Part shown: positions 1 through 64,000 of the stretch, piece by piece
Layout: every line of letters starts with the position of its first letter
Numbering within the stretch: the stretch's first letter is position 1
DNA from: Actinomycetota bacterium
GTDB lineage: Bacteria; Actinomycetota; Acidimicrobiia; Acidimicrobiales; Acidimicrobilacustridaceae
DNA: 64,000 nt
Assembly: GCA_016185305.1 (NCBI GenBank)
Contig: JACPNV010000007.1
Span: 1 to 64,000 of the forward strand
Reading direction: 5' to 3'
The notes under the pieces: generated by a model
Told to the model about the DNA's origin: nothing
Databases searched by the model: none
Seen by the model: only the letters and a program-made list of their open reading frames with translations
Translations under genes and position numbers: made by a program

Positions 1-1
1 G

Positions 2-160
2 GTCTGCCGTTGCCATCACGGCATCTGCCATCGCCACCGCTGGCGGGCCCAGGTCGCCGGCGACGGCTGGGTCTGGTTCCAGACCGCATCCGGCCGCACC
101 TTCTGGTCACAGCGCCACGGCCGCCGAAGACCCGACCCAGCACCGCCACCTCGTCCCTGA
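2..160 (+). CDS. HNH endonuclease (DUF222/13E12 type), C-terminal fragment at window edge
   Basis: The window opens inside this gene, so only the last 52 codons are present, ending in TGA at 158-160. The visible tail reads CRCHHGICHRHRW, then GDGWVWF and SGRTFWSQRHG. This is the usual ending of actinobacterial DUF222/13E12-repeat proteins, which carry a C-terminal HNH nuclease domain; the HH pair belongs to the beta-beta-alpha metal motif. These genes are multicopy in many actinomycetes and their role is mostly unknown. The DUF222 part and the start lie to the left. The assignment rests on the tail only. Confidence 0.65.
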   Translation, partial: VCRCHHGICHRHRWRAQVAGDGWVWFQTASGRTFWSQRHGRRRPDPAPPPRP

Positions 161-178
161 CCCGTCCATCAGGACGTG

Positions 179-613
179 CTAGCAGCCGTTCTTGTCCTTC
201 CACTCCTGCATGCGGGAGTACGCCCGTTGATCGAGGGTGCGGTCGGCGTCGGTGGGCTGCCCGAGCAGCAGCTTGTCGGCGAACGCGAGCCGATCCTCGA
301 CGGGCTGCACGAGATCGGGTGCCGCCAGCTTGAACGCGTCCGCGTGGTTGCGCATGGTTCGCAGCACTTCGTCCTTCTTCTCCGGCGTGGCCCCGGTCGA
401 CTGCGACGCGATGTAGAGGTCGAGGTCGACCTGGGCGAAGCCGGCGCACCTCGGGCTCTTCTCCGGGGCGGCGCCCGCGGTACCCGGTGACGGAGTCGGG
501 GTGGTCTGGGTCGCGGCCCCACCCGAACAAGCCGCGAGCAAGGTGGCGACGGCAAGCGCCAGGGCGGCGCCCCGCGCTGGTTTGCAGGCACCCACACGTC
601 GCGCTGCAGCCAT
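179..613 (-). CDS. Small two-cysteine lipoprotein A (unnamed family)
   Basis: The 144-residue product has a basic N-terminus, a hydrophobic stretch and a lipobox LLAAC with the lipidated Cys at about residue 29, so it should be anchored on the outer face of the membrane. A Thr/Pro/Ser-rich linker follows, then a helical domain that begins at SPRCAGF and ends in EWKDKNGC. Five other genes in this window have the same plan (2296, 4930, 7646, 14610 and 17330). It is divergent from a secreted sulfatase whose start is 68 bp away, so the two probably share a control region. The start is supported by a leaderless-type promoter 6 bp upstream. No catalytic motif is visible; an accessory or substrate-binding role at the surface is inference. 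Confidence 0.8.
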   Translation of the reverse strand: MAAARRVGACKPARGAALALAVATLLAACSGGAATQTTPTPSPGTAGAAPEKSPRCAGFAQVDLDLYIASQSTGATPEKKDEVLRTMRNHADAFKLAAPDLVQPVEDRLAFADKLLLGQPTDADRTLDQRAYSRMQEWKDKNGC

Positions 614-625
614 GGCGGCATGGTA
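614..625 (-). promoter_or_regulatory. Leaderless-type -10 element for lipoprotein A
   Basis: On the minus strand the hexamer TACCAT (bases 620-625) is followed by six bases and then the ATG. This spacing puts the transcription start on or next to the start codon. The same arrangement occurs at six other starts in this window. Confidence 0.5.
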
Positions 626-680
626 GTGCGCCGCGAGCGTGACGCTCCGGTGTCTCCACCGGGTGCTAGGACTTCACCCC

Positions 681-2189
681 ATGACTCGTGGGCGGCTCAT
701 CGTGATCCTCGCGATCGCGGTCGTGGTCGTCGCGGCGACGAGCACGGTGCTCGTCCTGCGGGCGGCGCCATCGAGCGCCCCGAACCTGCTGGTGATCATG
801 GCCGACGATCAGACGTTGGAGTCGCTACGGGTCATGCAGAACGTCAACGACCTCCTCGTGAAGGGAGGGACGTCGTTCTCGAACTACTACGTCGCCACAC
901 CGAACTGCTGCCCGAGCCGGGGCGAGTTCTACACCGGGCGCTACGCGCACAACACGGGCATCCGCGACAACGTGCCCCCACTCGGCGGCGCCAAGTCCTT
1001 CGTCGCCGTCCAGAACCAGACGCTTCCGGTGTGGCTGCAACAGTCCGGCTACTACACGGCCCACATCGGCAAGTTCCTGAACGGGTGGGGCAACCCCGGC
1101 AAGCCCGACTACTGGACCGGCGGCATCGCACCGCCACCGGGGTGGGACCGCTGGTTCGGGCTCATCGATCCGAGCACGTACGCCTACTACAACTACCGAG
1201 TATCGGTCGACGGCACCGAGCGGGCGTACGGCAACGCACCGACCGACTACCAGACCGACGTGCTCGGCCAGGAGGTGATCGACACGATCACGCGGGCCGG
1301 AGCGACCGGCAAGCCATGGTTCGTATCGTGGATGCCGCTCGCCCCCCACATCGGCGGGAAGGAGACCGCCTCCAAGGAGGGGCAGATCCCCGACAGCTTC
1401 ACCGCGGTTCCGGCGCCGCGCGACGCCGGCCGGTTCGCGAGCGAGAAGTTGCCCGCGTCGCCGAGCATCTCGCTCGGCCCGGAGGTGGAGACCTCGGCCG
1501 ACGTGCAGGGCAAGCCCGCCTTCGTGCAGGAACGAGTCAAGAAGGACCGCGGGTTCCGGGGTCTGCTCCCCGACGCGTACCGGGCCGAGCTCGAGACGCT
1601 GCAGGCACTCGACGAGTGGGTTCGCCGGATCTACGACGCCGTGGCGTCGATGGGGCAGCTCGACAACACCGTGATCGTGTTCGCGTCGGACAACGGCCTG
1701 TTCCACGGCGAGCACGGGCTCTACCAGAAGGGGTTGCTGTACGAGGAGGCGGTCCGCGTGCCGCTGGTCGTGCGGGGGCCAGGCTTCCCGGCGGGCGCCA
1801 AGGTGGACCAGCTCGTGAACAACGTCGACCTTGCGCCCACGCTGCTGGGCATCGCCGGCGCGCGCGCCGATGTCGAGCTCGACGGTCGCGACATGAGACC
1901 GTTCGTCGGCGACCCCGAGCTCAGCAAGAACCGCGCCGTCCTGCTCGAGAACTGGTACACGTTGACGCCGCTGTCCACCCAGGGCGTGCGCGTTGGCAAC
2001 TGGTCCTACCTCGAGTGGTCGTCCGGCGAGCGCGAGCTGTATGACCTCGCAGCCGACCCGTTCGAGATGACGAACCTCGCATCTGACCCCCGCTATCGAT
2101 CGGTGATCGCCGACCTTCGGCCCCGGCTCGAACGCCTTCGGACGTGCCGGGGAGCGACGTGCGAGGACTCCGACCTCTCCCGCCGGTGA
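681..2189 (+). CDS. Secreted or membrane-anchored sulfatase (formylglycine type)
   Basis: This 502-residue sulfatase should hydrolyse sulfate esters, probably on an extracellular glycan. The N-terminus (RLIVILAIAVVVVAATSTVLVL) is a signal anchor. The metal-binding block LLVIMADDQT follows, then CCPSRGEFYTGRYAHNTG. In that block Cys76 of C-x-P-S-R is the residue that would be converted to formylglycine, which needs a maturation enzyme not encoded here. Downstream, FASDNGLFHGEHGLYQKG and VPLVVRGPG complete the family signature. Start chosen at ATG 681, directly before the signal anchor. It is divergent from lipoprotein A and is followed 106 bp later by lipoprotein B. The substrate cannot be read from the sequence. 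Confidence 0.9.
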   Translation: MTRGRLIVILAIAVVVVAATSTVLVLRAAPSSAPNLLVIMADDQTLESLRVMQNVNDLLVKGGTSFSNYYVATPNCCPSRGEFYTGRYAHNTGIRDNVPPLGGAKSFVAVQNQTLPVWLQQSGYYTAHIGKFLNGWGNPGKPDYWTGGIAPPPGWDRWFGLIDPSTYAYYNYRVSVDGTERAYGNAPTDYQTDVLGQEVIDTITRAGATGKPWFVSWMPLAPHIGGKETASKEGQIPDSFTAVPAPRDAGRFASEKLPASPSISLGPEVETSADVQGKPAFVQERVKKDRGFRGLLPDAYRAELETLQALDEWVRRIYDAVASMGQLDNTVIVFASDNGLFHGEHGLYQKGLLYEEAVRVPLVVRGPGFPAGAKVDQLVNNVDLAPTLLGIAGARADVELDGRDMRPFVGDPELSKNRAVLLENWYTLTPLSTQGVRVGNWSYLEWSSGERELYDLAADPFEMTNLASDPRYRSVIADLRPRLERLRTCRGATCEDSDLSRR

Positions 2190-2295
2190 CCTCGCGACCG
2201 GGAGCTCCCCTGCGGTAGGGTGACCACTCGCGGCCTGCGCCTGGGTGCCGTCGTTCGTCCGTTCGCCACCTACGAACCTGGGGGAAATCGCAACG

Positions 2296-2724
2296 ATGCG
2301 TCGTGCCTTCGCTCTGACACTCACGCTGGTGGTCGCCGTGACCGCGTGCAGCAACGCCGGCAAGTCGGCCGGCTCGACGCTGCCGCCACCTCCGACGGCG
2401 CCTGGCGGCCAGGGGGCGGCGGGCGGAGCAGCTCCGCCAGGCAAGGCCACGCCGGAATGCCAGGCGAGCGACGGATGGGGCGTGGTCCTGTTCAACGCGG
2501 GTCCGAACGTCGCGAGCGACAAGAAGGCAGAGCTCTCCGCTGCTCTCGATGCCAAAGCCACCGCCTTCAAGGCGTTGGTGCCCGCCCAGGCCGCCAACAT
2601 CGACGCTCGGACGACCTACGCGAAGGCGTTGATCGCGGGGGCCGCCACCGACGCCGAGAAGTCGGCGAGCGAGCAGGCCACCGAGCCACTCAACGTGTGG
2701 TACGCCTCCGCCTGCAAGACGTGA
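2296..2724 (+). CDS. Small two-cysteine lipoprotein B (unnamed family)
   Basis: The product is 142 residues long. The start is ATG 2296 because the hydrophobic signal (FALTLTLVVAVTAC) begins at once, with the lipobox Cys at residue 18. After a Gly/Ala/Pro-rich linker, the domain starts at TPECQAS, contains KALVPAQAANIDAR in the middle and ends in VWYASACKT. This is the plan shared with the five sister lipoproteins; PAQA-x-x-ID is nearly the same in lipoprotein C. A TANNNT-type box (TAGGGT) lies about 75 bp upstream. The acyltransferase gene begins 12 bp after its stop, so the two are almost certainly co-transcribed. No enzymatic motif was found. Confidence 0.8.
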   Translation: MRRAFALTLTLVVAVTACSNAGKSAGSTLPPPPTAPGGQGAAGGAAPPGKATPECQASDGWGVVLFNAGPNVASDKKAELSAALDAKATAFKALVPAQAANIDARTTYAKALIAGAATDAEKSASEQATEPLNVWYASACKT

Positions 2725-2736
2725 GCCGCGGGCCGC

Positions 2737-4815
2737 ATGAGCGTCGACAGCCGTCTCCCGCAGACTGACGGGATCAGCGAGACCGGCGAGCGGGCAACCG
2801 CGGCTGACGGCGGCGCGCCAACGCGGGCGGAGCGCAAGCTGCCGTATGTCGCGGGGTTCGACGGGCTTCGTGGCATCGGCATCGTGCTCATGCTCTTGTA
2901 CCACGCCGAGGTCGTGTGGCTCGGCAACGGCGCGCTGTTCACCATCGAGATGTTCTTCGTGCTGAGCGGGTTCCTCATCACGTACCTGTTCATCATCGAG
3001 CGTCACAACCATGGCCGGATCGATCTCAAGCAGTTCTGGTCACGACGGGGCAGGCGGCTGCTCCCGGCCATCTTCGGCATCGTGGCGCTGGCCGCGGTGT
3101 GGGCGATGTTCCAACCGAAGGTCGGCCCGACGCCGATCGAGGTGAACCGGATGAACGGCGACGGCGTAGCCGCGCTGCTCTACGGGTCGAACTGGTGGCA
3201 GCTCTTCTCGGGCCAGTCGTACTTCGAGAAGTTCACGTCGCCCTCGCCGTTCAAGCACACCTGGTCGCTGTCGGTCGAAGAGCAGTTCTACCTCCTCATC
3301 GCGATCGTCGCGTTCTTCGGGTTTCGGCGCTGGGGCCACACCGGGAGGAAGTGGTTGGTGTTCGCGTTCGGGGGCGCGCTGGTCGCGGCGATCTGGATGG
3401 CGTTCCTCGCGCGCATGGGCGACATCTCGGCCGCAGGTCTCAACCCCTTCGGGATCGACCCGACCTCGCTGCCGAGCTGGATGCAGACGTTCTTCAACGT
3501 CCGGGGCGACGGCGATCCGTCGCGGCCTTACCTCGGCACCGACACCCGCATCGGTGCGTCGCTGATGGGCGTCGGTGCGGCGTTCCTCGTCGACCGCGCC
3601 GATCTTGGCAAGCTGAAGAAGTCGACAGCCGAGATCATGCTGGTCGTCGGGGTCGGCGGCTTGCTCCTGTTGTTCTTCGGCATCCCGTCGCGAACCACGC
3701 CGTGGATCTTCTACGGCGTGTTCTTGATCTGCGACATCCTCACGCTCTTGGCGATCGTGGGTCTGATGGCACCGCACCGCACGCTGACGGCGCGGCTGCT
3801 GTCGTGGAGGCCGCTGGTGTTCCTCGGACTGCTCAGCTACAGCCTCTACGTCTGGCACTTCCCGATCTTCGTGATCCTCGACGAGAGCCGGGTGCCCTTT
3901 CGCGGCTGGCTCCTCGATGTCGTCCGCATCGGCGTCGCGTTCGTGGTCGCGTACCTCTCGTTCCGGTACTTCGAGCAGCCGATCCGGCGGCAGGGGCTGA
4001 AGACCCGCCGAGTGCGCATCGGGGCGGCCGTTGCGGTCGCGGCGGTGGTCATCACGTTCCTCGTCGCCTCCCGCCCGTATCCCGATTCGAGCCTCATGGC
4101 AGCCGAGGCGAACGGCAGCTTCCCGCTCGTCTTGCTGGCCGGCGACTCCATGGCGTTCAGCCTCGCGATCGGTGTGCGCACCAAGGAGGCTGACTACCCC
4201 AAAGGGGTGGAGGCGCGCTCGGCCGGGTTGCTCGGTTGTGGCATCGGCGATGCCGACCTGGTGAAGGCGGGCTACCCCGTGCGCCTCAACCCGGCCTGCC
4301 GCGACATGGTGCGCGAGTTCACGCTCGCCATGGGGTACCGGCCTGCCATCACCGCGATGCTCGCCTGGGGGTGGGACCTCTACGACCGGCGGGTGCCCGG
4401 GCCTGACGGCGAGCTCGTCGACCTCCGGGTGGGCACGCCCGAGTGGGCGACCTGGTACACCGCGCAGGTGCAGCGGGGTGTCGACGCGCTCTCCGCAGGC
4501 GGCACCCGCGTCGCCTTGCTGACCATGCCCTGCATCGACATGGCGGCCGATCTCCCGCGCCGCCCTGACCCGGTTGTGGCCGAGCCGCATCGGGTGCAGG
4601 CGGTGAACTCGGTGCTCACGGCGATGGCGCGGCGCGATCCGGGGCGGGTCGTGTTGGTCGACCTCGGGGGGTTCCTGTGTCCCGACGGCCGCACCTATCG
4701 GGCCCGCATCGACGGGGTCGCCGTGTCCGACGACGGGCTTCACTTCACGCCGGAAGGAGCGGTGATCGTGTGGAACTGGCTCGAGCCACAGCTCGCCCAG
4801 GCGCGAGCCAGATGA
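2737..4815 (+). CDS. OafA-type membrane acyltransferase with C-terminal SGNH domain (copy 1)
   Basis: The protein has 692 residues. The first 430 or so are the acyltransferase-3 domain with about ten membrane segments. FDGLRGIGIVLMLLYHAEVVW holds the conserved R and His, and EMFFVLSGFLITYL and SLSVEEQFYLL are also family blocks. The last 250 residues form an extracytoplasmic SGNH hydrolase-like domain with LLAGDSMAFSL (block I) and DDGLHFTPEG (Asp-x-x-His). Such fusions move acyl groups, commonly acetyl, from a cytoplasmic donor to surface sugars. It forms a transcription unit with lipoprotein B. It is closely similar to the protein at 15079-17166, for example TMPCID and DGVxxSxDGxHF. Confidence 0.93.
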   Translation: MSVDSRLPQTDGISETGERATAADGGAPTRAERKLPYVAGFDGLRGIGIVLMLLYHAEVVWLGNGALFTIEMFFVLSGFLITYLFIIERHNHGRIDLKQFWSRRGRRLLPAIFGIVALAAVWAMFQPKVGPTPIEVNRMNGDGVAALLYGSNWWQLFSGQSYFEKFTSPSPFKHTWSLSVEEQFYLLIAIVAFFGFRRWGHTGRKWLVFAFGGALVAAIWMAFLARMGDISAAGLNPFGIDPTSLPSWMQTFFNVRGDGDPSRPYLGTDTRIGASLMGVGAAFLVDRADLGKLKKSTAEIMLVVGVGGLLLLFFGIPSRTTPWIFYGVFLICDILTLLAIVGLMAPHRTLTARLLSWRPLVFLGLLSYSLYVWHFPIFVILDESRVPFRGWLLDVVRIGVAFVVAYLSFRYFEQPIRRQGLKTRRVRIGAAVAVAAVVITFLVASRPYPDSSLMAAEANGSFPLVLLAGDSMAFSLAIGVRTKEADYPKGVEARSAGLLGCGIGDADLVKAGYPVRLNPACRDMVREFTLAMGYRPAITAMLAWGWDLYDRRVPGPDGELVDLRVGTPEWATWYTAQVQRGVDALSAGGTRVALLTMPCIDMAADLPRRPDPVVAEPHRVQAVNSVLTAMARRDPGRVVLVDLGGFLCPDGRTYRARIDGVAVSDDGLHFTPEGAVIVWNWLEPQLAQARAR

Positions 4816-4929
4816 GCCGACCGCTCCAGCGATCGCGGCGCCCCGACCGGCGGGGACCGGGCGCCGACTGGAATCGGGGGCCCACCTTCACTACATTGCC
4901 GCTCGATTGACGCCTGGGGAGGACGCGGT

Positions 4930-5361
4930 TTGCGCCGGATGAGTGGACTTGCAGCGCTGGTGTTCGTCGTGCTCGTCGCCGGGTGCGGGTCAAAGCCGAC
5001 CACAGGGGTCGACTCGGCCAGCAGCGCACGCCCTGCCGCGCCCTCTACGACCGCGAAGGCGGCCCGCAAGGTGAAGGCGACCGAGGAGTGCACGACCTTC
5101 GTCAAGTTCGGCTCGACCCAGCTCGCGGTCTCCGCCGCGAAGGACAAGGCGACCAAGCAGGCGAAGTACCAAGACGTCGTCGACACCGGCAACGCGCTCA
5201 AGCGGTTGGTTCCGGCCCAGGCGACCTCGATCGACACCATCGTGAAGAACGTGCAGCTCGTGTCGGTCAACGGCCAGAAGCTCGCTGCCGCCGACCAGAA
5301 GGTGCATGACGCCGCGGGCGCGTCGCTCCGCAAGTGGTACAACGACAACTGCTATTCCTGA
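4930..5361 (+). CDS. Small two-cysteine lipoprotein C (unnamed family)
   Basis: The 143-residue product starts at TTG 4930, six bases after a strong GGGGAGGA ribosome site; the in-frame ATG at 4939 is too far from that site. The signal ends in the lipobox LVAGC with Cys19. After a Ser/Ala/Thr linker come TEECTTF, LVPAQATSID and finally KWYNDNCYS, which match the family plan. A TACATT box lies about 35 bp upstream of the start, so the gene probably has its own promoter. It follows acyltransferase copy 1 and precedes the YLDPGTGS protein. Its function is unknown. Confidence 0.8.
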   Translation: MRRMSGLAALVFVVLVAGCGSKPTTGVDSASSARPAAPSTTAKAARKVKATEECTTFVKFGSTQLAVSAAKDKATKQAKYQDVVDTGNALKRLVPAQATSIDTIVKNVQLVSVNGQKLAAADQKVHDAAGASLRKWYNDNCYS

Positions 5362-5486
5362 TCCTGCGGGCCGCCCTCGACCGCGATGCGCTCGACCCCG
5401 ATGCTCACGGATGGTCACTGCTAAGCTGCCACGATCCCAAGACCGCGTACCGGCGGTGGAGCAACGGGTAGAGAAGGGGAGCGCGA

Positions 5487-5681
5487 ATGCTTGGTTATCT
5501 TGATCCCGGAACCGGAAGCATGATCGTCGGCGCGGTGGCCGCGGGCGCGGCCGGCGTCGGCGTCGCGGTGCGCACCGGGCTCTCCAAGTTCAGGCGATCG
5601 CCGAAGCAGTCGTCCGCAGTCGAGGCGTCGGGGACGGGTCAGGACCAAGACGGCGCGGGTGGCAACAACGCCGAGGCCTGA
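5487..5681 (+). CDS. Small membrane protein with YLDPGTGS motif
   Basis: This 64-residue protein starts MLGYLDPGTGSMIVGAVAAG. It has one hydrophobic helix (about residues 10-28), then a basic stretch (KFRRSPK) and an acidic, Gly-rich tail. The start is supported by GGGGAG seven bases upstream, and TAAGCT about 70 bp upstream may be the -10 box. I recall LDPGTGS as the hallmark of very small membrane proteins that recur next to alkaline phosphatase/sulfatase-fold enzymes and methyltransferases in polysaccharide loci; that memory cannot be checked here. The neighbouring methyltransferase (convergent, 3 bp apart) and sulfatases fit. No function is known to me. Confidence 0.7.
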   Translation: MLGYLDPGTGSMIVGAVAAGAAGVGVAVRTGLSKFRRSPKQSSAVEASGTGQDQDGAGGNNAEA

Positions 5682-5684
5682 TCC

Positions 5685-7085
5685 TCACCGCGGCAACAGA
5701 TCGAACAGCACCCGCGTCCCGCCGTCCAGCTCGAGGCGACGCTCGACATTGAAGCGCTCGGCCACCTGCTCCTCGAAGGTCGCGAGCGCATAGCCGTCGT
5801 GCACACCGGCCCGCTTGTTGCGCAGGAGCCGCTTCACCATCGGATCATCCTCGGTGGGGAACTCCACGATCGCCTCGGCCCCGAGGCTCACGAGCACGTC
5901 CAAGAACTCAGCCGTCGGAACGTTGCTGGTGATGGCGAGGTGGTGGACCACGGCGAGGCACAGCACCAGGTCGGGGCGGTTGCGGTCGAGGAAGCCCCGG
6001 CGCTCCTGTCCACGCCACCCGAGACCGGCCGGCGGATCGGCCAGGTTGACGACGAGCGGGACGACGTTGGTGGTCTTGGCCTCCCGCAGCCGGCGATAGA
6101 GGACATCGACGACCAGGTGGTCGTTGTCGAAGGCAAGGACGTGGGCAGCGTGAGCCGCGACGAGCTCGGAGAAGTGGCCGTCGTTGCAGCCGACGTCCCA
6201 CACGAGCGAGCAGCGTGACCGGGACGCGACCTCCACGACGAACGCTTCTTTGGCGCGCAGCTCGCGATCGCTGTAGTGCGAACGATCGCTGTAAGACGAC
6301 CAGGTCGACTCGGATCGCTTCCACTCAAGGCCGCCGACCAGCTTCTGCAGTCCCTTGACGTTTGCCTCGATGAGGCGGCTGTTGAAGCCGCTCTGCTTCA
6401 TCGTCGTCTTGATGTCTGCTTTGGCGTCGGCGAGCCTTCGTTGTGCCATCGCGTGCAGGGCGACATGGACAGCCACGCCCTTCCGGGCCAGCCGGGTCGG
6501 GCCGAGCACGCGGCGGGCCTCTTCGGGGGTGATGCCGTCGATGCTGGCCCGCAGCCACGGCTGGAACGGCAGGTCGGCGTAGGCCTGGAACAGGAGCGGG
6601 TACAGGAACATCTGGCAGAACTGGAGGTAGCCGTACCACGGATCGCCAGGGGTGAGACGCTCGAACGAACCCACGTCGACGAACGTCGCAGACGTGCCTT
6701 CGAACTGGACGTTGTACGGCGTGGCGTCTTTGCAGATGAAGCCGTCTGCCAGTGCGGCGGCGAGCACGTCGAGCTGCAGGATCGCCGCGTCTCTCAGCAT
6801 GCTGAACGACCACTCGTACGGATAGGTCCACAGCGGCAGCCGGGGATGCTCGGCGACCGCGGCCCACGGTCCGGTGATGCCGAATGCCGCTGGTGCCTCG
6901 TCCAGCAGGGTCGTGGGAACGATCGTGCCGGCCCGCGTGGCCTGTGTGAAGAAGGGAGCCTCGGCGGCGGCGGTGAGATCGAGCGCGGCTTGCTCGTCGA
7001 GCGCTCGAAGCACGCGGTCATCGCTGAGGAACACGCGGCTCGACGGGTCGCGGAACGAGCCCGGGTCAGGTCGCGGGGTCGGCAT
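5685..7085 (-). CDS. Class I SAM-dependent methyltransferase with N-terminal extension
   Basis: The 466-residue protein carries a Rossmann methyltransferase core in its second half. CSLVWDVGCNDGHFSEL is the SAM-binding motif I, LAFDNDHLVVD the acidic end of strand beta-2, and RPDLVLCLAVVHHLA motif IV. The first 240 or so residues (with GFICKDATPYNVQFEG and TFVDVGSFERL) look like a kinase-like fold fragment and recur in sugar-locus methyltransferases; the acceptor is unknown. AAGGGGAACC precedes the ATG. It is the last gene of a unit with the sulfatase-fold enzyme and lipoprotein D, 24 bp after the latter. A role in capping or decorating a surface glycan is inference. Confidence 0.75.
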   Translation of the reverse strand: MPTPRPDPGSFRDPSSRVFLSDDRVLRALDEQAALDLTAAAEAPFFTQATRAGTIVPTTLLDEAPAAFGITGPWAAVAEHPRLPLWTYPYEWSFSMLRDAAILQLDVLAAALADGFICKDATPYNVQFEGTSATFVDVGSFERLTPGDPWYGYLQFCQMFLYPLLFQAYADLPFQPWLRASIDGITPEEARRVLGPTRLARKGVAVHVALHAMAQRRLADAKADIKTTMKQSGFNSRLIEANVKGLQKLVGGLEWKRSESTWSSYSDRSHYSDRELRAKEAFVVEVASRSRCSLVWDVGCNDGHFSELVAAHAAHVLAFDNDHLVVDVLYRRLREAKTTNVVPLVVNLADPPAGLGWRGQERRGFLDRNRPDLVLCLAVVHHLAITSNVPTAEFLDVLVSLGAEAIVEFPTEDDPMVKRLLRNKRAGVHDGYALATFEEQVAERFNVERRLELDGGTRVLFDLLPR

Positions 7086-7109
7086 GGTTCCCCTTGGTGG
7101 CTACGACGC

Positions 7110-7646
7110 TCACTGGCAGTTCCGGTCGTCCCACAACTGGAGGTCGCTGGTGAGGCGACGATAGAGCACGAGGTCGGCCCCGGCCAGCGGGGCCGAGACG
7201 CCCTTCTTCACGAGGGCGAGATGTTGGTCGACGGCGTTCGTGAGGATCGGGTTCGCCGCCTTGAGCTTGGCGGCGGCGCGCTCGGCCGCGGGGACGATGG
7301 ATTGCTTGTCGCCCTTGCTCGACATTGCGATGCCTGAGACGGCGACGGTGTATGCCTGCGCCGCCGCACATGCCGCGCTGCCGCGAGCCGCGGTGCCCGG
7401 CGGTGCGCTCGCCGGGGTCGACCCCCCGGGAATCGAACCCGCCGGCTTCTTCGTCGCCGACGGCGCGCGCGGTGCGGCGAGCGCCGGCCCCGAGGTCGTG
7501 GCGGCGCTCTCGCTGGAACCGCGGCCCGCTGCGCACCCCGAAACGGCGAACGCCAGGACGGCCAGCATCGCCGCCACCGAGACCCGGCGCACGTGCGGGA
7601 CGGCGTTGTGGTCGGTGGCCAGGGGGTGATCGGTGGCGGCGGGCAT
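7110..7646 (-). CDS. Small two-cysteine lipoprotein D (unnamed family)
   Basis: This is the most divergent of the six sister lipoproteins, at 178 residues. It has a longer N-region before the hydrophobic stretch (AAMLAVLAFAVSGC, lipobox Cys38) and a long Ser/Ala/Pro linker, then SAACAAAQAYTVAVSG and finally LQLWDDRNCQ. The two late Cys and the W-x(4)-C end match the others. It lies between the sulfatase-fold membrane enzyme (27 bp upstream) and the methyltransferase (24 bp downstream), all on the minus strand, so a three-gene operon is likely. No clear ribosome site precedes ATG 7646, and a GTG at codon 19 is a possible alternative start. Confidence 0.75.
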   Translation of the reverse strand: MPAATDHPLATDHNAVPHVRRVSVAAMLAVLAFAVSGCAAGRGSSESAATTSGPALAAPRAPSATKKPAGSIPGGSTPASAPPGTAARGSAACAAAQAYTVAVSGIAMSSKGDKQSIVPAAERAAAKLKAANPILTNAVDQHLALVKKGVSAPLAGADLVLYRRLTSDLQLWDDRNCQ

Positions 7647-7673
7647 GGGCGGTTTTTGTCTACCTGGCGCTCA

Positions 7674-9791
7674 TCAGGCGGCGCCAACCGGTGCGAGCCG
7701 CGGGTTGGCCGGCGTGCCATCGACCAGGAACAGGCTCACCTGGTTCGGCCCGGGAGTGAAGCGGCTCTCGGGCAACACGGCCCAGAACTTCCCACCGAGC
7801 TCGGCGAGGGGGACGACGGCGACCACGGTGTTGTTGAGGGCCACCGCGAGCTGGCCGGTCGCGCCCGGGCTGGTCGTGCCGGTCACGAAGCAGTCGAGCG
7901 TCGAAGCGCTCGGGTCGAAGGTGCGGGTGAGCCCGTTGCCTTCGACGGTGGCGGTGACGCTCGGCGGCGGACCCTTCGGGAGGCTGTTGACGTCTCGGCC
8001 GATCAGCGAGGCGTAGTCGCCGAAGCGGTAGATGCGGAGGTCATCGTTGCCGGGCGGCGCCGCCCGCGAGGCGAGCACCCGCCGCTTGCCCTCGGCCGCG
8101 TCGAACTCCACGAACGCTCCCTTCGGAGCGATGGTGTCTTTGGTGTTGCGCATGGCCTTGCGAACCGAAGAGGTGTCGGGGGCGCGAAGCAGGGACCGGC
8201 CCGTCACCGGGTACGGGACCTGCATCTGCAACATGTCGGCGAACGTGGGAACGATGTCCATCGAGGTGGCGTTGCGGTCGTCGACCGTGCCGGGCGTGAG
8301 GCCGGGCCCGCGCATGAAGACCGGCACGTAGAGGAGGTCTTGCCAGTTCTCCTCGGTGAACGCCCGGAGCTGACCCTGACGGAAGCTCACGCCGTGATCA
8401 CCAGCGATGACGATCGCGGCACGGTCCCACAGGCCCGTGGCCTTGAGCTCGGCGATCATCTTGCCGAGTTGCGCGTCGGTGTACTGGAGCTGCTGGAGGT
8501 GGCGAGCCCGAGCCGAGCTGGCGCCGTAGGACGAGGTCCACTGGCCCGTCCATTGGTCGGCGCCGATGGGGAACTGCGGCCGGCCGTCGCCGCACACCCG
8601 CCCGTTCGGTGTGAGCTCCCAGGGAAGGTGGGGCAGCAGGAAGTGGGCGAAGTGCAGGGTCGCGTCGCCGCCGAGGCGCAAGCTGTTGACGAACGCCGCG
8701 GTGCGCGTGGGATCGTGCGCGTCCTCGGGCAGGAAGAACAGCGGGTTGCCGGTGTCGAAGCGGGCCGAGTTCGGTGTCTCGTCGGCGACGGCGGCCTGGT
8801 TGTTTCCCCGGATGGGGTCGAGCCAGAGCTGCGAGGCGCGGCTGAGCAATGCGGGCATGTCGCCGGCGTTGGCGCTGTAGGGCGCGCAGATGCTCGGGTC
8901 GCAGAGCTGGGTGGCGATCTCTTGCACGTCCATCTCGTAGGTCCCGCCCAGCATGGTGAACAGGCTGTCGGTGTAGACCGCCGAGGTCGGGGCTGCCAGC
9001 GACGCCGGAAGGTTGCCGGTGGTCATGGCCGGGATGGCCCAGTTCGATCCGGCCGCGACCGTGCTGAAGTTGCGGAACCAGGTGGAGTCCTTCGCCAGCG
9101 CGGCGAAGTTCGGGAACAGCGAGGCATCGATGCCGCCCTTGCCGTCGAGCAGCGAGGTGGCGGGCAGCTCGTCGAACACCACCATCACGATCGGGATGGG
9201 GTTGCCCGCCGTGGTGTCGAAGACCAGCGACGACGCCGATCGCGCGCTCAGCACGATGGGCGTCGCTTCCGAGGCGAAGAGGAACATGCTGACGAAGAGC
9301 AACGCCGCGACCGACAGGTAGCGCGGCCACGCTCGCAGGGCGTCCCAGCGGAACAGGAGGAACGCGGCGCCGGCCGCGACGAGGAGACCGAGGATCAAGC
9401 AGTAGATCGGAGCGAGGCCGGCCCGGCCGAGCGTCTGGGGCACCAGGAGGCCGGCGAGGATGGCGAGCACGATCTTGTGGGCGGCGAGCTCGGCGGGCCG
9501 CGACCGGAGGGCGAACAGCGCGGTTGCGCCCCAGAGGAGCACCGGTGGGACCAGCAGCAGCACGAACGCGAAGAACACGAGTTGCGCGGCGGTGAGGCGG
9601 CGGGCCACGAGGTCGTCGCCGGCTGCGCCGAAGATGGGTAGCACGGGCTGGATGACGACGAGTCCGCTCAGCCCGACCAGCTCGAGCAGCCGTGCGATCT
9701 CGAAGCGCGCCCTGGTTCCGCGTCGCAACGGTGCGGGGATTGTGGGACGGCGCAAGACGCTCACCTCGAGAGGGGCACTCGGGACGAACAC
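7674..9791 (-). CDS. Membrane-anchored sulfatase/alkaline-phosphatase-fold enzyme without C-x-P-x-R
   Basis: The protein is about 700 residues. About five hydrophobic helices fill residues 30-190 and a large extracytoplasmic domain follows. VMVVFDELPATSL is the first metal site, HFLLPHLPWE and IVIAGDHGVSFRQGQ are the later ones, as in sulfatases and phosphoglycerol or phosphoethanolamine transferases. The place of the nucleophile reads GSNWAIPAMTTGN, so there is no formylglycine Cys; a Thr or Ser nucleophile, as in LtaS-like transferases, is more likely. It heads an operon with lipoprotein D and the methyltransferase. The start could be GTG 9791 or GTG 9764; neither has a clear ribosome site. 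Confidence 0.82.
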   Translation of the reverse strand: MFVPSAPLEVSVLRRPTIPAPLRRGTRARFEIARLLELVGLSGLVVIQPVLPIFGAAGDDLVARRLTAAQLVFFAFVLLLVPPVLLWGATALFALRSRPAELAAHKIVLAILAGLLVPQTLGRAGLAPIYCLILGLLVAAGAAFLLFRWDALRAWPRYLSVAALLFVSMFLFASEATPIVLSARSASSLVFDTTAGNPIPIVMVVFDELPATSLLDGKGGIDASLFPNFAALAKDSTWFRNFSTVAAGSNWAIPAMTTGNLPASLAAPTSAVYTDSLFTMLGGTYEMDVQEIATQLCDPSICAPYSANAGDMPALLSRASQLWLDPIRGNNQAAVADETPNSARFDTGNPLFFLPEDAHDPTRTAAFVNSLRLGGDATLHFAHFLLPHLPWELTPNGRVCGDGRPQFPIGADQWTGQWTSSYGASSARARHLQQLQYTDAQLGKMIAELKATGLWDRAAIVIAGDHGVSFRQGQLRAFTEENWQDLLYVPVFMRGPGLTPGTVDDRNATSMDIVPTFADMLQMQVPYPVTGRSLLRAPDTSSVRKAMRNTKDTIAPKGAFVEFDAAEGKRRVLASRAAPPGNDDLRIYRFGDYASLIGRDVNSLPKGPPPSVTATVEGNGLTRTFDPSASTLDCFVTGTTSPGATGQLAVALNNTVVAVVPLAELGGKFWAVLPESRFTPGPNQVSLFLVDGTPANPRLAPVGAA

Positions 9792-9855
9792 CCTACCGTA
9801 GGGCGCGCGCCGGTCGAGTCGGGGTCAGGCAGACCGAGCGCGCCAGTCGCTGCAC

Positions 9856-9867
9856 TACCGTGACGCG
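9856..9867 (+). promoter_or_regulatory. Leaderless-type -10 element for the GT-C gene
   Basis: TACCGT at 9856-9861 is followed by six bases and ATG 9868, and no ribosome site precedes the ATG. The spacing predicts transcription starting at the start codon. Confidence 0.5.
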
Positions 9868-11412
9868 ATGGAGCCGAGGGGAGCCGCGGCCGGCGATGGC
9901 GGGGTGGACTCACCCGCGCGCGCCGAGCCGGCCGAGGGGTCGCCGGCTGTGCCCGAGCCTGCTGAGGTCGCGAGCCGCGAGGGCGAGCCCGGTCCCGTCC
10001 GGTGGTTCCGGCGTTTGTTCGTGGTGTACTGGCCGCTGCTCATCGTCTTCGCACTCGCCCTCGGTGTCCGCGTGTGGGCGGTCTCGACGTGGCTCCCCGC
10101 GTGCCCGTCGACCACGGCGACACGCTCGTCCCTCGACGACTGCTACGCCGTCGGCGGCGACGCCTACTACTACAGCTCGATGGCGAGGAACGTCGCCGAC
10201 GGCAACGGGTTCACCGTCCTCTCCTACAGCACGCTGACCAACGTGGACCTCGCTGACCATCCACCGGGCTATGTCCTGTTCCTGGCCATGCTCGACAAGG
10301 CCGGCCTCACCAGCTTCCAGGCCCACCGATACGTCCTCGCGTTCGTCGGCGCGGCCGGGGCTTCGCTCGTCGGGTTGCTCGGTTGGCGCCTCGGGGGTCG
10401 CCGCGAGCGGGCGACCGGTGTGACCGCGGGTGTCCTCGCCGCGGTGTACCCGGGGTTCTGGATGAGCGACGCCTACTACATGAGCGAATCGATCTTCGTC
10501 CCGTTGATCGCGCTCACCCTCCTGTGCGCGTACCGGCTCTGGCGCGAGCCCCGGATGTTGAATGCCGTGTTCCTCGGGGCCGCGGCCGGTGGCGCGTGGC
10601 TGGTTCGCGGCGAGGCCGCGCTGTTGCTCGGCCTGATCGCGGTCGGGTTCGTGCTGATGTCCCGGGCGGTGACGTTCTGGCGGCGCGTTCTGCTCGGCGG
10701 CGTGGCCAGCGCCGTGTGCGTCGGGCTGATGGTTCCCTGGGTCGTGTACAACCTCAACCGGTTCGACGAGCCGGTCTACGTCACGACCACCGGTACGGCG
10801 TTCGCGCTCAACTCGTGCGACGACGTCTGGTACGGCGAGGCCACGGGCTGGTACAGCTTCGGGTGCCTCAACGCATACACGGCGATCACGCTGCAGGAGG
10901 ATGGGGTGGTCACCGACGCCGGCGTCCGGGCGCGTGCGACCGCGTACATCCGTGAGAACCTCGCCGAGTACCCGCGTGTGGCGACCGTCCGTGTCTTGCG
11001 CGTCCTTGGGCTCTACTCGGTCGACGACACCATCGACCGGAACTATCTGGCCGAAGGGCGCAAGCAGGACGGCGTCCTCACCCAGGTGTGGATGTACTAC
11101 CCGATGGCTGCCCTCGCCATCGCCGGGTTGGTCCTGCTCCGCCGGCGGAGGGTGCCGATCAGCCCCCTCGTCGCCACCTTGCTCGCAGTGGTCGCCACCG
11201 TCGCCACGAGCTTCCCCATCTTCCGCTACCGGCTGGCGCTCGACACCGCGATCGTGCCCGCCGCCGCGGTTGCGCTCGTCGCGGGCGGCGTCTGGATCGC
11301 GAGCCGCATGCGCCGAGCACGCGGTGAGGGAAGCGACGCCGAAGATCCGCGACCCGCGGCACCAGAGATGCGCGACGAGTCCCACGAACCGCTGGCGCCA
11401 TCGGCGCCATGA
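9868..11412 (+). CDS. GT-C family membrane glycosyltransferase (PMT/ArnT-like)
   Basis: The product has 514 residues, with a Pro/Glu-rich cytoplasmic N-terminus and then about ten membrane segments starting at VVYWPLLIVFALALGVRVWAV. The first outer loop has DAYYYSSMARNVADGNGF, where the acidic residue is the usual GT-C catalytic or metal site, and DHPPGYVLFLAML follows; both are typical of the PMT_2 group that uses polyprenyl-phosphate sugars. It would add a sugar to a lipid-linked or surface acceptor outside the membrane. The SGNH esterase gene overlaps its stop by 4 bp (ATGA), so the two are translationally coupled. Donor and acceptor are not known. Confidence 0.85.
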   Translation: MEPRGAAAGDGGVDSPARAEPAEGSPAVPEPAEVASREGEPGPVRWFRRLFVVYWPLLIVFALALGVRVWAVSTWLPACPSTTATRSSLDDCYAVGGDAYYYSSMARNVADGNGFTVLSYSTLTNVDLADHPPGYVLFLAMLDKAGLTSFQAHRYVLAFVGAAGASLVGLLGWRLGGRRERATGVTAGVLAAVYPGFWMSDAYYMSESIFVPLIALTLLCAYRLWREPRMLNAVFLGAAAGGAWLVRGEAALLLGLIAVGFVLMSRAVTFWRRVLLGGVASAVCVGLMVPWVVYNLNRFDEPVYVTTTGTAFALNSCDDVWYGEATGWYSFGCLNAYTAITLQEDGVVTDAGVRARATAYIRENLAEYPRVATVRVLRVLGLYSVDDTIDRNYLAEGRKQDGVLTQVWMYYPMAALAIAGLVLLRRRRVPISPLVATLLAVVATVATSFPIFRYRLALDTAIVPAAAVALVAGGVWIASRMRRARGEGSDAEDPRPAAPEMRDESHEPLAPSAP

Positions 11413-12155
11413 CGGCGGCCGCGCCCGAGCGTCGTGACGGGGCGCCGGTGCGGCGTCGCCGCGTCATCGTCGCGCTTGTCGCATTCGTCGCGCTGGTGGC
11501 GATCTCGGTCCTTGCCGGCACGGGCGTGCTCGTGGGCCTGCGGTCAAGCCCCGAGGCTCACGCCGGCGACCTCGGCGCCGCCCGCGTCAGCGTGATCGGC
11601 GACAGCTTGACGAAGGCATCGGTCGCGGCGATCCGCGACGAGCTGGATGCCGGGGGATTCGTGCCCACCGTCGTGGACGGCATCAACGGTGAGGAGATCA
11701 TCAAGCGGCGCGACCAACTGGTGCAGGCCAGCCAGCCCGGAGGAGCAGACGTCGCCGTGATCGCGCTCGGCACGAACAACGTGTTCTTCGCTTCGGTCGA
11801 CGACCTGCGGCGCAAACCGATGGAAGCCAGCATCCGCGACCTCGATCAGGTGATCACCGACGTGCAGGAGGGTGTCGGCGGCGTCCGGCCCGCCACCCGG
11901 TGCCTCGTGTGGGTGAACGTGAACGACCGCACCGACACTGATGGTCTCCGGACGTGGGCGCCGGTCTTCAACCAGGCCGTCGCCGATCGGGCCCGCCGGG
12001 AGAACGTGGCGGGGCGGCCGATGCGTGTCGCGGACTGGGCGTCGTTCTCCCGCGCGCAGCCGTCGTACTTCGTCGAGGACGGCATCCACCTGACCACCGA
12101 CGGCCAGCGCGCCTACGCGAGGCTCATCCGCGAGACGATCGACACCTGCCGCTGA
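11409..12155 (+). CDS. Membrane-anchored SGNH/GDSL hydrolase
   Basis: The 248-residue protein has one N-terminal membrane helix (RVIVALVAFVALVAISVLAGTGVLV) and an outer SGNH domain. RVSVIGDSLTKAS is block I with the catalytic Ser, IALGTNNVFF carries the block III Asn, and VEDGIHLTTDG holds the Asp-x-x-His pair. It resembles the SGNH halves of the four acyltransferases nearby but stands alone. Its ATG overlaps the TGA of the glycosyltransferase gene. It probably removes or transfers acyl groups on a surface glycan made or modified by its partner. It is convergent with acyltransferase copy 2, with only 9 bp between stops. Confidence 0.85.
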   Translation: MTAAAPERRDGAPVRRRRVIVALVAFVALVAISVLAGTGVLVGLRSSPEAHAGDLGAARVSVIGDSLTKASVAAIRDELDAGGFVPTVVDGINGEEIIKRRDQLVQASQPGGADVAVIALGTNNVFFASVDDLRRKPMEASIRDLDQVITDVQEGVGGVRPATRCLVWVNVNDRTDTDGLRTWAPVFNQAVADRARRENVAGRPMRVADWASFSRAQPSYFVEDGIHLTTDGQRAYARLIRETIDTCR

Positions 12156-12164
12156 CGGTCGGGG

Positions 12165-14345
12165 TCAGCCTCCGGGTTTCTGGTTGGCCCACACGTCCCA
12201 GTACGACCAGAGCAGCTCCGGGCCGAGCCAGGCCGCGACGATGTCGCCGCCACCGCCACTGGCGGCGGTTGGGTGGATCCCGTCGACCCGCAGCGCCGTG
12301 TCGTAGATGCCGCCGGGCCAGTTGCGGAAGAACGAGTCGTACGGAACGACCCGGAACAAGGGGTACTTCTTGCCGGCGGCAGCCACGATCTGGTTGAGGC
12401 GGTTGATCCGGGCGGGGTCGCTGGCGGCGAACGGCTGGCCCTGGTAGCTCAGCCCGATGCCCCACTGCGCGGGCGGCTGTTGGAGCCACAGGATCGGCAC
12501 GCCGGCGGTGGCGAGCAGATCGAACAGCGCCGTGTACTCGCTCTTCAACCTGGCGTCGTACGCGGGATCGCCGGGGGCCCGCAGGGTCGAGTCGCCGTCG
12601 AGCGTGTGCTCGGTCGTGTCCCACAGGCTCTGCGAGACGACGATGAGGTCAGGCTGGACCTTCTCGAGCTGCTGGCGCCACCGCGGCTCCCAGTCGCAGT
12701 TGTCCGGGTTGTCGACCAGCACGACCTCTTTGAGCTGGTAGAGCTGGAGCTTCTGCCCGCCCCGGACGATGCCGCACCCGCGCACGCCACCGTTCACGGT
12801 CGCGAAGACCTGGTTCTTGACGCCCCACTTGCTGAGCACGTCGGCGAGCGAGACGGCCGTCGAGTCGCCGACGAGGAGCATTCGCAGCGGGCGATCCGGT
12901 CGCTGGCTCGTCTTGGGTGTCGGGGGCTTCGCGGCTCTGGTGCCCGGTGCCGGCGCAGGGAACGACGGGAGCGTCGTCGGTGGCGGAACGAACGGTCCGC
13001 TGGACGAGACGCGGCTGAGGTTCAAGTCGATGGTGAGCTGATCGTCGGCCTTGGCGATCTCCGGCGCCCTGGTGCCGAGGACCGATGCCAGCACCACCAG
13101 CGCGACGCCGGCGACGATCGCCGCCTGCCAGTTGCGGATGCCGAAGGGTCGCTCGCCCCGGCGGATCGGCATCTCCAGCAGGTAGTAGGACGCGATGGAC
13201 GCCGCGAGCGTGACGGCCATCCGCACCGCGAAGAGCGAGAGGCCGGGGAGCGGGAGCCGCTCGGGGCTCAGCCACAAGAAGATGATCCAGTGGTACACGT
13301 AGACGCCGTAGGAGATCTTGCCGAGGCTGCGAAGCACCCAGATGCCGAGGATCTTGCCCACCAGCGAGCCGGGCACGACGCAGCCCAGCACGAGCAGGGC
13401 GGAGACGATGGCGTACAGGGCGAGGCCGCTGTTGAACACGAACGGGCTCTCGCGCGGCAGGGTCAGCCACAAGAACATGGTCACGGCGAACGCCGCCAAC
13501 CCGACGCCAGAGAGCGCCCGGCGTTGCTGCTCGTTCCAGCCGGGCTCGGCGAGCGACCGGTTCGACAGCAGCACGGCGAGGAGGACACCGGCGAGCAGCT
13601 CGGCGCCGCGCGCGTCGGTGCCGAAGTAGAAGCGGTCCGGCGACATGGTGACGAGGTGCGGGAGCGCCGCAGAGAGCAGGAAGAGGCCGGCCACGAAGAA
13701 GCCGAACGTCTTCACCCGCATCTTGAAGACGCGGAGGCAGACGAAGATCACGAGCGGGTACACCAGGTAGAACTGCTCCTCGATGGCGAGGCTCCAGAAG
13801 TGCAGCAGCGGCGACGGCGAGTTGAACAGCTCTGCGTACGCCTGGCCCGACGAGACGAAGTTCCAGTTGGCGACGTAGAACTGGGCGCTCAGCAGGTCGC
13901 CGCGAAGGTTGGCGAGCTGCGTGTCGTTGGCGGCCCACCACCCGAAGGCGACCGCGAGGAACAGCCCGGCGTACGCGGCGGGCATGAGACGGCGGAAGCG
14001 ATGCACGAAGAAGCGCTTGATGTCGACGCTGCCGGTCTGTCGCTGCTCGCGGAGGATCAGGGTGGTGATGAGGAACCCGCTCAGGGTGAAGAACATCGAC
14101 ACCGCGAGGTATGCGCCCGGCACCGTGCGCACGTAGCCGCCGTGGTAGGTGACGACGAAGATCAGGCCGAGGCCGCGCAGGCCGTCGAGCCCCGCGAAGT
14201 ACGGGAGGCTCGCCTTCTTCGGCTTCACCGCGGCTGGTTCGAACAGCTTCGTGTCGGTGTCGCGGCGATCGTCCGCCACCGGCAGGTTCTTGCTCTGCTG
14301 TGGATCGGGTGGCGGAGTCTCGGCGACGGACTCCGTCGTCGTCAC
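12165..14345 (-). CDS. OafA-type membrane acyltransferase with C-terminal SGNH domain (copy 2)
   Basis: I place the start at GTG 14345 (726 residues) because GGAG lies upstream at a usable distance; an in-frame ORF continues to 14543 but its extra residues look non-coding. After a Pro/Thr-rich cytoplasmic tail come LDGLRGLGLIFVVTYHGGYV, SMFFTLSGFLITTL and SLAIEEQFYLVYPL of the acyltransferase-3 domain. The outer SGNH domain has LLVGDSTAVSLADVL and VDGIHPTAASG. A Pro/Thr/Lys linker joins the two halves. This copy is the most distant of the four in the window. It is divergent from lipoprotein E, with 264 bp between the starts. Confidence 0.9.
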   Translation of the reverse strand: MTTTESVAETPPPDPQQSKNLPVADDRRDTDTKLFEPAAVKPKKASLPYFAGLDGLRGLGLIFVVTYHGGYVRTVPGAYLAVSMFFTLSGFLITTLILREQRQTGSVDIKRFFVHRFRRLMPAAYAGLFLAVAFGWWAANDTQLANLRGDLLSAQFYVANWNFVSSGQAYAELFNSPSPLLHFWSLAIEEQFYLVYPLVIFVCLRVFKMRVKTFGFFVAGLFLLSAALPHLVTMSPDRFYFGTDARGAELLAGVLLAVLLSNRSLAEPGWNEQQRRALSGVGLAAFAVTMFLWLTLPRESPFVFNSGLALYAIVSALLVLGCVVPGSLVGKILGIWVLRSLGKISYGVYVYHWIIFLWLSPERLPLPGLSLFAVRMAVTLAASIASYYLLEMPIRRGERPFGIRNWQAAIVAGVALVVLASVLGTRAPEIAKADDQLTIDLNLSRVSSSGPFVPPPTTLPSFPAPAPGTRAAKPPTPKTSQRPDRPLRMLLVGDSTAVSLADVLSKWGVKNQVFATVNGGVRGCGIVRGGQKLQLYQLKEVVLVDNPDNCDWEPRWRQQLEKVQPDLIVVSQSLWDTTEHTLDGDSTLRAPGDPAYDARLKSEYTALFDLLATAGVPILWLQQPPAQWGIGLSYQGQPFAASDPARINRLNQIVAAAGKKYPLFRVVPYDSFFRNWPGGIYDTALRVDGIHPTAASGGGGDIVAAWLGPELLWSYWDVWANQKPGG

Positions 14346-14609
14346 CGGGGTTGCTCCGATGCTGGGCTCGACGAGCAACGGTGGGGCCGGCGCCGCACCA
14401 CGCGTCGTCCACCTCTGGTCGTGGCGGCAGCCCCCAAGTGATCTCTCCCTGACGTCCGCGGCCCACCTGAGGAGCGTGGCGTGATCACCGCCAGATCCGG
14501 GGCTGCTGGCTCGCCACCTTAGTCGTTCACCCGCGGCAGCCAAGCTCCCCGCTGGTGTGAGGCTACGTTGGTGCGCCGGTGCATCTGACCAGGGAGGACG
14601 ACGACACCC

Positions 14610-15044
14610 ATGACTGCCCGCCCCACCGGCGCGCTGATGTTGTCCGGCGTGCTCGTCCTCGCGGCCTGTGGGAGCTCCCCAGCCACCGGGGCGGCCGCGA
14701 CGGTCGGCGACAAGAGCCCGTTGAACAACGCCAAGGCGCCGACGACCACCGCAAGGCCCCGGAAGACCACGCCCGAGTGCAACGGCGTCTACACGATGCA
14801 GTCGCTCAGGCTCGCCCTGCGCCGCCCTTCGCCCGATGCGGCCAACCAGGGCAAGCTGCTCGGCGAGTACCGAACGCAGGCCGAGACGGTGAAGAAGCTG
14901 GCGCCGGACATCGCCGGCCAGATCGACCAGCGAGTCGCGCTCACGACGAAGGCCACCTTCGGTACGCTCACCGCGCCCGAGTCACAGACCTCGGATCAGG
15001 TGGACAAGGCCATCAACGCGTGGTGGGAAGCCCGCTGCCTTTGA
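14610..15044 (+). CDS. Small two-cysteine lipoprotein E (unnamed family)
   Basis: The 144-residue product has a lipobox VLAAC with Cys20, a Lys/Thr/Pro linker and then TPECNGVYTM, KKLAPDIAGQIDQR and AWWEARCL. TPECN is identical in lipoprotein F. AGGGAGG lies about ten bases before the ATG and a TACGTT box about 40 bp upstream. It sits between two minus-strand acyltransferase genes, divergent from copy 2 and convergent with copy 3. Function unknown. Confidence 0.8.
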   Translation: MTARPTGALMLSGVLVLAACGSSPATGAAATVGDKSPLNNAKAPTTTARPRKTTPECNGVYTMQSLRLALRRPSPDAANQGKLLGEYRTQAETVKKLAPDIAGQIDQRVALTTKATFGTLTAPESQTSDQVDKAINAWWEARCL

Positions 15045-15078
15045 GCCGTGCGGCGTGCGTCGGGCATAGAGAGCTGCG

Positions 15079-17166
15079 TCAAGGCTTGGCGCCGGTGAGC
15101 TTCTGCAGCGTCGGCGCCATCCAGTTCCACACGACGACCGCGCCTTCCTTGGAGAAGTGGATGCCGTCGTTGCTCATCGAGACGCCGTCGATCGTGGCGC
15201 GGTAGCGGACCCCGTCCGGGCAGAGCAGCCGGTTCAGGTCGACGAGTGACACCCCGTTCGAGGACCGTTCGCGGGCGACCTCGGCGAGCACCTTGTTCAC
15301 CTCGGTCACCCGCCTCGGCGCGTCGGGCTCGGTGGTCGGGCGCTTCGGCGTCTCCGCCTCGAAGTCGATGCACGGCATCGTCGCGAGCACGACCTTCCCG
15401 CCCTGCGCCCTGAGCACGTCGATGGCTTTGGTCAGCGATGCCTTGAACAGATCTCGCCAGGCGGCCGAGCCGACCGTGATCTCTTCGTAGCCACCCTGGC
15501 CGTCGGGGACGCGGCGGTCATAGATGTCCCAGCTCCAGGCGAGCACCACGCTGGCACGGGGGTTCACGCGCGAGACGGCGTCGGCCCACTTCGCCGGCCA
15601 CTGGTCGCAGCCCGTTCCCTGCTTCTGGGGACTCCCGCCGATGACGTAGTCCGCGTCGATGATGCCGCAGCCGAGCTGCGTGGCGAGCCGGACGGCCATG
15701 CCGGTCGTGGCATCGGCGCTCTTGGCGAACACGCCCCCGCCGAAGGAGTACGCCTGGGAGTCGCCGGCCACGAGGACGACGGGTCGCCCGCCGGTGGCGG
15801 TGCTGTTCACGTCGGCGCCGGCCTCGCTGCCCGTCCCTCCCGCTCCTGCTTCGGGGGGCGCGCCGGTGAACAGCAGCAGGCTGGCGATGATGGCCAGGAC
15901 GGCGCCTCCAGCGATCATCCGGGACCGTTTGGTCGGTAGGCCTCGCACACGCAGGGGTTGCTCGTAGAAGCGGTACGAGACATAGGCGATCGCGAACACC
16001 GCCCCGAGGCGGGCCACCGCGAGCATCCAACCGTCGACCGGCATCCGGTCGTCGTTCATGATCAGGAAGAGCGGGAAGTGCCAGACGTACAGGCTGTAGG
16101 ACAAGACGCCGACGACCGCGATCGGGGCCCACGCCATGACGTCGCCGGCAACCGTGCGCCGGCCCGACATCAGGCACACGATCGCGGTGGCGGTGAGCAG
16201 ATCGACGAGCAAGAACCCGCCGTAGAAGAGCCAGTGCGCGCCCCGTGGCGTCAAGACCAGCAGGGCCGCGAGCGCGGCGAGCGAGGCCAGCCCGGCGAGC
16301 TCGAGCACGAGATAGGGGACCTTCTTCAGGTCGACCCGCTGCAAGATGAACGCCAGCGCGACGCCGATCAGGACGGCTTGCAGCCGGGAGTCGGTGCCGT
16401 AGTAGACGCGGGAAGGATCGCCATCCCCTTTGAGGTTGAAGAACGTCTGGGCCCAGCCCGGCAGCGAGTCGGGGTTGATGCCGAAGGGCCAGAGCCCCTC
16501 GGCGACGAGGTCGCCCATGCGGGTGAGGAACATCATCCACCCGGCCGCGAGCGCCGCCGCGACCACCGACAGCACGATCCACCGGCGGCGGTGGACCGCC
16601 CAGATGCCAAAGCCGAGGGCGAGCCCCATCGCCACGACGACGTAGAACTGCTCCTCTATGGACAGCGACCACGTGTGCTGGAGCGGCGAGGGGCTGCCGA
16701 AGCGCGCGAAGTAGCTCTGGCCGTTGATGAGGTACCACCAGTTCGAGGTGTAGGTCATCGTGGCGATGCCGTCGCTGCGTATGGTGCCGCGCTCGACGGC
16801 GGACGGGCCGAAGGGCTCGGGCAGCATCGTCCAGACCACGACGAGGCCGACGACGGCGACCAGGGCAGGCGCGAGACGTCGCACCCGTCGCGTCCAGAAT
16901 CCCTTGAGGCTGATGCGGTCGGTGTTCTTGCGCTCGATGATCAGCAGGGTCGTGATCAGGAAGCCGCTGATCACGAAGAACACCTCCACCCCGATGGGCC
17001 CGCCGTCGCCCATCCAGCTCACATCGAGGTGGTAGAAGAGCACCGCGAGGATGGCGAGACCCCGCAGCCCGTCGAGGCCACGGACGTAGGGAAGCCGGCG
17101 GTGCTCGCCGATCTGCTCGGTCTGCTCGAAGCCGCGCAGATCGGTGATCGTCGGGGGCGCCGTCAT
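15079..17166 (-). CDS. OafA-type membrane acyltransferase with C-terminal SGNH domain (copy 3)
   Basis: The product has 695 residues from ATG 17166 (a TTG lies directly before it). The acyltransferase-3 half has LDGLRGLAILAVLFYHLDVSWMGD, EVFFVISGFLITTL and SLSIEEQFYVVVAM. The SGNH half has LVAGDSQAYSFGGG and NDGIHFSKEG. It is the closest relative of copy 1 here: both share a GDGDPSR-x-Y-x-GTD loop, TMPCID and a near-identical last block ending in VVWNWM/L, which suggests duplication within the island. A TACACT box lies about 45 bp upstream. It is divergent from lipoprotein F and converges on lipoprotein E. Confidence 0.92.
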   Translation of the reverse strand: MTAPPTITDLRGFEQTEQIGEHRRLPYVRGLDGLRGLAILAVLFYHLDVSWMGDGGPIGVEVFFVISGFLITTLLIIERKNTDRISLKGFWTRRVRRLAPALVAVVGLVVVWTMLPEPFGPSAVERGTIRSDGIATMTYTSNWWYLINGQSYFARFGSPSPLQHTWSLSIEEQFYVVVAMGLALGFGIWAVHRRRWIVLSVVAAALAAGWMMFLTRMGDLVAEGLWPFGINPDSLPGWAQTFFNLKGDGDPSRVYYGTDSRLQAVLIGVALAFILQRVDLKKVPYLVLELAGLASLAALAALLVLTPRGAHWLFYGGFLLVDLLTATAIVCLMSGRRTVAGDVMAWAPIAVVGVLSYSLYVWHFPLFLIMNDDRMPVDGWMLAVARLGAVFAIAYVSYRFYEQPLRVRGLPTKRSRMIAGGAVLAIIASLLLFTGAPPEAGAGGTGSEAGADVNSTATGGRPVVLVAGDSQAYSFGGGVFAKSADATTGMAVRLATQLGCGIIDADYVIGGSPQKQGTGCDQWPAKWADAVSRVNPRASVVLAWSWDIYDRRVPDGQGGYEEITVGSAAWRDLFKASLTKAIDVLRAQGGKVVLATMPCIDFEAETPKRPTTEPDAPRRVTEVNKVLAEVARERSSNGVSLVDLNRLLCPDGVRYRATIDGVSMSNDGIHFSKEGAVVVWNWMAPTLQKLTGAKP

Positions 17167-17329
17167 CAAGAGTCGCTTCGCCGGAGAAGGAGAACCGCCC
17201 GAGTGTAGTGACGCCGGATCAGGCGGGGCCGCGCGTGGCCGTGCGTGGCCCGAGCAAGGTCGGCGGCGCGCCGGTCGGGCGACCTGCGTTGGCTACAGTT
17301 GCTGCTTCGGTTCTGGACCTGGAGGAGAC

Positions 17330-17752
17330 GTGGGCTTCCGCTTTCCGGCCGTCGGCGCCGTGCTGATGGTCTTGCTACTGGCGAGCTGTGCGAGCGGGAA
17401 GGCCAGCCGGCCTCCCGTCGTCGCGGCCACGACGCCGGGCGGGGCCGATCAGGGCGCGAACCCGCCGACCACCTACAAGGCCACACCGGAGTGCAACGCA
17501 GTCCGGGCATTCGTCCTGGCCGGCTACTACGCGACCCAAGCACCGCCGGAGAAGGTGAACGACTTCGTGGCGACCGCGCAGCGGGGTGCTGATGAAGCGA
17601 AGGTGAAGGTTCCCGCCCTCACCCCCGACATCGACACCACGATGACGCTGCTCACCAAGTCGTTGGCCGGCCAGGTGACCGACGCGGACAAGGCCACGAA
17701 CGACCAGGTCGCGGGCAACATCAACCGCTGGGTTCAGACGAACTGCGGCTGA
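17330..17752 (+). CDS. Small two-cysteine lipoprotein F (unnamed family)
   Basis: The start is GTG 17330, set by a GGAGGAG ribosome site two bases before it and by the signal sequence that follows (PAVGAVLMVLLLASC, lipobox Cys20); the product is 140 residues. The mature part has TPECNAVRAF, VPALTPDIDTT and RWVQTNCG, matching the family plan. A TACAGT box lies about 30 bp upstream. Acyltransferase copy 4 starts 5 bp after its stop, the tightest lipoprotein-acyltransferase coupling in the window. Confidence 0.8.
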   Translation: MGFRFPAVGAVLMVLLLASCASGKASRPPVVAATTPGGADQGANPPTTYKATPECNAVRAFVLAGYYATQAPPEKVNDFVATAQRGADEAKVKVPALTPDIDTTMTLLTKSLAGQVTDADKATNDQVAGNINRWVQTNCG

Positions 17753-17757
17753 CGCCG

Positions 17758-19812
17758 GTGGCCGGAGACCTCGCCGTCAGCACGTCGGTCACCGAAGGTC
17801 CGGATCTGGGTCGCGTCGCGGTCGAGCAGCCGGCGATCGCGTCCCGGCGGTGGCGGCTCACCCACCGCCCCGCGCTGGACGGGCTGCGCGGCCTGGCGGT
17901 CCTCGGCGTGATGGCGTTCCACGCCCAGCGGCTGACCGGTGGCTATCTCGGCGTCGACCTGTTCTTCGTCCTGTCCGGCTTCTTGATCACCTCGCTCCTG
18001 CTGGGTGAGCGGGCCCGTTCGGGTTCGATCGCGCTGGGCGCGTTCTGGGCACGGCGGGCGCGCCGCCTCCTGCCCGCCTTGTTGCTCGTGCTCGCGGTGG
18101 TCGCGGTCGCGGTGAGCTTCCTGTCGCCTGCCGCTGACGCCAACGCCTTCCGGGGCGACGGGTTGGCGACGCTGTTCTACGTGGCGAACTGGAAGGCGAT
18201 CTTCGCCAGCAACAACTACTGGGCGCTGTTCGACGCGCCTTCGCCCTTGCAGCACGCCTGGAGCCTGGCGATCGAAGAGCAGTTCTACGTGCTGTGGCCC
18301 CTCGTCGTGGCGGCCGTCTTGGTGTGGTGGAGACGATCTGCTCGGGCGATCCTCGCCGTCGCGCTGGGCGGGGCGGCTATCTCGGTGGCGGCGATGGTCG
18401 TGGCTTCCCGCGACGGCGACACGACGCGCGCCTACTTCGGGACCGACACGCGCATGGCGGCGATCCTGCTCGGCGCCGGCCTGGCTGCGGCCTTCCACCT
18501 GTGGGGCCACGTGCGGACCGCACGCTCGAGGCTCGTGCTGGAGATCGTGGCTGTGGTTGGCGTGGGTTGGTTGGCCTACGCCTGGGTCGCCGTCGGCGGC
18601 CAGGACCTGTTCCTCTACCGCGGCGGCTTCGTGCTGAGCGAGCTGGCGGCGCTGGCGATCATCGCGGCGGCCACCCACGAGCGGCGGGGTCCCGTGGGCG
18701 CCGCGCTGTCGTGGCGACCGCTCTGCTGGGTGGGCCTGGTCAGCTACGGTCTGTACCTCTGGCACTGGCCGATCTTCGTCTTCGCGGACGAGGCTCGCGT
18801 GCCCCTGGCCGGTCTGGCCCTGCTGGGGTTCAAGGTCGCGCTGACCTTCGCGGTGGCGACCGCGAGCTTCTACCTCGTCGAGCGTCCGATCCGCCGCGGG
18901 GCCATGACCACGCGGACCGCGGCCGTGGCGGCGCCGGTCGCCTTCGCTGTGACGCTCCTGCTCGTGCTGGCCGCTCCGGCGCGGCCCCAAGCGTCGACCG
19001 TGAGCTCTGACGACGTTGCCGCTCGGCTCTCGGCGGTGGCCTCGGGCTCAGCCGCGCCGTCCGGTGGCCCCCAGTCCGGCCCCCAGTCCGACGGTTCTGC
19101 GGCTGTCGCCGCCTCCGGCCGGGTCGGGGCGCGGCAGGCCCTCGGGCGCGATCCGCGGGTCCTCGTGCTCGGCGACTCGGTCGCGTTCACGATCGCGGCC
19201 GGCGTCATCCCGTACCAGCAGCAGCTCGGCGTGCAGACCCAGAGCGGCGCGGTCATCGCGTGCGGCGTGGCGCGCGGAGACGGGCGCATCAAGACGCCGG
19301 ACGGGACGATCGCGACCGAGAGCGCAGCGTGCAACGACTGGGCGAACCGGTGGCCGGCGACGATCGCGTCGTTCCAGCCCGACGTCGTGCTGCTGACACT
19401 GGGCTGGCCCGGCCACACCAGCCGCTACGTGGAAGGCGAATGGCGCCAGCCCTGCGACCCGGTCTTCGATCGCTGGTATGAGGGCGAGGTTCGTGCGGCC
19501 ATCGACGTGCTGGCCCGCCAGCAGGTCCCGCTCGCGATGACGACCGCCGCGTACTACCGCTCACCCCGAGCCCCGGCCGGCACCGATGCCAAGACCGACT
19601 GCCTCAACTCGCTGTACCGCCGGGTCGCGGCCGATCAGGGCGTCCGCATCATCGACCTCGCGGGCTGGGTCTGCCCGGACGGCCAGTGCCGCGAGCAGCA
19701 AGACGGCGTCGTCCTGCGGCCCGATGGCCTGCACTTCGACGGTCCCGCCGGGGTGATCGCCGGCGCGTGGGTGCTCGACGAGTTGCTCACGCCGATGGCG
19801 GCGGGCCGCTGA
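17758..19812 (+). CDS. OafA-type membrane acyltransferase with C-terminal SGNH domain (copy 4)
   Basis: The 684-residue protein starts at GTG 17758, 5 bp after lipoprotein F, and is surely co-transcribed with it. LDGLRGLAVLGVMAFHAQRL, DLFFVLSGFLITSL and SLAIEEQFYVLWPL mark the acyltransferase-3 domain (about residues 35-410). A Ser/Ala/Gly-rich linker leads to the SGNH domain with VLVLGDSVAFTIAAGV and PDGLHFDGPAG. The reaction is presumably transfer of an acyl group onto an exported or surface glycan. Its GT4 neighbour is convergent, 21 bp away. Confidence 0.92.
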   Translation: MAGDLAVSTSVTEGPDLGRVAVEQPAIASRRWRLTHRPALDGLRGLAVLGVMAFHAQRLTGGYLGVDLFFVLSGFLITSLLLGERARSGSIALGAFWARRARRLLPALLLVLAVVAVAVSFLSPAADANAFRGDGLATLFYVANWKAIFASNNYWALFDAPSPLQHAWSLAIEEQFYVLWPLVVAAVLVWWRRSARAILAVALGGAAISVAAMVVASRDGDTTRAYFGTDTRMAAILLGAGLAAAFHLWGHVRTARSRLVLEIVAVVGVGWLAYAWVAVGGQDLFLYRGGFVLSELAALAIIAAATHERRGPVGAALSWRPLCWVGLVSYGLYLWHWPIFVFADEARVPLAGLALLGFKVALTFAVATASFYLVERPIRRGAMTTRTAAVAAPVAFAVTLLLVLAAPARPQASTVSSDDVAARLSAVASGSAAPSGGPQSGPQSDGSAAVAASGRVGARQALGRDPRVLVLGDSVAFTIAAGVIPYQQQLGVQTQSGAVIACGVARGDGRIKTPDGTIATESAACNDWANRWPATIASFQPDVVLLTLGWPGHTSRYVEGEWRQPCDPVFDRWYEGEVRAAIDVLARQQVPLAMTTAAYYRSPRAPAGTDAKTDCLNSLYRRVAADQGVRIIDLAGWVCPDGQCREQQDGVVLRPDGLHFDGPAGVIAGAWVLDELLTPMAAGR

Positions 19813-19833
19813 CCCGAGCGGGTCGTGGCGAGA

Positions 19834-20949
19834 TCACCGCGCCGCGATCGCGGCGCGGTAGAGGTCGATGATGCCGGCTGCGGTGGCCTGCCACGAGAAT
19901 CCGGCCTGCTGGCGAAAGCCGCGCTCGCGCAAGCTCTCGGCGGTGTCATGGTCTTCGAGCACGCGGGCCAGCGCGGCGGCGAGCGCGTCGGTGTCGCCCA
20001 CCGGCACGAGGATCGCGGCATCGCCGACGGTTGCGGGCAGCGCCCCGACGTCGGTGGTGACGACCGGGACGCCTGCGGCCATCGCCTCGAGCGGCACGAG
20101 GCCGAAGCCCTCGTAGCGAGAGGGATACGCGAGCACGCTGGCCCCCGCGAGGAGGTCGTGCCGCGTCGCGTCGTCGACCCAACCCAGTCGGGTGATCCGT
20201 CGCCGCACCTCGGTGGGCAGCGACGTGATGCGAGCGGTCAGCGTCTCTGCGCCCCAGCCGTCGCCGCCGGCGATCACCAGCCGCACGTCGTCGCAGTCGA
20301 TCAGGGATGCGAACGCTTGGACCAGGCCGGGGTAGTCCTTGCGCGGCTCGACGGTGCCGACGGCGAGGATGTACCGCTCGGTGCCGGCCACGGCTCTCCC
20401 GCGCGCGGGGTTGCCGATCGGGGCCGGGTCGGGTCCGCTCAGCGGCACCATGATCACGCGCTCGGCTGGAACCCGGAAGTGCTCGACCACCTCGGCCGCG
20501 ACGAACGCCGCGTCGGTGTGTACCCAGGCGCCGGCCTCGACCGCCCGCCGGATCAACGTGGGGTAGCGCAGCGTGTCGCGAGTGGAGAGCTCGGGGTAGC
20601 GGACGAACGTGAGGTCGTGCACCGACACGACACGAGCGGCCGATCTTGCCGGCGGCACGACGTAGTTCGGCCCGTGCACCACGTCGATCGGTCCGGTCCA
20701 CCGCTCGATGGCGGGGTGTTCGGCTCTCGACCAGGCGGCTCGAAGCGGTCTCGCGGCCATCGGCCGCGTGACGGCGCGAACCCCATCCGGCAAGGACGGG
20801 GCAAGATCGCGCCGCCCCCGCCAGCTCAGCGCGAAGGCCGAGGTGTCGATGCCTGGTGCCGCGCCGAGCGACCGCAGCAGCTCGCGAGCCATCACACCGA
20901 CACCGGTCGGCCGGGAGAGCAGGGCCGTGGCATCAACGGCTACGCGCAT
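19834..20949 (-). CDS. Glycosyltransferase family 4
   Basis: The 371-residue protein has the GT-B fold of GT4 enzymes. The N-terminal half has DATALLSRPTGVGVMARELL and DVVHGPNYVVPP. The C-terminal half has YILAVGTVEPRKDYPGLVQAF, LGWVDDATRHDLLAGASVLA and PSRYEGFGLVPLEAMAAGVP; the last block carries the E-x(7)-E motif that binds the nucleotide sugar. It acts in the cytoplasm and probably transfers a sugar such as mannose. It starts 20 bp after the TgpA-like gene on the same strand, so it may be the last gene of the MoxR operon. Confidence 0.9.
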   Translation of the reverse strand: MRVAVDATALLSRPTGVGVMARELLRSLGAAPGIDTSAFALSWRGRRDLAPSLPDGVRAVTRPMAARPLRAAWSRAEHPAIERWTGPIDVVHGPNYVVPPARSAARVVSVHDLTFVRYPELSTRDTLRYPTLIRRAVEAGAWVHTDAAFVAAEVVEHFRVPAERVIMVPLSGPDPAPIGNPARGRAVAGTERYILAVGTVEPRKDYPGLVQAFASLIDCDDVRLVIAGGDGWGAETLTARITSLPTEVRRRITRLGWVDDATRHDLLAGASVLAYPSRYEGFGLVPLEAMAAGVPVVTTDVGALPATVGDAAILVPVGDTDALAAALARVLEDHDTAESLRERGFRQQAGFSWQATAAGIIDLYRAAIAAR

Positions 20950-20968
20950 GGCACGCGACGGTCGACCG

Positions 20969-23233
20969 TCATGTCCGGCTCCGAGCGCCGCGCCGCGAGC
21001 GGTGGGCCGCGGCCCGCGGGTCGAGCGCGGATCGGGCTCGTTGCCGGGCCGAGCGCGTCGCCGAGCACGTTGCGGCGATCCGCGCCGCGTAGTCCCACGC
21101 GACTTGCACGTCGTTCTCTGACGGAGGGTCGGGCGCGAAGCCCGCTCTGTTGTTCAGCGTCGCCAGCCCGACAAGCGGCACATCGGCGTCGGCGAGCACG
21201 TCGATCCCGTGGGACGCGACGGTGGTTGCGCTGAGCGAACCGCGGACGTCGACGCCGGTCTCGGCGAGTCGGTCGAGCGTGTCGTCCCACGCACCGAGGA
21301 CTCGCGATCGCTCGTCGCCCGAGTGCCGGCGGATCTGCCGCCGGCGGCGCCGGGCCCACCAGCTTCCGCCGGCGAGCGCCGCGAGCACGGCCACCACCAG
21401 CACGGCCAGCCCTCCGACCAACCGGGGGAGCGGTGATGGCTCGTCGTCGCTCGACGCGTCGCCGGTGCCGCCGGACTGGGGACCCTCCGACGACGCGTCG
21501 GTCTGGCCGTTGTCGGTGGCCGCTTCCTCGATCACCTCGGCGACCCCAGCCGGGACGCTGTCGGTGGTCGCGGCTTGCGCCGGGGCTTGCTGGCCCGCGG
21601 CCACGGGGTCGGGATCGAACGGCAGCCATCCGAACCCGTCGAAGAGCACCTCGGGCCACGCCGTCAGCTCGCCCTGGGTGATCGTCTGCTCTCCAGTAGC
21701 TGGCGCGACGCGATAACCGACGACGACGCGGCTCGGCAGGCCGCTGAGCCGGGCGAGGAGCGCGAACGCTGCCGCGAACTGCTCAGGCGAGCCTTGCCGG
21801 CGGTCCGGTTCGGTCAGCAGGTCAGCGAGACGGCGGAGCGAGTGGCCAGGGATCGCCGCTGCTCGCGGGAGCGACTGGAGGTTCTGCTTCAGGTACTGCT
21901 GGATCTGGAACGCCTGTTGCAGGGGACGGTCAGCGCCGGCCGTCGCCCGCTGCGCGACCTGCCGGATGCTCTCGCTCACGCCCGGTGGCACATCGAGGTA
22001 GCGGCTGGACTCGGGGCCGGCCGGCAGCGTCGCGTCACGAAGCTGGTCGGCCGAGTAGACGGGCACGGCGGCCTCGACGTCGAGCTCGATGCCGTCTGCG
22101 GTGGCTTGCGGCGTGGCGAGCATCCCGCTCGCGGGATCGGTCAACAGGCCTGGCGACGACAGCGCCGACGGTCGACTGGCCGAGGGGATCCAGTAGCCGG
22201 GGACGGACAGCAGCCGCAGGCGTTGCTGGACGGTTCGGCGGGCCGCCGCGTCGCCGGGAGTTGCGAGCTCATGGCCCGCGTACAGGAAACGGGCGGTCGA
22301 GGTCCAGCGTTCGCCGTCGTAGGAGTCGAGTGCGGCGAGCTGGAAACGATCGACCGGCGAGTCGGTGCCGACGACGAACGCGGTGCTCGGTGCTCTGCCG
22401 GCCGCCTCGGCCACCGCCGCGTCTCGTTGCGCGGCGGTGACGACCGACAACGGATCGACCGCGGCCTGGGTCAGCGTCGGCGGTTCGTAGTAGTCGCGGA
22501 GCGTGACCGGGTTGCGGTCGCTGACCCCGGGCATGGCGGGCAGCAGCGCGACGGGCACCGTGGCGACCACCAACACGATCGCACCGAGGACCGCCGCGGT
22601 CTTCGCCGTGAGCCGGCGGGGCGCGCCGTTGCGCTCGCCGGGGAGTGGACCAAGTCGCACCACGAGGACGAACGACACCACCAGCGCGACCAGCGCGAGT
22701 TGGCCGGGCCCGCGCCCCGCCCCGCCGAAGGCGCCGCCCAGGCCGAGCAGCACGAGCGACGGTGCGAGGGGCAGCACGACTGACCGGGACGAGACCAGAG
22801 CGATGGTGCCGAGTGCCCCGGCGAGCCAGGTCGTGGCCAGAGGAACCACGACGGCGGGCCCGTCGGCGTCGGCAGGAACCGCGCTGCTGAGGATGGTGGC
22901 CCAGCCGTTGCGCAAGCCATCGCCGATCGTCAGCAGGCTTGCCGAGCGCGTTGCCAGCATCGCCGCGCCGGCGAACGCCAGCAGCTCGACGAGCGCGCAG
23001 AACGCGGCGCGGCTAGGGCCGAGGTGAACATCGTGGGGCTCGCCGGCCGGCGCCGAGGCGCGAGCCACGAGGAACCAGGTGATGATCACGGACCCGCCCC
23101 CGGCACCGACGACCGCGGGAACAAGCTCTGCGCCCTGGAACGCGGATACGAACGAGAAGCCCGCCAGTGACGTGGCTGCCGCGAGCGACGCGACGACGAT
23201 GACCGTCTCACCCCGCCTCATGGCGCCGCTCAT
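20969..23233 (-). CDS. TgpA-like transglutaminase-fold membrane protein lacking catalytic Cys and His
   Basis: The ATG at 23233 overlaps the TGA of the DUF58 gene (ATGA), which fixes the start (754 residues). Five to six membrane helices come first, then an outer domain, a transglutaminase-like core, a linker, one more helix (LVGGLAVLVVAVLAALAGGSWW) and a cytoplasmic tail. In active TgpA proteins the core has G-x-C-E-x-F and H-A-W-x-E. Here these read GSPEQFAAAFAL and LTAWPEVLF, so the Cys is Pro483 and the His is Thr524; WLPFDPDP is kept. Catalysis is therefore unlikely, and a binding or scaffold role is inference. Confidence 0.85.
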   Translation of the reverse strand: MSGAMRRGETVIVVASLAAATSLAGFSFVSAFQGAELVPAVVGAGGGSVIITWFLVARASAPAGEPHDVHLGPSRAAFCALVELLAFAGAAMLATRSASLLTIGDGLRNGWATILSSAVPADADGPAVVVPLATTWLAGALGTIALVSSRSVVLPLAPSLVLLGLGGAFGGAGRGPGQLALVALVVSFVLVVRLGPLPGERNGAPRRLTAKTAAVLGAIVLVVATVPVALLPAMPGVSDRNPVTLRDYYEPPTLTQAAVDPLSVVTAAQRDAAVAEAAGRAPSTAFVVGTDSPVDRFQLAALDSYDGERWTSTARFLYAGHELATPGDAAARRTVQQRLRLLSVPGYWIPSASRPSALSSPGLLTDPASGMLATPQATADGIELDVEAAVPVYSADQLRDATLPAGPESSRYLDVPPGVSESIRQVAQRATAGADRPLQQAFQIQQYLKQNLQSLPRAAAIPGHSLRRLADLLTEPDRRQGSPEQFAAAFALLARLSGLPSRVVVGYRVAPATGEQTITQGELTAWPEVLFDGFGWLPFDPDPVAAGQQAPAQAATTDSVPAGVAEVIEEAATDNGQTDASSEGPQSGGTGDASSDDEPSPLPRLVGGLAVLVVAVLAALAGGSWWARRRRRQIRRHSGDERSRVLGAWDDTLDRLAETGVDVRGSLSATTVASHGIDVLADADVPLVGLATLNNRAGFAPDPPSENDVQVAWDYAARIAATCSATRSARQRARSALDPRAAAHRSRRGARSRT

Positions 23234-24393
23234 GCTCGGTTGCCTGATTGCCACAGCCGGACGAAGTTCTCCGCGGTATCGACGTCGAGCACCTGCACGA
23301 GCGCGGAGGGGGCGGGCAGCGTGCCATCCGCGGCCCGGACGTTGACGACGAGCACCGAGTCGAACGAGGTCGCGAGCCGGGCGATCGCCGGCATCTCCTC
23401 CCGCGCTCCTGGGGCCGCGGTCACGATCACGAGCGTGTTGCCTTCGGTGGCGGTCGGCATGGTGCGGAGGACGCCGAGCAGGTCACCCTGGCGGCCGAGG
23501 TTCGCGGCGGCGAGCGCTTCGAGGAAGACGTCATGGGCGACGGATCGAGTGCCGCCCAATCCGGGCTGATCGAGCAGCTTCAACTCGATGGGGAAGTTCT
23601 GGGACAGCGACGCGGAGACGATCGACGCGGCGACCTCCGCGGCCAGCTCGAACGAATCGGCGGTGTGGATCGACGCACGGTTGTCGAGGATGACCATCGT
23701 GTTGGGCTGGCTCGTATCGACGAACTGCCGGACCATCAACGATCCGGTGTGCGCGGTCGCTCGCCAGTGGACGTGCCGGAGGTCGTCGCCGATCTCGTAC
23801 TCGCGGATGGCGTGGAAGGTGATGCCACCCTCCGGCGCGCTCTCGCGCGTCGCGCCTTCGAGATCACGGTGGCGGCCGGCGGGTCTCGCGTTGATCGGGT
23901 GCACGCGCGGATGCACGCAGAGGGTTTCGACGCGCCCGTACCGCCGGCTGCGCTTGAGTAGTTGGAGCGGGTCGGTCCGGCCGAGTCGCAGCGGGCCAAC
24001 GGCGAACACTCCTCGCCTGCTCGTCGGCAACGGGTAGGTGCTCGTGTCTTCCTGGCCCCGGCTCAACGGTGGAAGCGTCCCGCGCGCCACCTGGTCGCCG
24101 ACCGGATCGTCCAGTGCCAGCGCGGGGCTTCGCAGCCGGCCCCAGTTCGCGATGGTCACCACCGCATGCGACGGTTCGCCGACGCTCACGCGCTTCGGTT
24201 CGAGATCGCGCTCCGCCTCGACGGTCGGCTGGACGGCAACCCAGACCAGCGCGACGGCGAGCGCGACCACCCCTGCCAGACCGAGTGCCAGCACCGGTGG
24301 CGAGCGCAGGAGCCACCCGAGGATCAGGCACACAGCGGTGGCGATCGCCACCCCGCGGCCGCGGTCACCGAGCGAGAGCCTCACCGCCGGCAC
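23230..24393 (-). CDS. DUF58 domain protein
   Basis: The 387-residue protein has two N-terminal membrane helices (AIATAVCLILGWLL; LALGLAGVVALAVALVWVAV) and then a cytoplasmic von Willebrand A-like DUF58 domain with FHAIREYEIGDDLRHVHWRATAHTG, the family signature. DUF58 proteins accompany MoxR ATPases and TgpA proteins in envelope-related operons. The gene starts 1 bp after the MoxR stop and its stop overlaps the TgpA-like start. The biochemical role of DUF58 is not established. Confidence 0.9.
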   Translation of the reverse strand: MPAVRLSLGDRGRGVAIATAVCLILGWLLRSPPVLALGLAGVVALAVALVWVAVQPTVEAERDLEPKRVSVGEPSHAVVTIANWGRLRSPALALDDPVGDQVARGTLPPLSRGQEDTSTYPLPTSRRGVFAVGPLRLGRTDPLQLLKRSRRYGRVETLCVHPRVHPINARPAGRHRDLEGATRESAPEGGITFHAIREYEIGDDLRHVHWRATAHTGSLMVRQFVDTSQPNTMVILDNRASIHTADSFELAAEVAASIVSASLSQNFPIELKLLDQPGLGGTRSVAHDVFLEALAAANLGRQGDLLGVLRTMPTATEGNTLVIVTAAPGAREEMPAIARLATSFDSVLVVNVRAADGTLPAPSALVQVLDVDTAENFVRLWQSGNRA

Positions 24394-24394
24394 C

Positions 24395-25393
24395 TCACGG
24401 CTGGTTCGTCACCCGCGGTATCGGCGTGGTTGCCATCACCTCGTCGAGAACCGTGCGTGGGGTGACGGCCGAGAGCTGCGCCTCGGGGGTGAGCAGGAGG
24501 CGATGTTCGAGCACCGCGTGAGCGAGCGACTGCACATCCTCCGGAAGCACGAAGTGCCGACCTTCGCTTGCCGCGCGCGCGGCCGCGGACCGCATGAGTG
24601 CCACGCTGGCGCGCGGGCTTGCTCCGAGGCGGAGCTCGGGGCTCTCGCGCGTCGCGGCCACGATCTGCGCGATGTACTGCCGGATCGCCGGTGCGACATG
24701 GCTCGCCGCGGCCACCGCGACCATCTTCTCGACCTGCATGCCGGTGAGCACGGGCTTCACCGAGTCGATCGGGCTGGTTCGGCGGCGTGATTCGAGGATG
24801 TCCGATTCGGTCTCGATGTCGGGGTAGCCGATGCTCGCCTTCATCATGAAGCGATCGAGCTGCGCCTCGGGAAGCCGGTAGGTGCCGTCCATGTCGATCG
24901 GGTTCTGCGTCGCGATCACCATGAACGGCCGCGAGGTCGGCCGAGTGGTCGCGTCGGTCGTCACCGCCGCCTCGTCCATGACCTCGAGCAGCGCGGACTG
25001 GGTCTTGGGTGAGGCGCGGTTGATCTCGTCGGCGAGGACGATGCTCGCGAACACCGGTCCCGGCCGGAACTCGAACTCCATGGTCGATTGGTTCCAGATC
25101 GATCCGCCGGTCACGTCGGAAGGCAACAGGTCGGGAGTGAACTGGATGCGGGCGTACGGGGCGTCGATCGATCGGGCGAGCGCCTTCGCCAGCGAGGTCT
25201 TGCCGGTTCCCGGGACGTCTTCGACGAGGAAGTGCCCCTCGGCGGTGAGGCAGACGGCGGCCAGTCGCAAGACGTCGTGCTTCCCGATGATCACTTGCTC
25301 CATGGAGCGCACGAGCTGATCGAACGCGGTCTGGAACCACTGGAAGTGTTCGTTCGTCATCGGCATCTGCTGCGGTGGAGAGGGAGGGTCCAT
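24395..25393 (-). CDS. MoxR-family AAA+ ATPase
   Basis: The 332-residue protein has Walker A VEDVPGTGKTSLAKALA, Walker B IVLADEINRASPKTQSALLEVMDE, the sensor 1 region VIATQNPIDMDGTYRLPEAQLDRF and a C-terminal AAA lid, as in MoxR. These ATPases act as chaperones that mature or load partner complexes, often with DUF58/VWA proteins. It lies between the FN3 protein (19 bp upstream) and the DUF58 gene (1 bp downstream). GACGGAAG precedes the ATG; a second in-frame ATG twelve codons on is possible. Confidence 0.93.
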   Translation of the reverse strand: MDPPSPPQQMPMTNEHFQWFQTAFDQLVRSMEQVIIGKHDVLRLAAVCLTAEGHFLVEDVPGTGKTSLAKALARSIDAPYARIQFTPDLLPSDVTGGSIWNQSTMEFEFRPGPVFASIVLADEINRASPKTQSALLEVMDEAAVTTDATTRPTSRPFMVIATQNPIDMDGTYRLPEAQLDRFMMKASIGYPDIETESDILESRRRTSPIDSVKPVLTGMQVEKMVAVAAASHVAPAIRQYIAQIVAATRESPELRLGASPRASVALMRSAAARAASEGRHFVLPEDVQSLAHAVLEHRLLLTPEAQLSAVTPRTVLDEVMATTPIPRVTNQP

Positions 25394-25412
25394 GGCTTCC
25401 GTCCGCGCCCTG

Positions 25413-27710
25413 TCAAGGGACGATCAGGGTCTGGGTCACGGGCGGCCCTCCACCGTAGGTGTGGACAGACCCGCCGTCGTCACGCCAGGAGGCGCTGTAC
25501 TCGTAGGTGCCCGCGCCGAGCGTCAGGGGTGGGAACGAGACCACCTGGGCCTGGCCCGGCTTCAGGCACACCGGCGCGGCGCCGATCGATCGGTCCGCCG
25601 GCGGCGCGGTGGCGGTCAGCGTGAGACGTGGGCCCGGGACGCACACGGCTTTGGTTCCTGCGGTGATCGTGTAGGCGAAGGTGTAGGCGCCACCATCGCT
25701 GGTGACGGTGGGGGCCGACGTGACTTGCGGTTCGCCAGCCGTCGGGCCGGGACCGAGGTCGATGTAGCTGACGACGTCCGGTGAGATGCTGAATCGGCCG
25801 CGCCCGCGGGCGTTGCGCGGTTCGATCACGAAGACCATGGCATCGCCTGGCGTCAGCGTGAGGTTCCAGGAGGTGTTCGTCGTCGAGCCGATCTCGGTTC
25901 CGAACCCGTCCTTGATGGAGTACGTCACCGTGGATCCGCCATCAGAGACCGGTTGCCAGGTGAGCACGGCGGCTCGTGCGCCGATGCCGCTCAGCGGATC
26001 GGTCAGCACGGTGATCGGGCCCATGTCGCCGGGAAGATCGCCGGTCGAGACGGAGTTCGAGTACTGGCTCGTGCTCGTCGCCCCGGCCGCGTTCGCGGCG
26101 ACGACCTTGAAGCGGTAGGTTCGCCCGCCCGGCAAGCCGGTGAACTCGGCGGTACGAGCCGGCGGCGCGGCAACTTGCTGCAAGGTGGCCAAGTCGCCGC
26201 TGGTGTCGGCGGGCACGATGGTGAACGAGATGACCTTCGGATCGTCGTTGGTCCAGGTGACCCGTACGACACCTGATGCGTCGATCGAAGCGATCACGTC
26301 CGTGGTCATCGCCGGCGGGTTCGGCGATGTGGTCGTCGTCGAGGCGTCGGGCTGGGTGGTCGAGGTCGGGTTCGGTCTGGCTGTCGTGGTCGTCGCTCTC
26401 GGAGCCGGCTTGGCCGGCGTCTTGGGTTTGGGCTTCGGTTTGGGCTTGGCGCCAGGTTTGGGCTTGGGTTTGGGCTTGGGCTTGGGCTTGGTCGCCGGCT
26501 TGGGTTTCGGTGCCGGCGGTGTCTGCCTCGGAGGGGTGGGCGGATCGAGCACGTCGCCGGTGGTCTCCTCGCCCGCGCCGGCCGTCGCGTCGCTAGCGCT
26601 CTCGATCGGGCGCCGCCCGCCGGAGGCGTCGATGACCACGCCGCCGCCGAGCGGGTCGTAGGCGTAGGCGAAGTCCGGTTTGCCCGTGAGCACCTTCACG
26701 TCGGGGATCGAGCTTTCTTCACGGCGCACTCGCCAGTTGAAGACGTGCAGCACCGACGGTGAGCCACCGATCGTCAGCACTCGATCGCCGAGGACGATGG
26801 GTGGTCGGAGGAACCCGGGGTCTTTCACGCTGCCGACGATCTCGGCCTGCTGCGTATCGAGCTCGACCCTCAGCACCGCCCCGGACCTCTGGTCGATCAT
26901 CCAGCTCGGGCCTCGAGGGAGATCTCGCCCGGGGAGCACGCTCGCAAGACCGTCGGGCAGCTCGGTCGCGTTGGTCACGGCCTGACCCACGATTCGCCCG
27001 GCGCGCCCGGTGGTCTGATCGACGACGAGGATCGCGCCTTCCTGGCTGCCGAGAGAGATCACGTCCTTCTGCGCGCCAACGCTGATCTTGACGGTTGGCT
27101 CGGTGCCGCGCCCGACCACCACGGCACCCGTACCGCTCTCGACGGCGACGACCCGTCCCTCGCCGTCGCCTACGGCATCGCGGATGGGGTTGCCCAGCGC
27201 CACCTTCGATCGCTCGGCAAGGGTCTCGCGATCGAGCTCGCGCAGCTCGCCCGACTCGAACCCGATCGAGTGGACTCGCCCTCCGGACGCCACCAGCATC
27301 GAGTTCGGCCCGCCGATGCTCTTCGGCTCTGACACGGTGCGTGTGGCCCGATCGACGACCCGGCCGGTCCCGTTCCGGCGGTTGACCACGTAGACGTGGT
27401 CGTCGGCTTCGATCCATTCGCAGTTGAGCGTCGATCCTTCGCACGAGAACGCGATCGCTCCGTCGGGAACGCCCGACGCTCCGTTGATGTGCAGGCCGCC
27501 GCCCGGTGCGGAGATCCAGGCGGCGCCGTCGGTGAGCCGGGGCTGGGCGCTGCCGTTGCCCTGGCCTGTGAGCATCACCGCCACGGCCACCAGGACGAGC
27601 AACGCGGCGAGCGAAGCTGCGGTGATCGTTCCGAGCGTTCGCCAGTCGCGGGTTGGCCGGCCGGGGGATGGAGCGCTCGTTGGTGCCGCAGCAAACAGGT
27701 CGTCGGGCAT
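25413..27710 (-). CDS. Wall-spanning protein with Lys-Pro stalk and fibronectin type III domains
   Basis: I choose ATG 27710 (765 residues), which gives a short cytoplasmic part and one membrane anchor (TITAASLAALLVLVAVAVML). An outer beta-rich region of about 330 residues follows (repeated V-D-x-x-T/S-G-x-V-x-x type strands such as VYVVNRRNGTGRVVDRAT), consistent with a propeller. Then comes a stalk of Lys-Pro dipeptides, a Thr/Pro/Ser linker, and two FN3-like domains (FTGLPGGRTYRFKVVAAN is typical) plus a C-terminal Ig-like segment with a Cys pair. The layout suggests a protein that crosses the peptidoglycan. It heads the operon with MoxR. No enzyme motif is seen. Confidence 0.8.
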   Translation of the reverse strand: MPDDLFAAAPTSAPSPGRPTRDWRTLGTITAASLAALLVLVAVAVMLTGQGNGSAQPRLTDGAAWISAPGGGLHINGASGVPDGAIAFSCEGSTLNCEWIEADDHVYVVNRRNGTGRVVDRATRTVSEPKSIGGPNSMLVASGGRVHSIGFESGELRELDRETLAERSKVALGNPIRDAVGDGEGRVVAVESGTGAVVVGRGTEPTVKISVGAQKDVISLGSQEGAILVVDQTTGRAGRIVGQAVTNATELPDGLASVLPGRDLPRGPSWMIDQRSGAVLRVELDTQQAEIVGSVKDPGFLRPPIVLGDRVLTIGGSPSVLHVFNWRVRREESSIPDVKVLTGKPDFAYAYDPLGGGVVIDASGGRRPIESASDATAGAGEETTGDVLDPPTPPRQTPPAPKPKPATKPKPKPKPKPKPGAKPKPKPKPKTPAKPAPRATTTTARPNPTSTTQPDASTTTTSPNPPAMTTDVIASIDASGVVRVTWTNDDPKVISFTIVPADTSGDLATLQQVAAPPARTAEFTGLPGGRTYRFKVVAANAAGATSTSQYSNSVSTGDLPGDMGPITVLTDPLSGIGARAAVLTWQPVSDGGSTVTYSIKDGFGTEIGSTTNTSWNLTLTPGDAMVFVIEPRNARGRGRFSISPDVVSYIDLGPGPTAGEPQVTSAPTVTSDGGAYTFAYTITAGTKAVCVPGPRLTLTATAPPADRSIGAAPVCLKPGQAQVVSFPPLTLGAGTYEYSASWRDDGGSVHTYGGGPPVTQTLIVP
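26395..26515. repeat. Lys-Pro dipeptide-encoding tandem repeat
   Basis: A low-complexity tract of repeated GGCTTGGGTTTG-type units (plus strand view) encodes the KPKPKP stalk of the minus-strand FN3 protein. The unit length is 6 or 12 bases, so copy number could vary by slippage without frame loss. Confidence 0.85.
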
Positions 27711-27877
27711 AGGGGTTTGGGAACTCGTCGTTGGTGGGCAGGGCGACGCGGAACCCCGGCGCGCTCGCCGACTCCATCTTCGTATCGCGCTGGCCACCCT
27801 ACTCTCGGGCGCGACGGTCATCGACGCGCTCGACCATGCCCAAAGCCCGTCGGCCGCGCCGCTAACGTGGCCCTCTT

Positions 27878-30800
27878 GTGAACCCGCAGGTCCGAGCGCG
27901 CGAATCCGGCGCGCCCGCATACGCTTCGGCGGACGAGAGCAGCGAGGAACCGGCGACGGCGGTGTCGCTCGCCTCAGACCGTCCGGTGCTGAACGAGCAG
28001 GTCACGGCGTCGGCCGCCGACCTGAGCGCCGGCCTCGACGCCGACCCGCCGGCCGACGAGGAAGCGATCCCGCCGGTGGTCATCGTGATGGTGGCCCACG
28101 ACCCGGGCTGGTGGTTCGACGAGACGCTGTCGACCGTGGCGGCCCAGACCTACGGGAACTGGTCGCTGCTCGTCATCGATGCGGACAGCACGACCGACCT
28201 CGAGGCCCCCATCGCCCAGCACGTGCCGGGTGCCCATCTCCAGCGGCTCGACGCCAATCCCGGGTTCGGGGCCGCTGTCAATGAGGTATTGACGTCGGTG
28301 CAGGGCGCGGCCTTCTACCTCATCTGCCACGACGACGTCCGCCTCGACGCCGACACGTTGCAGAACCTCGTCGAGGAGGCGTACCGCTCGAACGCCGGTG
28401 TGGTCGGGCCCAAGCTGGTCAGCTGGTTCCAGCCCGATCAGCTCCTGCAGGTCGGGCTGGGCGCGGACAAGACCGGCGTGCCCGCCAACCTCGTCGACCG
28501 GGGCGAGCTCGACCAGGAGCAGCACGATGCGGTGCGCGACGTCTTTCTCGTTCCCGGTGCGTGCACGCTCATCCGCGCCGATCTGTTCGACGCGCTGCAG
28601 GGCTTCGATCCGGGCATCGACTTCCACGCCGACGATCTCGATCTGTGCTGGCGCGCCCATCTCGCCGGCTCGCGCGTGCTGATCGCGCCAGGAGCGCGAG
28701 TCGCCCATCTCGAAGCGCTCGGCGAGCGGCGGCCGGAGAACGATCGCCGGCGCTTGCAGATGCGCCACCGGCTCCGCGCGGTCAAGAGCAACTACAGCTG
28801 GTTCACGCGCGTCCGGGTCATCCCGCAAGCTGCGGTCCTCGCGATCGTCGAGATCGTCTACGCGGTCATCGTGGGCCGGTTCCGCCAAGCGCGCGATGTC
28901 GCGGGAGCGTGGCTCTGGAACATGCGGCGGCGCGGCGAGATCCGCGAGCGGCGCAAGCTGGTGAAGGCGACGCGGATCGCCCGCGATCGCGACATCCGGC
29001 GGCTCCAGGTTCGGGGCAGCGCCCGGCTGTCCGCGTATCTGCGTGGCCAGATCGGAACCGACCAGGACCGGTTGGGCGCGATGGCCGCGTCGAGCCGGCA
29101 GTTCGCCACGAACCTGCGGTCCGGTCGAGCCACGTCGGCGCTCATCGCCTGGGGTGTGCTGATCGCCGTCTGGCTCATCGGCAGCCGCTCGCTGCTCACC
29201 AGCGGCGTACCGACGGTCGGCGAGTTCGCGAGGTTCCCGTCGAGCTCGGTATCGCTGCTGCAGGAGTGGTTCTCGGGCTACCGGAACGCCGGGCTCGGTT
29301 CGACGGCACCGGCGCCGACGTCATTCGGCGTGCTCGGCGGCGTCGGGTTCTTGGCCTTCGGTTCGATGGGCGTCGTGCGCAACGTGCTCATCCTCGCGAT
29401 GCTGCCGCTCGGTGCCATCGGGATCTGGCGCCTCTGCCGGCCCATCGGGTCGCGGCGGGCCAAGATCGTCGGCCTGCTCACGTACGCGGCGATTCCTGTG
29501 GGATACAACTCGTTCTCGGAGGCTCGCTGGAGCGGCCTGGTGATGTACGGCGCGGCACCGTGGATGCTCGCCATCTTGTTGCGGGCCTCCCGCGTCGCGC
29601 CGTTCGGCTCGATCGGCGGGATGGCCGGGCCGGGTGTTCCTGATCGCCCGCTGCTGCACCACATCGTGTCGCTCGGCTTCGTCACCGCGCTGGCCGCGCT
29701 CCTCGTGCCGTTCGCGGTGGACGTCGTGGTGGGCTTCGCGGTCGCGCTCGCGGTCGGTGGCTTGCTCGTCGGCCAGGTGCGCGGCGCGCTCCGCCTCGTG
29801 GGCACGGCGATAGGTGCGAGCGTCGTCGCGTTCGTGTTCCACCTGCCCTGGAGCCTCGACTTCCTCCAACCGGACTGGCAGCTCGTGACCGGTGCTTCCG
29901 CGCTTGCGAGCCACCCGCTCGACCTCGGTGCGGTGCTGCGGTTCGACACGGGCGACTACGGGTCGTCGAGCCTTGCCTACGGGGTGCTCGTCGCGGCGGC
30001 GTTGCCGTTGCTGGTGGGCAGAGACTGGCGCTTGGGGTGGGCGGCTCGTGCCTGGGTGGTGGCGCTCGCCGGCTTCGGCATCGTGTGGGCGGCGGCGATG
30101 GGATGGCTGCCGTTCAACCTGCCACCGGCCGAGGTGATCCTCGCCCCGGTGGCCGCGGCGATCTCTGTTGCCACCGCGATGGGCATGGCGTCGTTCGAGG
30201 TCGATCTCCCCGACTACCACTTCGGCTGGCGCCAACTCGCGTCGGTGTTCGCGGCCGCGGCCTTGGTGCTGACCGCGGCGCCGGTGCTGAACGAGATGAT
30301 CGATGGGGCGTGGGGCCTGCCGCCGAGCGACTTCACCGCCACGCTCACCGCCGTCGACGGGGAGACCGCCGCGACCCCCTCCCGCGTGCTGTGGATGGGC
30401 GACGCCGACGTGCTGCCCCTGCGCGGGTGGGCGTTGACCGATCCCCGCGTGCGCGGCTCTCGCGACGGTGCGGTGGTTGCCTACGGCACCTCGGACCGGG
30501 CTCTGCCCCAGGTGCAGAGCCTGTACCCCGGCTCGCCGGGCGGGGCGACCCAGCAGCTCACCGATGCCGTCAACACGGCCGCCGGCGGCGGCACGAGCCG
30601 TCTCGGTTCGTTGCTCGCACCGATGGGCATCAAGTACGTCATCGTGCCCGACCGCCTCGGGCCCGCGCCGTTCGTGGCGAACGAGCAGGCGCCCTCGCCG
30701 AGGTTGCTTGCCGTCCTCGACGCCCAGCTCGACCTCACGACGGTGGAGATCAACAAGTCGATGCGCATCTACCGCAACGTGGCATGGGGCCCGGTGCGCG

Positions 30801-31327
30801 CCCGGCTTCCCGCCGACGCTCGGGTCCCGACTGGTGGCGATGCCCGATCTGATCGCGTGCTTCCCGCCATCACGAACGCGCCGGTCGCGCTCTCGAACGA
30901 CGGCGGCTTCGCCTCGTACTCGGGCGACCTTCCCCAACCGTCGACGGTGTACCTCGGCAACTCGACTACGGGCTGGGAGTTGCAGGTGAACGGGAGCGCG
31001 GTCGAACGCCGGGACGCGCTGGGGTGGGCCAACGCCTTCCCCGCCGGGGCCGGTCGCGCCACGATGCAGTTCCTCACGCCGGCGACCCGGCCGCTCGCGC
31101 TGGTCGGCGAGATGGCGGTGTGGGTCTTGGGCGCCTTCTACCTGCTCCGCACGCGCGTCGCCCGCGACGAGCGCCGGCGGCTCGGCAGCCACCCGCCGGG
31201 CGCGGAGGCCGAGACGTTCAGCGCCGGCGGTGAGCCGGATGGCGATCCCGATGCCGGGCGCCGCGCTTCACGTCGTCGTCGTCGTCACCGAAGCGACGAG
31301 ACCGATCCGCTCGAGGTGATCGCGTGA
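27878..31327 (+). CDS. Large GT2 glycosyltransferase with polytopic membrane C-terminal part
   Basis: The protein has 1149 residues. Residues 65-310 are a GT2 domain (VVIVMVAHDPGWWFDETLSTV, NPGFGAAVNEVL, LICHDDVRLD and ADDLDLCWRAHLAGSRVLIAPGARVAHLE), similar to WbbL-like rhamnosyltransferases. From about residue 420 there are at least twelve membrane segments and an outer C-terminal domain, then a basic cytoplasmic tail. This arrangement recurs in actinomycetes next to a DUF5719 gene. It starts at GTG 27878, nine bases after a TAACGT box. The next gene overlaps its stop by 4 bp. Role: synthesis and perhaps export of an envelope glycan (inference). Confidence 0.88.
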   Translation: MNPQVRARESGAPAYASADESSEEPATAVSLASDRPVLNEQVTASAADLSAGLDADPPADEEAIPPVVIVMVAHDPGWWFDETLSTVAAQTYGNWSLLVIDADSTTDLEAPIAQHVPGAHLQRLDANPGFGAAVNEVLTSVQGAAFYLICHDDVRLDADTLQNLVEEAYRSNAGVVGPKLVSWFQPDQLLQVGLGADKTGVPANLVDRGELDQEQHDAVRDVFLVPGACTLIRADLFDALQGFDPGIDFHADDLDLCWRAHLAGSRVLIAPGARVAHLEALGERRPENDRRRLQMRHRLRAVKSNYSWFTRVRVIPQAAVLAIVEIVYAVIVGRFRQARDVAGAWLWNMRRRGEIRERRKLVKATRIARDRDIRRLQVRGSARLSAYLRGQIGTDQDRLGAMAASSRQFATNLRSGRATSALIAWGVLIAVWLIGSRSLLTSGVPTVGEFARFPSSSVSLLQEWFSGYRNAGLGSTAPAPTSFGVLGGVGFLAFGSMGVVRNVLILAMLPLGAIGIWRLCRPIGSRRAKIVGLLTYAAIPVGYNSFSEARWSGLVMYGAAPWMLAILLRASRVAPFGSIGGMAGPGVPDRPLLHHIVSLGFVTALAALLVPFAVDVVVGFAVALAVGGLLVGQVRGALRLVGTAIGASVVAFVFHLPWSLDFLQPDWQLVTGASALASHPLDLGAVLRFDTGDYGSSSLAYGVLVAAALPLLVGRDWRLGWAARAWVVALAGFGIVWAAAMGWLPFNLPPAEVILAPVAAAISVATAMGMASFEVDLPDYHFGWRQLASVFAAAALVLTAAPVLNEMIDGAWGLPPSDFTATLTAVDGETAATPSRVLWMGDADVLPLRGWALTDPRVRGSRDGAVVAYGTSDRALPQVQSLYPGSPGGATQQLTDAVNTAAGGGTSRLGSLLAPMGIKYVIVPDRLGPAPFVANEQAPSPRLLAVLDAQLDLTTVEINKSMRIYRNVAWGPVRARLPADARVPTGGDARSDRVLPAITNAPVALSNDGGFASYSGDLPQPSTVYLGNSTTGWELQVNGSAVERRDALGWANAFPAGAGRATMQFLTPATRPLALVGEMAVWVLGAFYLLRTRVARDERRRLGSHPPGAEAETFSAGGEPDGDPDAGRRASRRRRRHRSDETDPLEVIA

Positions 31328-33180
31328 GTGGTCGCGTGCGGGCGGCGTGGCGGCTCCCGATCGTCTTCGTCGTGGTCGCGGCGTTCGCGCTGGCGATCGT
31401 GGCGCAGCAACGAGCCGCCCCGCCCGCGGCGACCGAAGCCGAGGTGCTCGATCCCGCGCAGCTCATGCCGGTGTCGCAACGAGCCGGGGTGGCGAGCTCG
31501 ACGTTCTTCTGTGCGGGTGGCACGGCCACCGGCACCAACGACGGGTTCGCCGAGCACACCGTCTCCATCGCGAACCTCTCCGGCGACAAGCGGGCGGGGA
31601 AGCTCACCGTGTTCACCGACAAGGCCGAGCCGGTGGTCCGCCCGGTCGAGGTCGGCGCGCGAACCCGCACCGACTTCCCGCTGTCCGAGATCGCCAAGGC
31701 CGACTACGCGGCCGCAGTGGTCGAGATGGACGGTGGCGAGATCGCGGTCGAGCAGACCATCGCCGGCCCGACCGGCCGCGCCCGGGCGACGTGCGCGTCG
31801 GCGCCGTCCAACCGGTGGTTCTTCCCCGCTGGAAGCACGCGGCCCGGCGGGCGCATGGTGCTCGCGGTCTTCAACCCGTTTCCCGATCCGGCGGTGCTCG
31901 ACATCACCTTCGAGACCGACGCAGGCGGGCGCACCCCACAGGCGCTCAACCCGCTCGTCGTGCCCGGCGGTCGGGTGACCGGTGTCGACGTGACCGGCCT
32001 CGTCACCGTGCGGCGGCAGATCGCGACCACCATCGTCACCCGGCCGGGCTCGGGCCGGGTGGTCGTCGATCTCGTCCAGAGCCTCGACGGCAAAGACGCG
32101 CCCGTCGCCAGTGGGCAGGGAACGACCACGACGACCGAGCACGGCGGCGACGCCGAGCCCGCCACGACCGAGCCAGCCACGACCGAGCCGGCCGCGAGCA
32201 CGGCGGCCGGCAGCGCCGAGATCAAGGACCAGGGGGTGCGGGGGCTGGCGCTCGTGGTCGGTGCGCCCGAGCCAACGAGCACGTGGGTCTTCGCCGAGGG
32301 GCCGCCGCTCGGCGCCGGCATCGACGAGCAGTACGTGATCATGAACCCCGGCACCGAGCCTGTCGTCGCCGACGTGCAGCTTCGCATCGACGGCGAGCGC
32401 GAGGTCGGTCCGGTCGAGCCGTACGAGGTCACCGTGAGGCCGGGGCAGTTCGCGGCGGTGTCGATAACCCAGGACGACCGCGTACCGGGTGGCACCGGCC
32501 ACTGGGCCACGGTGACCAGTCGCGGGGGACCGATCGTGGCCGCCCGTGTCGTGACCGCGATCGGCTCCGCGGCGGTGAAGGGCTTCAGCGTGACGATGGG
32601 TTCGCCGCTCGTCGCGACGAGATGGTTGGTCGCGGCGGCCGATGCCGACGGCTCCACGTCCGCCACGGTCACGATGGTCAACCCCTCCTCGACCACCGCG
32701 CAGGTCACCGTCGTGACCGCAGTCGACGGGTCGACGGGCACCCTCGAACGTTATGACCAGGTAGATCTGGCGCCCGGTGCCCGTTCGGTCGCGCCGATCG
32801 GCGACCGCAAGGCGGGGAGCAAGGTCGCCGTCTCGGTGGAGTCCACCCAGCCGATCGTCGTCGAGCAGCGGCTCGCCTTCGACGCGTCGTCGTTCTCCAG
32901 CGTGATGGGCGAGCCGATGGTCGGCACGCTGGCACTGGCACCGGCCGCGGCGGCCGGGCAGGGCGAGGCCGAGCCGGGGCCGGTTGGCACGAGTCCGCTT
33001 CGGGTCACCGACGACACCGGACCGGCGGGCACCGTCCTCACGCCCGAGGCGCCCACCGGCACGGGCACGACGGTCGGCACGGCCGCCGATGAGACGACCG
33101 AGGTCTCGCCGCCGAGCACCGAGCCCGGCGCGGCCGAACCCGGTGGTGTTGCCGACCCGACTTCGTCATCGGGTCCGTAG
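31324..33180 (+). CDS. DUF5719 family secreted/membrane-anchored protein
   Basis: The 618-residue protein has an N-terminal anchor (LPIVFVVVAAFALAIVA), then an all-beta outer region with STFFCAGGTATGTNDGFAEHTVSIANLS near its start and a Cys pair, a Thr/Glu/Pro-rich middle linker (ATTEPATTEPAAS), and a second beta region of Ig-like repeats (VTMVNPSSTTAQVTVV). The C-terminus is Pro/Thr/Gly-rich. The content and its place after a GT2/polytopic gene match the DUF5719 family, whose role is unknown. Its GTG overlaps the upstream TGA (GTGA). Confidence 0.8.
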   Translation: MSGRVRAAWRLPIVFVVVAAFALAIVAQQRAAPPAATEAEVLDPAQLMPVSQRAGVASSTFFCAGGTATGTNDGFAEHTVSIANLSGDKRAGKLTVFTDKAEPVVRPVEVGARTRTDFPLSEIAKADYAAAVVEMDGGEIAVEQTIAGPTGRARATCASAPSNRWFFPAGSTRPGGRMVLAVFNPFPDPAVLDITFETDAGGRTPQALNPLVVPGGRVTGVDVTGLVTVRRQIATTIVTRPGSGRVVVDLVQSLDGKDAPVASGQGTTTTTEHGGDAEPATTEPATTEPAASTAAGSAEIKDQGVRGLALVVGAPEPTSTWVFAEGPPLGAGIDEQYVIMNPGTEPVVADVQLRIDGEREVGPVEPYEVTVRPGQFAAVSITQDDRVPGGTGHWATVTSRGGPIVAARVVTAIGSAAVKGFSVTMGSPLVATRWLVAAADADGSTSATVTMVNPSSTTAQVTVVTAVDGSTGTLERYDQVDLAPGARSVAPIGDRKAGSKVAVSVESTQPIVVEQRLAFDASSFSSVMGEPMVGTLALAPAAAAGQGEAEPGPVGTSPLRVTDDTGPAGTVLTPEAPTGTGTTVGTAADETTEVSPPSTEPGAAEPGGVADPTSSSGP

Positions 33181-33190
33181 GTTCAACGGC

Positions 33191-35869
33191 TCAGAGCCCG
33201 AGCGCTTCGCGCAGGCGGTCGGTGTTCATGGTTCCGGGGTCGGCCGGTGACTTGTCGAACGAGCGGAGAAGGCGAACGAGGTCGTCGCGGTGCGTGGGGT
33301 CGGCCGCGGCCTCGCGAGGGGTCAGGCCGTCGAGCGCCGGGATCGACTCGTCCAGCCAGTTCTGCTCGAACGAGCGGATCGTCTCGTCGAGGAACGCCGC
33401 GACCTCGGGGTCGTCGGGGTCGATCATGGTCTCGGTGTCGCCCCCAGGGGATAGCGGTGCTCGGCGCATCGCTTCTTCGAGATCGTCGATCGTCGTGCGT
33501 GACTCGTCGATGACCGTCGCATCCGGTGCGAGGGCGCGCACCACGTCGAGCACGCGGTCGAAGCGCACCTCGCTGTTCGTCTCGACGCGGAGCTCGTCGC
33601 CGTCGAGCGTGATGGTCGCCCGGATGCGCTCCATGCCGTGCGTGGTGACGTGTTCGTACCAGATGGTCGTGGCGGCGTCGCCGTCGTCCACCACGTCATA
33701 GACGTCGGTGAGCGCGTCAACCAGCGCGTCGACGTCGCCGACCCGCAGCACGGCTTCGCAACAGACCATCGGCTCGCCTTCGGTGTTGGTGAGCACGGGA
33801 GGCGCCGAGCTGTGGGAGAGGAACGCCACCAACTCCTCGACGGCGGGTTCGCCGTCGAGCAGGGCGAGGAGGTCGTCGCGCTCGTGCAGCCCGACCGTCT
33901 CGATGCTGCCCAGCAGACGCATGGCGTCCCCGGCCGGCAGGGCGCGGGTACAGAGGAGGTCGCCGGCCTCGAGCTCGGAGGCGTTGCGGGGGCCATCAAC
34001 CCGGATCCGATCACCGGTACGAAGGTCGCGGAGCTCGAGCTCGTCCCCGTACACGTGCTCGACCTCGAACAGCGACCGATCGATCAGCAGCCATTGCTCG
34101 GCCAGGAGCCGCTCGTCGTCGGGCAGCAACGAACCGCGCTCGCGCAGGAACGCGGCGAAGGCGCCGCCCTCGACCAGCACCGCGTCGACAACGAGGGGAT
34201 CGCGGAGCGCCGCGAACATCGAGTCGTCCAGATCCCAAGCGTGCCGGCGCGCCGCCGCCGCTGCGATCATGTTGTAGCGCCAGGGGCCGTCATCCGCGTA
34301 GATGGCGGCCTTGAGGTAGAGCCACCCGACTCGATCCTCCAGCGAGAGCTGCTCGCGGCCGAGATGGCACTGCTTGTACTTCCGGCCCGACCCGCACCAG
34401 CAACGGTCGTTCCGTCCGAGGTCTTTGCGCGGCTGGGGCTCGACGGCGTTGAGCAACACCACCAGCTCTGAGTTGGCCGGTGCGTCGGCCCGGCGGAGGA
34501 GGGCGAGACCCCGTGTCGCGTCGCCGCGATCGGAGGCGATGCGCGCCAGGTCATAGAGCGCCGGAACGAACTCGGGGTCGTGCCTGACCGACTCGTCGAG
34601 CGACTGCTCGAAGGCGGCCATGTCGGCCAGGCGCTCGAAGGCCTTGGCCCGCAACCAGTACAGCGCCGCTCGCGACGCCCTCGCGGACTCGGACGCCCTC
34701 GCGGAATCGATGGCCGAGTCCGCGAAGAGCCCGAGGCCCGCCGCGCCGTGCGACCCGAAGCCCATCACCTCGACCTTCAGCGCTTCGGCGACGTAGGGGT
34801 TCGCCAGGAGCTCGACCATCTCGTCTCGAACCGACGCCATGTCGGCCGCCAGGCCGTCGTCGCCGTCGCGGGTGCTCCCGCCGGGGTCACGGTCGCTTTC
34901 GTCGCCTTCGCCGGGTTCGCGCGACGCGGCGGTGCCATCGTCGTCGAGGAGGTCCTCGAGGCCACCGTCGGACTCGAGCATCTCGGTGAGGCGATCGCAC
35001 ATCTGCGCCATGGCGATGACGGCCAGGGCTTCGTCGTCGTCGATGCGGTAGCGCCGGCCGACCCGACCGATGTCGCCCTCGAGTCGCCAGAGGCCGAAGC
35101 TGAAGCCGGGCGGGCCGACCAGCGATTCCTCGCGCACGAGGCCGAGGTCGTCGATCACGTCGGCGAGTGGTGGCAGTGGGTCGCGGAACGCGTGCGGGAG
35201 ATCGGCGCACAGGCTGTGCACCAGGTCATCGACGCCCAGCGGATCGTCGCCAAGGGTTTCCAGCGCGAACACCGCCTCGAAGCCCTCGGCGAGTCCGCTC
35301 GGGAGCCCGGTGACCGCCGCCTCGTCGAGGCGTTCGAGCTCGAAGCCCTTGCTCGTCACCCGCAACCCGACGAGATCACCTTCGCCGACCCCGAGTCGTT
35401 CCAGATGCCCGTCGGGGAGGAGGAGGGCCTGCCCCGCAGGCACGGTGTCATACGGGATCCCTCGCTCGGCCAGCACGTCGTCATCGTCGGGGTCGACGTT
35501 GCGGATCGGCGTCCCGTCGGTGAGCCGCTCGAAGTTCGGATCGTCGCCGAACATCCACACCGGGTCGAGGTCGGGTTCCAAGCCGAGGAAGTCGTGTTCC
35601 AGCTCGGTCGCCGTCACGCGGTGCGTGAAGATGCGCCCGTCGAGCAGCGCCGGAAGGTACGCCACACGCTCGTCGGGCAACTCGGCCACCAAGTGGGCGG
35701 CGGTCGACCGGATCACCCGGTTGAGGATGTACTCCGGCTCGGCACCGAGGTCGATGTCGGCGATGGTGGCTTCGAGGAGGTCGTCGAAGTCGAGCGGGCC
35801 CCGTGCCCCGAGGATCGACTCCAGCGCGGCGGCGATCTCGGGGATGGTGGCGGGCCGGTTCGGTGGCAT
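33191..35869 (-). CDS. SEC-C motif protein of unknown function
   Basis: This acidic, soluble protein of 892 residues has a SEC-C zinc-binding motif (RNDRCWCGSGRKYKQCH) near residue 490. It is preceded by a TPR-like helical stretch (YWLRAKAFERLADMAAFEQSLDESVRHDPEFVPALYDLARIASDRGD). SEC-C is best known from SecA tails but occurs in many stand-alone proteins. The N- and C-terminal thirds match nothing I recognise. The start is supported by a leaderless-type box six bases upstream. It is convergent with the DUF5719 gene and probably monocistronic. Confidence 0.75.
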   Translation of the reverse strand: MPPNRPATIPEIAAALESILGARGPLDFDDLLEATIADIDLGAEPEYILNRVIRSTAAHLVAELPDERVAYLPALLDGRIFTHRVTATELEHDFLGLEPDLDPVWMFGDDPNFERLTDGTPIRNVDPDDDDVLAERGIPYDTVPAGQALLLPDGHLERLGVGEGDLVGLRVTSKGFELERLDEAAVTGLPSGLAEGFEAVFALETLGDDPLGVDDLVHSLCADLPHAFRDPLPPLADVIDDLGLVREESLVGPPGFSFGLWRLEGDIGRVGRRYRIDDDEALAVIAMAQMCDRLTEMLESDGGLEDLLDDDGTAASREPGEGDESDRDPGGSTRDGDDGLAADMASVRDEMVELLANPYVAEALKVEVMGFGSHGAAGLGLFADSAIDSARASESARASRAALYWLRAKAFERLADMAAFEQSLDESVRHDPEFVPALYDLARIASDRGDATRGLALLRRADAPANSELVVLLNAVEPQPRKDLGRNDRCWCGSGRKYKQCHLGREQLSLEDRVGWLYLKAAIYADDGPWRYNMIAAAAARRHAWDLDDSMFAALRDPLVVDAVLVEGGAFAAFLRERGSLLPDDERLLAEQWLLIDRSLFEVEHVYGDELELRDLRTGDRIRVDGPRNASELEAGDLLCTRALPAGDAMRLLGSIETVGLHERDDLLALLDGEPAVEELVAFLSHSSAPPVLTNTEGEPMVCCEAVLRVGDVDALVDALTDVYDVVDDGDAATTIWYEHVTTHGMERIRATITLDGDELRVETNSEVRFDRVLDVVRALAPDATVIDESRTTIDDLEEAMRRAPLSPGGDTETMIDPDDPEVAAFLDETIRSFEQNWLDESIPALDGLTPREAAADPTHRDDLVRLLRSFDKSPADPGTMNTDRLREALGL

Positions 35870-35881
35870 GATCGCACCGTA
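35870..35881 (-). promoter_or_regulatory. Leaderless-type -10 element for the SEC-C gene
   Basis: On the minus strand TACGGT (35876-35881) is followed by six bases and the ATG at 35869, with no ribosome site between. Confidence 0.5.
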
Positions 35882-35908
35882 CTTCGTCGTGTCGGACGTC
35901 CTGAACGG

Positions 35909-37303
35909 TCAAGCCGGTGACGGCGATTGCGACGAGCAGTTGTTGGGCGCGGGCGCGCCGGCGAACCGGTCTTGGGTCCAGATCACGACGGCCGGTGCGG
36001 AGACGACGCCGGCATAGGTGTGGTCGGTGCCTTCGAGCATCTGGTACTCGATCTGCTCGCCGTTGGCGCATTGCTGCTGGACGAACGTATCGGTGATCGA
36101 CGGGATCACGACTTCATCGGCAGTGCCCTGGGTGATGAGGATCGGCGCGTTGATCTTCGACGCGCCGGGCGTGTTCGCGGCCAGCTCCTGTTGCCATGGC
36201 GGCGTTGTGGCCGGGTTGTTCTCCATGAAGCGCAGCTTCAACAGCTCGGCCTCGGGCAGGCTCGCGAGCTGCCCTCCGGTGTTGTTGATGCAGTGCGTGG
36301 CGATGTTCTGCGCCTCTTTGATCTGGGGTTCCGCCGCGAGCTCGTTCATGCTCGTGTCCGGGTAGACGAGCGACCATGACACCAGTGCGTACGCGCCGAG
36401 GATGTCGCCGACCGTCGTCGAGAGGTCGTGCTCGAGCAGCGCGCCGAGGTCGGTGGCGGGGGCGGCGGCAGCAACGCCTTTCAGGGTGAGCTCCGGCGCG
36501 TAGGTCGGTGCGAGCTGGCCGGTGAACAACGCGGCCTGCCCGCCCTGGGAGTGCCCCCACACGACGAAGCTCCTGCTCGCGTCGGCGCTGGGGAACAAGA
36601 CGGCCGCGCGGACGCTGTCGAGCACCGCCTTGGCCTCGCTCGTCCCGACGAGATAGGGGTGCGGACCCTTGGTGCCGAGCCCCTGGTAGTAGGCCATGAC
36701 GACGACATAGCCGTTGTCGATGAACGAGGGGAGGCCCGGGATCGTGCTCGCCCCCCCGTCGCCGGCGAGCGACGGAGCGCACGGGCTCGCTATCCCGGTC
36801 GTGGGATGGGCCCAGGCGACGACCGGGCGCCCTCCCGCGGGGGCCGACCCGCCTGTCGGCACGAAGATCGAGCCGCTCAGCGCGACCGGCTGGTTCGTGT
36901 CCCACGTCTCTGAGAGGTACAGGATGCGGTAGCCGATCGCTCCCGCGGGGACGCCGGAGGTGATCGGCTCGGTGCGCAGGATCGTGCCCGGCGGGCCCGC
37001 GGGCAGAGGCGTCGGCGCCTGGTAGAAGGAGCCGGCCGGCGCGATGGGCAACGGCTGCGGCGTGGACTGCACGATGACGAGCCCGGCGAGACCTGCGACT
37101 GCGGCCAGCGCCAACAACAGCGACAGCCCGACCCACAGCGGGTAGGCGCGCCCATGTTGTCCCGGCGGCCGGGTGCCATCGTGGCGTTTGGGCCTGGGTG
37201 CGTGCTCGGTAGCGTGCTCGGGCTCCGCGGCGTCGTTCGGGCGGAGCGGTTCGCCGGTCGCGTCCTCGCGGTGCGCTTCGTTGTCGGTCACGCCTTCGTC
37301 CAT
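35909..37303 (-). CDS. Secretory lipase-family alpha/beta hydrolase
   Basis: The 464-residue protein has an acidic cytoplasmic N-terminus, one membrane anchor (LWVGLSLLLALAAVAGLAGLVIV) and an outer alpha/beta hydrolase. VVWGHSQGGQAALF holds the nucleophile Ser, ILITQGTADEVV the acid and LEGTDHTYAG the His. VAWAHPTTG and MAYYQGLG agree with the secretory lipase (LIP) family, which acts on esters and triglycerides. A leaderless-type box lies six bases before the ATG. It is divergent from the DUF2786 gene. Confidence 0.87.
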   Translation of the reverse strand: MDEGVTDNEAHREDATGEPLRPNDAAEPEHATEHAPRPKRHDGTRPPGQHGRAYPLWVGLSLLLALAAVAGLAGLVIVQSTPQPLPIAPAGSFYQAPTPLPAGPPGTILRTEPITSGVPAGAIGYRILYLSETWDTNQPVALSGSIFVPTGGSAPAGGRPVVAWAHPTTGIASPCAPSLAGDGGASTIPGLPSFIDNGYVVVMAYYQGLGTKGPHPYLVGTSEAKAVLDSVRAAVLFPSADASRSFVVWGHSQGGQAALFTGQLAPTYAPELTLKGVAAAAPATDLGALLEHDLSTTVGDILGAYALVSWSLVYPDTSMNELAAEPQIKEAQNIATHCINNTGGQLASLPEAELLKLRFMENNPATTPPWQQELAANTPGASKINAPILITQGTADEVVIPSITDTFVQQQCANGEQIEYQMLEGTDHTYAGVVSAPAVVIWTQDRFAGAPAPNNCSSQSPSPA

Positions 37304-37315
37304 CGCCGCACGCTA
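37304..37315 (-). promoter_or_regulatory. Leaderless-type -10 element for the lipase gene
   Basis: On the minus strand TAGCGT (37310-37315) precedes the ATG at 37303 by exactly six bases and no ribosome site is present. Confidence 0.5.
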
Positions 37316-37388
37316 CGCGACCGGCGGAAGCTGTCATACACCTTCTGCATACTCCGGGGACCTAAGGTCAGCCGCACTGGAGGTGCTC

Positions 37389-38747
37389 ATGGGGAAGAAC
37401 AACCGTCAACGCCGAGCCGACAAGCGCCGTCGCCAACATCGGGGCCGAGTGAACCGCTCGTCGATGCCTTCGGGTGGCGATCACGACACGGGCACGACCG
37501 ACTGGCCGGGGCTGATCTGGCAGCTCACCCACCCGCTGTCAGCCGGCGATCCCCGCCTCGGCGAGCGCCTCCACGACGCCCACGAGCACATGCGCGCGAA
37601 CGACCGCGACCTGACCGATCGCCTGCTCGAAGACCGCGCCGAGCAGCTCCTGCGCCAAATGTGGGAGCACGGCTGGCAGCCGCACGATGCCATCGAGATC
37701 ACGGCGCGGAAGCTCAGCCGGGTCCACCTCGACCTGGCAACGTCCGCGGTCGCGTTTTTCGGGGCGCGTGCCGGCAACGGCGCCGATCCACCGCCCGATT
37801 GGCGCGAGCAGATAGACGATCTCGTCGCCGACGACCCACAGCAGCTCGAGCACTTCTCGCTGGCGCGCTTGGCCCTCCGGGCGGGCGCGTCCCGTCCGGC
37901 CATGTGGTGTGCGGCCATCGAGTGGCTGCATCTGCTGCAGTCCGTTCACGCCATCTCCGAGGTCGGCTCCGCCCCGAGCACCTGGCTGAAGGGAGCTACG
38001 TTCGAGAACGTGCCGGCCGATCATCTCGATCCGAAGATCCTGACCAAGGTGCGGGCGCTGCTCGCCAAGGCAGAGTCGACCAACTTCCCCGACGAGGCCG
38101 AGTCGTTGACGGCGAAGGCGCAAGAGCTGATGGCACGCCACGCCATCGACCAGGCGGTGATAGACGAGCAAGGTCGGCGCGATAGCTCGGCGAGGGCTCC
38201 GCGACCGAAGCGGTTCCGTGTCTGGATCGACGATCCCTACGCGATGCCGAAAGCGATGCTCATGCACGCGATCGCGGAAGCCAACCGCAGCCGCTCCATC
38301 TTCGACGACTCGTACGGCTACGTCACCCTCGTCGGCTACTCGGTCGATCTGGAGGTCGTGAGCCTGCTGTACACGTCCTTGCTCGTCCAGGCGACCACCG
38401 CGGTCGTCGCCGCCGGTTCGCGCAAGGACCAGTTCGGTCGCTCGTCGACCCGTTCGTTCCGGCAGTCGTTCTGGCTCTCCTACGGCGCCCGCATCGGTGA
38501 GCGCCTGAACGAGGCCGCCCGCACCTCGGTCGACGAGGCGACCGAGGCGCACGGCGAGAGCCTGCTGCCGGTGCTGGCATCCCGGCAGGAGAAGGTCGAG
38601 GACGAGTTCCGCGCCGCGTTCCCGATGTCTCGGACGATGTCCAAGAGCATCACCAACGCCGAGGGCTATCACGCCGGCCGGCTTGCCGCCGATCAGGCCG
38701 ACCTCGCCACCCGCCGCACGGTCGGCGACGAGTCGAGGTCTGCGTAG
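37389..38747 (+). CDS. DUF2786 domain protein
   Basis: The 452-residue cytoplasmic protein starts at ATG 37389, set by GGAGG six bases upstream; TAAGGT about 25 bp upstream is a likely -10 box. The N-terminus is very basic (NRQRRADKRRRQHRG). A helical region follows, then the DUF2786 motif near residue 214 (ILTKVRALLAKAESTNFPDEAESLTAKAQELM). The C-terminal 200 residues include YVTLVGYSVDLEVVSLLYTSLL. The family is common in actinomycetes and some phages; its function is unknown. Confidence 0.82.
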   Translation: MGKNNRQRRADKRRRQHRGRVNRSSMPSGGDHDTGTTDWPGLIWQLTHPLSAGDPRLGERLHDAHEHMRANDRDLTDRLLEDRAEQLLRQMWEHGWQPHDAIEITARKLSRVHLDLATSAVAFFGARAGNGADPPPDWREQIDDLVADDPQQLEHFSLARLALRAGASRPAMWCAAIEWLHLLQSVHAISEVGSAPSTWLKGATFENVPADHLDPKILTKVRALLAKAESTNFPDEAESLTAKAQELMARHAIDQAVIDEQGRRDSSARAPRPKRFRVWIDDPYAMPKAMLMHAIAEANRSRSIFDDSYGYVTLVGYSVDLEVVSLLYTSLLVQATTAVVAAGSRKDQFGRSSTRSFRQSFWLSYGARIGERLNEAARTSVDEATEAHGESLLPVLASRQEKVEDEFRAAFPMSRTMSKSITNAEGYHAGRLAADQADLATRRTVGDESRSA

Positions 38748-38970
38748 TCGACGCAAGCAGCCCGCGCGGAACCTCCCGATGGCCTGCACAGAACCTGCAC
38801 AGGATGACCTGCGCTTTTACCTCAACTTTCGGCAGTTTCTGGGAGCCTGGCACCCAACTCCTCCCCCCATAATCCCAGCAAGGCACGACCGCAGCCCGGT
38901 GCCGACCACGACGCTGAGGTCTTCTCCACGAGGCCCACAACGACGTGCAACAGCTCCGGGGTGCGGTCTG
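38748..38970. other. Intergenic stretch before the mobile element
   Basis: I see no gene here. The sequence is less GC-rich than its surroundings and holds a short direct repeat CCTGCACAG (38783-38791 and 38794-38802). No hairpin followed by a T-run is clear. Confidence 0.5.
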
Positions 38971-38978
38971 CCTTTTTT
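38971..38978. repeat. Left 8-bp target site duplication
   Basis: CCTTTTTT lies immediately outside the left terminal repeat and is repeated exactly outside the right one at 39373-39380. Confidence 0.8.
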
Positions 38979-39372
38979 GGCTCTCTTGCTGTTTCCGTGG
39001 GTCACAAGCGCGGGGTCGATCAGGAAACGGGTCAGGCGAGACCGCTGGCTCGACTGAACGGCCGCGGCGGGGCGCCGTGTCTCTGCCGAACCGCACGTTC
39101 CACGTTCCGCTCACGCGCTCGACCGACGCCGCAAGAGCGCGGCGGGGGGCGGTCGAGGGCGGGGCGGTCACCAGGTTGGGCATGGTTCCGCTCGGCGGGC
39201 GGGAAGATGCGCACGCTGGATCGGCGATGCCCGTGAAGTGCTACGAACGATCGGCGGCCACGCCGTCGCCGCGGGTTTCTCCTGGCGGGCAGAGGGTGCC
39301 GAGGGGTGGGCCAGCGCCCATCGATGCGATGGCAGCAGACCGCCGAGGACCCACGGAAACGACAACAGAGCC
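38979..39372. mobile_element. 394-bp non-autonomous element (MITE) with ISL3-like ends
   Basis: The ends are inverted repeats of 25 bp matching at 22 positions: 38979-39003 begins GGCTCT and ends CCGTGGGTC, and 39348-39372 is its inverse, starting GACCCACGGAAAC and ending AGAGCC. An exact 8-bp direct repeat CCTTTTTT flanks both ends. ISL3-family elements have ends starting GGCTCTT-like and make 8-bp, AT-rich duplications, so I relate it to that family. The inside is very GC-rich and encodes no recognisable transposase, so it must be moved in trans. The intact duplication and close ends suggest a fairly recent insertion between the DUF2786 and cupin genes. Confidence 0.75.
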
Positions 39373-39380
39373 CCTTTTTT
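39373..39380. repeat. Right 8-bp target site duplication
   Basis: CCTTTTTT directly follows the right terminal repeat and is identical to 38971-38978. Confidence 0.8.
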
Positions 39381-39476
39381 GGGGATTCCTCGCGGGTGTC
39401 GCGTTCCCCCCTCGGCGGTACCCGGGCTCTCTGGTTCGCCTCGCTAGTCTTCGTGGCACGCAGGAGGAGGAATCGC

Positions 39477-40019
39477 ATGGATGTGCGCCGCGTCGTCACT
39501 GGCCATGATCGCGAGGGCAAGGCGGTGTTCTCGAGCGATGCGATGGTGGCGCCCACCACGCTCTCGCTGCTCCCCGGCAGCGAGTTCCACCGGCTCTGGG
39601 GCGCGGACGCGACGGTGCAGTTCCCCGATGACGGTTCGATGCCGCCGCACCCGGGCTACTTCCCGCCCGTCGGTGGGTTCCGGTTCGGGCTGTTCACCAT
39701 CCCGCCCGACGGCGGCGCCGGCGTTCCGGCCGACCTCGACATCGGGGCGGCGCTGGCCGAGCTCGAAGAGAAGCTCCCGGGCATGACCGATTACCTCGAG
39801 CCGGACAACCCCGGCATGCACACGACGGCGACCGTCGACTTCGAGATCGTCGTGTCAGGTCAAGCGACCCTCGAGCTCGACGACGGCGCCAAGGTCACCT
39901 TGAACCCCGGCGACACGGTCGTGCAGAACGGCACCAGGCACCGCTGGTCGAACAGCGGCGACGTGCCCGCGGTGCTGGCGGTGTGCCTGGTGGGCGCAAA
40001 GCACGACAAGGTCAGCTGA
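39477..40019 (+). CDS. Cupin domain protein
   Basis: ATG 39477 follows a strong AGGAGGAGG ribosome site; TAGTCT about 30 bp upstream is a likely -10 box. The 180-residue product has a single cupin barrel in its second half: HTTATVDFEIVVSGQATLELDDGA is motif 1 (with His, then Glu in DFEIV) and NPGDTVVQNGTRHRWSN is motif 2. The N-terminal half (SEFHRLWGADATVQFPDDG) matches small cupins that accompany catabolic genes. The acyl-CoA dehydrogenase next to it is convergent. Substrate unknown. Confidence 0.85.
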   Translation: MDVRRVVTGHDREGKAVFSSDAMVAPTTLSLLPGSEFHRLWGADATVQFPDDGSMPPHPGYFPPVGGFRFGLFTIPPDGGAGVPADLDIGAALAELEEKLPGMTDYLEPDNPGMHTTATVDFEIVVSGQATLELDDGAKVTLNPGDTVVQNGTRHRWSNSGDVPAVLAVCLVGAKHDKVS

Positions 40020-40051
40020 CTGCGGCCACAGCGCCGTGAAGTTGGAGATGT

Positions 40052-41335
40052 TCAGTTCTTGAGCATCTCGCGGAAGGGTGTCTTGGCGTCGATGCCGGGG
40101 TCTTTCGGGAGGCCGAGGACGCGCTCGCCGATGATGTTCTTCATGACCTCGTCGGTGCCGCCGGCCACGCGCATGCCGGGGATGCCGCACAGCAGTTGGT
40201 TCCACGAGTAGGTGCCCCACTCGCCGGCGTCCGCGGCGATGCGGGGCCCGAGCACCGATGACACGAACTCGACGGTGCGGGTCAGGTTGCGGGTGAGCGA
40301 GAGCTTGGCGATCGACATCTCCGGGCCAGGAAGCTGGCCCGCCTTGATCTTGTCCATGGCGCGCTGGTTCGTGTACTTCGCCACCTGGAAGTTGATGTAG
40401 ACGCTCATCAGCTCTTGGCGGACCAGGGGGTCGTCGTTCGCGCCGAAGTGCGCGACGAGCTGCTCGAGGCGGGTGATGCTCGACAGGCCCATGCCGCCAC
40501 CGGCCGCGCCCGCACCGATCGACGCCCGCTCGTTCATCAACGTCGTGAGAGCGACCGACCAACCTTGGTTCACGTCGCCGAGGCGATGGCTGTCGGGCAC
40601 GCGAACGTCCTCGAAGAACACCTCGTTGAAGTTGGCGCCCCCGGTCATCTGGCGCAGCGGGCGCACCTCGACGCCCGGCGCGTTCATGTCGATGATGAAG
40701 CCGGTGAGACCTTTGTGCTTGGGCAGGTCGGCGTCGGTGCGGCAGATGATCTCGCCGATGTCGGAGTAGTGCGCGCCCGAGGTCCACACCTTCTGGCCGT
40801 TGACGATCCACTCGTCGCCGTCGCGTTCGGCTCGGGTTTGCAGGCCGGCGAGGTCAGAGCCCGCGCCGGGTTCGCTGAACATCTGGCAGCCGACGATGTC
40901 GCCCCGGTACATCTTCGGCAGCAACTCGTCCTTCACGTCTTGGGTGGCGTGGTCTTTGATCGTGGGAGCGACCATGCCGAGGCCGATGCCGAAGAACCCT
41001 TGGTTGGGGATCTTGTAGCGCGATTCGAGGGACGCGTACGCACGGTCGTGGGCTTGGCTGAGCTCGCGGCCGCCGTACGTCTTCGGGCCGGTGATCCAGC
41101 CGAGGCCGGCGTCGAAGCGTTTGGCCCGCCACTCCTGGGCGCGCTTCAGCTCGAGCAGCTCGCGCTCGCGATCGATCTCCTCGAACAGCGAGACGTCGTC
41201 GGAGCCCTCACCCCACACGAACGCCTTGTTGTCGGCCTCTTTTGCCTCGGCGTTGGCGTCGAGGAAGGCCTTCACCTCGGCCTTGAAGTCGTCGACGGAG
41301 ATGTCGCTCACGCTGTCGCTCGCCCTGTCGTTCAT
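40052..41335 (-). CDS. Acyl-CoA dehydrogenase (FadE-type)
   Basis: The 427-residue flavoenzyme oxidises an acyl-CoA to the enoyl-CoA. GCQMFSEPGAGSDLAGLQTRAERDGDEWIVNGQKVWTSGA is the FAD/substrate block, and the C-terminal block is MRVAGGTDEVMKNIIGERVLGLP. That block has Gly-Gly-Thr where short/medium-chain enzymes have Tyr-Glu-Gly-Thr, so the catalytic Glu must lie elsewhere, as in actinobacterial FadE subunits acting on bulky or sterol-like acyl groups. AAGGGGGGAG precedes the ATG. A perfect 16-bp palindrome sits 20 bp upstream of the start, so regulation by a TetR-type repressor responding to an acyl-CoA is likely. Confidence 0.93.
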   Translation of the reverse strand: MNDRASDSVSDISVDDFKAEVKAFLDANAEAKEADNKAFVWGEGSDDVSLFEEIDRERELLELKRAQEWRAKRFDAGLGWITGPKTYGGRELSQAHDRAYASLESRYKIPNQGFFGIGLGMVAPTIKDHATQDVKDELLPKMYRGDIVGCQMFSEPGAGSDLAGLQTRAERDGDEWIVNGQKVWTSGAHYSDIGEIICRTDADLPKHKGLTGFIIDMNAPGVEVRPLRQMTGGANFNEVFFEDVRVPDSHRLGDVNQGWSVALTTLMNERASIGAGAAGGGMGLSSITRLEQLVAHFGANDDPLVRQELMSVYINFQVAKYTNQRAMDKIKAGQLPGPEMSIAKLSLTRNLTRTVEFVSSVLGPRIAADAGEWGTYSWNQLLCGIPGMRVAGGTDEVMKNIIGERVLGLPKDPGIDAKTPFREMLKN

Positions 41336-41354
41336 GCGGGCTCCCCCCTTGAAC

Positions 41355-41370
41355 TTGACCGTACGGTCAA
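41355..41370. promoter_or_regulatory. Palindromic operator upstream of the acyl-CoA dehydrogenase
   Basis: TTGACCGTACGGTCAA is a perfect 16-bp palindrome, 20 bp before the ATG of the minus-strand gene. On that strand TAAGTT overlaps its edge and could be the -10 box, so a bound protein would block transcription. The form is typical of TetR-family sites; the regulator is not encoded in the window. Confidence 0.7.
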
Positions 41371-41823
41371 CTTACGGGAGCCGGGCTCGGAAGGCCAATT
41401 CCGCCGGGAGCGGCAGCGTTGGTCGCGGCGACGCGGCGGGAATCGCTACGGGCGGAACGGGGCTCCGGCATCGAGCGGCACCCAGTTGTTGACATGGCTG
41501 TCAGTTCGTGGCACAAGGGAAGAGCCAGCGACCGTGACACGCATCCATGACAACGTCGCGGTCGGTGCAGCATCGAGGGGGCCGCTGTCGGAGTTCGCAT
41601 CCACCGGTTGGTGGAGTTGCGCGCCCTGAACGACCTCCCCGCAACTTCACATCCTGACCGTCGAGCGATCTCCCACGCGCCTCGGCATCCCCCACGACGG
41701 GCCCGTGTGCTCGGGCTCGCTCCCTGTGCCCAGGCGCTTCTGGCCGTGCCGGTGAGCTCAGCACCCCTGATCTCACCGGCACGGGTCAGTGCTGCGGAGT
41801 TCGGCCCGGCCGCGGCCAACCGC
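41371..41823. other. Intergenic region without a convincing gene
   Basis: About 450 bp lie between the operator and the next gene. A small inverted repeat TGACA-TGGC-TGTCA at 41490-41503 could bind a regulator. Open frames on both strands here have no recognisable motifs, unusual composition and no ribosome sites. Confidence 0.4.
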
Positions 41824-41836
41824 TACGGTCGACGAC
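41824..41836 (+). promoter_or_regulatory. Leaderless-type -10 element
   Basis: TACGGT (41824-41829) is followed by seven bases and GTG 41837, which supports that GTG as the start. Confidence 0.5.
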
Positions 41837-42232
41837 GTGAGCACCCGCGCCCGTACCGTCGTGATGGTCTTCGCGCTGTGGACCGTCTACGTGTGGGTCA
41901 CCCGCATCGTCAACGTCTTGTCGGCCGACGAGATGAGCGCACCCGGCAAGGTGCTCACCGTTGTGCTCTCGCTGTCGTTGATCGCTCTTGCTGGCGCCGC
42001 GGTCTGGTCGGCGTGGACCGCTCGGGCACCGCGCATCATCGCGATCTTCGCGGGCTGGACCGTCGCGGTCTGGGTCGTGCGGCTGCCGACCATCCTCACG
42101 CTGTCCGGTGTCGACGTGCCGTTCAAGGTCGTGCACAGCGTGCTGGCGGTGATCTCGGTCGGTCTGGCCGTTGCCGCGTGGCGGGTGACGACGGTTTCTC
42201 ACGAGCGCGAGCCGGCCGGTACCTTGTACTGA
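41837..42232 (+). CDS. Four-helix membrane protein of unknown function
   Basis: The start is GTG 41837, supported by the leaderless-type box. The 131-residue product is almost all hydrophobic, with four predicted helices (for example VVMVFALWTVYVWVTRIVNVL, VLTVVLSLSLIALAGAAVW, IIAIFAGWTVAVWVVRL and VVHSVLAVISVGLAVAAW) and short loops. It matches no family I can name. The NifU-N-like gene starts 3 bp after its stop, so they are co-transcribed. Confidence 0.75.
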   Translation: MSTRARTVVMVFALWTVYVWVTRIVNVLSADEMSAPGKVLTVVLSLSLIALAGAAVWSAWTARAPRIIAIFAGWTVAVWVVRLPTILTLSGVDVPFKVVHSVLAVISVGLAVAAWRVTTVSHEREPAGTLY

Positions 42233-42235
42233 CCT

Positions 42236-42547
42236 ATGGGCCAGCCCGTCACCGTCATCGAGAAGCCGACCAGCACACCCGGCGTCATCCGGTACGAGAT
42301 CAACCGCACCGTCACCGGCACCGGCCATGAGGTCTATCGCTCCATCGACGATGCGCAGGGCGACGCACCGAGCGACTTGCTGGGGCGCGTGCTGTTCGGG
42401 CATGGCGGCATCGCCAGCGTGCACATCTACGGCAACGTCATCACCGTGCACCTGGCCGATGGCGCGGCGAGCACAGGGATCAGGGAAGCGATCGAGAACG
42501 TCTACATCTTCTACAAGGAGGGTGTGGAGGTCGCGCCGCCGGCGTAG
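42236..42547 (+). CDS. Nfu/NifU N-terminal-like domain protein
   Basis: The 103-residue protein resembles the Nfu_N domain: a short beta-alpha fold with LLGRVLFGHGGIASVHIYGNVITV (helix, then the strand pair typical of the HP-x-A-x-x-L-F-x-I-P-G-V-x-x-V block). The C-terminal Cys-x-x-Cys NifU domain that binds iron-sulfur clusters is absent and there is no Cys at all, so it cannot itself carry a cluster. It is coupled to the upstream membrane protein gene. The family call is moderate. Confidence 0.6.
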   Translation: MGQPVTVIEKPTSTPGVIRYEINRTVTGTGHEVYRSIDDAQGDAPSDLLGRVLFGHGGIASVHIYGNVITVHLADGAASTGIREAIENVYIFYKEGVEVAPPA

Positions 42548-42553
42548 CGCGCA

Positions 42554-42596
42554 ATCGCCCCCGCCCAGCGCCGAACGGCGAGTGAACGGGGGCGAT
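42554..42596. terminator. Strong hairpin between convergent genes (bidirectional terminator)
   Basis: ATCGCCCCCG (42554-42563) pairs perfectly with CGGGGGCGAT (42587-42596), and inside the loop CGCCG-AA-CGGCG forms a second stem. It lies between the stops of the plus-strand gene (42547) and the minus-strand gene (42623). There is no long T-run, as is usual in high-GC actinomycetes. Confidence 0.65.
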
Positions 42597-42622
42597 CGTG
42601 AGACTTCAGCCTTGCTTCGAGC

Positions 42623-43141
42623 TCAGCTCTCGGCCGGAGGAGCCGGCTGCTCGGCGAGCTGTTCCTTCAGATTCTCGACCGTCTGCTCGGCGATCTCATG
42701 GCGGATCACCTTGACCGGGTTGTAGGGCTTGAAAGCTTCGGCCATCTCGTCGGCATCGCCGGACGCGCCCATGAGCAAGAGGATGGACGTGCCGTTGGTC
42801 AGCTCGGCCTTGACCTCGTCGATCATCTTCTCGTCGAGGCCGGAGTTCTTCATGGCCTTGCCGATGAGGCCGCCGACCGCCGCACCGCCGGCCCACCCGC
42901 CGAGGAACCACAGCGGCGGGAACCACCAGAACAGCAGCATGCCGAGGAGCGCGCCCCAGAGCGCGCCGCCGGTCACCGAACCGTGGGGCGTGTGGGTGCT
43001 GACCCGGCCCGACTTGTGCTTCTCGACGACGGCGACATCGTCGATCCATGCCTTGCGCAGCTCGGTCAGCGCACGTACGGCGCTGAGAGCCGCTTGCGCA
43101 CCGTAGGTGTCGTTGAACTTCAGGATGATCAGGTCGGCCAC
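42623..43141 (-). CDS. DUF1269 membrane protein
   Basis: GTG 43141 follows a GAGAGGGGG site and gives 172 residues. The N-terminal ADLIILKFNDTYGAQAALSAV starts an alpha/beta domain; SVTGGALWGALLGMLLFWWFP and LGGWAGGAAVGGLIGKAMK form a Gly-rich membrane hairpin, and LTNGTSILLLMGASGDADEMAEAF closes the fold. This is the DUF1269 layout. The role is unknown; relatives respond to stress or reside in the membrane. Confidence 0.85.
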   Translation of the reverse strand: MADLIILKFNDTYGAQAALSAVRALTELRKAWIDDVAVVEKHKSGRVSTHTPHGSVTGGALWGALLGMLLFWWFPPLWFLGGWAGGAAVGGLIGKAMKNSGLDEKMIDEVKAELTNGTSILLLMGASGDADEMAEAFKPYNPVKVIRHEIAEQTVENLKEQLAEQPAPPAES

Positions 43142-43344
43142 GAGCCGCCCCCTCTCTTTGTTGTCCGCGTGGATTGCGGGCCGGAGTCTATGGGACATCT
43201 CCGGCCCCCGCGACCGCGGCGGGCACGATCCCCCACGCTGGCGTCGTCCTCGTTCCGGGCCGGCGACCGCGCCGGAAGCGGCGCGCCTGGCGGCCCAGTT
43301 CGAGGGTGGGGGCCGTGGGGTGAGGTGCGGGGCCGCGCCGTCGA

Positions 43345-44025
43345 TCAGAGCGCGCGCAGCTCGAACAGGCCGCGCGCGACGAGGTACAGCCCGAACACGA
43401 GGCAGATGGTGACCCGGATGGTCCGACGGTGCCGCAGCACCCACTCCTTGAGCTGCTCGACACGATGGAACAGCGAGTCGGGGATCGTGATGTGCACGGC
43501 AAGGGGGATCCACACCGGCACGCTCGCGACGGCGAAGACGATGGCCGTGAGGGCGCCCTTCGACCCGACGTCGACGGTGGAGACCGCGATGTGCTCGAGG
43601 GCGTCGTAGTACAGGATCATCGTCGAGACGTCGCGGGCGGTGAGGACCAAGCCGACGAGCGCCCAGCGCCGCACCGAGCTGTCGTCGGGCGGGCGCCCTG
43701 TGCGCTCCTCATGGGTCTGGAAGCCCGAAGCGGCGCGGAAGCGGAAGTAGCCGGCCAGCGCCACCAGCACCGAACCGAGCACGAGGTCGACCGCCGCAGT
43801 GACGGCGGTGGTCGACGTCACGCCGTCGATGAGTGCCGGCGCGACCGCTGTGAACACGAGGACCGCCATGATCGCGAACGCCAGCCACGCGCCGCCGGCG
43901 AAGGCGAGGGCCTTGGCGCGCGGCCGGACCTTGCTCGTGAGGAGCAGCTCTGACGTGACGAACAACGTCGGGCTGAGCGCGGCGCCGATGGCCATGACGA
44001 CAACCGCGGTCACGAGCGTGAGCAC
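43345..44025 (-). CDS. GAP/Sap-family six-helix membrane protein
   Basis: The 226-residue protein has about six membrane helices, with VMAIGAALSPTLFVTSELLL at the start, which is the characteristic beginning of the GAP (GPL-addressing protein)/Sap family, and VTICLVFGLYLVARGLFEL at the end. In mycobacteria these proteins help bring glycolipids or sulfolipids to the surface. It starts at GTG 44025, 23 bp after the MarR stop, and ends an operon of the repeat protein, RDD protein and MarR regulator. A role in lipid export here is inference from the family. Confidence 0.8.
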   Translation of the reverse strand: MLTLVTAVVVMAIGAALSPTLFVTSELLLTSKVRPRAKALAFAGGAWLAFAIMAVLVFTAVAPALIDGVTSTTAVTAAVDLVLGSVLVALAGYFRFRAASGFQTHEERTGRPPDDSSVRRWALVGLVLTARDVSTMILYYDALEHIAVSTVDVGSKGALTAIVFAVASVPVWIPLAVHITIPDSLFHRVEQLKEWVLRHRRTIRVTICLVFGLYLVARGLFELRAL

Positions 44026-44048
44026 GGCGCTTCACTACCACGAATGGG

Positions 44049-44522
44049 TCAGACGGGCGGTCGTCGCCCGCCCAAGGCGTCTGCCACAGCTCGGAGCGCA
44101 CGCGTCACGGCCGGCAGGTCGGGCTTGTCGATCGGGTCGATGACGTACTCGCGCACGCTGGCGAGATGGGTGGGCCATGCCTTCTGCAGCGTGCGGAAGC
44201 CCTTCGGCGTGAGCGTCGCCCAGATGCGGCGGGCGTCGTCCGGGCACGGCTCGCGGCTGACGATGCCCGCGGCCTCGAGGCGATCGATTCGGTACGTGCA
44301 CCGGCTCTTCGACATCAACACCTGGTCGGCCAGCTCGGACATGAGGATGCGCCGGCAGGGTGCCGCGGAGAGCCACACGAGGATCTCGTAGTCGTCGAGC
44401 GTCAGCTCGTGCGCGGCGAGGGCGCGGTTGAGCCGATCGTGTGCGAGCGTGGCCGCTTGGAGGAACGCGATCCATGCCTTGGTCTCGCCGTCGTCGAGCG
44501 GTCGCGGCTTCGGCGTCGTCAT
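44049..44522 (-). CDS. MarR-family transcriptional regulator
   Basis: The 157-residue protein has the winged helix of MarR proteins: LTLDDYEILVWLSAAP, then LMSELADQVLMSKSRCTYRIDRLEAAGIVSREPCPDDARRIWATLTPKGF, which is the recognition helix and wing with the usual D-x-R. It probably senses a small ligand and controls this operon. Its start overlaps the RDD gene by 4 bp. Inverted sites in front of the nearby yceI gene are possible targets (inference). Confidence 0.92.
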   Translation of the reverse strand: MTTPKPRPLDDGETKAWIAFLQAATLAHDRLNRALAAHELTLDDYEILVWLSAAPCRRILMSELADQVLMSKSRCTYRIDRLEAAGIVSREPCPDDARRIWATLTPKGFRTLQKAWPTHLASVREYVIDPIDKPDLPAVTRALRAVADALGGRRPPV

Positions 44523-45013
44523 CGGTCTTGGCGCACCGATGTGCCGGGGTTGGTGTGGACGCGGTGTACGCCGTCGGGATCGAAGTCGTAGACCACGACG
44601 GTGCGGGCCGCGATGTCCTGCCAGGTGCGCCGGCGGCTGTCGACGAGCATCCAGAGGAAGCCGATGCCGCAGGCGGCGAACGACACGAACGAGACGGCGA
44701 ACCGGACCACGGCGCGGAGGAACTTCATCGGGCGCCCGTCGGTGCGCGTGATGCGCAGGCCCATGAGCCCCTCGCCCAGCGACCGTCCGGCGATGGTCCA
44801 GGCGCCGGTGAAGTACACGAAGAGCAGCCCGCTGATGATCGTCCCCGCGAGGTTCGGCCCGATCACGACGTCGCCGAGGGGCTCGGCGTTGAGCATGGCG
44901 ATGGCGGCTTGGGTGAGGAACAGCGATCCGGCCGAGAGGGCGGCGAACGCCACGACGTCGATGAGGCCGGCCGACGCGCGGCTGACGATCCCCGCGTACC
45001 GGACGTCGTCCAT
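44519..45013 (-). CDS. RDD family membrane protein
   Basis: The 164-residue protein starts at ATG 45013, which overlaps the stop of the upstream gene (TGATG). It begins with RYAGIVSRASAGLIDVVAFA, the Arg-x(n)-Asp signature of RDD proteins; GRSLGEGLMGLRITRTDG and SFVSFAACGIGFLWMLVDSRRRTWQDIAARTVVV complete it. There are three to four membrane helices. RDD proteins are of uncertain function, some being transporters. Confidence 0.88.
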   Translation of the reverse strand: MDDVRYAGIVSRASAGLIDVVAFAALSAGSLFLTQAAIAMLNAEPLGDVVIGPNLAGTIISGLLFVYFTGAWTIAGRSLGEGLMGLRITRTDGRPMKFLRAVVRFAVSFVSFAACGIGFLWMLVDSRRRTWQDIAARTVVVYDFDPDGVHRVHTNPGTSVRQDR

Positions 45014-45945
45014 CACTCCTCACCGCCCGGGGGGAGTGCGCCCTTGTTGCCTTCGGTCAACTCGCCCGCCGGCAGCTTGCGCCGAGTGACGCGCCGGACG
45101 ATGCGATCGACGTGGTCGTCAGCATCGGCTGCTCGCGACCGAACGTTGTGTGCCATCTCGGCTGCTATTCCTGTCGACTGGTCGCGCACGAGGCTGCGGA
45201 TGGCGTCGGGGTCTTCGTTGAGGACGTCGATGACCTGGGGCAGCGCCTGGTGCAGCACGGGCTCGAGTGCCTCGCCGATCAGGGCCTCCACGAGGGGAAG
45301 CATCATCTCGGGTTGCTGCTCGATGTCGGCGAGCACCTTCGGGAGCGCCTCTTGCAGGATCGGGTCGAGCGCTTCGCGCACGATGGCGGTCACGAGCGGC
45401 AGCATCATCTGGGGCTCCTGCTCGATGTTGCCGAGCACCTTGGGCAGGGCTTCGTCGAGCACCGGATCGAGCACGCGCCCGACGACGCTGCTCACGACAT
45501 CGTCGACCTTCGGGCTGGCGACCGCGCGGTCGAGCGTGCCGTCGAGGAGCTGGGCGGCCTGCGCGCGGCCGACGGCTTCCTCCGCCTCGCCGCGCTCGAT
45601 GAGCTCGTCGATGGTCGCCTCGACGCGCCTTCTGGCCGGGCCGATCATCGGCGCGTCCCACACCCAGGCGGTGAGGGGAGAGAGCCGAACGGCTGCCCGG
45701 CTGGCTGCTCGTGACACTTCGACGGCTCGGTCCGACGCCGCGAACGCCGTGCCGACGAGCAGGTGCCGCCAACGAGGCTCGCCGCGCTCGCCCTCACCCG
45801 CGTGGAGCGCTCTCGGGTTGCCGTCGTCTTGGTGATCGCCGACGATGGCCGCCGCCTGCTCGCCGACCGTGACCGCCGCCCCGATCGTCACGCGGGTGAT
45901 CGACCGGATGCTGCGGGCCAGGCGCGGCTCTTGGGGGCTGTCCAC
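45013..45945 (-). CDS. Protein with 34-residue helical repeats, unknown function
   Basis: The start at GTG 45945 is supported by a leaderless-type box seven bases upstream; the product is about 310 residues. It shows a weakly hydrophobic N-terminal half and, at about residues 155-250, two near-identical 34-residue repeats that begin DPVLDEALPKVL and DPILQEALPKVL, each holding EQEPQMMLPLV or EQQPEMMLPLV, plus a degenerate third (EPVLHQALPQVI). The C-terminus is basic and then acidic. I recognise no family. It is the first gene of the operon with RDD, MarR and GAP genes. Confidence 0.7.
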   Translation of the reverse strand: MDSPQEPRLARSIRSITRVTIGAAVTVGEQAAAIVGDHQDDGNPRALHAGEGERGEPRWRHLLVGTAFAASDRAVEVSRAASRAAVRLSPLTAWVWDAPMIGPARRRVEATIDELIERGEAEEAVGRAQAAQLLDGTLDRAVASPKVDDVVSSVVGRVLDPVLDEALPKVLGNIEQEPQMMLPLVTAIVREALDPILQEALPKVLADIEQQPEMMLPLVEALIGEALEPVLHQALPQVIDVLNEDPDAIRSLVRDQSTGIAAEMAHNVRSRAADADDHVDRIVRRVTRRKLPAGELTEGNKGALPPGGEE

Positions 45946-45958
45946 GCCCGAGACGTTA
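45946..45958 (-). promoter_or_regulatory. Leaderless-type -10 element for the repeat-protein operon
   Basis: On the minus strand TAACGT (45953-45958) is followed by seven bases and GTG 45945. It sets the start of the four-gene operon. Confidence 0.45.
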
Positions 45959-46013
45959 CGGCTTCTTGGGTGCGTGATCCTGCCCATCGTCAAGATCACG
46001 CCGCCAGCTCGGG

Positions 46014-46598
46014 TTACGACTTGGCGGCTTCGACCTCGAGCTCGACCTTGACCTTCTTGCCGACGACGACGCCGCCGTTGGCGAGCGGCTGGTTCCAAGA
46101 CACGCCGTACTCGTCGCGGTCGATCTCGCCAGATGCGCTGAAGAAGGCCCGGGTGTTGCCCCAGGGGTCGGTCGTGACGCCGTTGAACTCGACGTCGAGG
46201 GTGAGCGGCTTGGTCACCCCCCGGACGGTGAAGTCGCCGGTGACGAGCCAGTGGCTGTCGCGGGCAGGCTTGACTCCGGTGCTCACGAAGGTGATGTTCG
46301 GGTGGTTGTCGAGGTCGAGGAAGTCAGGGCTGCGCAGGTGGCCGTCGCGGCCGTCGTCGCCGGTCGTGATGGACGAGGCGTCGATCGTGACCGAGAGCTT
46401 GGAGTCCTCGGGCCGCTCGGCGATCTCGACGTCGGCCTCGTAGCTGGTGAAGCGGCCGCGGGTCTTGGCGACCATCAGGTGGCGGGCCACGAACTCGACG
46501 GTGCTGTGCGAAGCGTCGACGGTGTACTGGCCGGCGGGGGGAACCTCCCGGCCGTCGACGACGCGGGCGGTGGATTGCGGGGTGGCGACATCAGTCAT
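46014..46598 (-). CDS. YceI family lipid-binding protein
   Basis: ATG 46598 follows GGAGG at a good distance, giving 194 residues. PPAGQYTVDASHSTVEFVARHLMVAKTRGRF is the first YceI block, then FTVRGVTKPLTLDVEFNG and ISASGEIDR-type DRDEYGVSWN. YceI proteins form a lipocalin-like barrel that binds isoprenoid or amide lipids. There is no signal peptide, as in other actinobacterial copies. Two operator-like sites lie about 60-90 bp upstream. Confidence 0.93.
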   Translation of the reverse strand: MTDVATPQSTARVVDGREVPPAGQYTVDASHSTVEFVARHLMVAKTRGRFTSYEADVEIAERPEDSKLSVTIDASSITTGDDGRDGHLRSPDFLDLDNHPNITFVSTGVKPARDSHWLVTGDFTVRGVTKPLTLDVEFNGVTTDPWGNTRAFFSASGEIDRDEYGVSWNQPLANGGVVVGKKVKVELEVEAAKS

Positions 46599-46656
46599 GG
46601 TTGTTGTTCCTCCGTTGGGGTATGTCACGTCACAACGGAGGCCCGCCCTTCAATAT

Positions 46657-46689
46657 TTCAGATTTGAACGAAAAAGATCCAGATCTGAA
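46657..46689. promoter_or_regulatory. Two tandem operator-like sites upstream of yceI
   Basis: TTCAGATTTGAA (46657-46668) and TCCAGATCTGAA (46678-46689) are near-palindromic 12-mers with centres 21 bp apart, two helical turns. The region is strikingly AT-rich for this genome. The form suits a MarR-type dimer, and a MarR gene lies 2 kb away. Confidence 0.55.
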
Positions 46690-46729
46690 CTATGTCGGCG
46701 AGCAGACGGCCGCGACCGGGGACGGTGGA

Positions 46730-48460
46730 TCACGGTAAGACGGTGTCGGTGTCAGTGCCGGAGCGGAGGATGCGACCCGCGAGCGTGCCGGTCGCGGCGT
46801 TGTCGCGCACGGTCTCGATGCCGTTGACCAGCACGTGCGTGATGCCCTGCGCGCCGGCGGTGAGGCGGGCCGTGCCGCCCGGGAGATCCTCGACGAGGGT
46901 CGCTTGCTCGGAGTTGACCGTCTCGGGGTCGAACACGACGAGGTCGGCGACGAATCCCTCTCGCACGACGCCGCGGTTGTGGAGACCGAACAGCTCGGCC
47001 GGCTGCTCGGTCATCATGTGGATGGCGCGCTCGATCGGTACGAGCTTGCGCCCGCGGATGGTGTCGGCGAGGAAGCGGGTCGTGTAGGTCGAACCGCACA
47101 TGCGATCGAGGTGGGCGCCGGCGTCCGAGCCCCCAAGCATGGCGCGATCGTCGGCCCACACCTGCTGGCGCAGCGACCAGGACGCGTCGTCGTTGTCGGT
47201 CGGCCGGGGCCACAGCACGGTGCGCAGATCGTCCTCCAGCACGATGTCGAGAAGCGTGTCGAACGGGTTGCCGTCGCCCCGCTCTGCCGCGATGTCGGCG
47301 ACGACCTTCCACTTCAAGCCTTCGTTGGCCTTCGAGTACGTATCGCCGATGACGTAGTTCCCGAAGTCGGTGAGGCGGGCGAACACGCCGACGTCGTCGC
47401 CGCACGACCGGCGCAGCATCTCGGCTCGGACCTGCTGATCGCGGAGCTTCGTCATGCGCTCGTCGAGGGGGAGGTTCAAGACGTCGCCCCACCCCGGGAG
47501 CATGTTGAGCGCGCAGTAGTTGCGGAAGCTCATGTTCATCGGGACGAGCACCGGCATGGTGAGGGCGACGATCTTTCCGCCCCGGGCGGCCGCCTTCGTT
47601 CCGGCGTCGAGCTGGTGCCATGGCTGGTCGGGTCGCTTCGAGTCGACGGTCAGCACGTTCCAGTTGATCGGGCGGTTGGCCGCGGCGGACATCTCCGTGA
47701 GGAGATCGATGTCGTCGTCGCTGAAGTACTCGAGGCAGCCGTCGACGATGCCCTCGAGCGTGGTGCCATCGTGCGCGCCGACCTCCGTGCAGAGCGCGAC
47801 CAGCTCGTCCCGGTTCGCCCACCGAGACGCAACCGGCTGGCCGTCGCCATCGGAGTGCGTGCGCGAGAGCGTGGTCGAGAGGCCGAGAGCTCCGGCCGCG
47901 ATGGATTCGCGAAGGAGGTGCACCATGCCGTCGAGCTGCTCGCTCGTCGCTTCGTTCCCGACCGCAGCCTCGCCCATCACGTAGCGGCGGATCGCGCAGT
48001 GGCCGACGAGGAAGCCGACGTTGATGGCGACGTTGCCCTCGAGCCGGTCGAGGTAGTCGCCGAAGGTGTGCCAGTCCCAACGCACCCCGCTTTCGAGGGC
48101 TTGCAGCGGCATGCCTTCGACCTTTGCCATCATGCGGCGGGTGTAGTCGGCGTCTTCGGGCTTGATGGGGGCGAGGCTGAACCCACAGTTGCCGGCGATC
48201 ATGCTCGTGACGCCATGGACGTTGGATGGGGTGGCGTAGGGATCCCAGAAGAGCTGGGCGTCGTAGTGCACGTGCGGGTCGACGAACCCGGGGCATACCA
48301 CGAGCCCGGTCGCGTCGATGGTGTTGGCCGCGTCGGCGGTGATCGTGCCGGCCTCGGCGACGGCCACGATCGTCCCGTCCCGAACGCCGATGTCGGCGGG
48401 CCGGGCGGGCAAGCCGGTGCCGTCGATGAGTTGTCCGCCGACGATGAGATGATCGAGCAC
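46730..48460 (-). CDS. N-acyl-D-amino-acid deacylase-like amidohydrolase
   Basis: The 576-residue protein is a metal-dependent amidohydrolase of the D-aminoacylase group. PGFVDPHVHYDAQLFWDP holds the H-x-H site, MIAGNCGFSLAPI the Cys ligand typical of this group, VGHCAIRRY a His and GGSDAGAHLDRMC the catalytic Asp. The N- and C-terminal strands (MLDHLIVGGQLIDGTG; GFVADLVVFDPETV) form the usual small domain. Actinomycetes have many such genes in catabolic loci and the true substrate is often not an amino acid. GGGAGG precedes GTG 48460. It is divergent from the thiolase-fold gene under a shared operator motif. Confidence 0.88.
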   Translation of the reverse strand: MLDHLIVGGQLIDGTGLPARPADIGVRDGTIVAVAEAGTITADAANTIDATGLVVCPGFVDPHVHYDAQLFWDPYATPSNVHGVTSMIAGNCGFSLAPIKPEDADYTRRMMAKVEGMPLQALESGVRWDWHTFGDYLDRLEGNVAINVGFLVGHCAIRRYVMGEAAVGNEATSEQLDGMVHLLRESIAAGALGLSTTLSRTHSDGDGQPVASRWANRDELVALCTEVGAHDGTTLEGIVDGCLEYFSDDDIDLLTEMSAAANRPINWNVLTVDSKRPDQPWHQLDAGTKAAARGGKIVALTMPVLVPMNMSFRNYCALNMLPGWGDVLNLPLDERMTKLRDQQVRAEMLRRSCGDDVGVFARLTDFGNYVIGDTYSKANEGLKWKVVADIAAERGDGNPFDTLLDIVLEDDLRTVLWPRPTDNDDASWSLRQQVWADDRAMLGGSDAGAHLDRMCGSTYTTRFLADTIRGRKLVPIERAIHMMTEQPAELFGLHNRGVVREGFVADLVVFDPETVNSEQATLVEDLPGGTARLTAGAQGITHVLVNGIETVRDNAATGTLAGRILRSGTDTDTVLP

Positions 48461-48492
48461 GGTGGCCTCCCTGGCTGCTCCGACGGGTTGCC

Positions 48493-48516
48493 GTCAGGTT
48501 CCTGACGCCCCGTCAG
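48493..48516. promoter_or_regulatory. Operator at the amidohydrolase promoter
   Basis: CTGACG-CCC-CGTCAG (48502-48516) is a perfect inverted repeat, and GTCAGG-TT-CCTGAC (48493-48506) overlaps it, so three half-sites lie in a row. On the minus strand TAATCT overlaps the outer edge and is a likely -10 box. The same core occurs at 48571-48585. Confidence 0.7.
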
Positions 48517-48570
48517 ATTAGCAAGCCGCCCGCCGGGATCCGGCATCGGCCGGCCGTTGCGGTCGCCTTT

Positions 48571-48598
48571 CTGACGACCCGTCAGGTATGGTGCCTCC
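48571..48598 (+). promoter_or_regulatory. Operator and leaderless promoter of the thiolase-fold gene
   Basis: CTGACG-ACC-CGTCAG (48571-48585) is followed one base later by TATGGT (48587-48592), a -10 box exactly six bases before ATG 48599. A protein bound to the inverted repeat would cover the space between -35 and -10, so it should repress. The match to 48502-48516 suggests one repressor for both divergent genes. Confidence 0.7.
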
Positions 48599-50029
48599 AT
48601 GCGAGGCATCATCAGCTACGGCGGGTACGTGCCTTGGTGGCGGTTGCCGCGCGAGGCCATAGCGGCGGCGCACGGTGGCTCGGCCGAGAAGGGGACGCGC
48701 TCGGTCGCGTCCTACGACGAGGACACGACCTCGATGGGTGTCGAGGCGGCGCGGCTCGCGCTCGGTGCTCTCGGCGACGATGCCCGACAGGTACCCGCCA
48801 CGCTGTGGTTCTCCACGGCCGAGCCGTCCTACGCCGACAAGACCAACGCCACGACGGTGCATGCCGCCCTCCGCCTCGATCGTGAGGTGCCGGCGTTCGA
48901 TGCGGTCGGCGCGGTCCGGTCTGCAACCGGCGCGCTGCTCGCGGCCCTGAACGGATCGGGCACGAGCCTCGTCGTCTCGTCCGGCGCGCGCACTGGCCTA
49001 CCGGGCTCGCCCGACGAGCGCGACGGCGGCGACGGTGCGGCTGCGTTCATCATCGGCGACGACGCGTCGCCGGCTCCTGTCATCGCCGAGCTGCTCGGGT
49101 CCGCGTCGACCACCGAAGAGTTCGTAGATCGGTGGCGGGTGCCCGGCGAGCCGCGCTCGCGGTCGTGGGAAGAGCGGTTCGGCGAGACCCGCTACGTGCC
49201 GCTCGGCACCCAGGCGTGGAAGCTCGCGCTCGACGACGCCGGCGTGGCGGCGGAAGACATCAGGTCGGTGATCGTCACCGGCACCCACGCGCGAGCGGTC
49301 AGGCAGGTGGCGAGGTCCGTCGGTTCGGGAACCGGCGGCGTCGCGGACGACTTGTCGGTGACCATCGGGAACGCCGGTGCCGCACAGGCCGGCCTCGCAC
49401 TCGCAAACGCGCTCGACACGGCGAGCCCGGGCGACATCGTGGCGGTCGTCGTGCTCGCCGACGGTGCCGACGTCGTGCTCTTCCGGGCGACCGGCGCGAT
49501 CGCGGCGTACCAGCGCGCCACGACCATCGCGCAACAGGTCGAGTCGGGGAACGAGTCGCTGCCGTACCTGAAGTTCCTCACGTGGAAGCAGATGGTCACG
49601 GTGCAGCCGCCGAACCGCCCTGAGCCGGCCCGGGCCTCCTCATCCGCCGCGGCTCGCAACGAGGATTGGAAGTACGGCTTCGTCGGCTCGCAGGATCGCA
49701 CGACCGGTACGCCCCACCTCCCGCCGGCGCGCGTCTCGTACAAGGGTGGGGCCGTCGACGACATGCTGCCGCTACCGCTGGCCGAGGCGACCGGCACCAT
49801 CGTCACGTTCACCGTCGACCGGCTGGCGTACTCGCCCAGCCCACCGATCGTGTTCGCGGTGGTCGACTTCGATGTCGGCGGCGAGGCCGCGGCCCGCATG
49901 CCGATCGAGCTGACCGACGTGATCGCGGATGGCGTGCAGATCGGCGATCGCGTCGGGATGACCTTCCGCCGCCTCAACCAGGCCGACGGCATCCAGAACT
50001 ACTTCTGGAAGGCCAAGCCGGTCCGCTGA
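48599..50029 (+). CDS. Cysteine-free HMG-CoA synthase-like/DUF35 fusion protein
   Basis: The 476-residue protein has a thiolase-fold domain like HMG-CoA synthases (residues 1-330; MRGIISYGGYVPWWRL, FDAVGAVRSATGALLAAL and TIGNAGAAQAGLALANAL) fused to a DUF35-type OB domain (about 360-476; FTVDRLAYSPSPPIVFAVVDFD and IQNYFWK). Where active relatives have the nucleophile Ala-Cys, this protein has Ala105-Val106, and there is not one Cys in the chain, so the DUF35 zinc ribbon (GSQDRTTGTPHLPPARV) is also lost. It is probably a structural partner of the thiolase 36 bp downstream. Confidence 0.8.
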   Translation: MRGIISYGGYVPWWRLPREAIAAAHGGSAEKGTRSVASYDEDTTSMGVEAARLALGALGDDARQVPATLWFSTAEPSYADKTNATTVHAALRLDREVPAFDAVGAVRSATGALLAALNGSGTSLVVSSGARTGLPGSPDERDGGDGAAAFIIGDDASPAPVIAELLGSASTTEEFVDRWRVPGEPRSRSWEERFGETRYVPLGTQAWKLALDDAGVAAEDIRSVIVTGTHARAVRQVARSVGSGTGGVADDLSVTIGNAGAAQAGLALANALDTASPGDIVAVVVLADGADVVLFRATGAIAAYQRATTIAQQVESGNESLPYLKFLTWKQMVTVQPPNRPEPARASSSAAARNEDWKYGFVGSQDRTTGTPHLPPARVSYKGGAVDDMLPLPLAEATGTIVTFTVDRLAYSPSPPIVFAVVDFDVGGEAAARMPIELTDVIADGVQIGDRVGMTFRRLNQADGIQNYFWKAKPVR

Positions 50030-50065
50030 CACGGGTGCCCGCCTGGGAGGAGCTAGGAGACCGCT

Positions 50066-51262
50066 ATGGGATCGCATGGGATCAAGGACAAGGTGGCCAT
50101 CGTCGGGATGGGCTGCACGCCGTTCCGCGAGCACTGGGACAAGGGCACCGACGATCTGCTCGTGGATGCGTTCACCGAGACGATCGCCGACGCGGGCGTC
50201 GAGAAGGACGCGATCGACGCCTACTGGCTCGGCACCGCGCAATCGGGGATGAGCGGCATCACCGCTGCGGCACCGCTCAAGCTCGACAACAAACCCGTCA
50301 CCCGGGTCGAGAACTACTGCGCGTCCGGCAGCGAGGCTTTGCGCCAAGCGGCCTACGCGGTGGCGAGCGGCGCCTACGACGTGGCGATGGCGATCGGGGT
50401 CGAGAAGGTGAAGGACTCGGGGTACCAAGGGCTCAACGCGTTCCCGATCCCCAACGACGGCACCGCTCGCACGTTGACCGCGGCGGCGATGTTCTCGCTG
50501 GTCGCGCCCGCATACGCCAGGAAGTACGGCGTGGACGAAGACGAGCTCAAGCGGGTGCTCGCTCGTATCGCCTCGAAGAACCACTACAACGGCGCCCGCA
50601 ACCCGCGGGCCCAGTTCCGGCGCGAGATGGACGTCGATGCCATCTGCAAGGCGCCCGCGGTTGCAGGCCGGCTCGGGGTCTTCGATTGTGCGGGGGTGGC
50701 CGATGGTGCCGCGGCGGCCATCTTGGTTCGCGCCGAGGACGCGGCGGCCTACACCGACTCGCCCCTCTACCTCAAGGCGCTGTCTTTCGTGGCCGGCAAC
50801 GGCAGCGGGCTCATCGACGCCGGCTACGACTACACGACGTTTCCCGAGGTGGCGCGCTGCGCCGCCGACGCGTACGCGCAAGCGGGCGTCACCGATCCCC
50901 GGCGCGAGATCGCCATGGCGGAGGTGCACGACTGCTTCACGCCGACCGAGCTCGTCCTCATGGAAGACCTCGGGTTCTCCCACCGGGGCGAGGCATGGAA
51001 AGACGTCGAAGCCGGCGCGTTCGATCTCGCGGGTGAGCTACCGGTCAACCCCGACGGCGGGCTCAAGTCGTTCGGGCACCCGGTCGGCGCGAGTGGCCTG
51101 CGCATGCACTTCGAGAACTGGCTGCAGCTCCGGCACGAAGCCCCCGACGACCGGCAGATCGCGCTCGACCCGTCCCGCCCTTACGGCCTGGTGCACAACC
51201 TCGGCGGCTATCCGGGCGAGATGGTCAGCTTCGTCAGCATCGTCGGCACAGCACTCGGGTGA
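50066..51262 (+). CDS. Thiolase-family protein (SCP-x/lipid-transfer type)
   Basis: The 398-residue protein has VENYCASGSEALRQAAYAVASG with the Cys in the nucleophile position, AEVHDCFTPTELVLMEDLG and GGLKSFGHPVGASG. The last block is VHNLGGYPGEM instead of the C-x-G-G-G-G of true thiolases, as in SCP-x and Ltp proteins that act as thiolases or aldolases on branched or sterol-derived acyl-CoAs. GGGAGGAGCTAGGAG precedes the ATG. It is co-transcribed with the DUF35 fusion protein, the usual pairing for this class, and probably forms a complex with it. Confidence 0.9.
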   Translation: MGSHGIKDKVAIVGMGCTPFREHWDKGTDDLLVDAFTETIADAGVEKDAIDAYWLGTAQSGMSGITAAAPLKLDNKPVTRVENYCASGSEALRQAAYAVASGAYDVAMAIGVEKVKDSGYQGLNAFPIPNDGTARTLTAAAMFSLVAPAYARKYGVDEDELKRVLARIASKNHYNGARNPRAQFRREMDVDAICKAPAVAGRLGVFDCAGVADGAAAAILVRAEDAAAYTDSPLYLKALSFVAGNGSGLIDAGYDYTTFPEVARCAADAYAQAGVTDPRREIAMAEVHDCFTPTELVLMEDLGFSHRGEAWKDVEAGAFDLAGELPVNPDGGLKSFGHPVGASGLRMHFENWLQLRHEAPDDRQIALDPSRPYGLVHNLGGYPGEMVSFVSIVGTALG

Positions 51263-51397
51263 ACGACTGGCGGCGGCCGGAGTGATCTTCCTCTAGCGTC
51301 GGCAGCGAACGAAGCGGACGAGGTTGGTTCGCGCCGGCCGCAGCCACACGGGTGCTCGCACCCGTTCGCCCATGCAAGCGTGCGAGGAGAAGGTGAC

Positions 51398-52081
51398 GTG
51401 ATCCGCAGACTGGTCCTGGCGATGGCGGCCGTCGTGCTCGCCGCCGGCTGTGGAGCTGACACGGCGCGGCGCGACGGTGTGGGCAATGCCGTCGGCTCGG
51501 CGCTCGCCGACACCGACCAGAGCACCCCGGCGCGGCCGGTGGGAACGCTTGCGATCCCCAAGGCCGGCCTGCAGTCGACCCTGAACACGTTGTTCACCGA
51601 CCATGTCCGGCTGGTGCTCGCCACAACCAACCTGAGCGCGAGCGGTCAGGCTGGCGGTGCAACGGCAGAACGCGCCGAGCTGGACCAGAACAGCGATGCC
51701 ATCGTCGGCGCGATCGTCGGGGTCTACGGCTCCGACGCCGCCATCTTCGGCCAAGGCTGGCGCATGCACGTGCAAGCGTTCGTCGACTACGCCGCCGCGA
51801 GCGCGGCGGACGACGCCGGCGAGAAGGCGGACGCCCGCAAGCGTCTCGACGGCTACCCGAAACAAGTGGGCGGGTTCCTGGCGAGCGCCAACCCCAACCT
51901 CACCCAGCAGGCGGTCGCCGACCTCGTGGCCACCCACATCGCCGACATCCTCGCGAACATCGACCAGCAGGTTGGCGCCCAGCCGGTCACGTCGGATCTC
52001 GCCTTCGAGCACATGACGATGCTCGCCACCGCGCTCGCTGACGCCATCGCCCAGCAGTTCCCTGCCCGCTTCCCCTCTTGA
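51398..52081 (+). CDS. Lipoprotein of unknown function
   Basis: GTG 51398 follows GAGGAGAAGG and gives 227 residues. The signal MIRRLVLAMAAVVLAAGC ends in a good lipobox with Cys18. The mature part is helical, with QSTLNTLFTDHVRLVLATTNLSASGQ, GWRMHVQAFVDYAAASA and IADILANIDQQVG; it has no further Cys, so it does not belong to the six-member family at 179-17752. No family is recognised. Confidence 0.78.
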   Translation: MIRRLVLAMAAVVLAAGCGADTARRDGVGNAVGSALADTDQSTPARPVGTLAIPKAGLQSTLNTLFTDHVRLVLATTNLSASGQAGGATAERAELDQNSDAIVGAIVGVYGSDAAIFGQGWRMHVQAFVDYAAASAADDAGEKADARKRLDGYPKQVGGFLASANPNLTQQAVADLVATHIADILANIDQQVGAQPVTSDLAFEHMTMLATALADAIAQQFPARFPS

Positions 52082-52097
52082 TCAGGTCGACCTCGAC

Positions 52098-52190
52098 ATG
52101 CTGCGCGCCGAGCTGCACGAGTTCGCGTTCGTGACCTCGCTCTTCGCTTTCGGTTCGCTTCTGGTAGCCGCGGGGATCTTCAAGCCCTGA
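52098..52190 (+). CDS. Possible 30-residue membrane peptide
   Basis: ATG 52098 opens a short frame with HEFAFVTSLFAFGSLLVAAGIF, one good membrane helix, and a Lys-Pro end. It lies 16 bp after the lipoprotein stop. There is no clear ribosome site, so this is tentative. Confidence 0.25.
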   Translation: MLRAELHEFAFVTSLFAFGSLLVAAGIFKP

Positions 52191-52333
52191 GCCTGTGGCG
52201 GTTGGTCTCGACGGGCTCGTCACCAGCCGCGAGATGGCGGCTCGACGCGGACCGGTCGGCTTCGGGCGATCCCACACCCGACGTGATCTGACCGGAGATG
52301 CACGGGTGGGGTCGCCGTGGCACGATCAACGCC

Positions 52334-52975
52334 ATGTCGGCGGCGGTCGCGCTCTTGCTGGTGTTGGCGTTGGCCGTCGCGGTCCTGGACTGGGTCGCGG
52401 TGCATGCCAGGCTGCGCGCCCTCGAGTTCGTGGCGAAGCCGCTCACGATCGTCACGCTCATCGTCGCGGTCGCGGCGATGTCGACCGCCAGCCGCGCCGC
52501 TCAGCTCTTCTTCTTGGGCGCGCTCGCGTTCTCGCTCATCGGCGACGTCTTCTTGATGACGAAGCGCGACAGGCTGTTCGTGTTCGGCCTCGGGTCGTTC
52601 CTTGCCGGCCACCTCGCCTACATCGTGGGCCTTTGGTTCCTCGGCGTGACGTTGCCCTGGTTCCTGGCGGGCCTGGTCGTCGTGGCGATCTTCGTCGCGA
52701 CCATCGGGCTCCGCGTCGTGAACGGTGTCCGTCACGGCGCCTCCCGCGAGCTCACCGTGCCGGTCATCGCCTACATGGGCGTGATCTCGCTGATGGTCGC
52801 CAGCGCGGTCAGCACGCAGCGACCGCTCGCGATCATCGGTGCGTCGCTGTTCTACGCGTCGGATGCGCTCATCGCGTGGAACCGCTTCGTCGACCCGAAG
52901 CCCTGGGGGGAGATCGCCATCATCGTCACCTACCACCTGGGGCAGATCGCGCTCGCGCTCTCGCTCGTCAGTTGA
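52334..52975 (+). CDS. YhhN/TMEM86-family membrane protein
   Basis: The 213-residue protein, from ATG 52334, has about eight membrane helices. LEFVAKPLTIVTLIVAVAAM, FFLGALAFSLIGDVFLM and FGLGSFLAGHLAYIVGLWF, then IGASLFYASDALIAWNRF and IVTYHLGQIALALSL, match the YhhN family. In animals the TMEM86 relative is lysoplasmalogenase, cleaving vinyl-ether lysolipids; the conserved Asp residues (GDVF, SDAL) are present. Activity in bacteria is only known for a few members. Confidence 0.9.
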   Translation: MSAAVALLLVLALAVAVLDWVAVHARLRALEFVAKPLTIVTLIVAVAAMSTASRAAQLFFLGALAFSLIGDVFLMTKRDRLFVFGLGSFLAGHLAYIVGLWFLGVTLPWFLAGLVVVAIFVATIGLRVVNGVRHGASRELTVPVIAYMGVISLMVASAVSTQRPLAIIGASLFYASDALIAWNRFVDPKPWGEIAIIVTYHLGQIALALSLVS

Positions 52976-53066
52976 GGCCGAAGCTCAAGGTGACCCAGGC
53001 TATGGGCCGATAGACCTACAACCGGTCGGGCCTCCCTCAACCCCGGCCGTCCAGGGGAGAGATGGG

Positions 53067-54089
53067 ATGCACGTGCGCGCACGTCGGCCTGGCCGGCACC
53101 CGTTGTTCTTGCCGGCTACCACCGTCGCGGCGATCGTCGGGCTCGTCGCCGCGGCGTGCACCGTCCCGCCGCCGCCGCCACCACCACCGCCGGGGGAGAT
53201 CTTCCCGGGGACGAACTGCGCCATCACGCCGACCAGCGCGTTCTGGCGGGCCGACGTCTCGGGCTTGCCGGTCCACCCGAACTCGGCCAACTGGATCGCC
53301 AACTCGGGCCAGACCGCGGGCAGCGGCGGCAGCCGCAGCCTCAAGGCCGACTTCGGTTCGGGCCTCTGGAACGGCGAGAAGATCGGCATCCCCTACAACG
53401 TGGCCGACAGCTCGACGCCTCGGTACAACCTCACGTTCGACATCGCCGACGAGAGCGATCAGGTCCCCTACCCGATCCCCGGCAATCCGAACATCGAGGG
53501 TGGGGGCGACCGACACATCCTGACGGTCGAGAAGGACACGTGCCGCCTCTACGAGACCTGGGACACCCGGCTCAACAACGGGCAATGGGAGGCGGGGTCG
53601 GGTGCGACGTGGTCGATGACCTCCAACGCCATGCGCCCCGACACCTGGACCTCGGCCGATGCCGCCGGCCTGCAGATCCTTCCCGGGTTGGTCCGCTGGG
53701 AGGAGTGGAACTCCGGAGTGATCCCCCACGCGATCCGCATCACGATCCCGCACACCCAGCGCGCGTATGACTGGCCCGCCAGCCATCAGGCCGGTGACAC
53801 CACGAGTTCGAACACGCCGAAGATGGGTGCGTGGATGCGGTTGAAGTCGACGGTGAATCCCGACAACTACGACCCGTACCTCCGGCCGATCATCGTGGCG
53901 TTGAAGACGTATGGCGCGGTCGTCGCCGACAACGGCTCGCCCTTCTACATGAGCGGCGCACCCGACGAGCGGTGGGATAACGAGAAGCTGCAGTTGCTCA
54001 GCGCGATCCGTGGCAGCGACTTCGAGTACGTCAACACCACCTCGTTGAAGGTGGCGAACAACAGCTACCAGGCAACCACGGCAAGCTAG
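53067..54089 (+). CDS. Secreted protein of unknown function
   Basis: ATG 53067 gives 340 residues with a Tat-like or Sec signal (RARRPGR, then TTVAAIVGLVAAAC). The Cys31 context lacks Leu at -3, so lipidation is uncertain. A run of nine Pro follows. The mature domain has two Cys and many Trp and Tyr (WRADVSGLPVHPNSANWIA, GSGLWNGEKIGIPYNV, GGGDRHILTVEKDTCRLYETWD and NPDNYDPYLRPIIVALKTYG). Rich aromatic content and GGDRH suggest carbohydrate or surface binding, but I cannot name a family. GGGGAGAGAT precedes the start. Confidence 0.75.
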   Translation: MHVRARRPGRHPLFLPATTVAAIVGLVAAACTVPPPPPPPPPGEIFPGTNCAITPTSAFWRADVSGLPVHPNSANWIANSGQTAGSGGSRSLKADFGSGLWNGEKIGIPYNVADSSTPRYNLTFDIADESDQVPYPIPGNPNIEGGGDRHILTVEKDTCRLYETWDTRLNNGQWEAGSGATWSMTSNAMRPDTWTSADAAGLQILPGLVRWEEWNSGVIPHAIRITIPHTQRAYDWPASHQAGDTTSSNTPKMGAWMRLKSTVNPDNYDPYLRPIIVALKTYGAVVADNGSPFYMSGAPDERWDNEKLQLLSAIRGSDFEYVNTTSLKVANNSYQATTAS

Positions 54090-54155
54090 CGACGCCCCAT
54101 GCGGACACCGTCACCTCACACATCAGGGAGGATCGTCGGGTAGACATTTGCTGGT

Positions 54156-56195
54156 ATGCCCGCGAAGCGCACGACTCGATCGAAACGGCCCCGACCTGGC
54201 CGCATCGTCATCGACGAGGTGACGCCGGCGCTCGACGGCGGTGCGTTCCCGATCAAGCGCGTCGTGGGTGAGCCGGTCGTGGTCGACGCCACCATCTATG
54301 CCGACGGACACGATCGGTTGTGGTGCGTCGTCGCCCATCAACCGCCCGGTTCGCGTTCCTGGCAGCTCGCCCCGATGCACACGACCAACCCCGGTCTCGA
54401 TCGGTGGCAGGGGTCGTTCACGCCTTCCGGGGTCGGGCTCCATCGCTATCGGGTGCTCGCGTGGATCGACGAGCTCGCGAGTTGGGCTGACGCCGCGCGC
54501 CGCAAGCTCGACGACAACCAGGAGATCGGCTCCGACCTCCTTGCCGGTGCCGGCATCGTCGAGCAGCGGTCGAAGGTCGCTTCCACGGAGCACCGGGTCG
54601 CCTTGCAGGACGCGGCGACGCGGTTGCGCGGCGGCGACAGCAACGTCGTGTCCGAGGTCGGGGCGTCGCTCGATCGCGAACCCGATGGCGCGTCCGTGCT
54701 CGGCGCGTACCGAGCCGGCTTCAAGGCCGCCGCGGCTGCGACCTCGAAGCCCACCCTCGACGTCCGGGTCGAGCCCGACCGCGCCGTGTTCAACACGTGG
54801 TACGAGCTGTTCCCCCGTTCGTGGTCGACGACCGATGGCCAGCATGGCACGTTCAAAGACGTCGAGGCGCAGTTGGCCTACGTCGCCGATCTCGGCTTCG
54901 ACGTGCTCTACCTCCCGCCGATCCATCCCATCGGCACGTCGTTCCGCAAAGGTCCCGGCAACCGTTCGACTGGCGGCCCGGACGACCCGGGCAGCCCGTG
55001 GGCCATCGGCTCACCGGAGGGCGGGCACACGTCGATCCATCCCCGGCTCGGCACCCTCGACGACTTCCGCCGGCTCGTCGAAGCGGCGCGCGACAACCGG
55101 CTCGACATCGCGCTCGACATCGCCTTCCAGTGCTCGCCCGATCATCCGTGGGTGACCGAGCATCCGGCGTGGTTCGAGCACCGGCCCGACGGCACCATCC
55201 AGCACGCGGAGAACCCGCCCAAGAAGTACCAGGACATCTACCCGCTCGACTTCGACACCGGCGAGTGGGAGTCGCTGTGGGAAGCGCTCCTCGACGTGTT
55301 CCTCTACTGGGCGCGCCAGGGTGTGACGATCTTCCGCGTCGACAACCCGCACACGAAGCCGTTCGCGTTCTGGTCGTGGGTCATCGGCGAGGTGCAGGCC
55401 CGGTACCCCGAAGCGATCTTCCTCTCCGAGGCGTTCACGCGGCCGGCGATCATGCACCGGCTCGCGAAGGTCGGCTTCACGCTCTCGTACTCGTACTTCC
55501 CGTGGCGCCAGTCTAAGCAGGAGCTGACCGAGTACTTCACCGAGCTGGCCGCGCCACCGGGTGTCGAGTACTTCCGCCCGAGTTGCTGGCCGAACACCCC
55601 CGACATCTTGACGACCCAGCTCTGGGGTGCGCCCCGCGAGCTGTTCGCGTCCCGCTATTTCCTCGCCGCGACGCTGTCGCCGTCGATCGGCATCTACGGT
55701 CCCGCGTTCGAGCTCTGCGAGAACCGTGACGCGGGCAACGGCAAGGAGGAGTACGCCGACTCGGAGAAGTACGAGCTCCGGCAGTGGGACCGCAACGATC
55801 CCATCAGCATCCGCGAGATCATCGGCGAGCTCAACGCGTACCGCTTCGACCAGCTCGCGTTGCACACGCTGCGGACGCTGCTCTTCCACCACACCGACAA
55901 CGACGCGCTGCTGGCCTATTCGAAGACACCGCATGCGGGGCCGTCGGTCGACCCGTCGCGGCCGCACGTCGCAACGGTCCTCATGGTGGCGAACCTCGAC
56001 CCGCACAGGACCCAAGGTGGCTTCGTCGACCTCGACCCCGGCGCGCTGGGCGTCGACCCCTCCCGCCCCTACCAGGTGCATGACCTCATCGCCGACCGCA
56101 CCTTCACGTGGGAAGGGCCGCACGTGTACGTCGAGCTCGACCCTCACGAGCAACCCGGCCACCTCTTCCGCGTGACGCAAGGGTCGGAGAGGTGA
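54156..56195 (+). CDS. glgE: Alpha-1,4-glucan:maltose-1-phosphate maltosyltransferase
   Basis: The 679-residue protein is a GH13 enzyme that transfers maltosyl units from maltose 1-phosphate to the non-reducing end of alpha-1,4-glucan. NTWYELFPRSWS begins the catalytic barrel. FRVDNPHTKPFAFW carries the nucleophile Asp396 and FLSEAFTRP the acid/base Glu425, close to the known positions in Streptomyces GlgE (394 and 423). The first 180 residues are the beta domain and helical insert. It is the first gene of a glucan operon. A strong inverted repeat lies just after its stop. Confidence 0.96.
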   Translation: MPAKRTTRSKRPRPGRIVIDEVTPALDGGAFPIKRVVGEPVVVDATIYADGHDRLWCVVAHQPPGSRSWQLAPMHTTNPGLDRWQGSFTPSGVGLHRYRVLAWIDELASWADAARRKLDDNQEIGSDLLAGAGIVEQRSKVASTEHRVALQDAATRLRGGDSNVVSEVGASLDREPDGASVLGAYRAGFKAAAAATSKPTLDVRVEPDRAVFNTWYELFPRSWSTTDGQHGTFKDVEAQLAYVADLGFDVLYLPPIHPIGTSFRKGPGNRSTGGPDDPGSPWAIGSPEGGHTSIHPRLGTLDDFRRLVEAARDNRLDIALDIAFQCSPDHPWVTEHPAWFEHRPDGTIQHAENPPKKYQDIYPLDFDTGEWESLWEALLDVFLYWARQGVTIFRVDNPHTKPFAFWSWVIGEVQARYPEAIFLSEAFTRPAIMHRLAKVGFTLSYSYFPWRQSKQELTEYFTELAAPPGVEYFRPSCWPNTPDILTTQLWGAPRELFASRYFLAATLSPSIGIYGPAFELCENRDAGNGKEEYADSEKYELRQWDRNDPISIREIIGELNAYRFDQLALHTLRTLLFHHTDNDALLAYSKTPHAGPSVDPSRPHVATVLMVANLDPHRTQGGFVDLDPGALGVDPSRPYQVHDLIADRTFTWEGPHVYVELDPHEQPGHLFRVTQGSER

Positions 56196-56203
56196 GCGGG
56201 CCA

Positions 56204-56252
56204 GACGTCTGTGCAACCAGCCACCCGTGGTGCGGTTCGTTGCACAGACGTC
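56204..56252. promoter_or_regulatory. Long stem-loop between glgE and treS-pep2
   Basis: GACGTCTGTGCAAC (56204-56217) and GTTGCACAGACGTC (56239-56252) are exact 14-bp inverted repeats around a 21-base loop. The stem begins 8 bp after the glgE stop and ends about 80 bp before treS. There is no T-run, so it may be a processing or stabilising hairpin, a partial terminator or an operator. Confidence 0.7.
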
Positions 56253-56330
56253 GTCGCCGGCCGCGCTCGCCACCGGCAAGAAGCCGGGTAGGAACGCCTT
56301 CTGCGTTCTCTCTGGCAGACTTCGAGGACG

Positions 56331-59300
56331 ATGCGCTCTGACGCCGATCACGAGCTCTCCGATGTGCCCGACTGGTACAAGGACGCGGTCGTCTACGAGG
56401 TCCACGTGCGGGCGTTCGGCGACAGCGACGGCGACGGTATCGGCGACTTCCCCGGCCTGACGGCGCACCTCGACTACCTGGCGCAGCTCGGCGTCACCGC
56501 CGTCTGGGTCCTGCCGTTCTACCCGTCGCCCTTGCGCGACGACGGCTACGACATCGCCGACTACCGCGGCATCAACCCGTCCTACGGCACCCTCAAGGAC
56601 TTCAAGGTCTTCCTGCGGGAGGCGCACAAGCGAGGCCTGCGCGTGATCACGGAGCTCGTCTTGAACCACACGAGCGATCAACATCCGTGGTTCCAGCGGG
56701 CGCGCCGGGCCAAAGCCGGCAGCCGGTTCCGCGACTTCTACGCTTGGAGCGACACCCCCGACAAGTGGGGCGAGGCCCGCGTCATCTTCGAGGACTACGA
56801 GACGTCGAACTGGTCCTGGGACCCCATCGCCGACGCGTACTTCTGGCACCGGTTCTTCTCGCATCAGCCCGACCTCAACTTCGACAACCCCGAAGTGCGA
56901 TCGACGATGCTGAAGGTCGTCGACTACTGGTTCGAGATGGGCGTCGACGGGATGCGACTCGACGCGGTGCCATACCTGTTCGAGCGCGAAGACACCAACT
57001 GCGAGAACCTGAAGGAGACCCACGACTTCCTCCGCGAGCTGCGGGCGCACGTCGACGAGCTCTTTCCCGATCGCATGCTCCTCGCCGAGGCCAACCAGTG
57101 GCCGGAGGACGCGGCGGCGTACTTCGGCGATCCGCACCGCGGCGGCGACGAGTGCCACATGGCGTTCCACTTCCCCTTGATGCCGCGGTTGTTCATGTCG
57201 CTGCGGATGGAAGACCGCACGCCGGTGATCGACATCCTCCAGCAGACCCCCGAGATCCCCGACGCCAGCCAGTGGGCCACCTTCCTACGCAACCACGACG
57301 AGCTCACGCTCGAGATGGTCACCGACGAAGAGCGCGACTACATGTACCGCGCCTACGCAGCCGACCCCGAGATGCGGGTGAACGTGGGTATCCGCCGCCG
57401 GTTGGCGCCGCTGCTCGGCAACGACCGGCGCAAGATCGAACTGCTCAACGGCTTGCTGTTCGCGCTCCCGGGCACGCCGTTCGTGTACTACGGCGACGAG
57501 TTGGGAATGGGCGACAACGTCTACCTCGGCGACCGCGACAGCGTGCGTACGCCGATGCAGTGGAGCCCCGATCGCAACGCCGGGTTCTCCCAGGCCAATC
57601 CCCAGCAGCTCTACCTGCCGACGATCATCGACCCCGAGTACCACTACGAGACCGTCAACGTCGAGGGGCAGCAGCGCAACGCCAACTCGTTGCTCTCGTG
57701 GATGCGCCGCCTCATCGCTTTGCGCCAGCGTCACACGGTCTTCGGGCGGGGCGACATCGAGTTCCTCTTCCCCGAGAACGCCAAGGTTCTGTCGTTCATC
57801 CGCGCGACCGCGCACGAGAGCGTGCTCGTCGTGGCCAACCTCTCGCGGTTCGCCCAGAGTGCGCACCTCGATCTTCACGACTACCGCGGCGCGGTGCTGT
57901 ATGAGCTGTTCGGCGGCACCGAGTTCGGTGTCGTCGGCGAAGCCGGTTACCAGATGACGCTCGGTCCCTACGGGTTCTATTGGTTCGCGCTCGTGTCGCA
58001 GAGCGCCGATCGGCCGGGCGTGGTGGCGACCGGCGAAGATCTGCCGGCGCTCTCGGTCGCGGCGGACTGGAAGCAGGTTCTGCGCGGCCGCGGCCGGAGC
58101 CCGGCCACCGTGACCACGGTGCTCCCGCCGTTCCTGGCCCGTTCCCGCTGGTATGCCGGCAAGGCCCGCAAGATCCGCGAGGTCGAGGTGCTCGACATCG
58201 TGCCGGCACGCGGCACCAAGGGCCGCGCGCCCGCGCTCATCGCACTCGTGCACATCGACTACACCGAAGGCGAGCCCGAAACCTACGTGGTGCCGTTGCA
58301 CGTGGCGAGCGGCGAGCGAGTCGACGAGGTGCTCGGCGACCACCCGCAGTCCGCCATCGCGTGGGTCGACTTGCGCTCGACGGGTGAGCGGCTGCTGCTG
58401 TTCGACGCGGGAGTCGACGAGCCGTTCACTCAGTCGATGCTCTCGGCGTGCCGCAACCGTCGGACCTACGACTCGCCGTCGGGCGCGACCATCCGCGCGT
58501 CGGGCTCGAGCGAGCTGCGGCGCATGTTGCAGGGGTTGACCGTCGCCGACCTGCCGGCCTCGGTGTCCACCGCCGAACAGAGCAACACGAGCGTGGTCTT
58601 CGGCAACCGGGTGATGATGAAGCTCTTCCGCCGCGCGCAGGAGGGCGTCAATCCCGATCTCGAGATCGGTCGCTTCCTCACGGAGCAGGCGAAGTACCCG
58701 CACGCCGCGCCGTTCCTCGGGGCCGTCGAGTACCAGCAGGGCCGCCGGGCCGAGGCTCGCACGCTCGGTGTCCTGTACGGCTATGTCAGCAACGAGGGCG
58801 ACGCGTGGCACTACACGCTCGACGCGTTGAGCCTGTACTACGAGCACGCGGTGCACGCACTGGACGACGCGGAGCCTGCACCGGACTTCTCGCGTGCGTT
58901 CGATGCGTCCGACCGCGAGCTGCCCGCACCGGTGGCCGAGACGATCGGGCCCTACCTCGATTCCGCCGAGCTGCTCGGGCGCCGCACCGCGCAGCTCCAT
59001 GCGGCGCTCGCGAGTGGCGGCGGCGACGCCTTCACGCCCGAGCCGTTCACGACGCTGTACCAGCGGTCGCTCTACCAGTCGCTCCAAGCGCAGGTGCGCC
59101 CGACCATGCAACTGATCCGGCGCACGCTCGACCGCCTGCCCGAGCCGGCTCGTTCCGCCGCCGATGCCGTGCTCGCCGCCGAGCAACAGGTCCATGATCT
59201 GTATGCCCGCGTGCGCACGGGCAAGCTGGGCGGCCACCGCACGCGCATCCACGGCGACTTCCACCTCGGGCAGGTCCTGCATGCCGGCCGCGACTTCGTC

Positions 59301-59717
59301 ATCATCGACTTCGAGGGCGAGCCGTCACGATCGCCGACCGAGCGCCGCATCAAGAAGAGCCCGCTCGTCGATGTGGCCGGGATGGTCCGGTCGTTCCAGT
59401 ATGCGGAGCGCGCCAGCCTGACGATCATGGAAGAGCGCGGGCTCGCTGGTCCTGCCGATCGTGACGTGCTCGTCTCGCGGGGTCGCTTGTGGTCGTCGTG
59501 GGTGTCGATCCGGTTCCTGCAGGGCTACTTCGACGAGATCGATGCCAACGGCGGCACCGGCCTGCTCCCCTCCACGGCCGATGATCGGCGGGCGCTGCTC
59601 GACGCGCTGGTGCTCGACAAGGCGATGTACGAGGTCCGCTACGAGCTCAACAACCGCCCGCACTGGGCACCCATCCCCCTCGACGGCATCCGCCGCGTGC
59701 TGGCCGGGGCACGATGA
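56331..59717 (+). CDS. treS: Trehalose synthase/maltokinase fusion (TreS-Pep2)
   Basis: The product has 1128 residues. Residues 1-560 are TreS, a GH13 enzyme that interconverts trehalose and maltose: VYEVHVRAFGDSDGDGIGDFPG, nucleophile Asp211 in MRLDAVPYLF, acid/base Glu253 in LLAEANQWP and FLRNHDELTLEM. From about residue 590 comes maltokinase (Pep2): FLARSRWYAGKARKIREVEVLD, then the kinase catalytic block IHGDFHLGQVLHAG and FVIIDFEGEPSRS. The fusion makes maltose 1-phosphate, the GlgE donor, in one chain. GAGGAC precedes the ATG. malQ overlaps its stop by 4 bp. Confidence 0.95.
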   Translation: MRSDADHELSDVPDWYKDAVVYEVHVRAFGDSDGDGIGDFPGLTAHLDYLAQLGVTAVWVLPFYPSPLRDDGYDIADYRGINPSYGTLKDFKVFLREAHKRGLRVITELVLNHTSDQHPWFQRARRAKAGSRFRDFYAWSDTPDKWGEARVIFEDYETSNWSWDPIADAYFWHRFFSHQPDLNFDNPEVRSTMLKVVDYWFEMGVDGMRLDAVPYLFEREDTNCENLKETHDFLRELRAHVDELFPDRMLLAEANQWPEDAAAYFGDPHRGGDECHMAFHFPLMPRLFMSLRMEDRTPVIDILQQTPEIPDASQWATFLRNHDELTLEMVTDEERDYMYRAYAADPEMRVNVGIRRRLAPLLGNDRRKIELLNGLLFALPGTPFVYYGDELGMGDNVYLGDRDSVRTPMQWSPDRNAGFSQANPQQLYLPTIIDPEYHYETVNVEGQQRNANSLLSWMRRLIALRQRHTVFGRGDIEFLFPENAKVLSFIRATAHESVLVVANLSRFAQSAHLDLHDYRGAVLYELFGGTEFGVVGEAGYQMTLGPYGFYWFALVSQSADRPGVVATGEDLPALSVAADWKQVLRGRGRSPATVTTVLPPFLARSRWYAGKARKIREVEVLDIVPARGTKGRAPALIALVHIDYTEGEPETYVVPLHVASGERVDEVLGDHPQSAIAWVDLRSTGERLLLFDAGVDEPFTQSMLSACRNRRTYDSPSGATIRASGSSELRRMLQGLTVADLPASVSTAEQSNTSVVFGNRVMMKLFRRAQEGVNPDLEIGRFLTEQAKYPHAAPFLGAVEYQQGRRAEARTLGVLYGYVSNEGDAWHYTLDALSLYYEHAVHALDDAEPAPDFSRAFDASDRELPAPVAETIGPYLDSAELLGRRTAQLHAALASGGGDAFTPEPFTTLYQRSLYQSLQAQVRPTMQLIRRTLDRLPEPARSAADAVLAAEQQVHDLYARVRTGKLGGHRTRIHGDFHLGQVLHAGRDFVIIDFEGEPSRSPTERRIKKSPLVDVAGMVRSFQYAERASLTIMEERGLAGPADRDVLVSRGRLWSSWVSIRFLQGYFDEIDANGGTGLLPSTADDRRALLDALVLDKAMYEVRYELNNRPHWAPIPLDGIRRVLAGAR

Positions 59718-61750
59718 CCCAGGAGGACGACTGGCGCCGCGGCCTGGGCGAGCTGGCGTGGGCGGTCGGCGTCGAGCCGCAGTACCACGACATCTCGGGC
59801 GAGCCGCACACGGCCGCCGTCGACACGTTGATCGCCGTGCTGGCTGCATGGGGCGTTCCGCTCGCGCGGCTTGCCGACGTGCCGGCGGCCTGGACGTGGT
59901 GGCACGAACGGGTGGCCGCAACGGTGGTCGAGCCGGTTGTGGCCGCGCGCCAGGGTGAACCGCTCGGCTTCCGCCTTCGCCTTCCCGCCTCCGCGAGCGT
60001 CGGTTCGCTGCGGGCCGGGCTCCGGTGCGAGGACGGCACCGAGATCGAGCTCGGCACCGCCGGCTTCACCGAGCCCGAACATCGGTGGCATGGGCCGATA
60101 GAGACGAAGGAATGGTGGCTCTCGTTCCCGGCCGCGCGCCCGGCCGGATACCACCGCTTGCTGCTGGACCTCGGCGACGAGGTCATCGAGTCGTCGCTCA
60201 TCGCCTCGCCCACCACGGTTCGCCGTTTCGCGGATGGCGAGCGCGCGTGGGGCGTCTTCGCTCCGATGTACGCGCTTCGCGGCGGAGCCAACGTGGGTGG
60301 CTTCGATCGGTTGGCCGAGTGGGTGTCGACGACCGGGGGTTCGGTCATGGCCACCCTCCCTGTGCTCGCGACCTACCTCGACAAGCCGTTCGCGCCCAGT
60401 CCCTACATCCCCGTCAGCCGCCGCTTCTGGAACGAGCTCTTCCTCGACACGTCCCGAGCGCCCGACGACGAAGCCGGGCCGTTCGACTACCGCGCCCGCG
60501 CCCGCGCCGTCCACCGCGCGCTCGAAGGCATGACCCCCGACGAAACGGGTAGCTCTTCGGGCATGCCCGACCTCGACCGGTACGCCACGTTTCGCGCGGT
60601 CGCGGCACGAGCGAAGACGGGATGGCGCGAGTGGCCGGCGCGGCTGCAGCGGGGCGAGGTCCGCGCCGGAGACTTCGATCCGCTGGTCGCGGAGCTGCAC
60701 ACGCGGGCGCAGCAGAAGATGCGTGCGCAGATGCTCGACCTGGCGTCGACGATGCGAGGGCGTGGCCAGCGGCTCTACCTCGACCTTCCGATCGGCGCGC
60801 ATCCCGACGGCTTCGACACGTGGCACGAACGCGAGCTCTTCGCCACTGGCGTGGCGACGGGCGCGCCGCCCGACGACTTCTTCTCCGAGGGGCAGAACTG
60901 GGGCCTCCCGCCGGCGCTGCCGCATGAGGGGCGCCGGCAGGGGCACGAGCACTTCCGCGACTGCCTCCGCCATCACATGGAGGTCGCCGGCGTCCTCCGT
61001 CTCGACCACGTCATGGCGCTGCACCGCCTCTACTGGGTGCCCGACGGGTTCGCGGCGACCGAGGGTGCCTACGTCCGCTACCCGCGCGACGAGCTGTTCG
61101 GGGTGCTGGCCATCGAATCCGAGCGCCACGACTGCATCGTCGTCGGCGAAGACCTCGGCACGGTTCCCGACGAAGTGCGCGAAGCGATGGCCCGCCACGG
61201 CGTGCACGGCATGTACGTCGCGCAGTTCTCGCTGCCCTCCACCGAGGGTGCCGACCCGTTGCCGCCGGCACCGTCAACGGTCGCGAGCATCAACACCCAC
61301 GACACCCCGACGTTCACCGGCTTCACGCACGGCCTCGACATCGCGCATCGAGTCGAATCCGAGTGGCTCGACGTCCACGACGCCCACGGCGAGTTCGAGC
61401 ATCGGGCGGCCCAGATCGACAACCTCCGCCGCTACCTCGCCGACCGAGCGCTCGTCGATCAGGCCGGTGACGATCAGGCCGGAGACGATCGAGCCGGAGA
61501 CGATCGAGCCCTGCTCGCCGGCCTGCTGCGGTTCCTCGGGGCGAGCGACGCCGCCTGCGTGCTCGTCGCTCTCGAGGATCTCTGGGGTGAAGCGCACCCG
61601 CAGAACATCCCCGGAACCTCGGTTGACCAGCCCAATTGGGTGCAGCGGTTTCCGTTCGAGCTCGGCGAGCTGGCCGACCTACCCGTCGTCAAGGAAGCAT
61701 TGACAACTCTCGACCGCGCTCGGAAGGAGCCCTCTCGTGATCCTCGGTGA
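59714..61750 (+). CDS. malQ: 4-alpha-glucanotransferase
   Basis: The 678-residue GH77 enzyme transfers segments between alpha-1,4-glucans. [18 protein letters not shown] holds the nucleophile Asp, [18 protein letters not shown] the acid/base Glu and [13 protein letters not shown] the stabilising Asp. The first 200 residues are the N-terminal extension of actinobacterial MalQ. A Gly-Asp-rich stretch (about residues 582-600) comes from a tandem DNA repeat. Its ATG overlaps the treS-pep2 stop (ATGA) and its end overlaps glgB by 14 bp, so all three are translationally coupled. Confidence 0.94.
61457..61510 (+). repeat. 15-bp tandem repeat inside malQ
   Basis: Three full units (61457-61471, 61472-61486, 61487-61501) with core GATCAGGCCGGTGAC, plus nine bases of a fourth, encode [18 protein letters not shown]. 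The unit is a multiple of three, so copy changes keep the frame. It lies in a surface loop region between conserved blocks. Confidence 0.85.
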
Positions 61751-63617
61751 CGACGATCTCTGGCTGTTCAACGAAGGCAACCACACGCGCTTGTACGAGC
61801 GGTTGGGCGCGCACGTCCTGCCCGGCACCGATGAGGTCAGCTTCGCCGTGTGGGCGCCGAACGCGCGGCGGGTCTCGGTCTTCGGCGACTTCAACGAGTG
61901 GGACCCGCGCGGCTGCCCTATGGAGGTGGAAGGGCCGTCCGGCATCTGGCACCGGCGCGTCGCGGGCATCCCGCCCGGCACCCGCTACAAGTACCGGATC
62001 GAATCGCGGCACGATGAGTACTTCGCCGACAAGGCCGACCCCTTCGCGTTCCACGCCGAGCAGCCGCCGAACACTGCTTCGGTCGTGTGGGACCTCGGCT
62101 ACGAGTGGGGCGACGGCGACTGGATGGCCTCGCGGCGAGAACGCAACGCGCTTGGCGCACCGATGTCGATCTACGAGATGCACCTGGGCTCGTGGCGCCA
62201 TGCGCCCGGCGAGCTGCGGTCGCTGAACTACCGCGAGCTCGCGCCGGTGCTGGCGCGCTACCTGAACGAGCTGGGGTTCACCCACGTCGAGCTCCTGCCC
62301 GTGATGGAGCATCCGTTCTACGGCTCGTGGGGTTACCAGACGACCGGCTACTTCGCGCCGACCTCGCGCTTCGGCCCGCCGCAGGACTTCATGGAGCTCG
62401 TCGACGTCTTGCACCAGCACGGCATCGGTGTGCTCCTCGACTGGGTTCCCTCGCACTTCCCGGCCGACGCCCACAGCCTCGGCTACTTCGACGGCACCCA
62501 TCTCTACGAGCACGCCGACCCGCGGCAGGGGCGCCACCCCGACTGGGACTCGCTCATCTTCAACTACGACCGCCACGAGGTGCGCAGCTTCCTGCTGTCG
62601 AGCGCGCACTTCTGGCTCGACCGCTACCACGCCGACGGGCTGCGCGTCGACGCCGTCGCGTCGATGCTCTACCTCGACTACTCGCGGGAGGACGGGGAGT
62701 GGATCCCCAACGAGCACGGCGGCAACGAGAACCTCGGCGCGCTGCGCTTCATCAAACGGCTCAACGAGAGCGCGTACGGCGACTTCCCCGACGTGCAGAC
62801 CTTCGCCGAGGAGTCGACCGCGTGGCCGATGGTGTCGCGGCCGACCGACGTCGGTGGCCTCGGGTTCGGCATGAAGTGGGACATGGGCTGGATGCACGAC
62901 ACCTTGCAGTACTTCGAGCGCGAGCCCATCCACCGCCGCTTCCACCAGGACGAGCTGACCTTCCGCATGGTCTACGCGTGGAACGAGAACTTCTGCCTCC
63001 CGCTCTCCCATGACGAGGTCGTGCACGGCAAGCGCTCGCTGCTCGCCAAGATGCCCGGCGACCGGTGGCAGCAGCTTGCCAACCTCCGTGCGATGTTCGG
63101 GTACCTGTACGGCCAGCCCGGCAAGAAGCTGTTGTTCATGGGCAGCGAGCTCGCGCCGCCGGGGGAGTGGAACCACGATCACCAGTTGCCGTGGGAGCTC
63201 CTCGACGACCCCGGCCATGCCGGCATCCATAGCTGGATCGCCCATCTCAACCATCTGCACCGGGCCGAGCCCGCGCTCCACGACCTCGACTTCGAGCCGC
63301 GCGGGTTCGAGTGGGTCGACACGTCGGACAGCGCAAGCTCGGTGCTCGCCTTCCTGCGCCACCCGTCCAAAGCCGACGGGCGGCCGGTGCTCGTCGTGTG
63401 CAACTTCACGCCGGTGCCACGCCAGCACTACACGGTCGGCGTGCCCGCGCCCGGTCGCTGGGTCGAGCTGGCCAACAGCGACGCCGAGGTCTACGGCGGC
63501 AGTGGCTGGGGCAATCTGGGGGCGGTCGAGACCACGGAGGTGAAACGCCATGGCCGCCCGCAGGCCCTCGAGCTCGCTCTCCCCCCGCTGTCGGTCACGT
63601 TCCTGGCGCCGGCCTGA
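61737..63617 (+). CDS. glgB: 1,4-alpha-glucan branching enzyme
   Basis: The 626-residue protein starts at GTG 61737 after AAGGAG. It has a CBM48 domain ([23 protein letters not shown]) and a GH13 barrel with [27 protein letters not shown] (nucleophile Asp), FAEESTAWP (acid/base Glu) and [20 protein letters not shown]. It is shorter than the 730-residue enzymes because the extra N1 domain is missing, as in many bacteria. It places alpha-1,6 branches in the glucan built by GlgE. It is the last gene of the operon. Confidence 0.96.
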
Positions 63618-63639
63618 GCGAGTTCGCGTGCCGTGTTCT

Positions 63640-63749
63640 GGTGGCGGATCTCGCCCATTCCGGAGGGAATACGCCACCGGTTGCGGGCAGGCGTCGCCAG
63701 TCGCCCATCTGGTGGCGGATCTCGCTGGTGGCTGGGGAAATCCGCCACC
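63640..63749. repeat. Pair of REP-like palindromic elements downstream of glgB
   Basis: Two 39-bp units (63640-63678 and 63711-63749) both begin GGTGGCGGATCTCGC and end in ATACGCCACC or ATCCGCCACC, followed by GGTT. Each folds into a hairpin with a 10-bp stem (one mismatch in the first). They lie 23 bp after the glgB stop and may end or stabilise the operon transcript. Confidence 0.7.
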
Positions 63750-63928
63750 GGTTCGGCCGGGAGGCCGAAGCGGCCCGGTGTCCGTGGTGTGCTTCAGTTT
63801 CATGACGTTTTCCGGTAGCCTTCCAGCCGTCGAGAACGGCGGAAACCCTTTCAGTCGAACAAGTGCGGCTCCGCAGTTGGGAGCCAGGCGTGGCACCGGC
63901 TCACCGGTGACGGAGGCGTGCGAGCGAG
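63750..63928 (+). other. Intergenic leader of the next gene
   Basis: No gene is visible. The part nearest the next start is rich in small inverted segments (for example GGCTCACCGG-type pairs) and could be a structured 5' leader, but it matches no riboswitch consensus I can identify. Confidence 0.3.
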
Positions 63929-64000
63929 ATGACAGCTGACGAGAACGGCCCGGTGAGCGACGGCGACGCCGTTCCCGCATCCGCCGTGGCGGCGACCATC
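63929..64000 (+). CDS. Start of a gene cut by the window end
   Basis: ATG 63929 opens a frame that stays open to the edge (24 codons, MTADENGPVSDGDAVPASAV). A GGAGG lies about 13 bases upstream and a closer GAGCGAG could also serve. The acidic, Ala-rich start is common for actinobacterial cytoplasmic or membrane proteins; nothing more can be said. Confidence 0.45.
   Translation, partial: MTADENGPVSDGDAVPASAVAATI

Follow-up and report, generated by a model that had tools for sequence, protein, structure and literature searches.

The window, that is, the whole 64,000 nt stretch of DNA analysed here, carries a cluster in which six small lipoprotein genes lie among genes of acyltransferases and other enzymes. 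The lipoprotein genes are at 179-613 (minus strand; lipoprotein 1, 144 aa), 2296-2724 (plus; lipoprotein 2, 142 aa), 4930-5361 (plus; lipoprotein 3), 7110-7646 (minus; lipoprotein 4, 178 aa), 14610-15044 (plus; lipoprotein 5, 144 aa) and 17330-17752 (plus; lipoprotein 6, 140 aa). All six were found where the original prediction had placed them, from 179 to 17752, and the same six were called by a codon-usage gene caller. For lipoprotein 3 the start was read as a TTG at about 4930, an in-frame ATG at 4939 being another possibility. The window starts at base 1 of the contig, hence the neighbours of the lipoprotein 1 gene are visible on one side only. A lipobox cysteine and a terminal W-x(4,5)-C, both named in the original prediction, were read in each of the six proteins (lipoboxes LAAC, VTAC, VAGC, VSGC, LAAC and LASC for lipoproteins 1 to 6, respectively), and a Ser/Thr/Pro/Ala linker is present in every one.

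Enzymes encoded in the cluster

Four AT3-SGNH acyltransferases are encoded at 2737-4815 (plus), 12165-14345 (minus), 15079-17166 (minus) and 17758-19812 (plus). Of these, the enzymes at 12165 and 15079 were tested against PF01757 and PF19040 and matched both, while the enzymes at 2737 and 17758 were assigned by motif alignment and NCBIfam. In the alignment all four keep the TM1 His, the Tyr of EEQFY and the GDS and DGxH motifs of the SGNH domain, and they share their motifs with acyltransferases of the OafA/OafB/OatA type (PF01757 plus PF19040). The best NCBIfam relative of the enzymes at 2737 (E 4e-29) and 17758 (E 1e-35) is the mycobacterial succinyltransferase SucT (NF058601); their scores of 102 and 123 bits are far below the curated cut-off of 1275, so that an identity with SucT itself was rejected. 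Elsewhere in the window's own genome (G000), contig C97 encodes a 943 aa AT3 protein with apparently two SGNH domains in tandem (L196:389-3220, minus).

Divergently from lipoprotein 1, the gene at 681-2189 (plus) encodes a type I sulfatase with an N-terminal membrane anchor (PF00884, 6e-43), in which the CxPxR motif of formylglycine sulfatases is found as CCPSR at residue 76. The gene at 7674-9791 (minus) encodes a membrane-anchored enzyme of the alkaline-phosphatase superfamily (AP-superfamily) that lacks CxPxR; the alignment shows Ser at the nucleophile position (Thr in relatives), and we infer a phosphotransferase-like role for it. Sulfatases with CxPxR remove sulfate. The original prediction spoke of acylation/sulfation modules and, as one of the two enzymes is a CxPxR sulfatase and the other is without the motif, the part about sulfation has to be given up and the phrase should read acylation and AP-superfamily tailoring.

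The other genes of the cluster encode a methyltransferase, with its domain in the C-terminal half and an extra N-terminal half that looks kinase-like by eye (KDATPYNV...FVDVGSFE; 5685-7085, minus), a PMT_2/GT-C-like membrane glycosyltransferase (9868-11412, plus) and a stand-alone, membrane-anchored SGNH/GDSL hydrolase (11409-12155, plus). A small membrane protein is encoded at 5487-5597 (plus) and begins MLGYLDPGTGSMIVGAVAAGAAG; it has relatives in the clusters of genomes G002, G009 and G017, where it is conserved next to a methyltransferase or AP-superfamily gene. On contig C215 of G002 one continuous reading frame (L027:16315-19998, minus, plus L028:3-1106) covers both the PMT_2-like glycosyltransferase and the AP-superfamily enzyme, which are encoded by two genes in the window; this is a second gene fusion of the same cluster, beside those of the acyltransferases described below. 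Downstream of the cluster, at 20969-25366 (minus), there is a TgpA/transglutaminase, DUF58 and MoxR ATPase operon in its ordinary arrangement.

A family of two-cysteine lipoproteins

Leave-one-out profiles, each built from five members, were run against 1041 ORFs from contig stretches and recovered the sixth lipoprotein at E values from 6.4e-16 to 1e-8 (3.9e-12, 8.3e-14, 3.3e-9, 1e-8, 5.7e-13 and 6.4e-16 for lipoproteins 1 to 6, respectively), the top unrelated ORF having an E value of 0.21. The two-Cys four-helix domain was assigned to lipoprotein 1 at E 6.3e-33. Identity between the paralogues is low (22-31% to lipoprotein 6). Judged by their sequences, the six are paralogues of one real family, alike beyond chance.

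We searched the taxonomic family (37 genomes), the order (298 genomes) and the phylum (396 genomes). Strong members are confined to five genomes of four genera in one taxonomic family, with none beyond it in the order-wide and phylum-wide searches, and the stand-alone copies number 24: six in G000, four in its sister species of the same genus (G001), five in G002, eight in G008 and one in G009. The G000 assembly, 72% complete, holds exactly the six stand-alone copies of the window and one weak match, which turned out to be a fused copy on contig C93. No member was detectable anywhere in genome G005. Contig C67 of G008 carries family lipoproteins in tandem, three at L025:6747-8127 (plus) and two at 17047-18157 (plus), which suggests local duplication and divergence.

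Across 27 aligned members the only invariant residues are two cysteines, 27 out of 27 in both cases, which bracket a 90-residue domain, in agreement with the conserved Cys pair of the original prediction; more than 90% of them also have a Pro between the second and the third helix. None of the 27 scored above a curated cut-off of Pfam or NCBIfam, the best E values being 0.006 in Pfam and 0.02 in NCBIfam, reached by a single member each. Two candidates, DUF3558 at E 0.29 and the invert_tail lipoprotein model at E 0.026, were set aside because they match the signal peptide and linker. That the proteins belong to no named family was also borne out, since Pfam, NCBIfam and the PDB gave no match: this is a previously unnamed, lineage-restricted lipoprotein family.

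In genomes G047, G055, G218 and G283, which belong to other families of the order, weaker two-Cys helical lipoproteins were found (E 1e-6 to 7e-4). Like the family they are helical, with a C-terminal Cys and a Pro-Glu-Leu-like middle motif; unlike it they are mostly without a neighbouring acyltransferase. The G055 protein has one AT3 gene adjoining; the corresponding position in G283 has none. These proteins may be remote relatives or look-alikes, and their membership is uncertain.

Two divergent members were modelled with AlphaFold2. The models of lipoproteins 6 and 3, both built from only the same six window sequences, have a mean pLDDT of 96.6 and 96.3, respectively, and the same four-helix arrangement, so that the family domain is predicted to be a 90-residue four-helix bundle. 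The first cysteine is close in sequence to the beginning of helix 1 and the second to the end of helix 4, one at either end of the bundle, so that a disulfide pinning these ends is plausible. Foldseek gave no match below E 0.1 against the PDB and viral models, and a PDB sequence search returned nothing beyond unrelated helical proteins, among them de novo and apolipophorin-like ones, all above E 0.05. Since searches readily miss so simple a fold as a four-helix bundle, or match it by chance, the lack of a structural relative in these searches is weak evidence of novelty.

The low identity of the paralogues, the tandem duplicates in G008 and the narrow distribution would also suit fast-diverging surface proteins of conflict that guard phage receptors, act as decoys or inhibit lytic enzymes and are kept together with the enzymes that vary the surface glycan. 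We regard this as very unlikely, because no phage-related fold was matched among the viral models and because orthologues are retained across genera.

Gene neighbourhoods and fusions to AT3-SGNH enzymes

The predicted 5-12 bp spacing upstream of acyltransferases was confirmed, with gaps of 12 bp after lipoprotein 2 (2724/2737) and of 5 bp after lipoprotein 6 (17752/17758). A gap of 27 bp separates the lipoprotein 4 gene from the AP-superfamily enzyme gene upstream of it, and the lipoprotein 5 gene is flanked by two acyltransferase genes. As predicted, all six lipoprotein genes touch an AT3-SGNH gene or a gene of the AP-superfamily ("sulfatase-fold" in the prediction). In shuffles of the gene order, over a stretch of 15 genes with six such enzymes, the same six out of six was reached in 6.7% of cases; adjacency within the window cluster alone is thus weak evidence, and we rejected it as sufficient proof.

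Within two genes, the distance that the original prediction had set for a count over actinomycete genomes, 14 of the 24 stand-alone copies have an AT3 or AP-superfamily neighbour (6/6 in G000, 1/4 in G001, 3/5 in G002, 4/8 in G008 and 0/1 in G009), and about 0.64 would be expected in a rough independence model, a comparison that overstates the significance, since the copies are clustered, several clusters are syntenic, and the copies are thus not independent; counted by cluster, the figure is five of ten. The expectation was obtained from genome-wide enzyme counts and gene numbers estimated from genome size, and the neighbours were counted by hand. Outside the window, in the four other genomes, eight of 18 stand-alone copies, again not independent of each other, are within two genes of such enzymes, with a base rate of about 2-4%.

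In addition, the domain occurs fused to acyltransferases. The 847 aa protein on G000 contig C93 (L148:9688-12231, minus) consists of an AT3 domain (residues 98-436), an SGNH domain (503-720) and the family domain (737-846). A similar fused protein is encoded on contig C492 of G001, with an internal assembly gap and the N-terminus missing; a third copy at a protein end, on contig C222 of G001, has the same HIT/PhoH neighbours as C93, is cut by the contig end and is probably also a fusion. Profiles built without the two fused copies matched those of C93 and C492 at E 2.6e-9 and 3.3e-8, respectively. The fused domains form a single clade (95/98), and the fused enzymes fall in the clade of the window enzyme at 12165-14345 (100/99), a type of gene that has a lipoprotein gene divergently adjacent both in G000 and in G002. 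With one domain clade, and enzymes that group with the 12165 enzyme, the fusions probably go back to a single event in the window's genus. They are new evidence for a functional link, which the original prediction had not foreseen.

In the AT3 half of the C93 protein the TM1 His is replaced by Leu (His25 position) and EEQFY by AEQAN (Tyr194 position); His25 and Tyr194 of OafB are the proposed catalytic residues of AT3 (PMC9833829). One Arg of the RRxRR stretch is also lost, and GDS and DGxH of the SGNH domain are intact. The protein is possibly a pseudo-acyltransferase with a putatively active SGNH domain. As the AT3 residues are lost but the SGNH motifs are kept, the bundle was retained together with the SGNH half, and we infer that the SGNH side is its partner.

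The fusions also bear on the possibility that the lipoproteins are substrates, their Ser/Thr-rich linkers being O-glycosylated by the PMT_2-like enzyme and the sugars then acylated by the AT3-SGNH enzymes to give decorated surface lipoproteins. The linkers in all six window proteins would fit, as would the presence of the glycosyltransferase in the cluster and of its relatives next to family members in G002, G008 and G009; however, what is conserved is the bundle and not the linker, and hardly any linker separates the bundle from the SGNH domain that precedes it in the G000 fusion. We consider this explanation unlikely.

The original interpretation is partly supported, among other things by the enrichment near AT3-SGNH and AP-superfamily genes and by the fusions, but a dedicated, strictly one-to-one partnership is too strong a claim and is not supported. 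Ten of the 24 stand-alone copies have no AT3 or AP-superfamily gene within two genes: on G002 contig C34 the neighbours are UDP-GlcNAc 2-epimerase, Wzz, glycosyltransferase and WecA-type genes, on G001 contig C180 there is a GDP-mannose dehydratase alongside, and the remaining copies are next to a methyltransferase (G009), trigger factor (G008 contig C322), other family copies (G008 contig C67) or nothing related (G002 contig C162). Neighbours also switch within supported orthologous groups, so that no constant ortholog-to-ortholog pairing of lipoprotein and enzyme was found. The lipoprotein 2 group (window 2296, G002, G008 and G009) is beside an acyltransferase and a sulfatase in G000, the same sulfatase type in G002, a lipoprotein tandem in G008 and a methyltransferase in G009. 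Conversely, orthologues of the 17758 enzyme in G005 (57% identical) and G008 (56%) have no family copy adjoining, nor do the AT3 genes on contigs C46, C90, C95 and C97 of G000. A scan with the acyltransferase alignment gave 80 AT3 loci of other organisms, all of them distant relatives (at best 40% identity), and no family member was near any of them. The AP-superfamily/methyltransferase/small-membrane-protein module of G017 holds no family member either.

Some of these observations are in line with the chief rival explanation, namely a general family of glycan-binding or structural envelope lipoproteins that resides in surface-polysaccharide loci and binds the modified glycan or its carrier, its closeness to acyltransferases being due to shared pathway clusters, with no subunit relation. 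The copies beside other glycan genes outside the main cluster (G002 contig C34 and G001 contig C180), the orthologues that change neighbours and the G017 module without a member all point this way. However, fusion in cis to an AT3-SGNH enzyme in two species would not be expected from clustering alone, and the copies on G008 contig C322 and G002 contig C162 are outside glycan loci. On balance this explanation is possible but rather doubtful.

A proposed accessory role in glycan acylation

The reading that we tentatively prefer, with a confidence that stops short of even, is that the family is a lipid-tethered accessory domain of SGNH-type envelope-glycan acylation, which also occurs in cis. Since its members lie beside sugar-acylating enzymes and, in the window's genus, are fused to them, the lipoproteins are probably helpers of these enzymes. 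Made up of a lipid anchor, a linker of Ser/Thr/Pro/Ala that is flexible, and the predicted 90-residue four-helix bundle, they would serve outside the cytoplasm as accessory subunits in the tailoring of envelope glycans, working mainly with AT3-SGNH acyltransferases. On the outer membrane face the bundle would dock to the SGNH domain or next to it, where it may help to bring or select an acceptor glycan. It would do so mostly in trans, as a separate lipoprotein, and in one branch in cis, at the C-terminus of the enzyme; several paralogues would match several acyltransferases on one or several glycans.

AlgF, in alginate acylation, and DltX/DltD, in that of teichoic acid, are accessory proteins of MBOAT-type acylation. 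They may be compared with the family as small envelope proteins that cooperate with an acyl donor in the membrane and a transferase outside the cytoplasm; the enzyme superfamily is different and the likeness is one of analogy only. With respect to the OafA/OafB/OatA type, the difference is that a two-Cys four-helix domain is added here at the C-terminus or as a separate lipoprotein, and the fused proteins are AT3-SGNH enzymes plus one further domain. The common fusions named for AT3 are those to SGNH and alanine racemase (PMC9558356), and the word lipoprotein is absent from that review.

The analysis thus defines a protein family that had no name and whose fold is predicted with confidence. 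Whether it represents an undescribed class of AT3-SGNH accessory subunit, a tethered bundle that in trans provides the choice of acceptor or positions the SGNH domain and is fused in one branch, including to an AT3 half without the proposed catalytic residues, is a proposal that we make with still more reserve. How AT3 acyltransferases pick among acceptor glycans is poorly known, and their need of partner proteins has been stated as open (PMC9558356, PMC9833829). A small domain found in separate and in fused form offers a direct handle on the question of AT3 partners.
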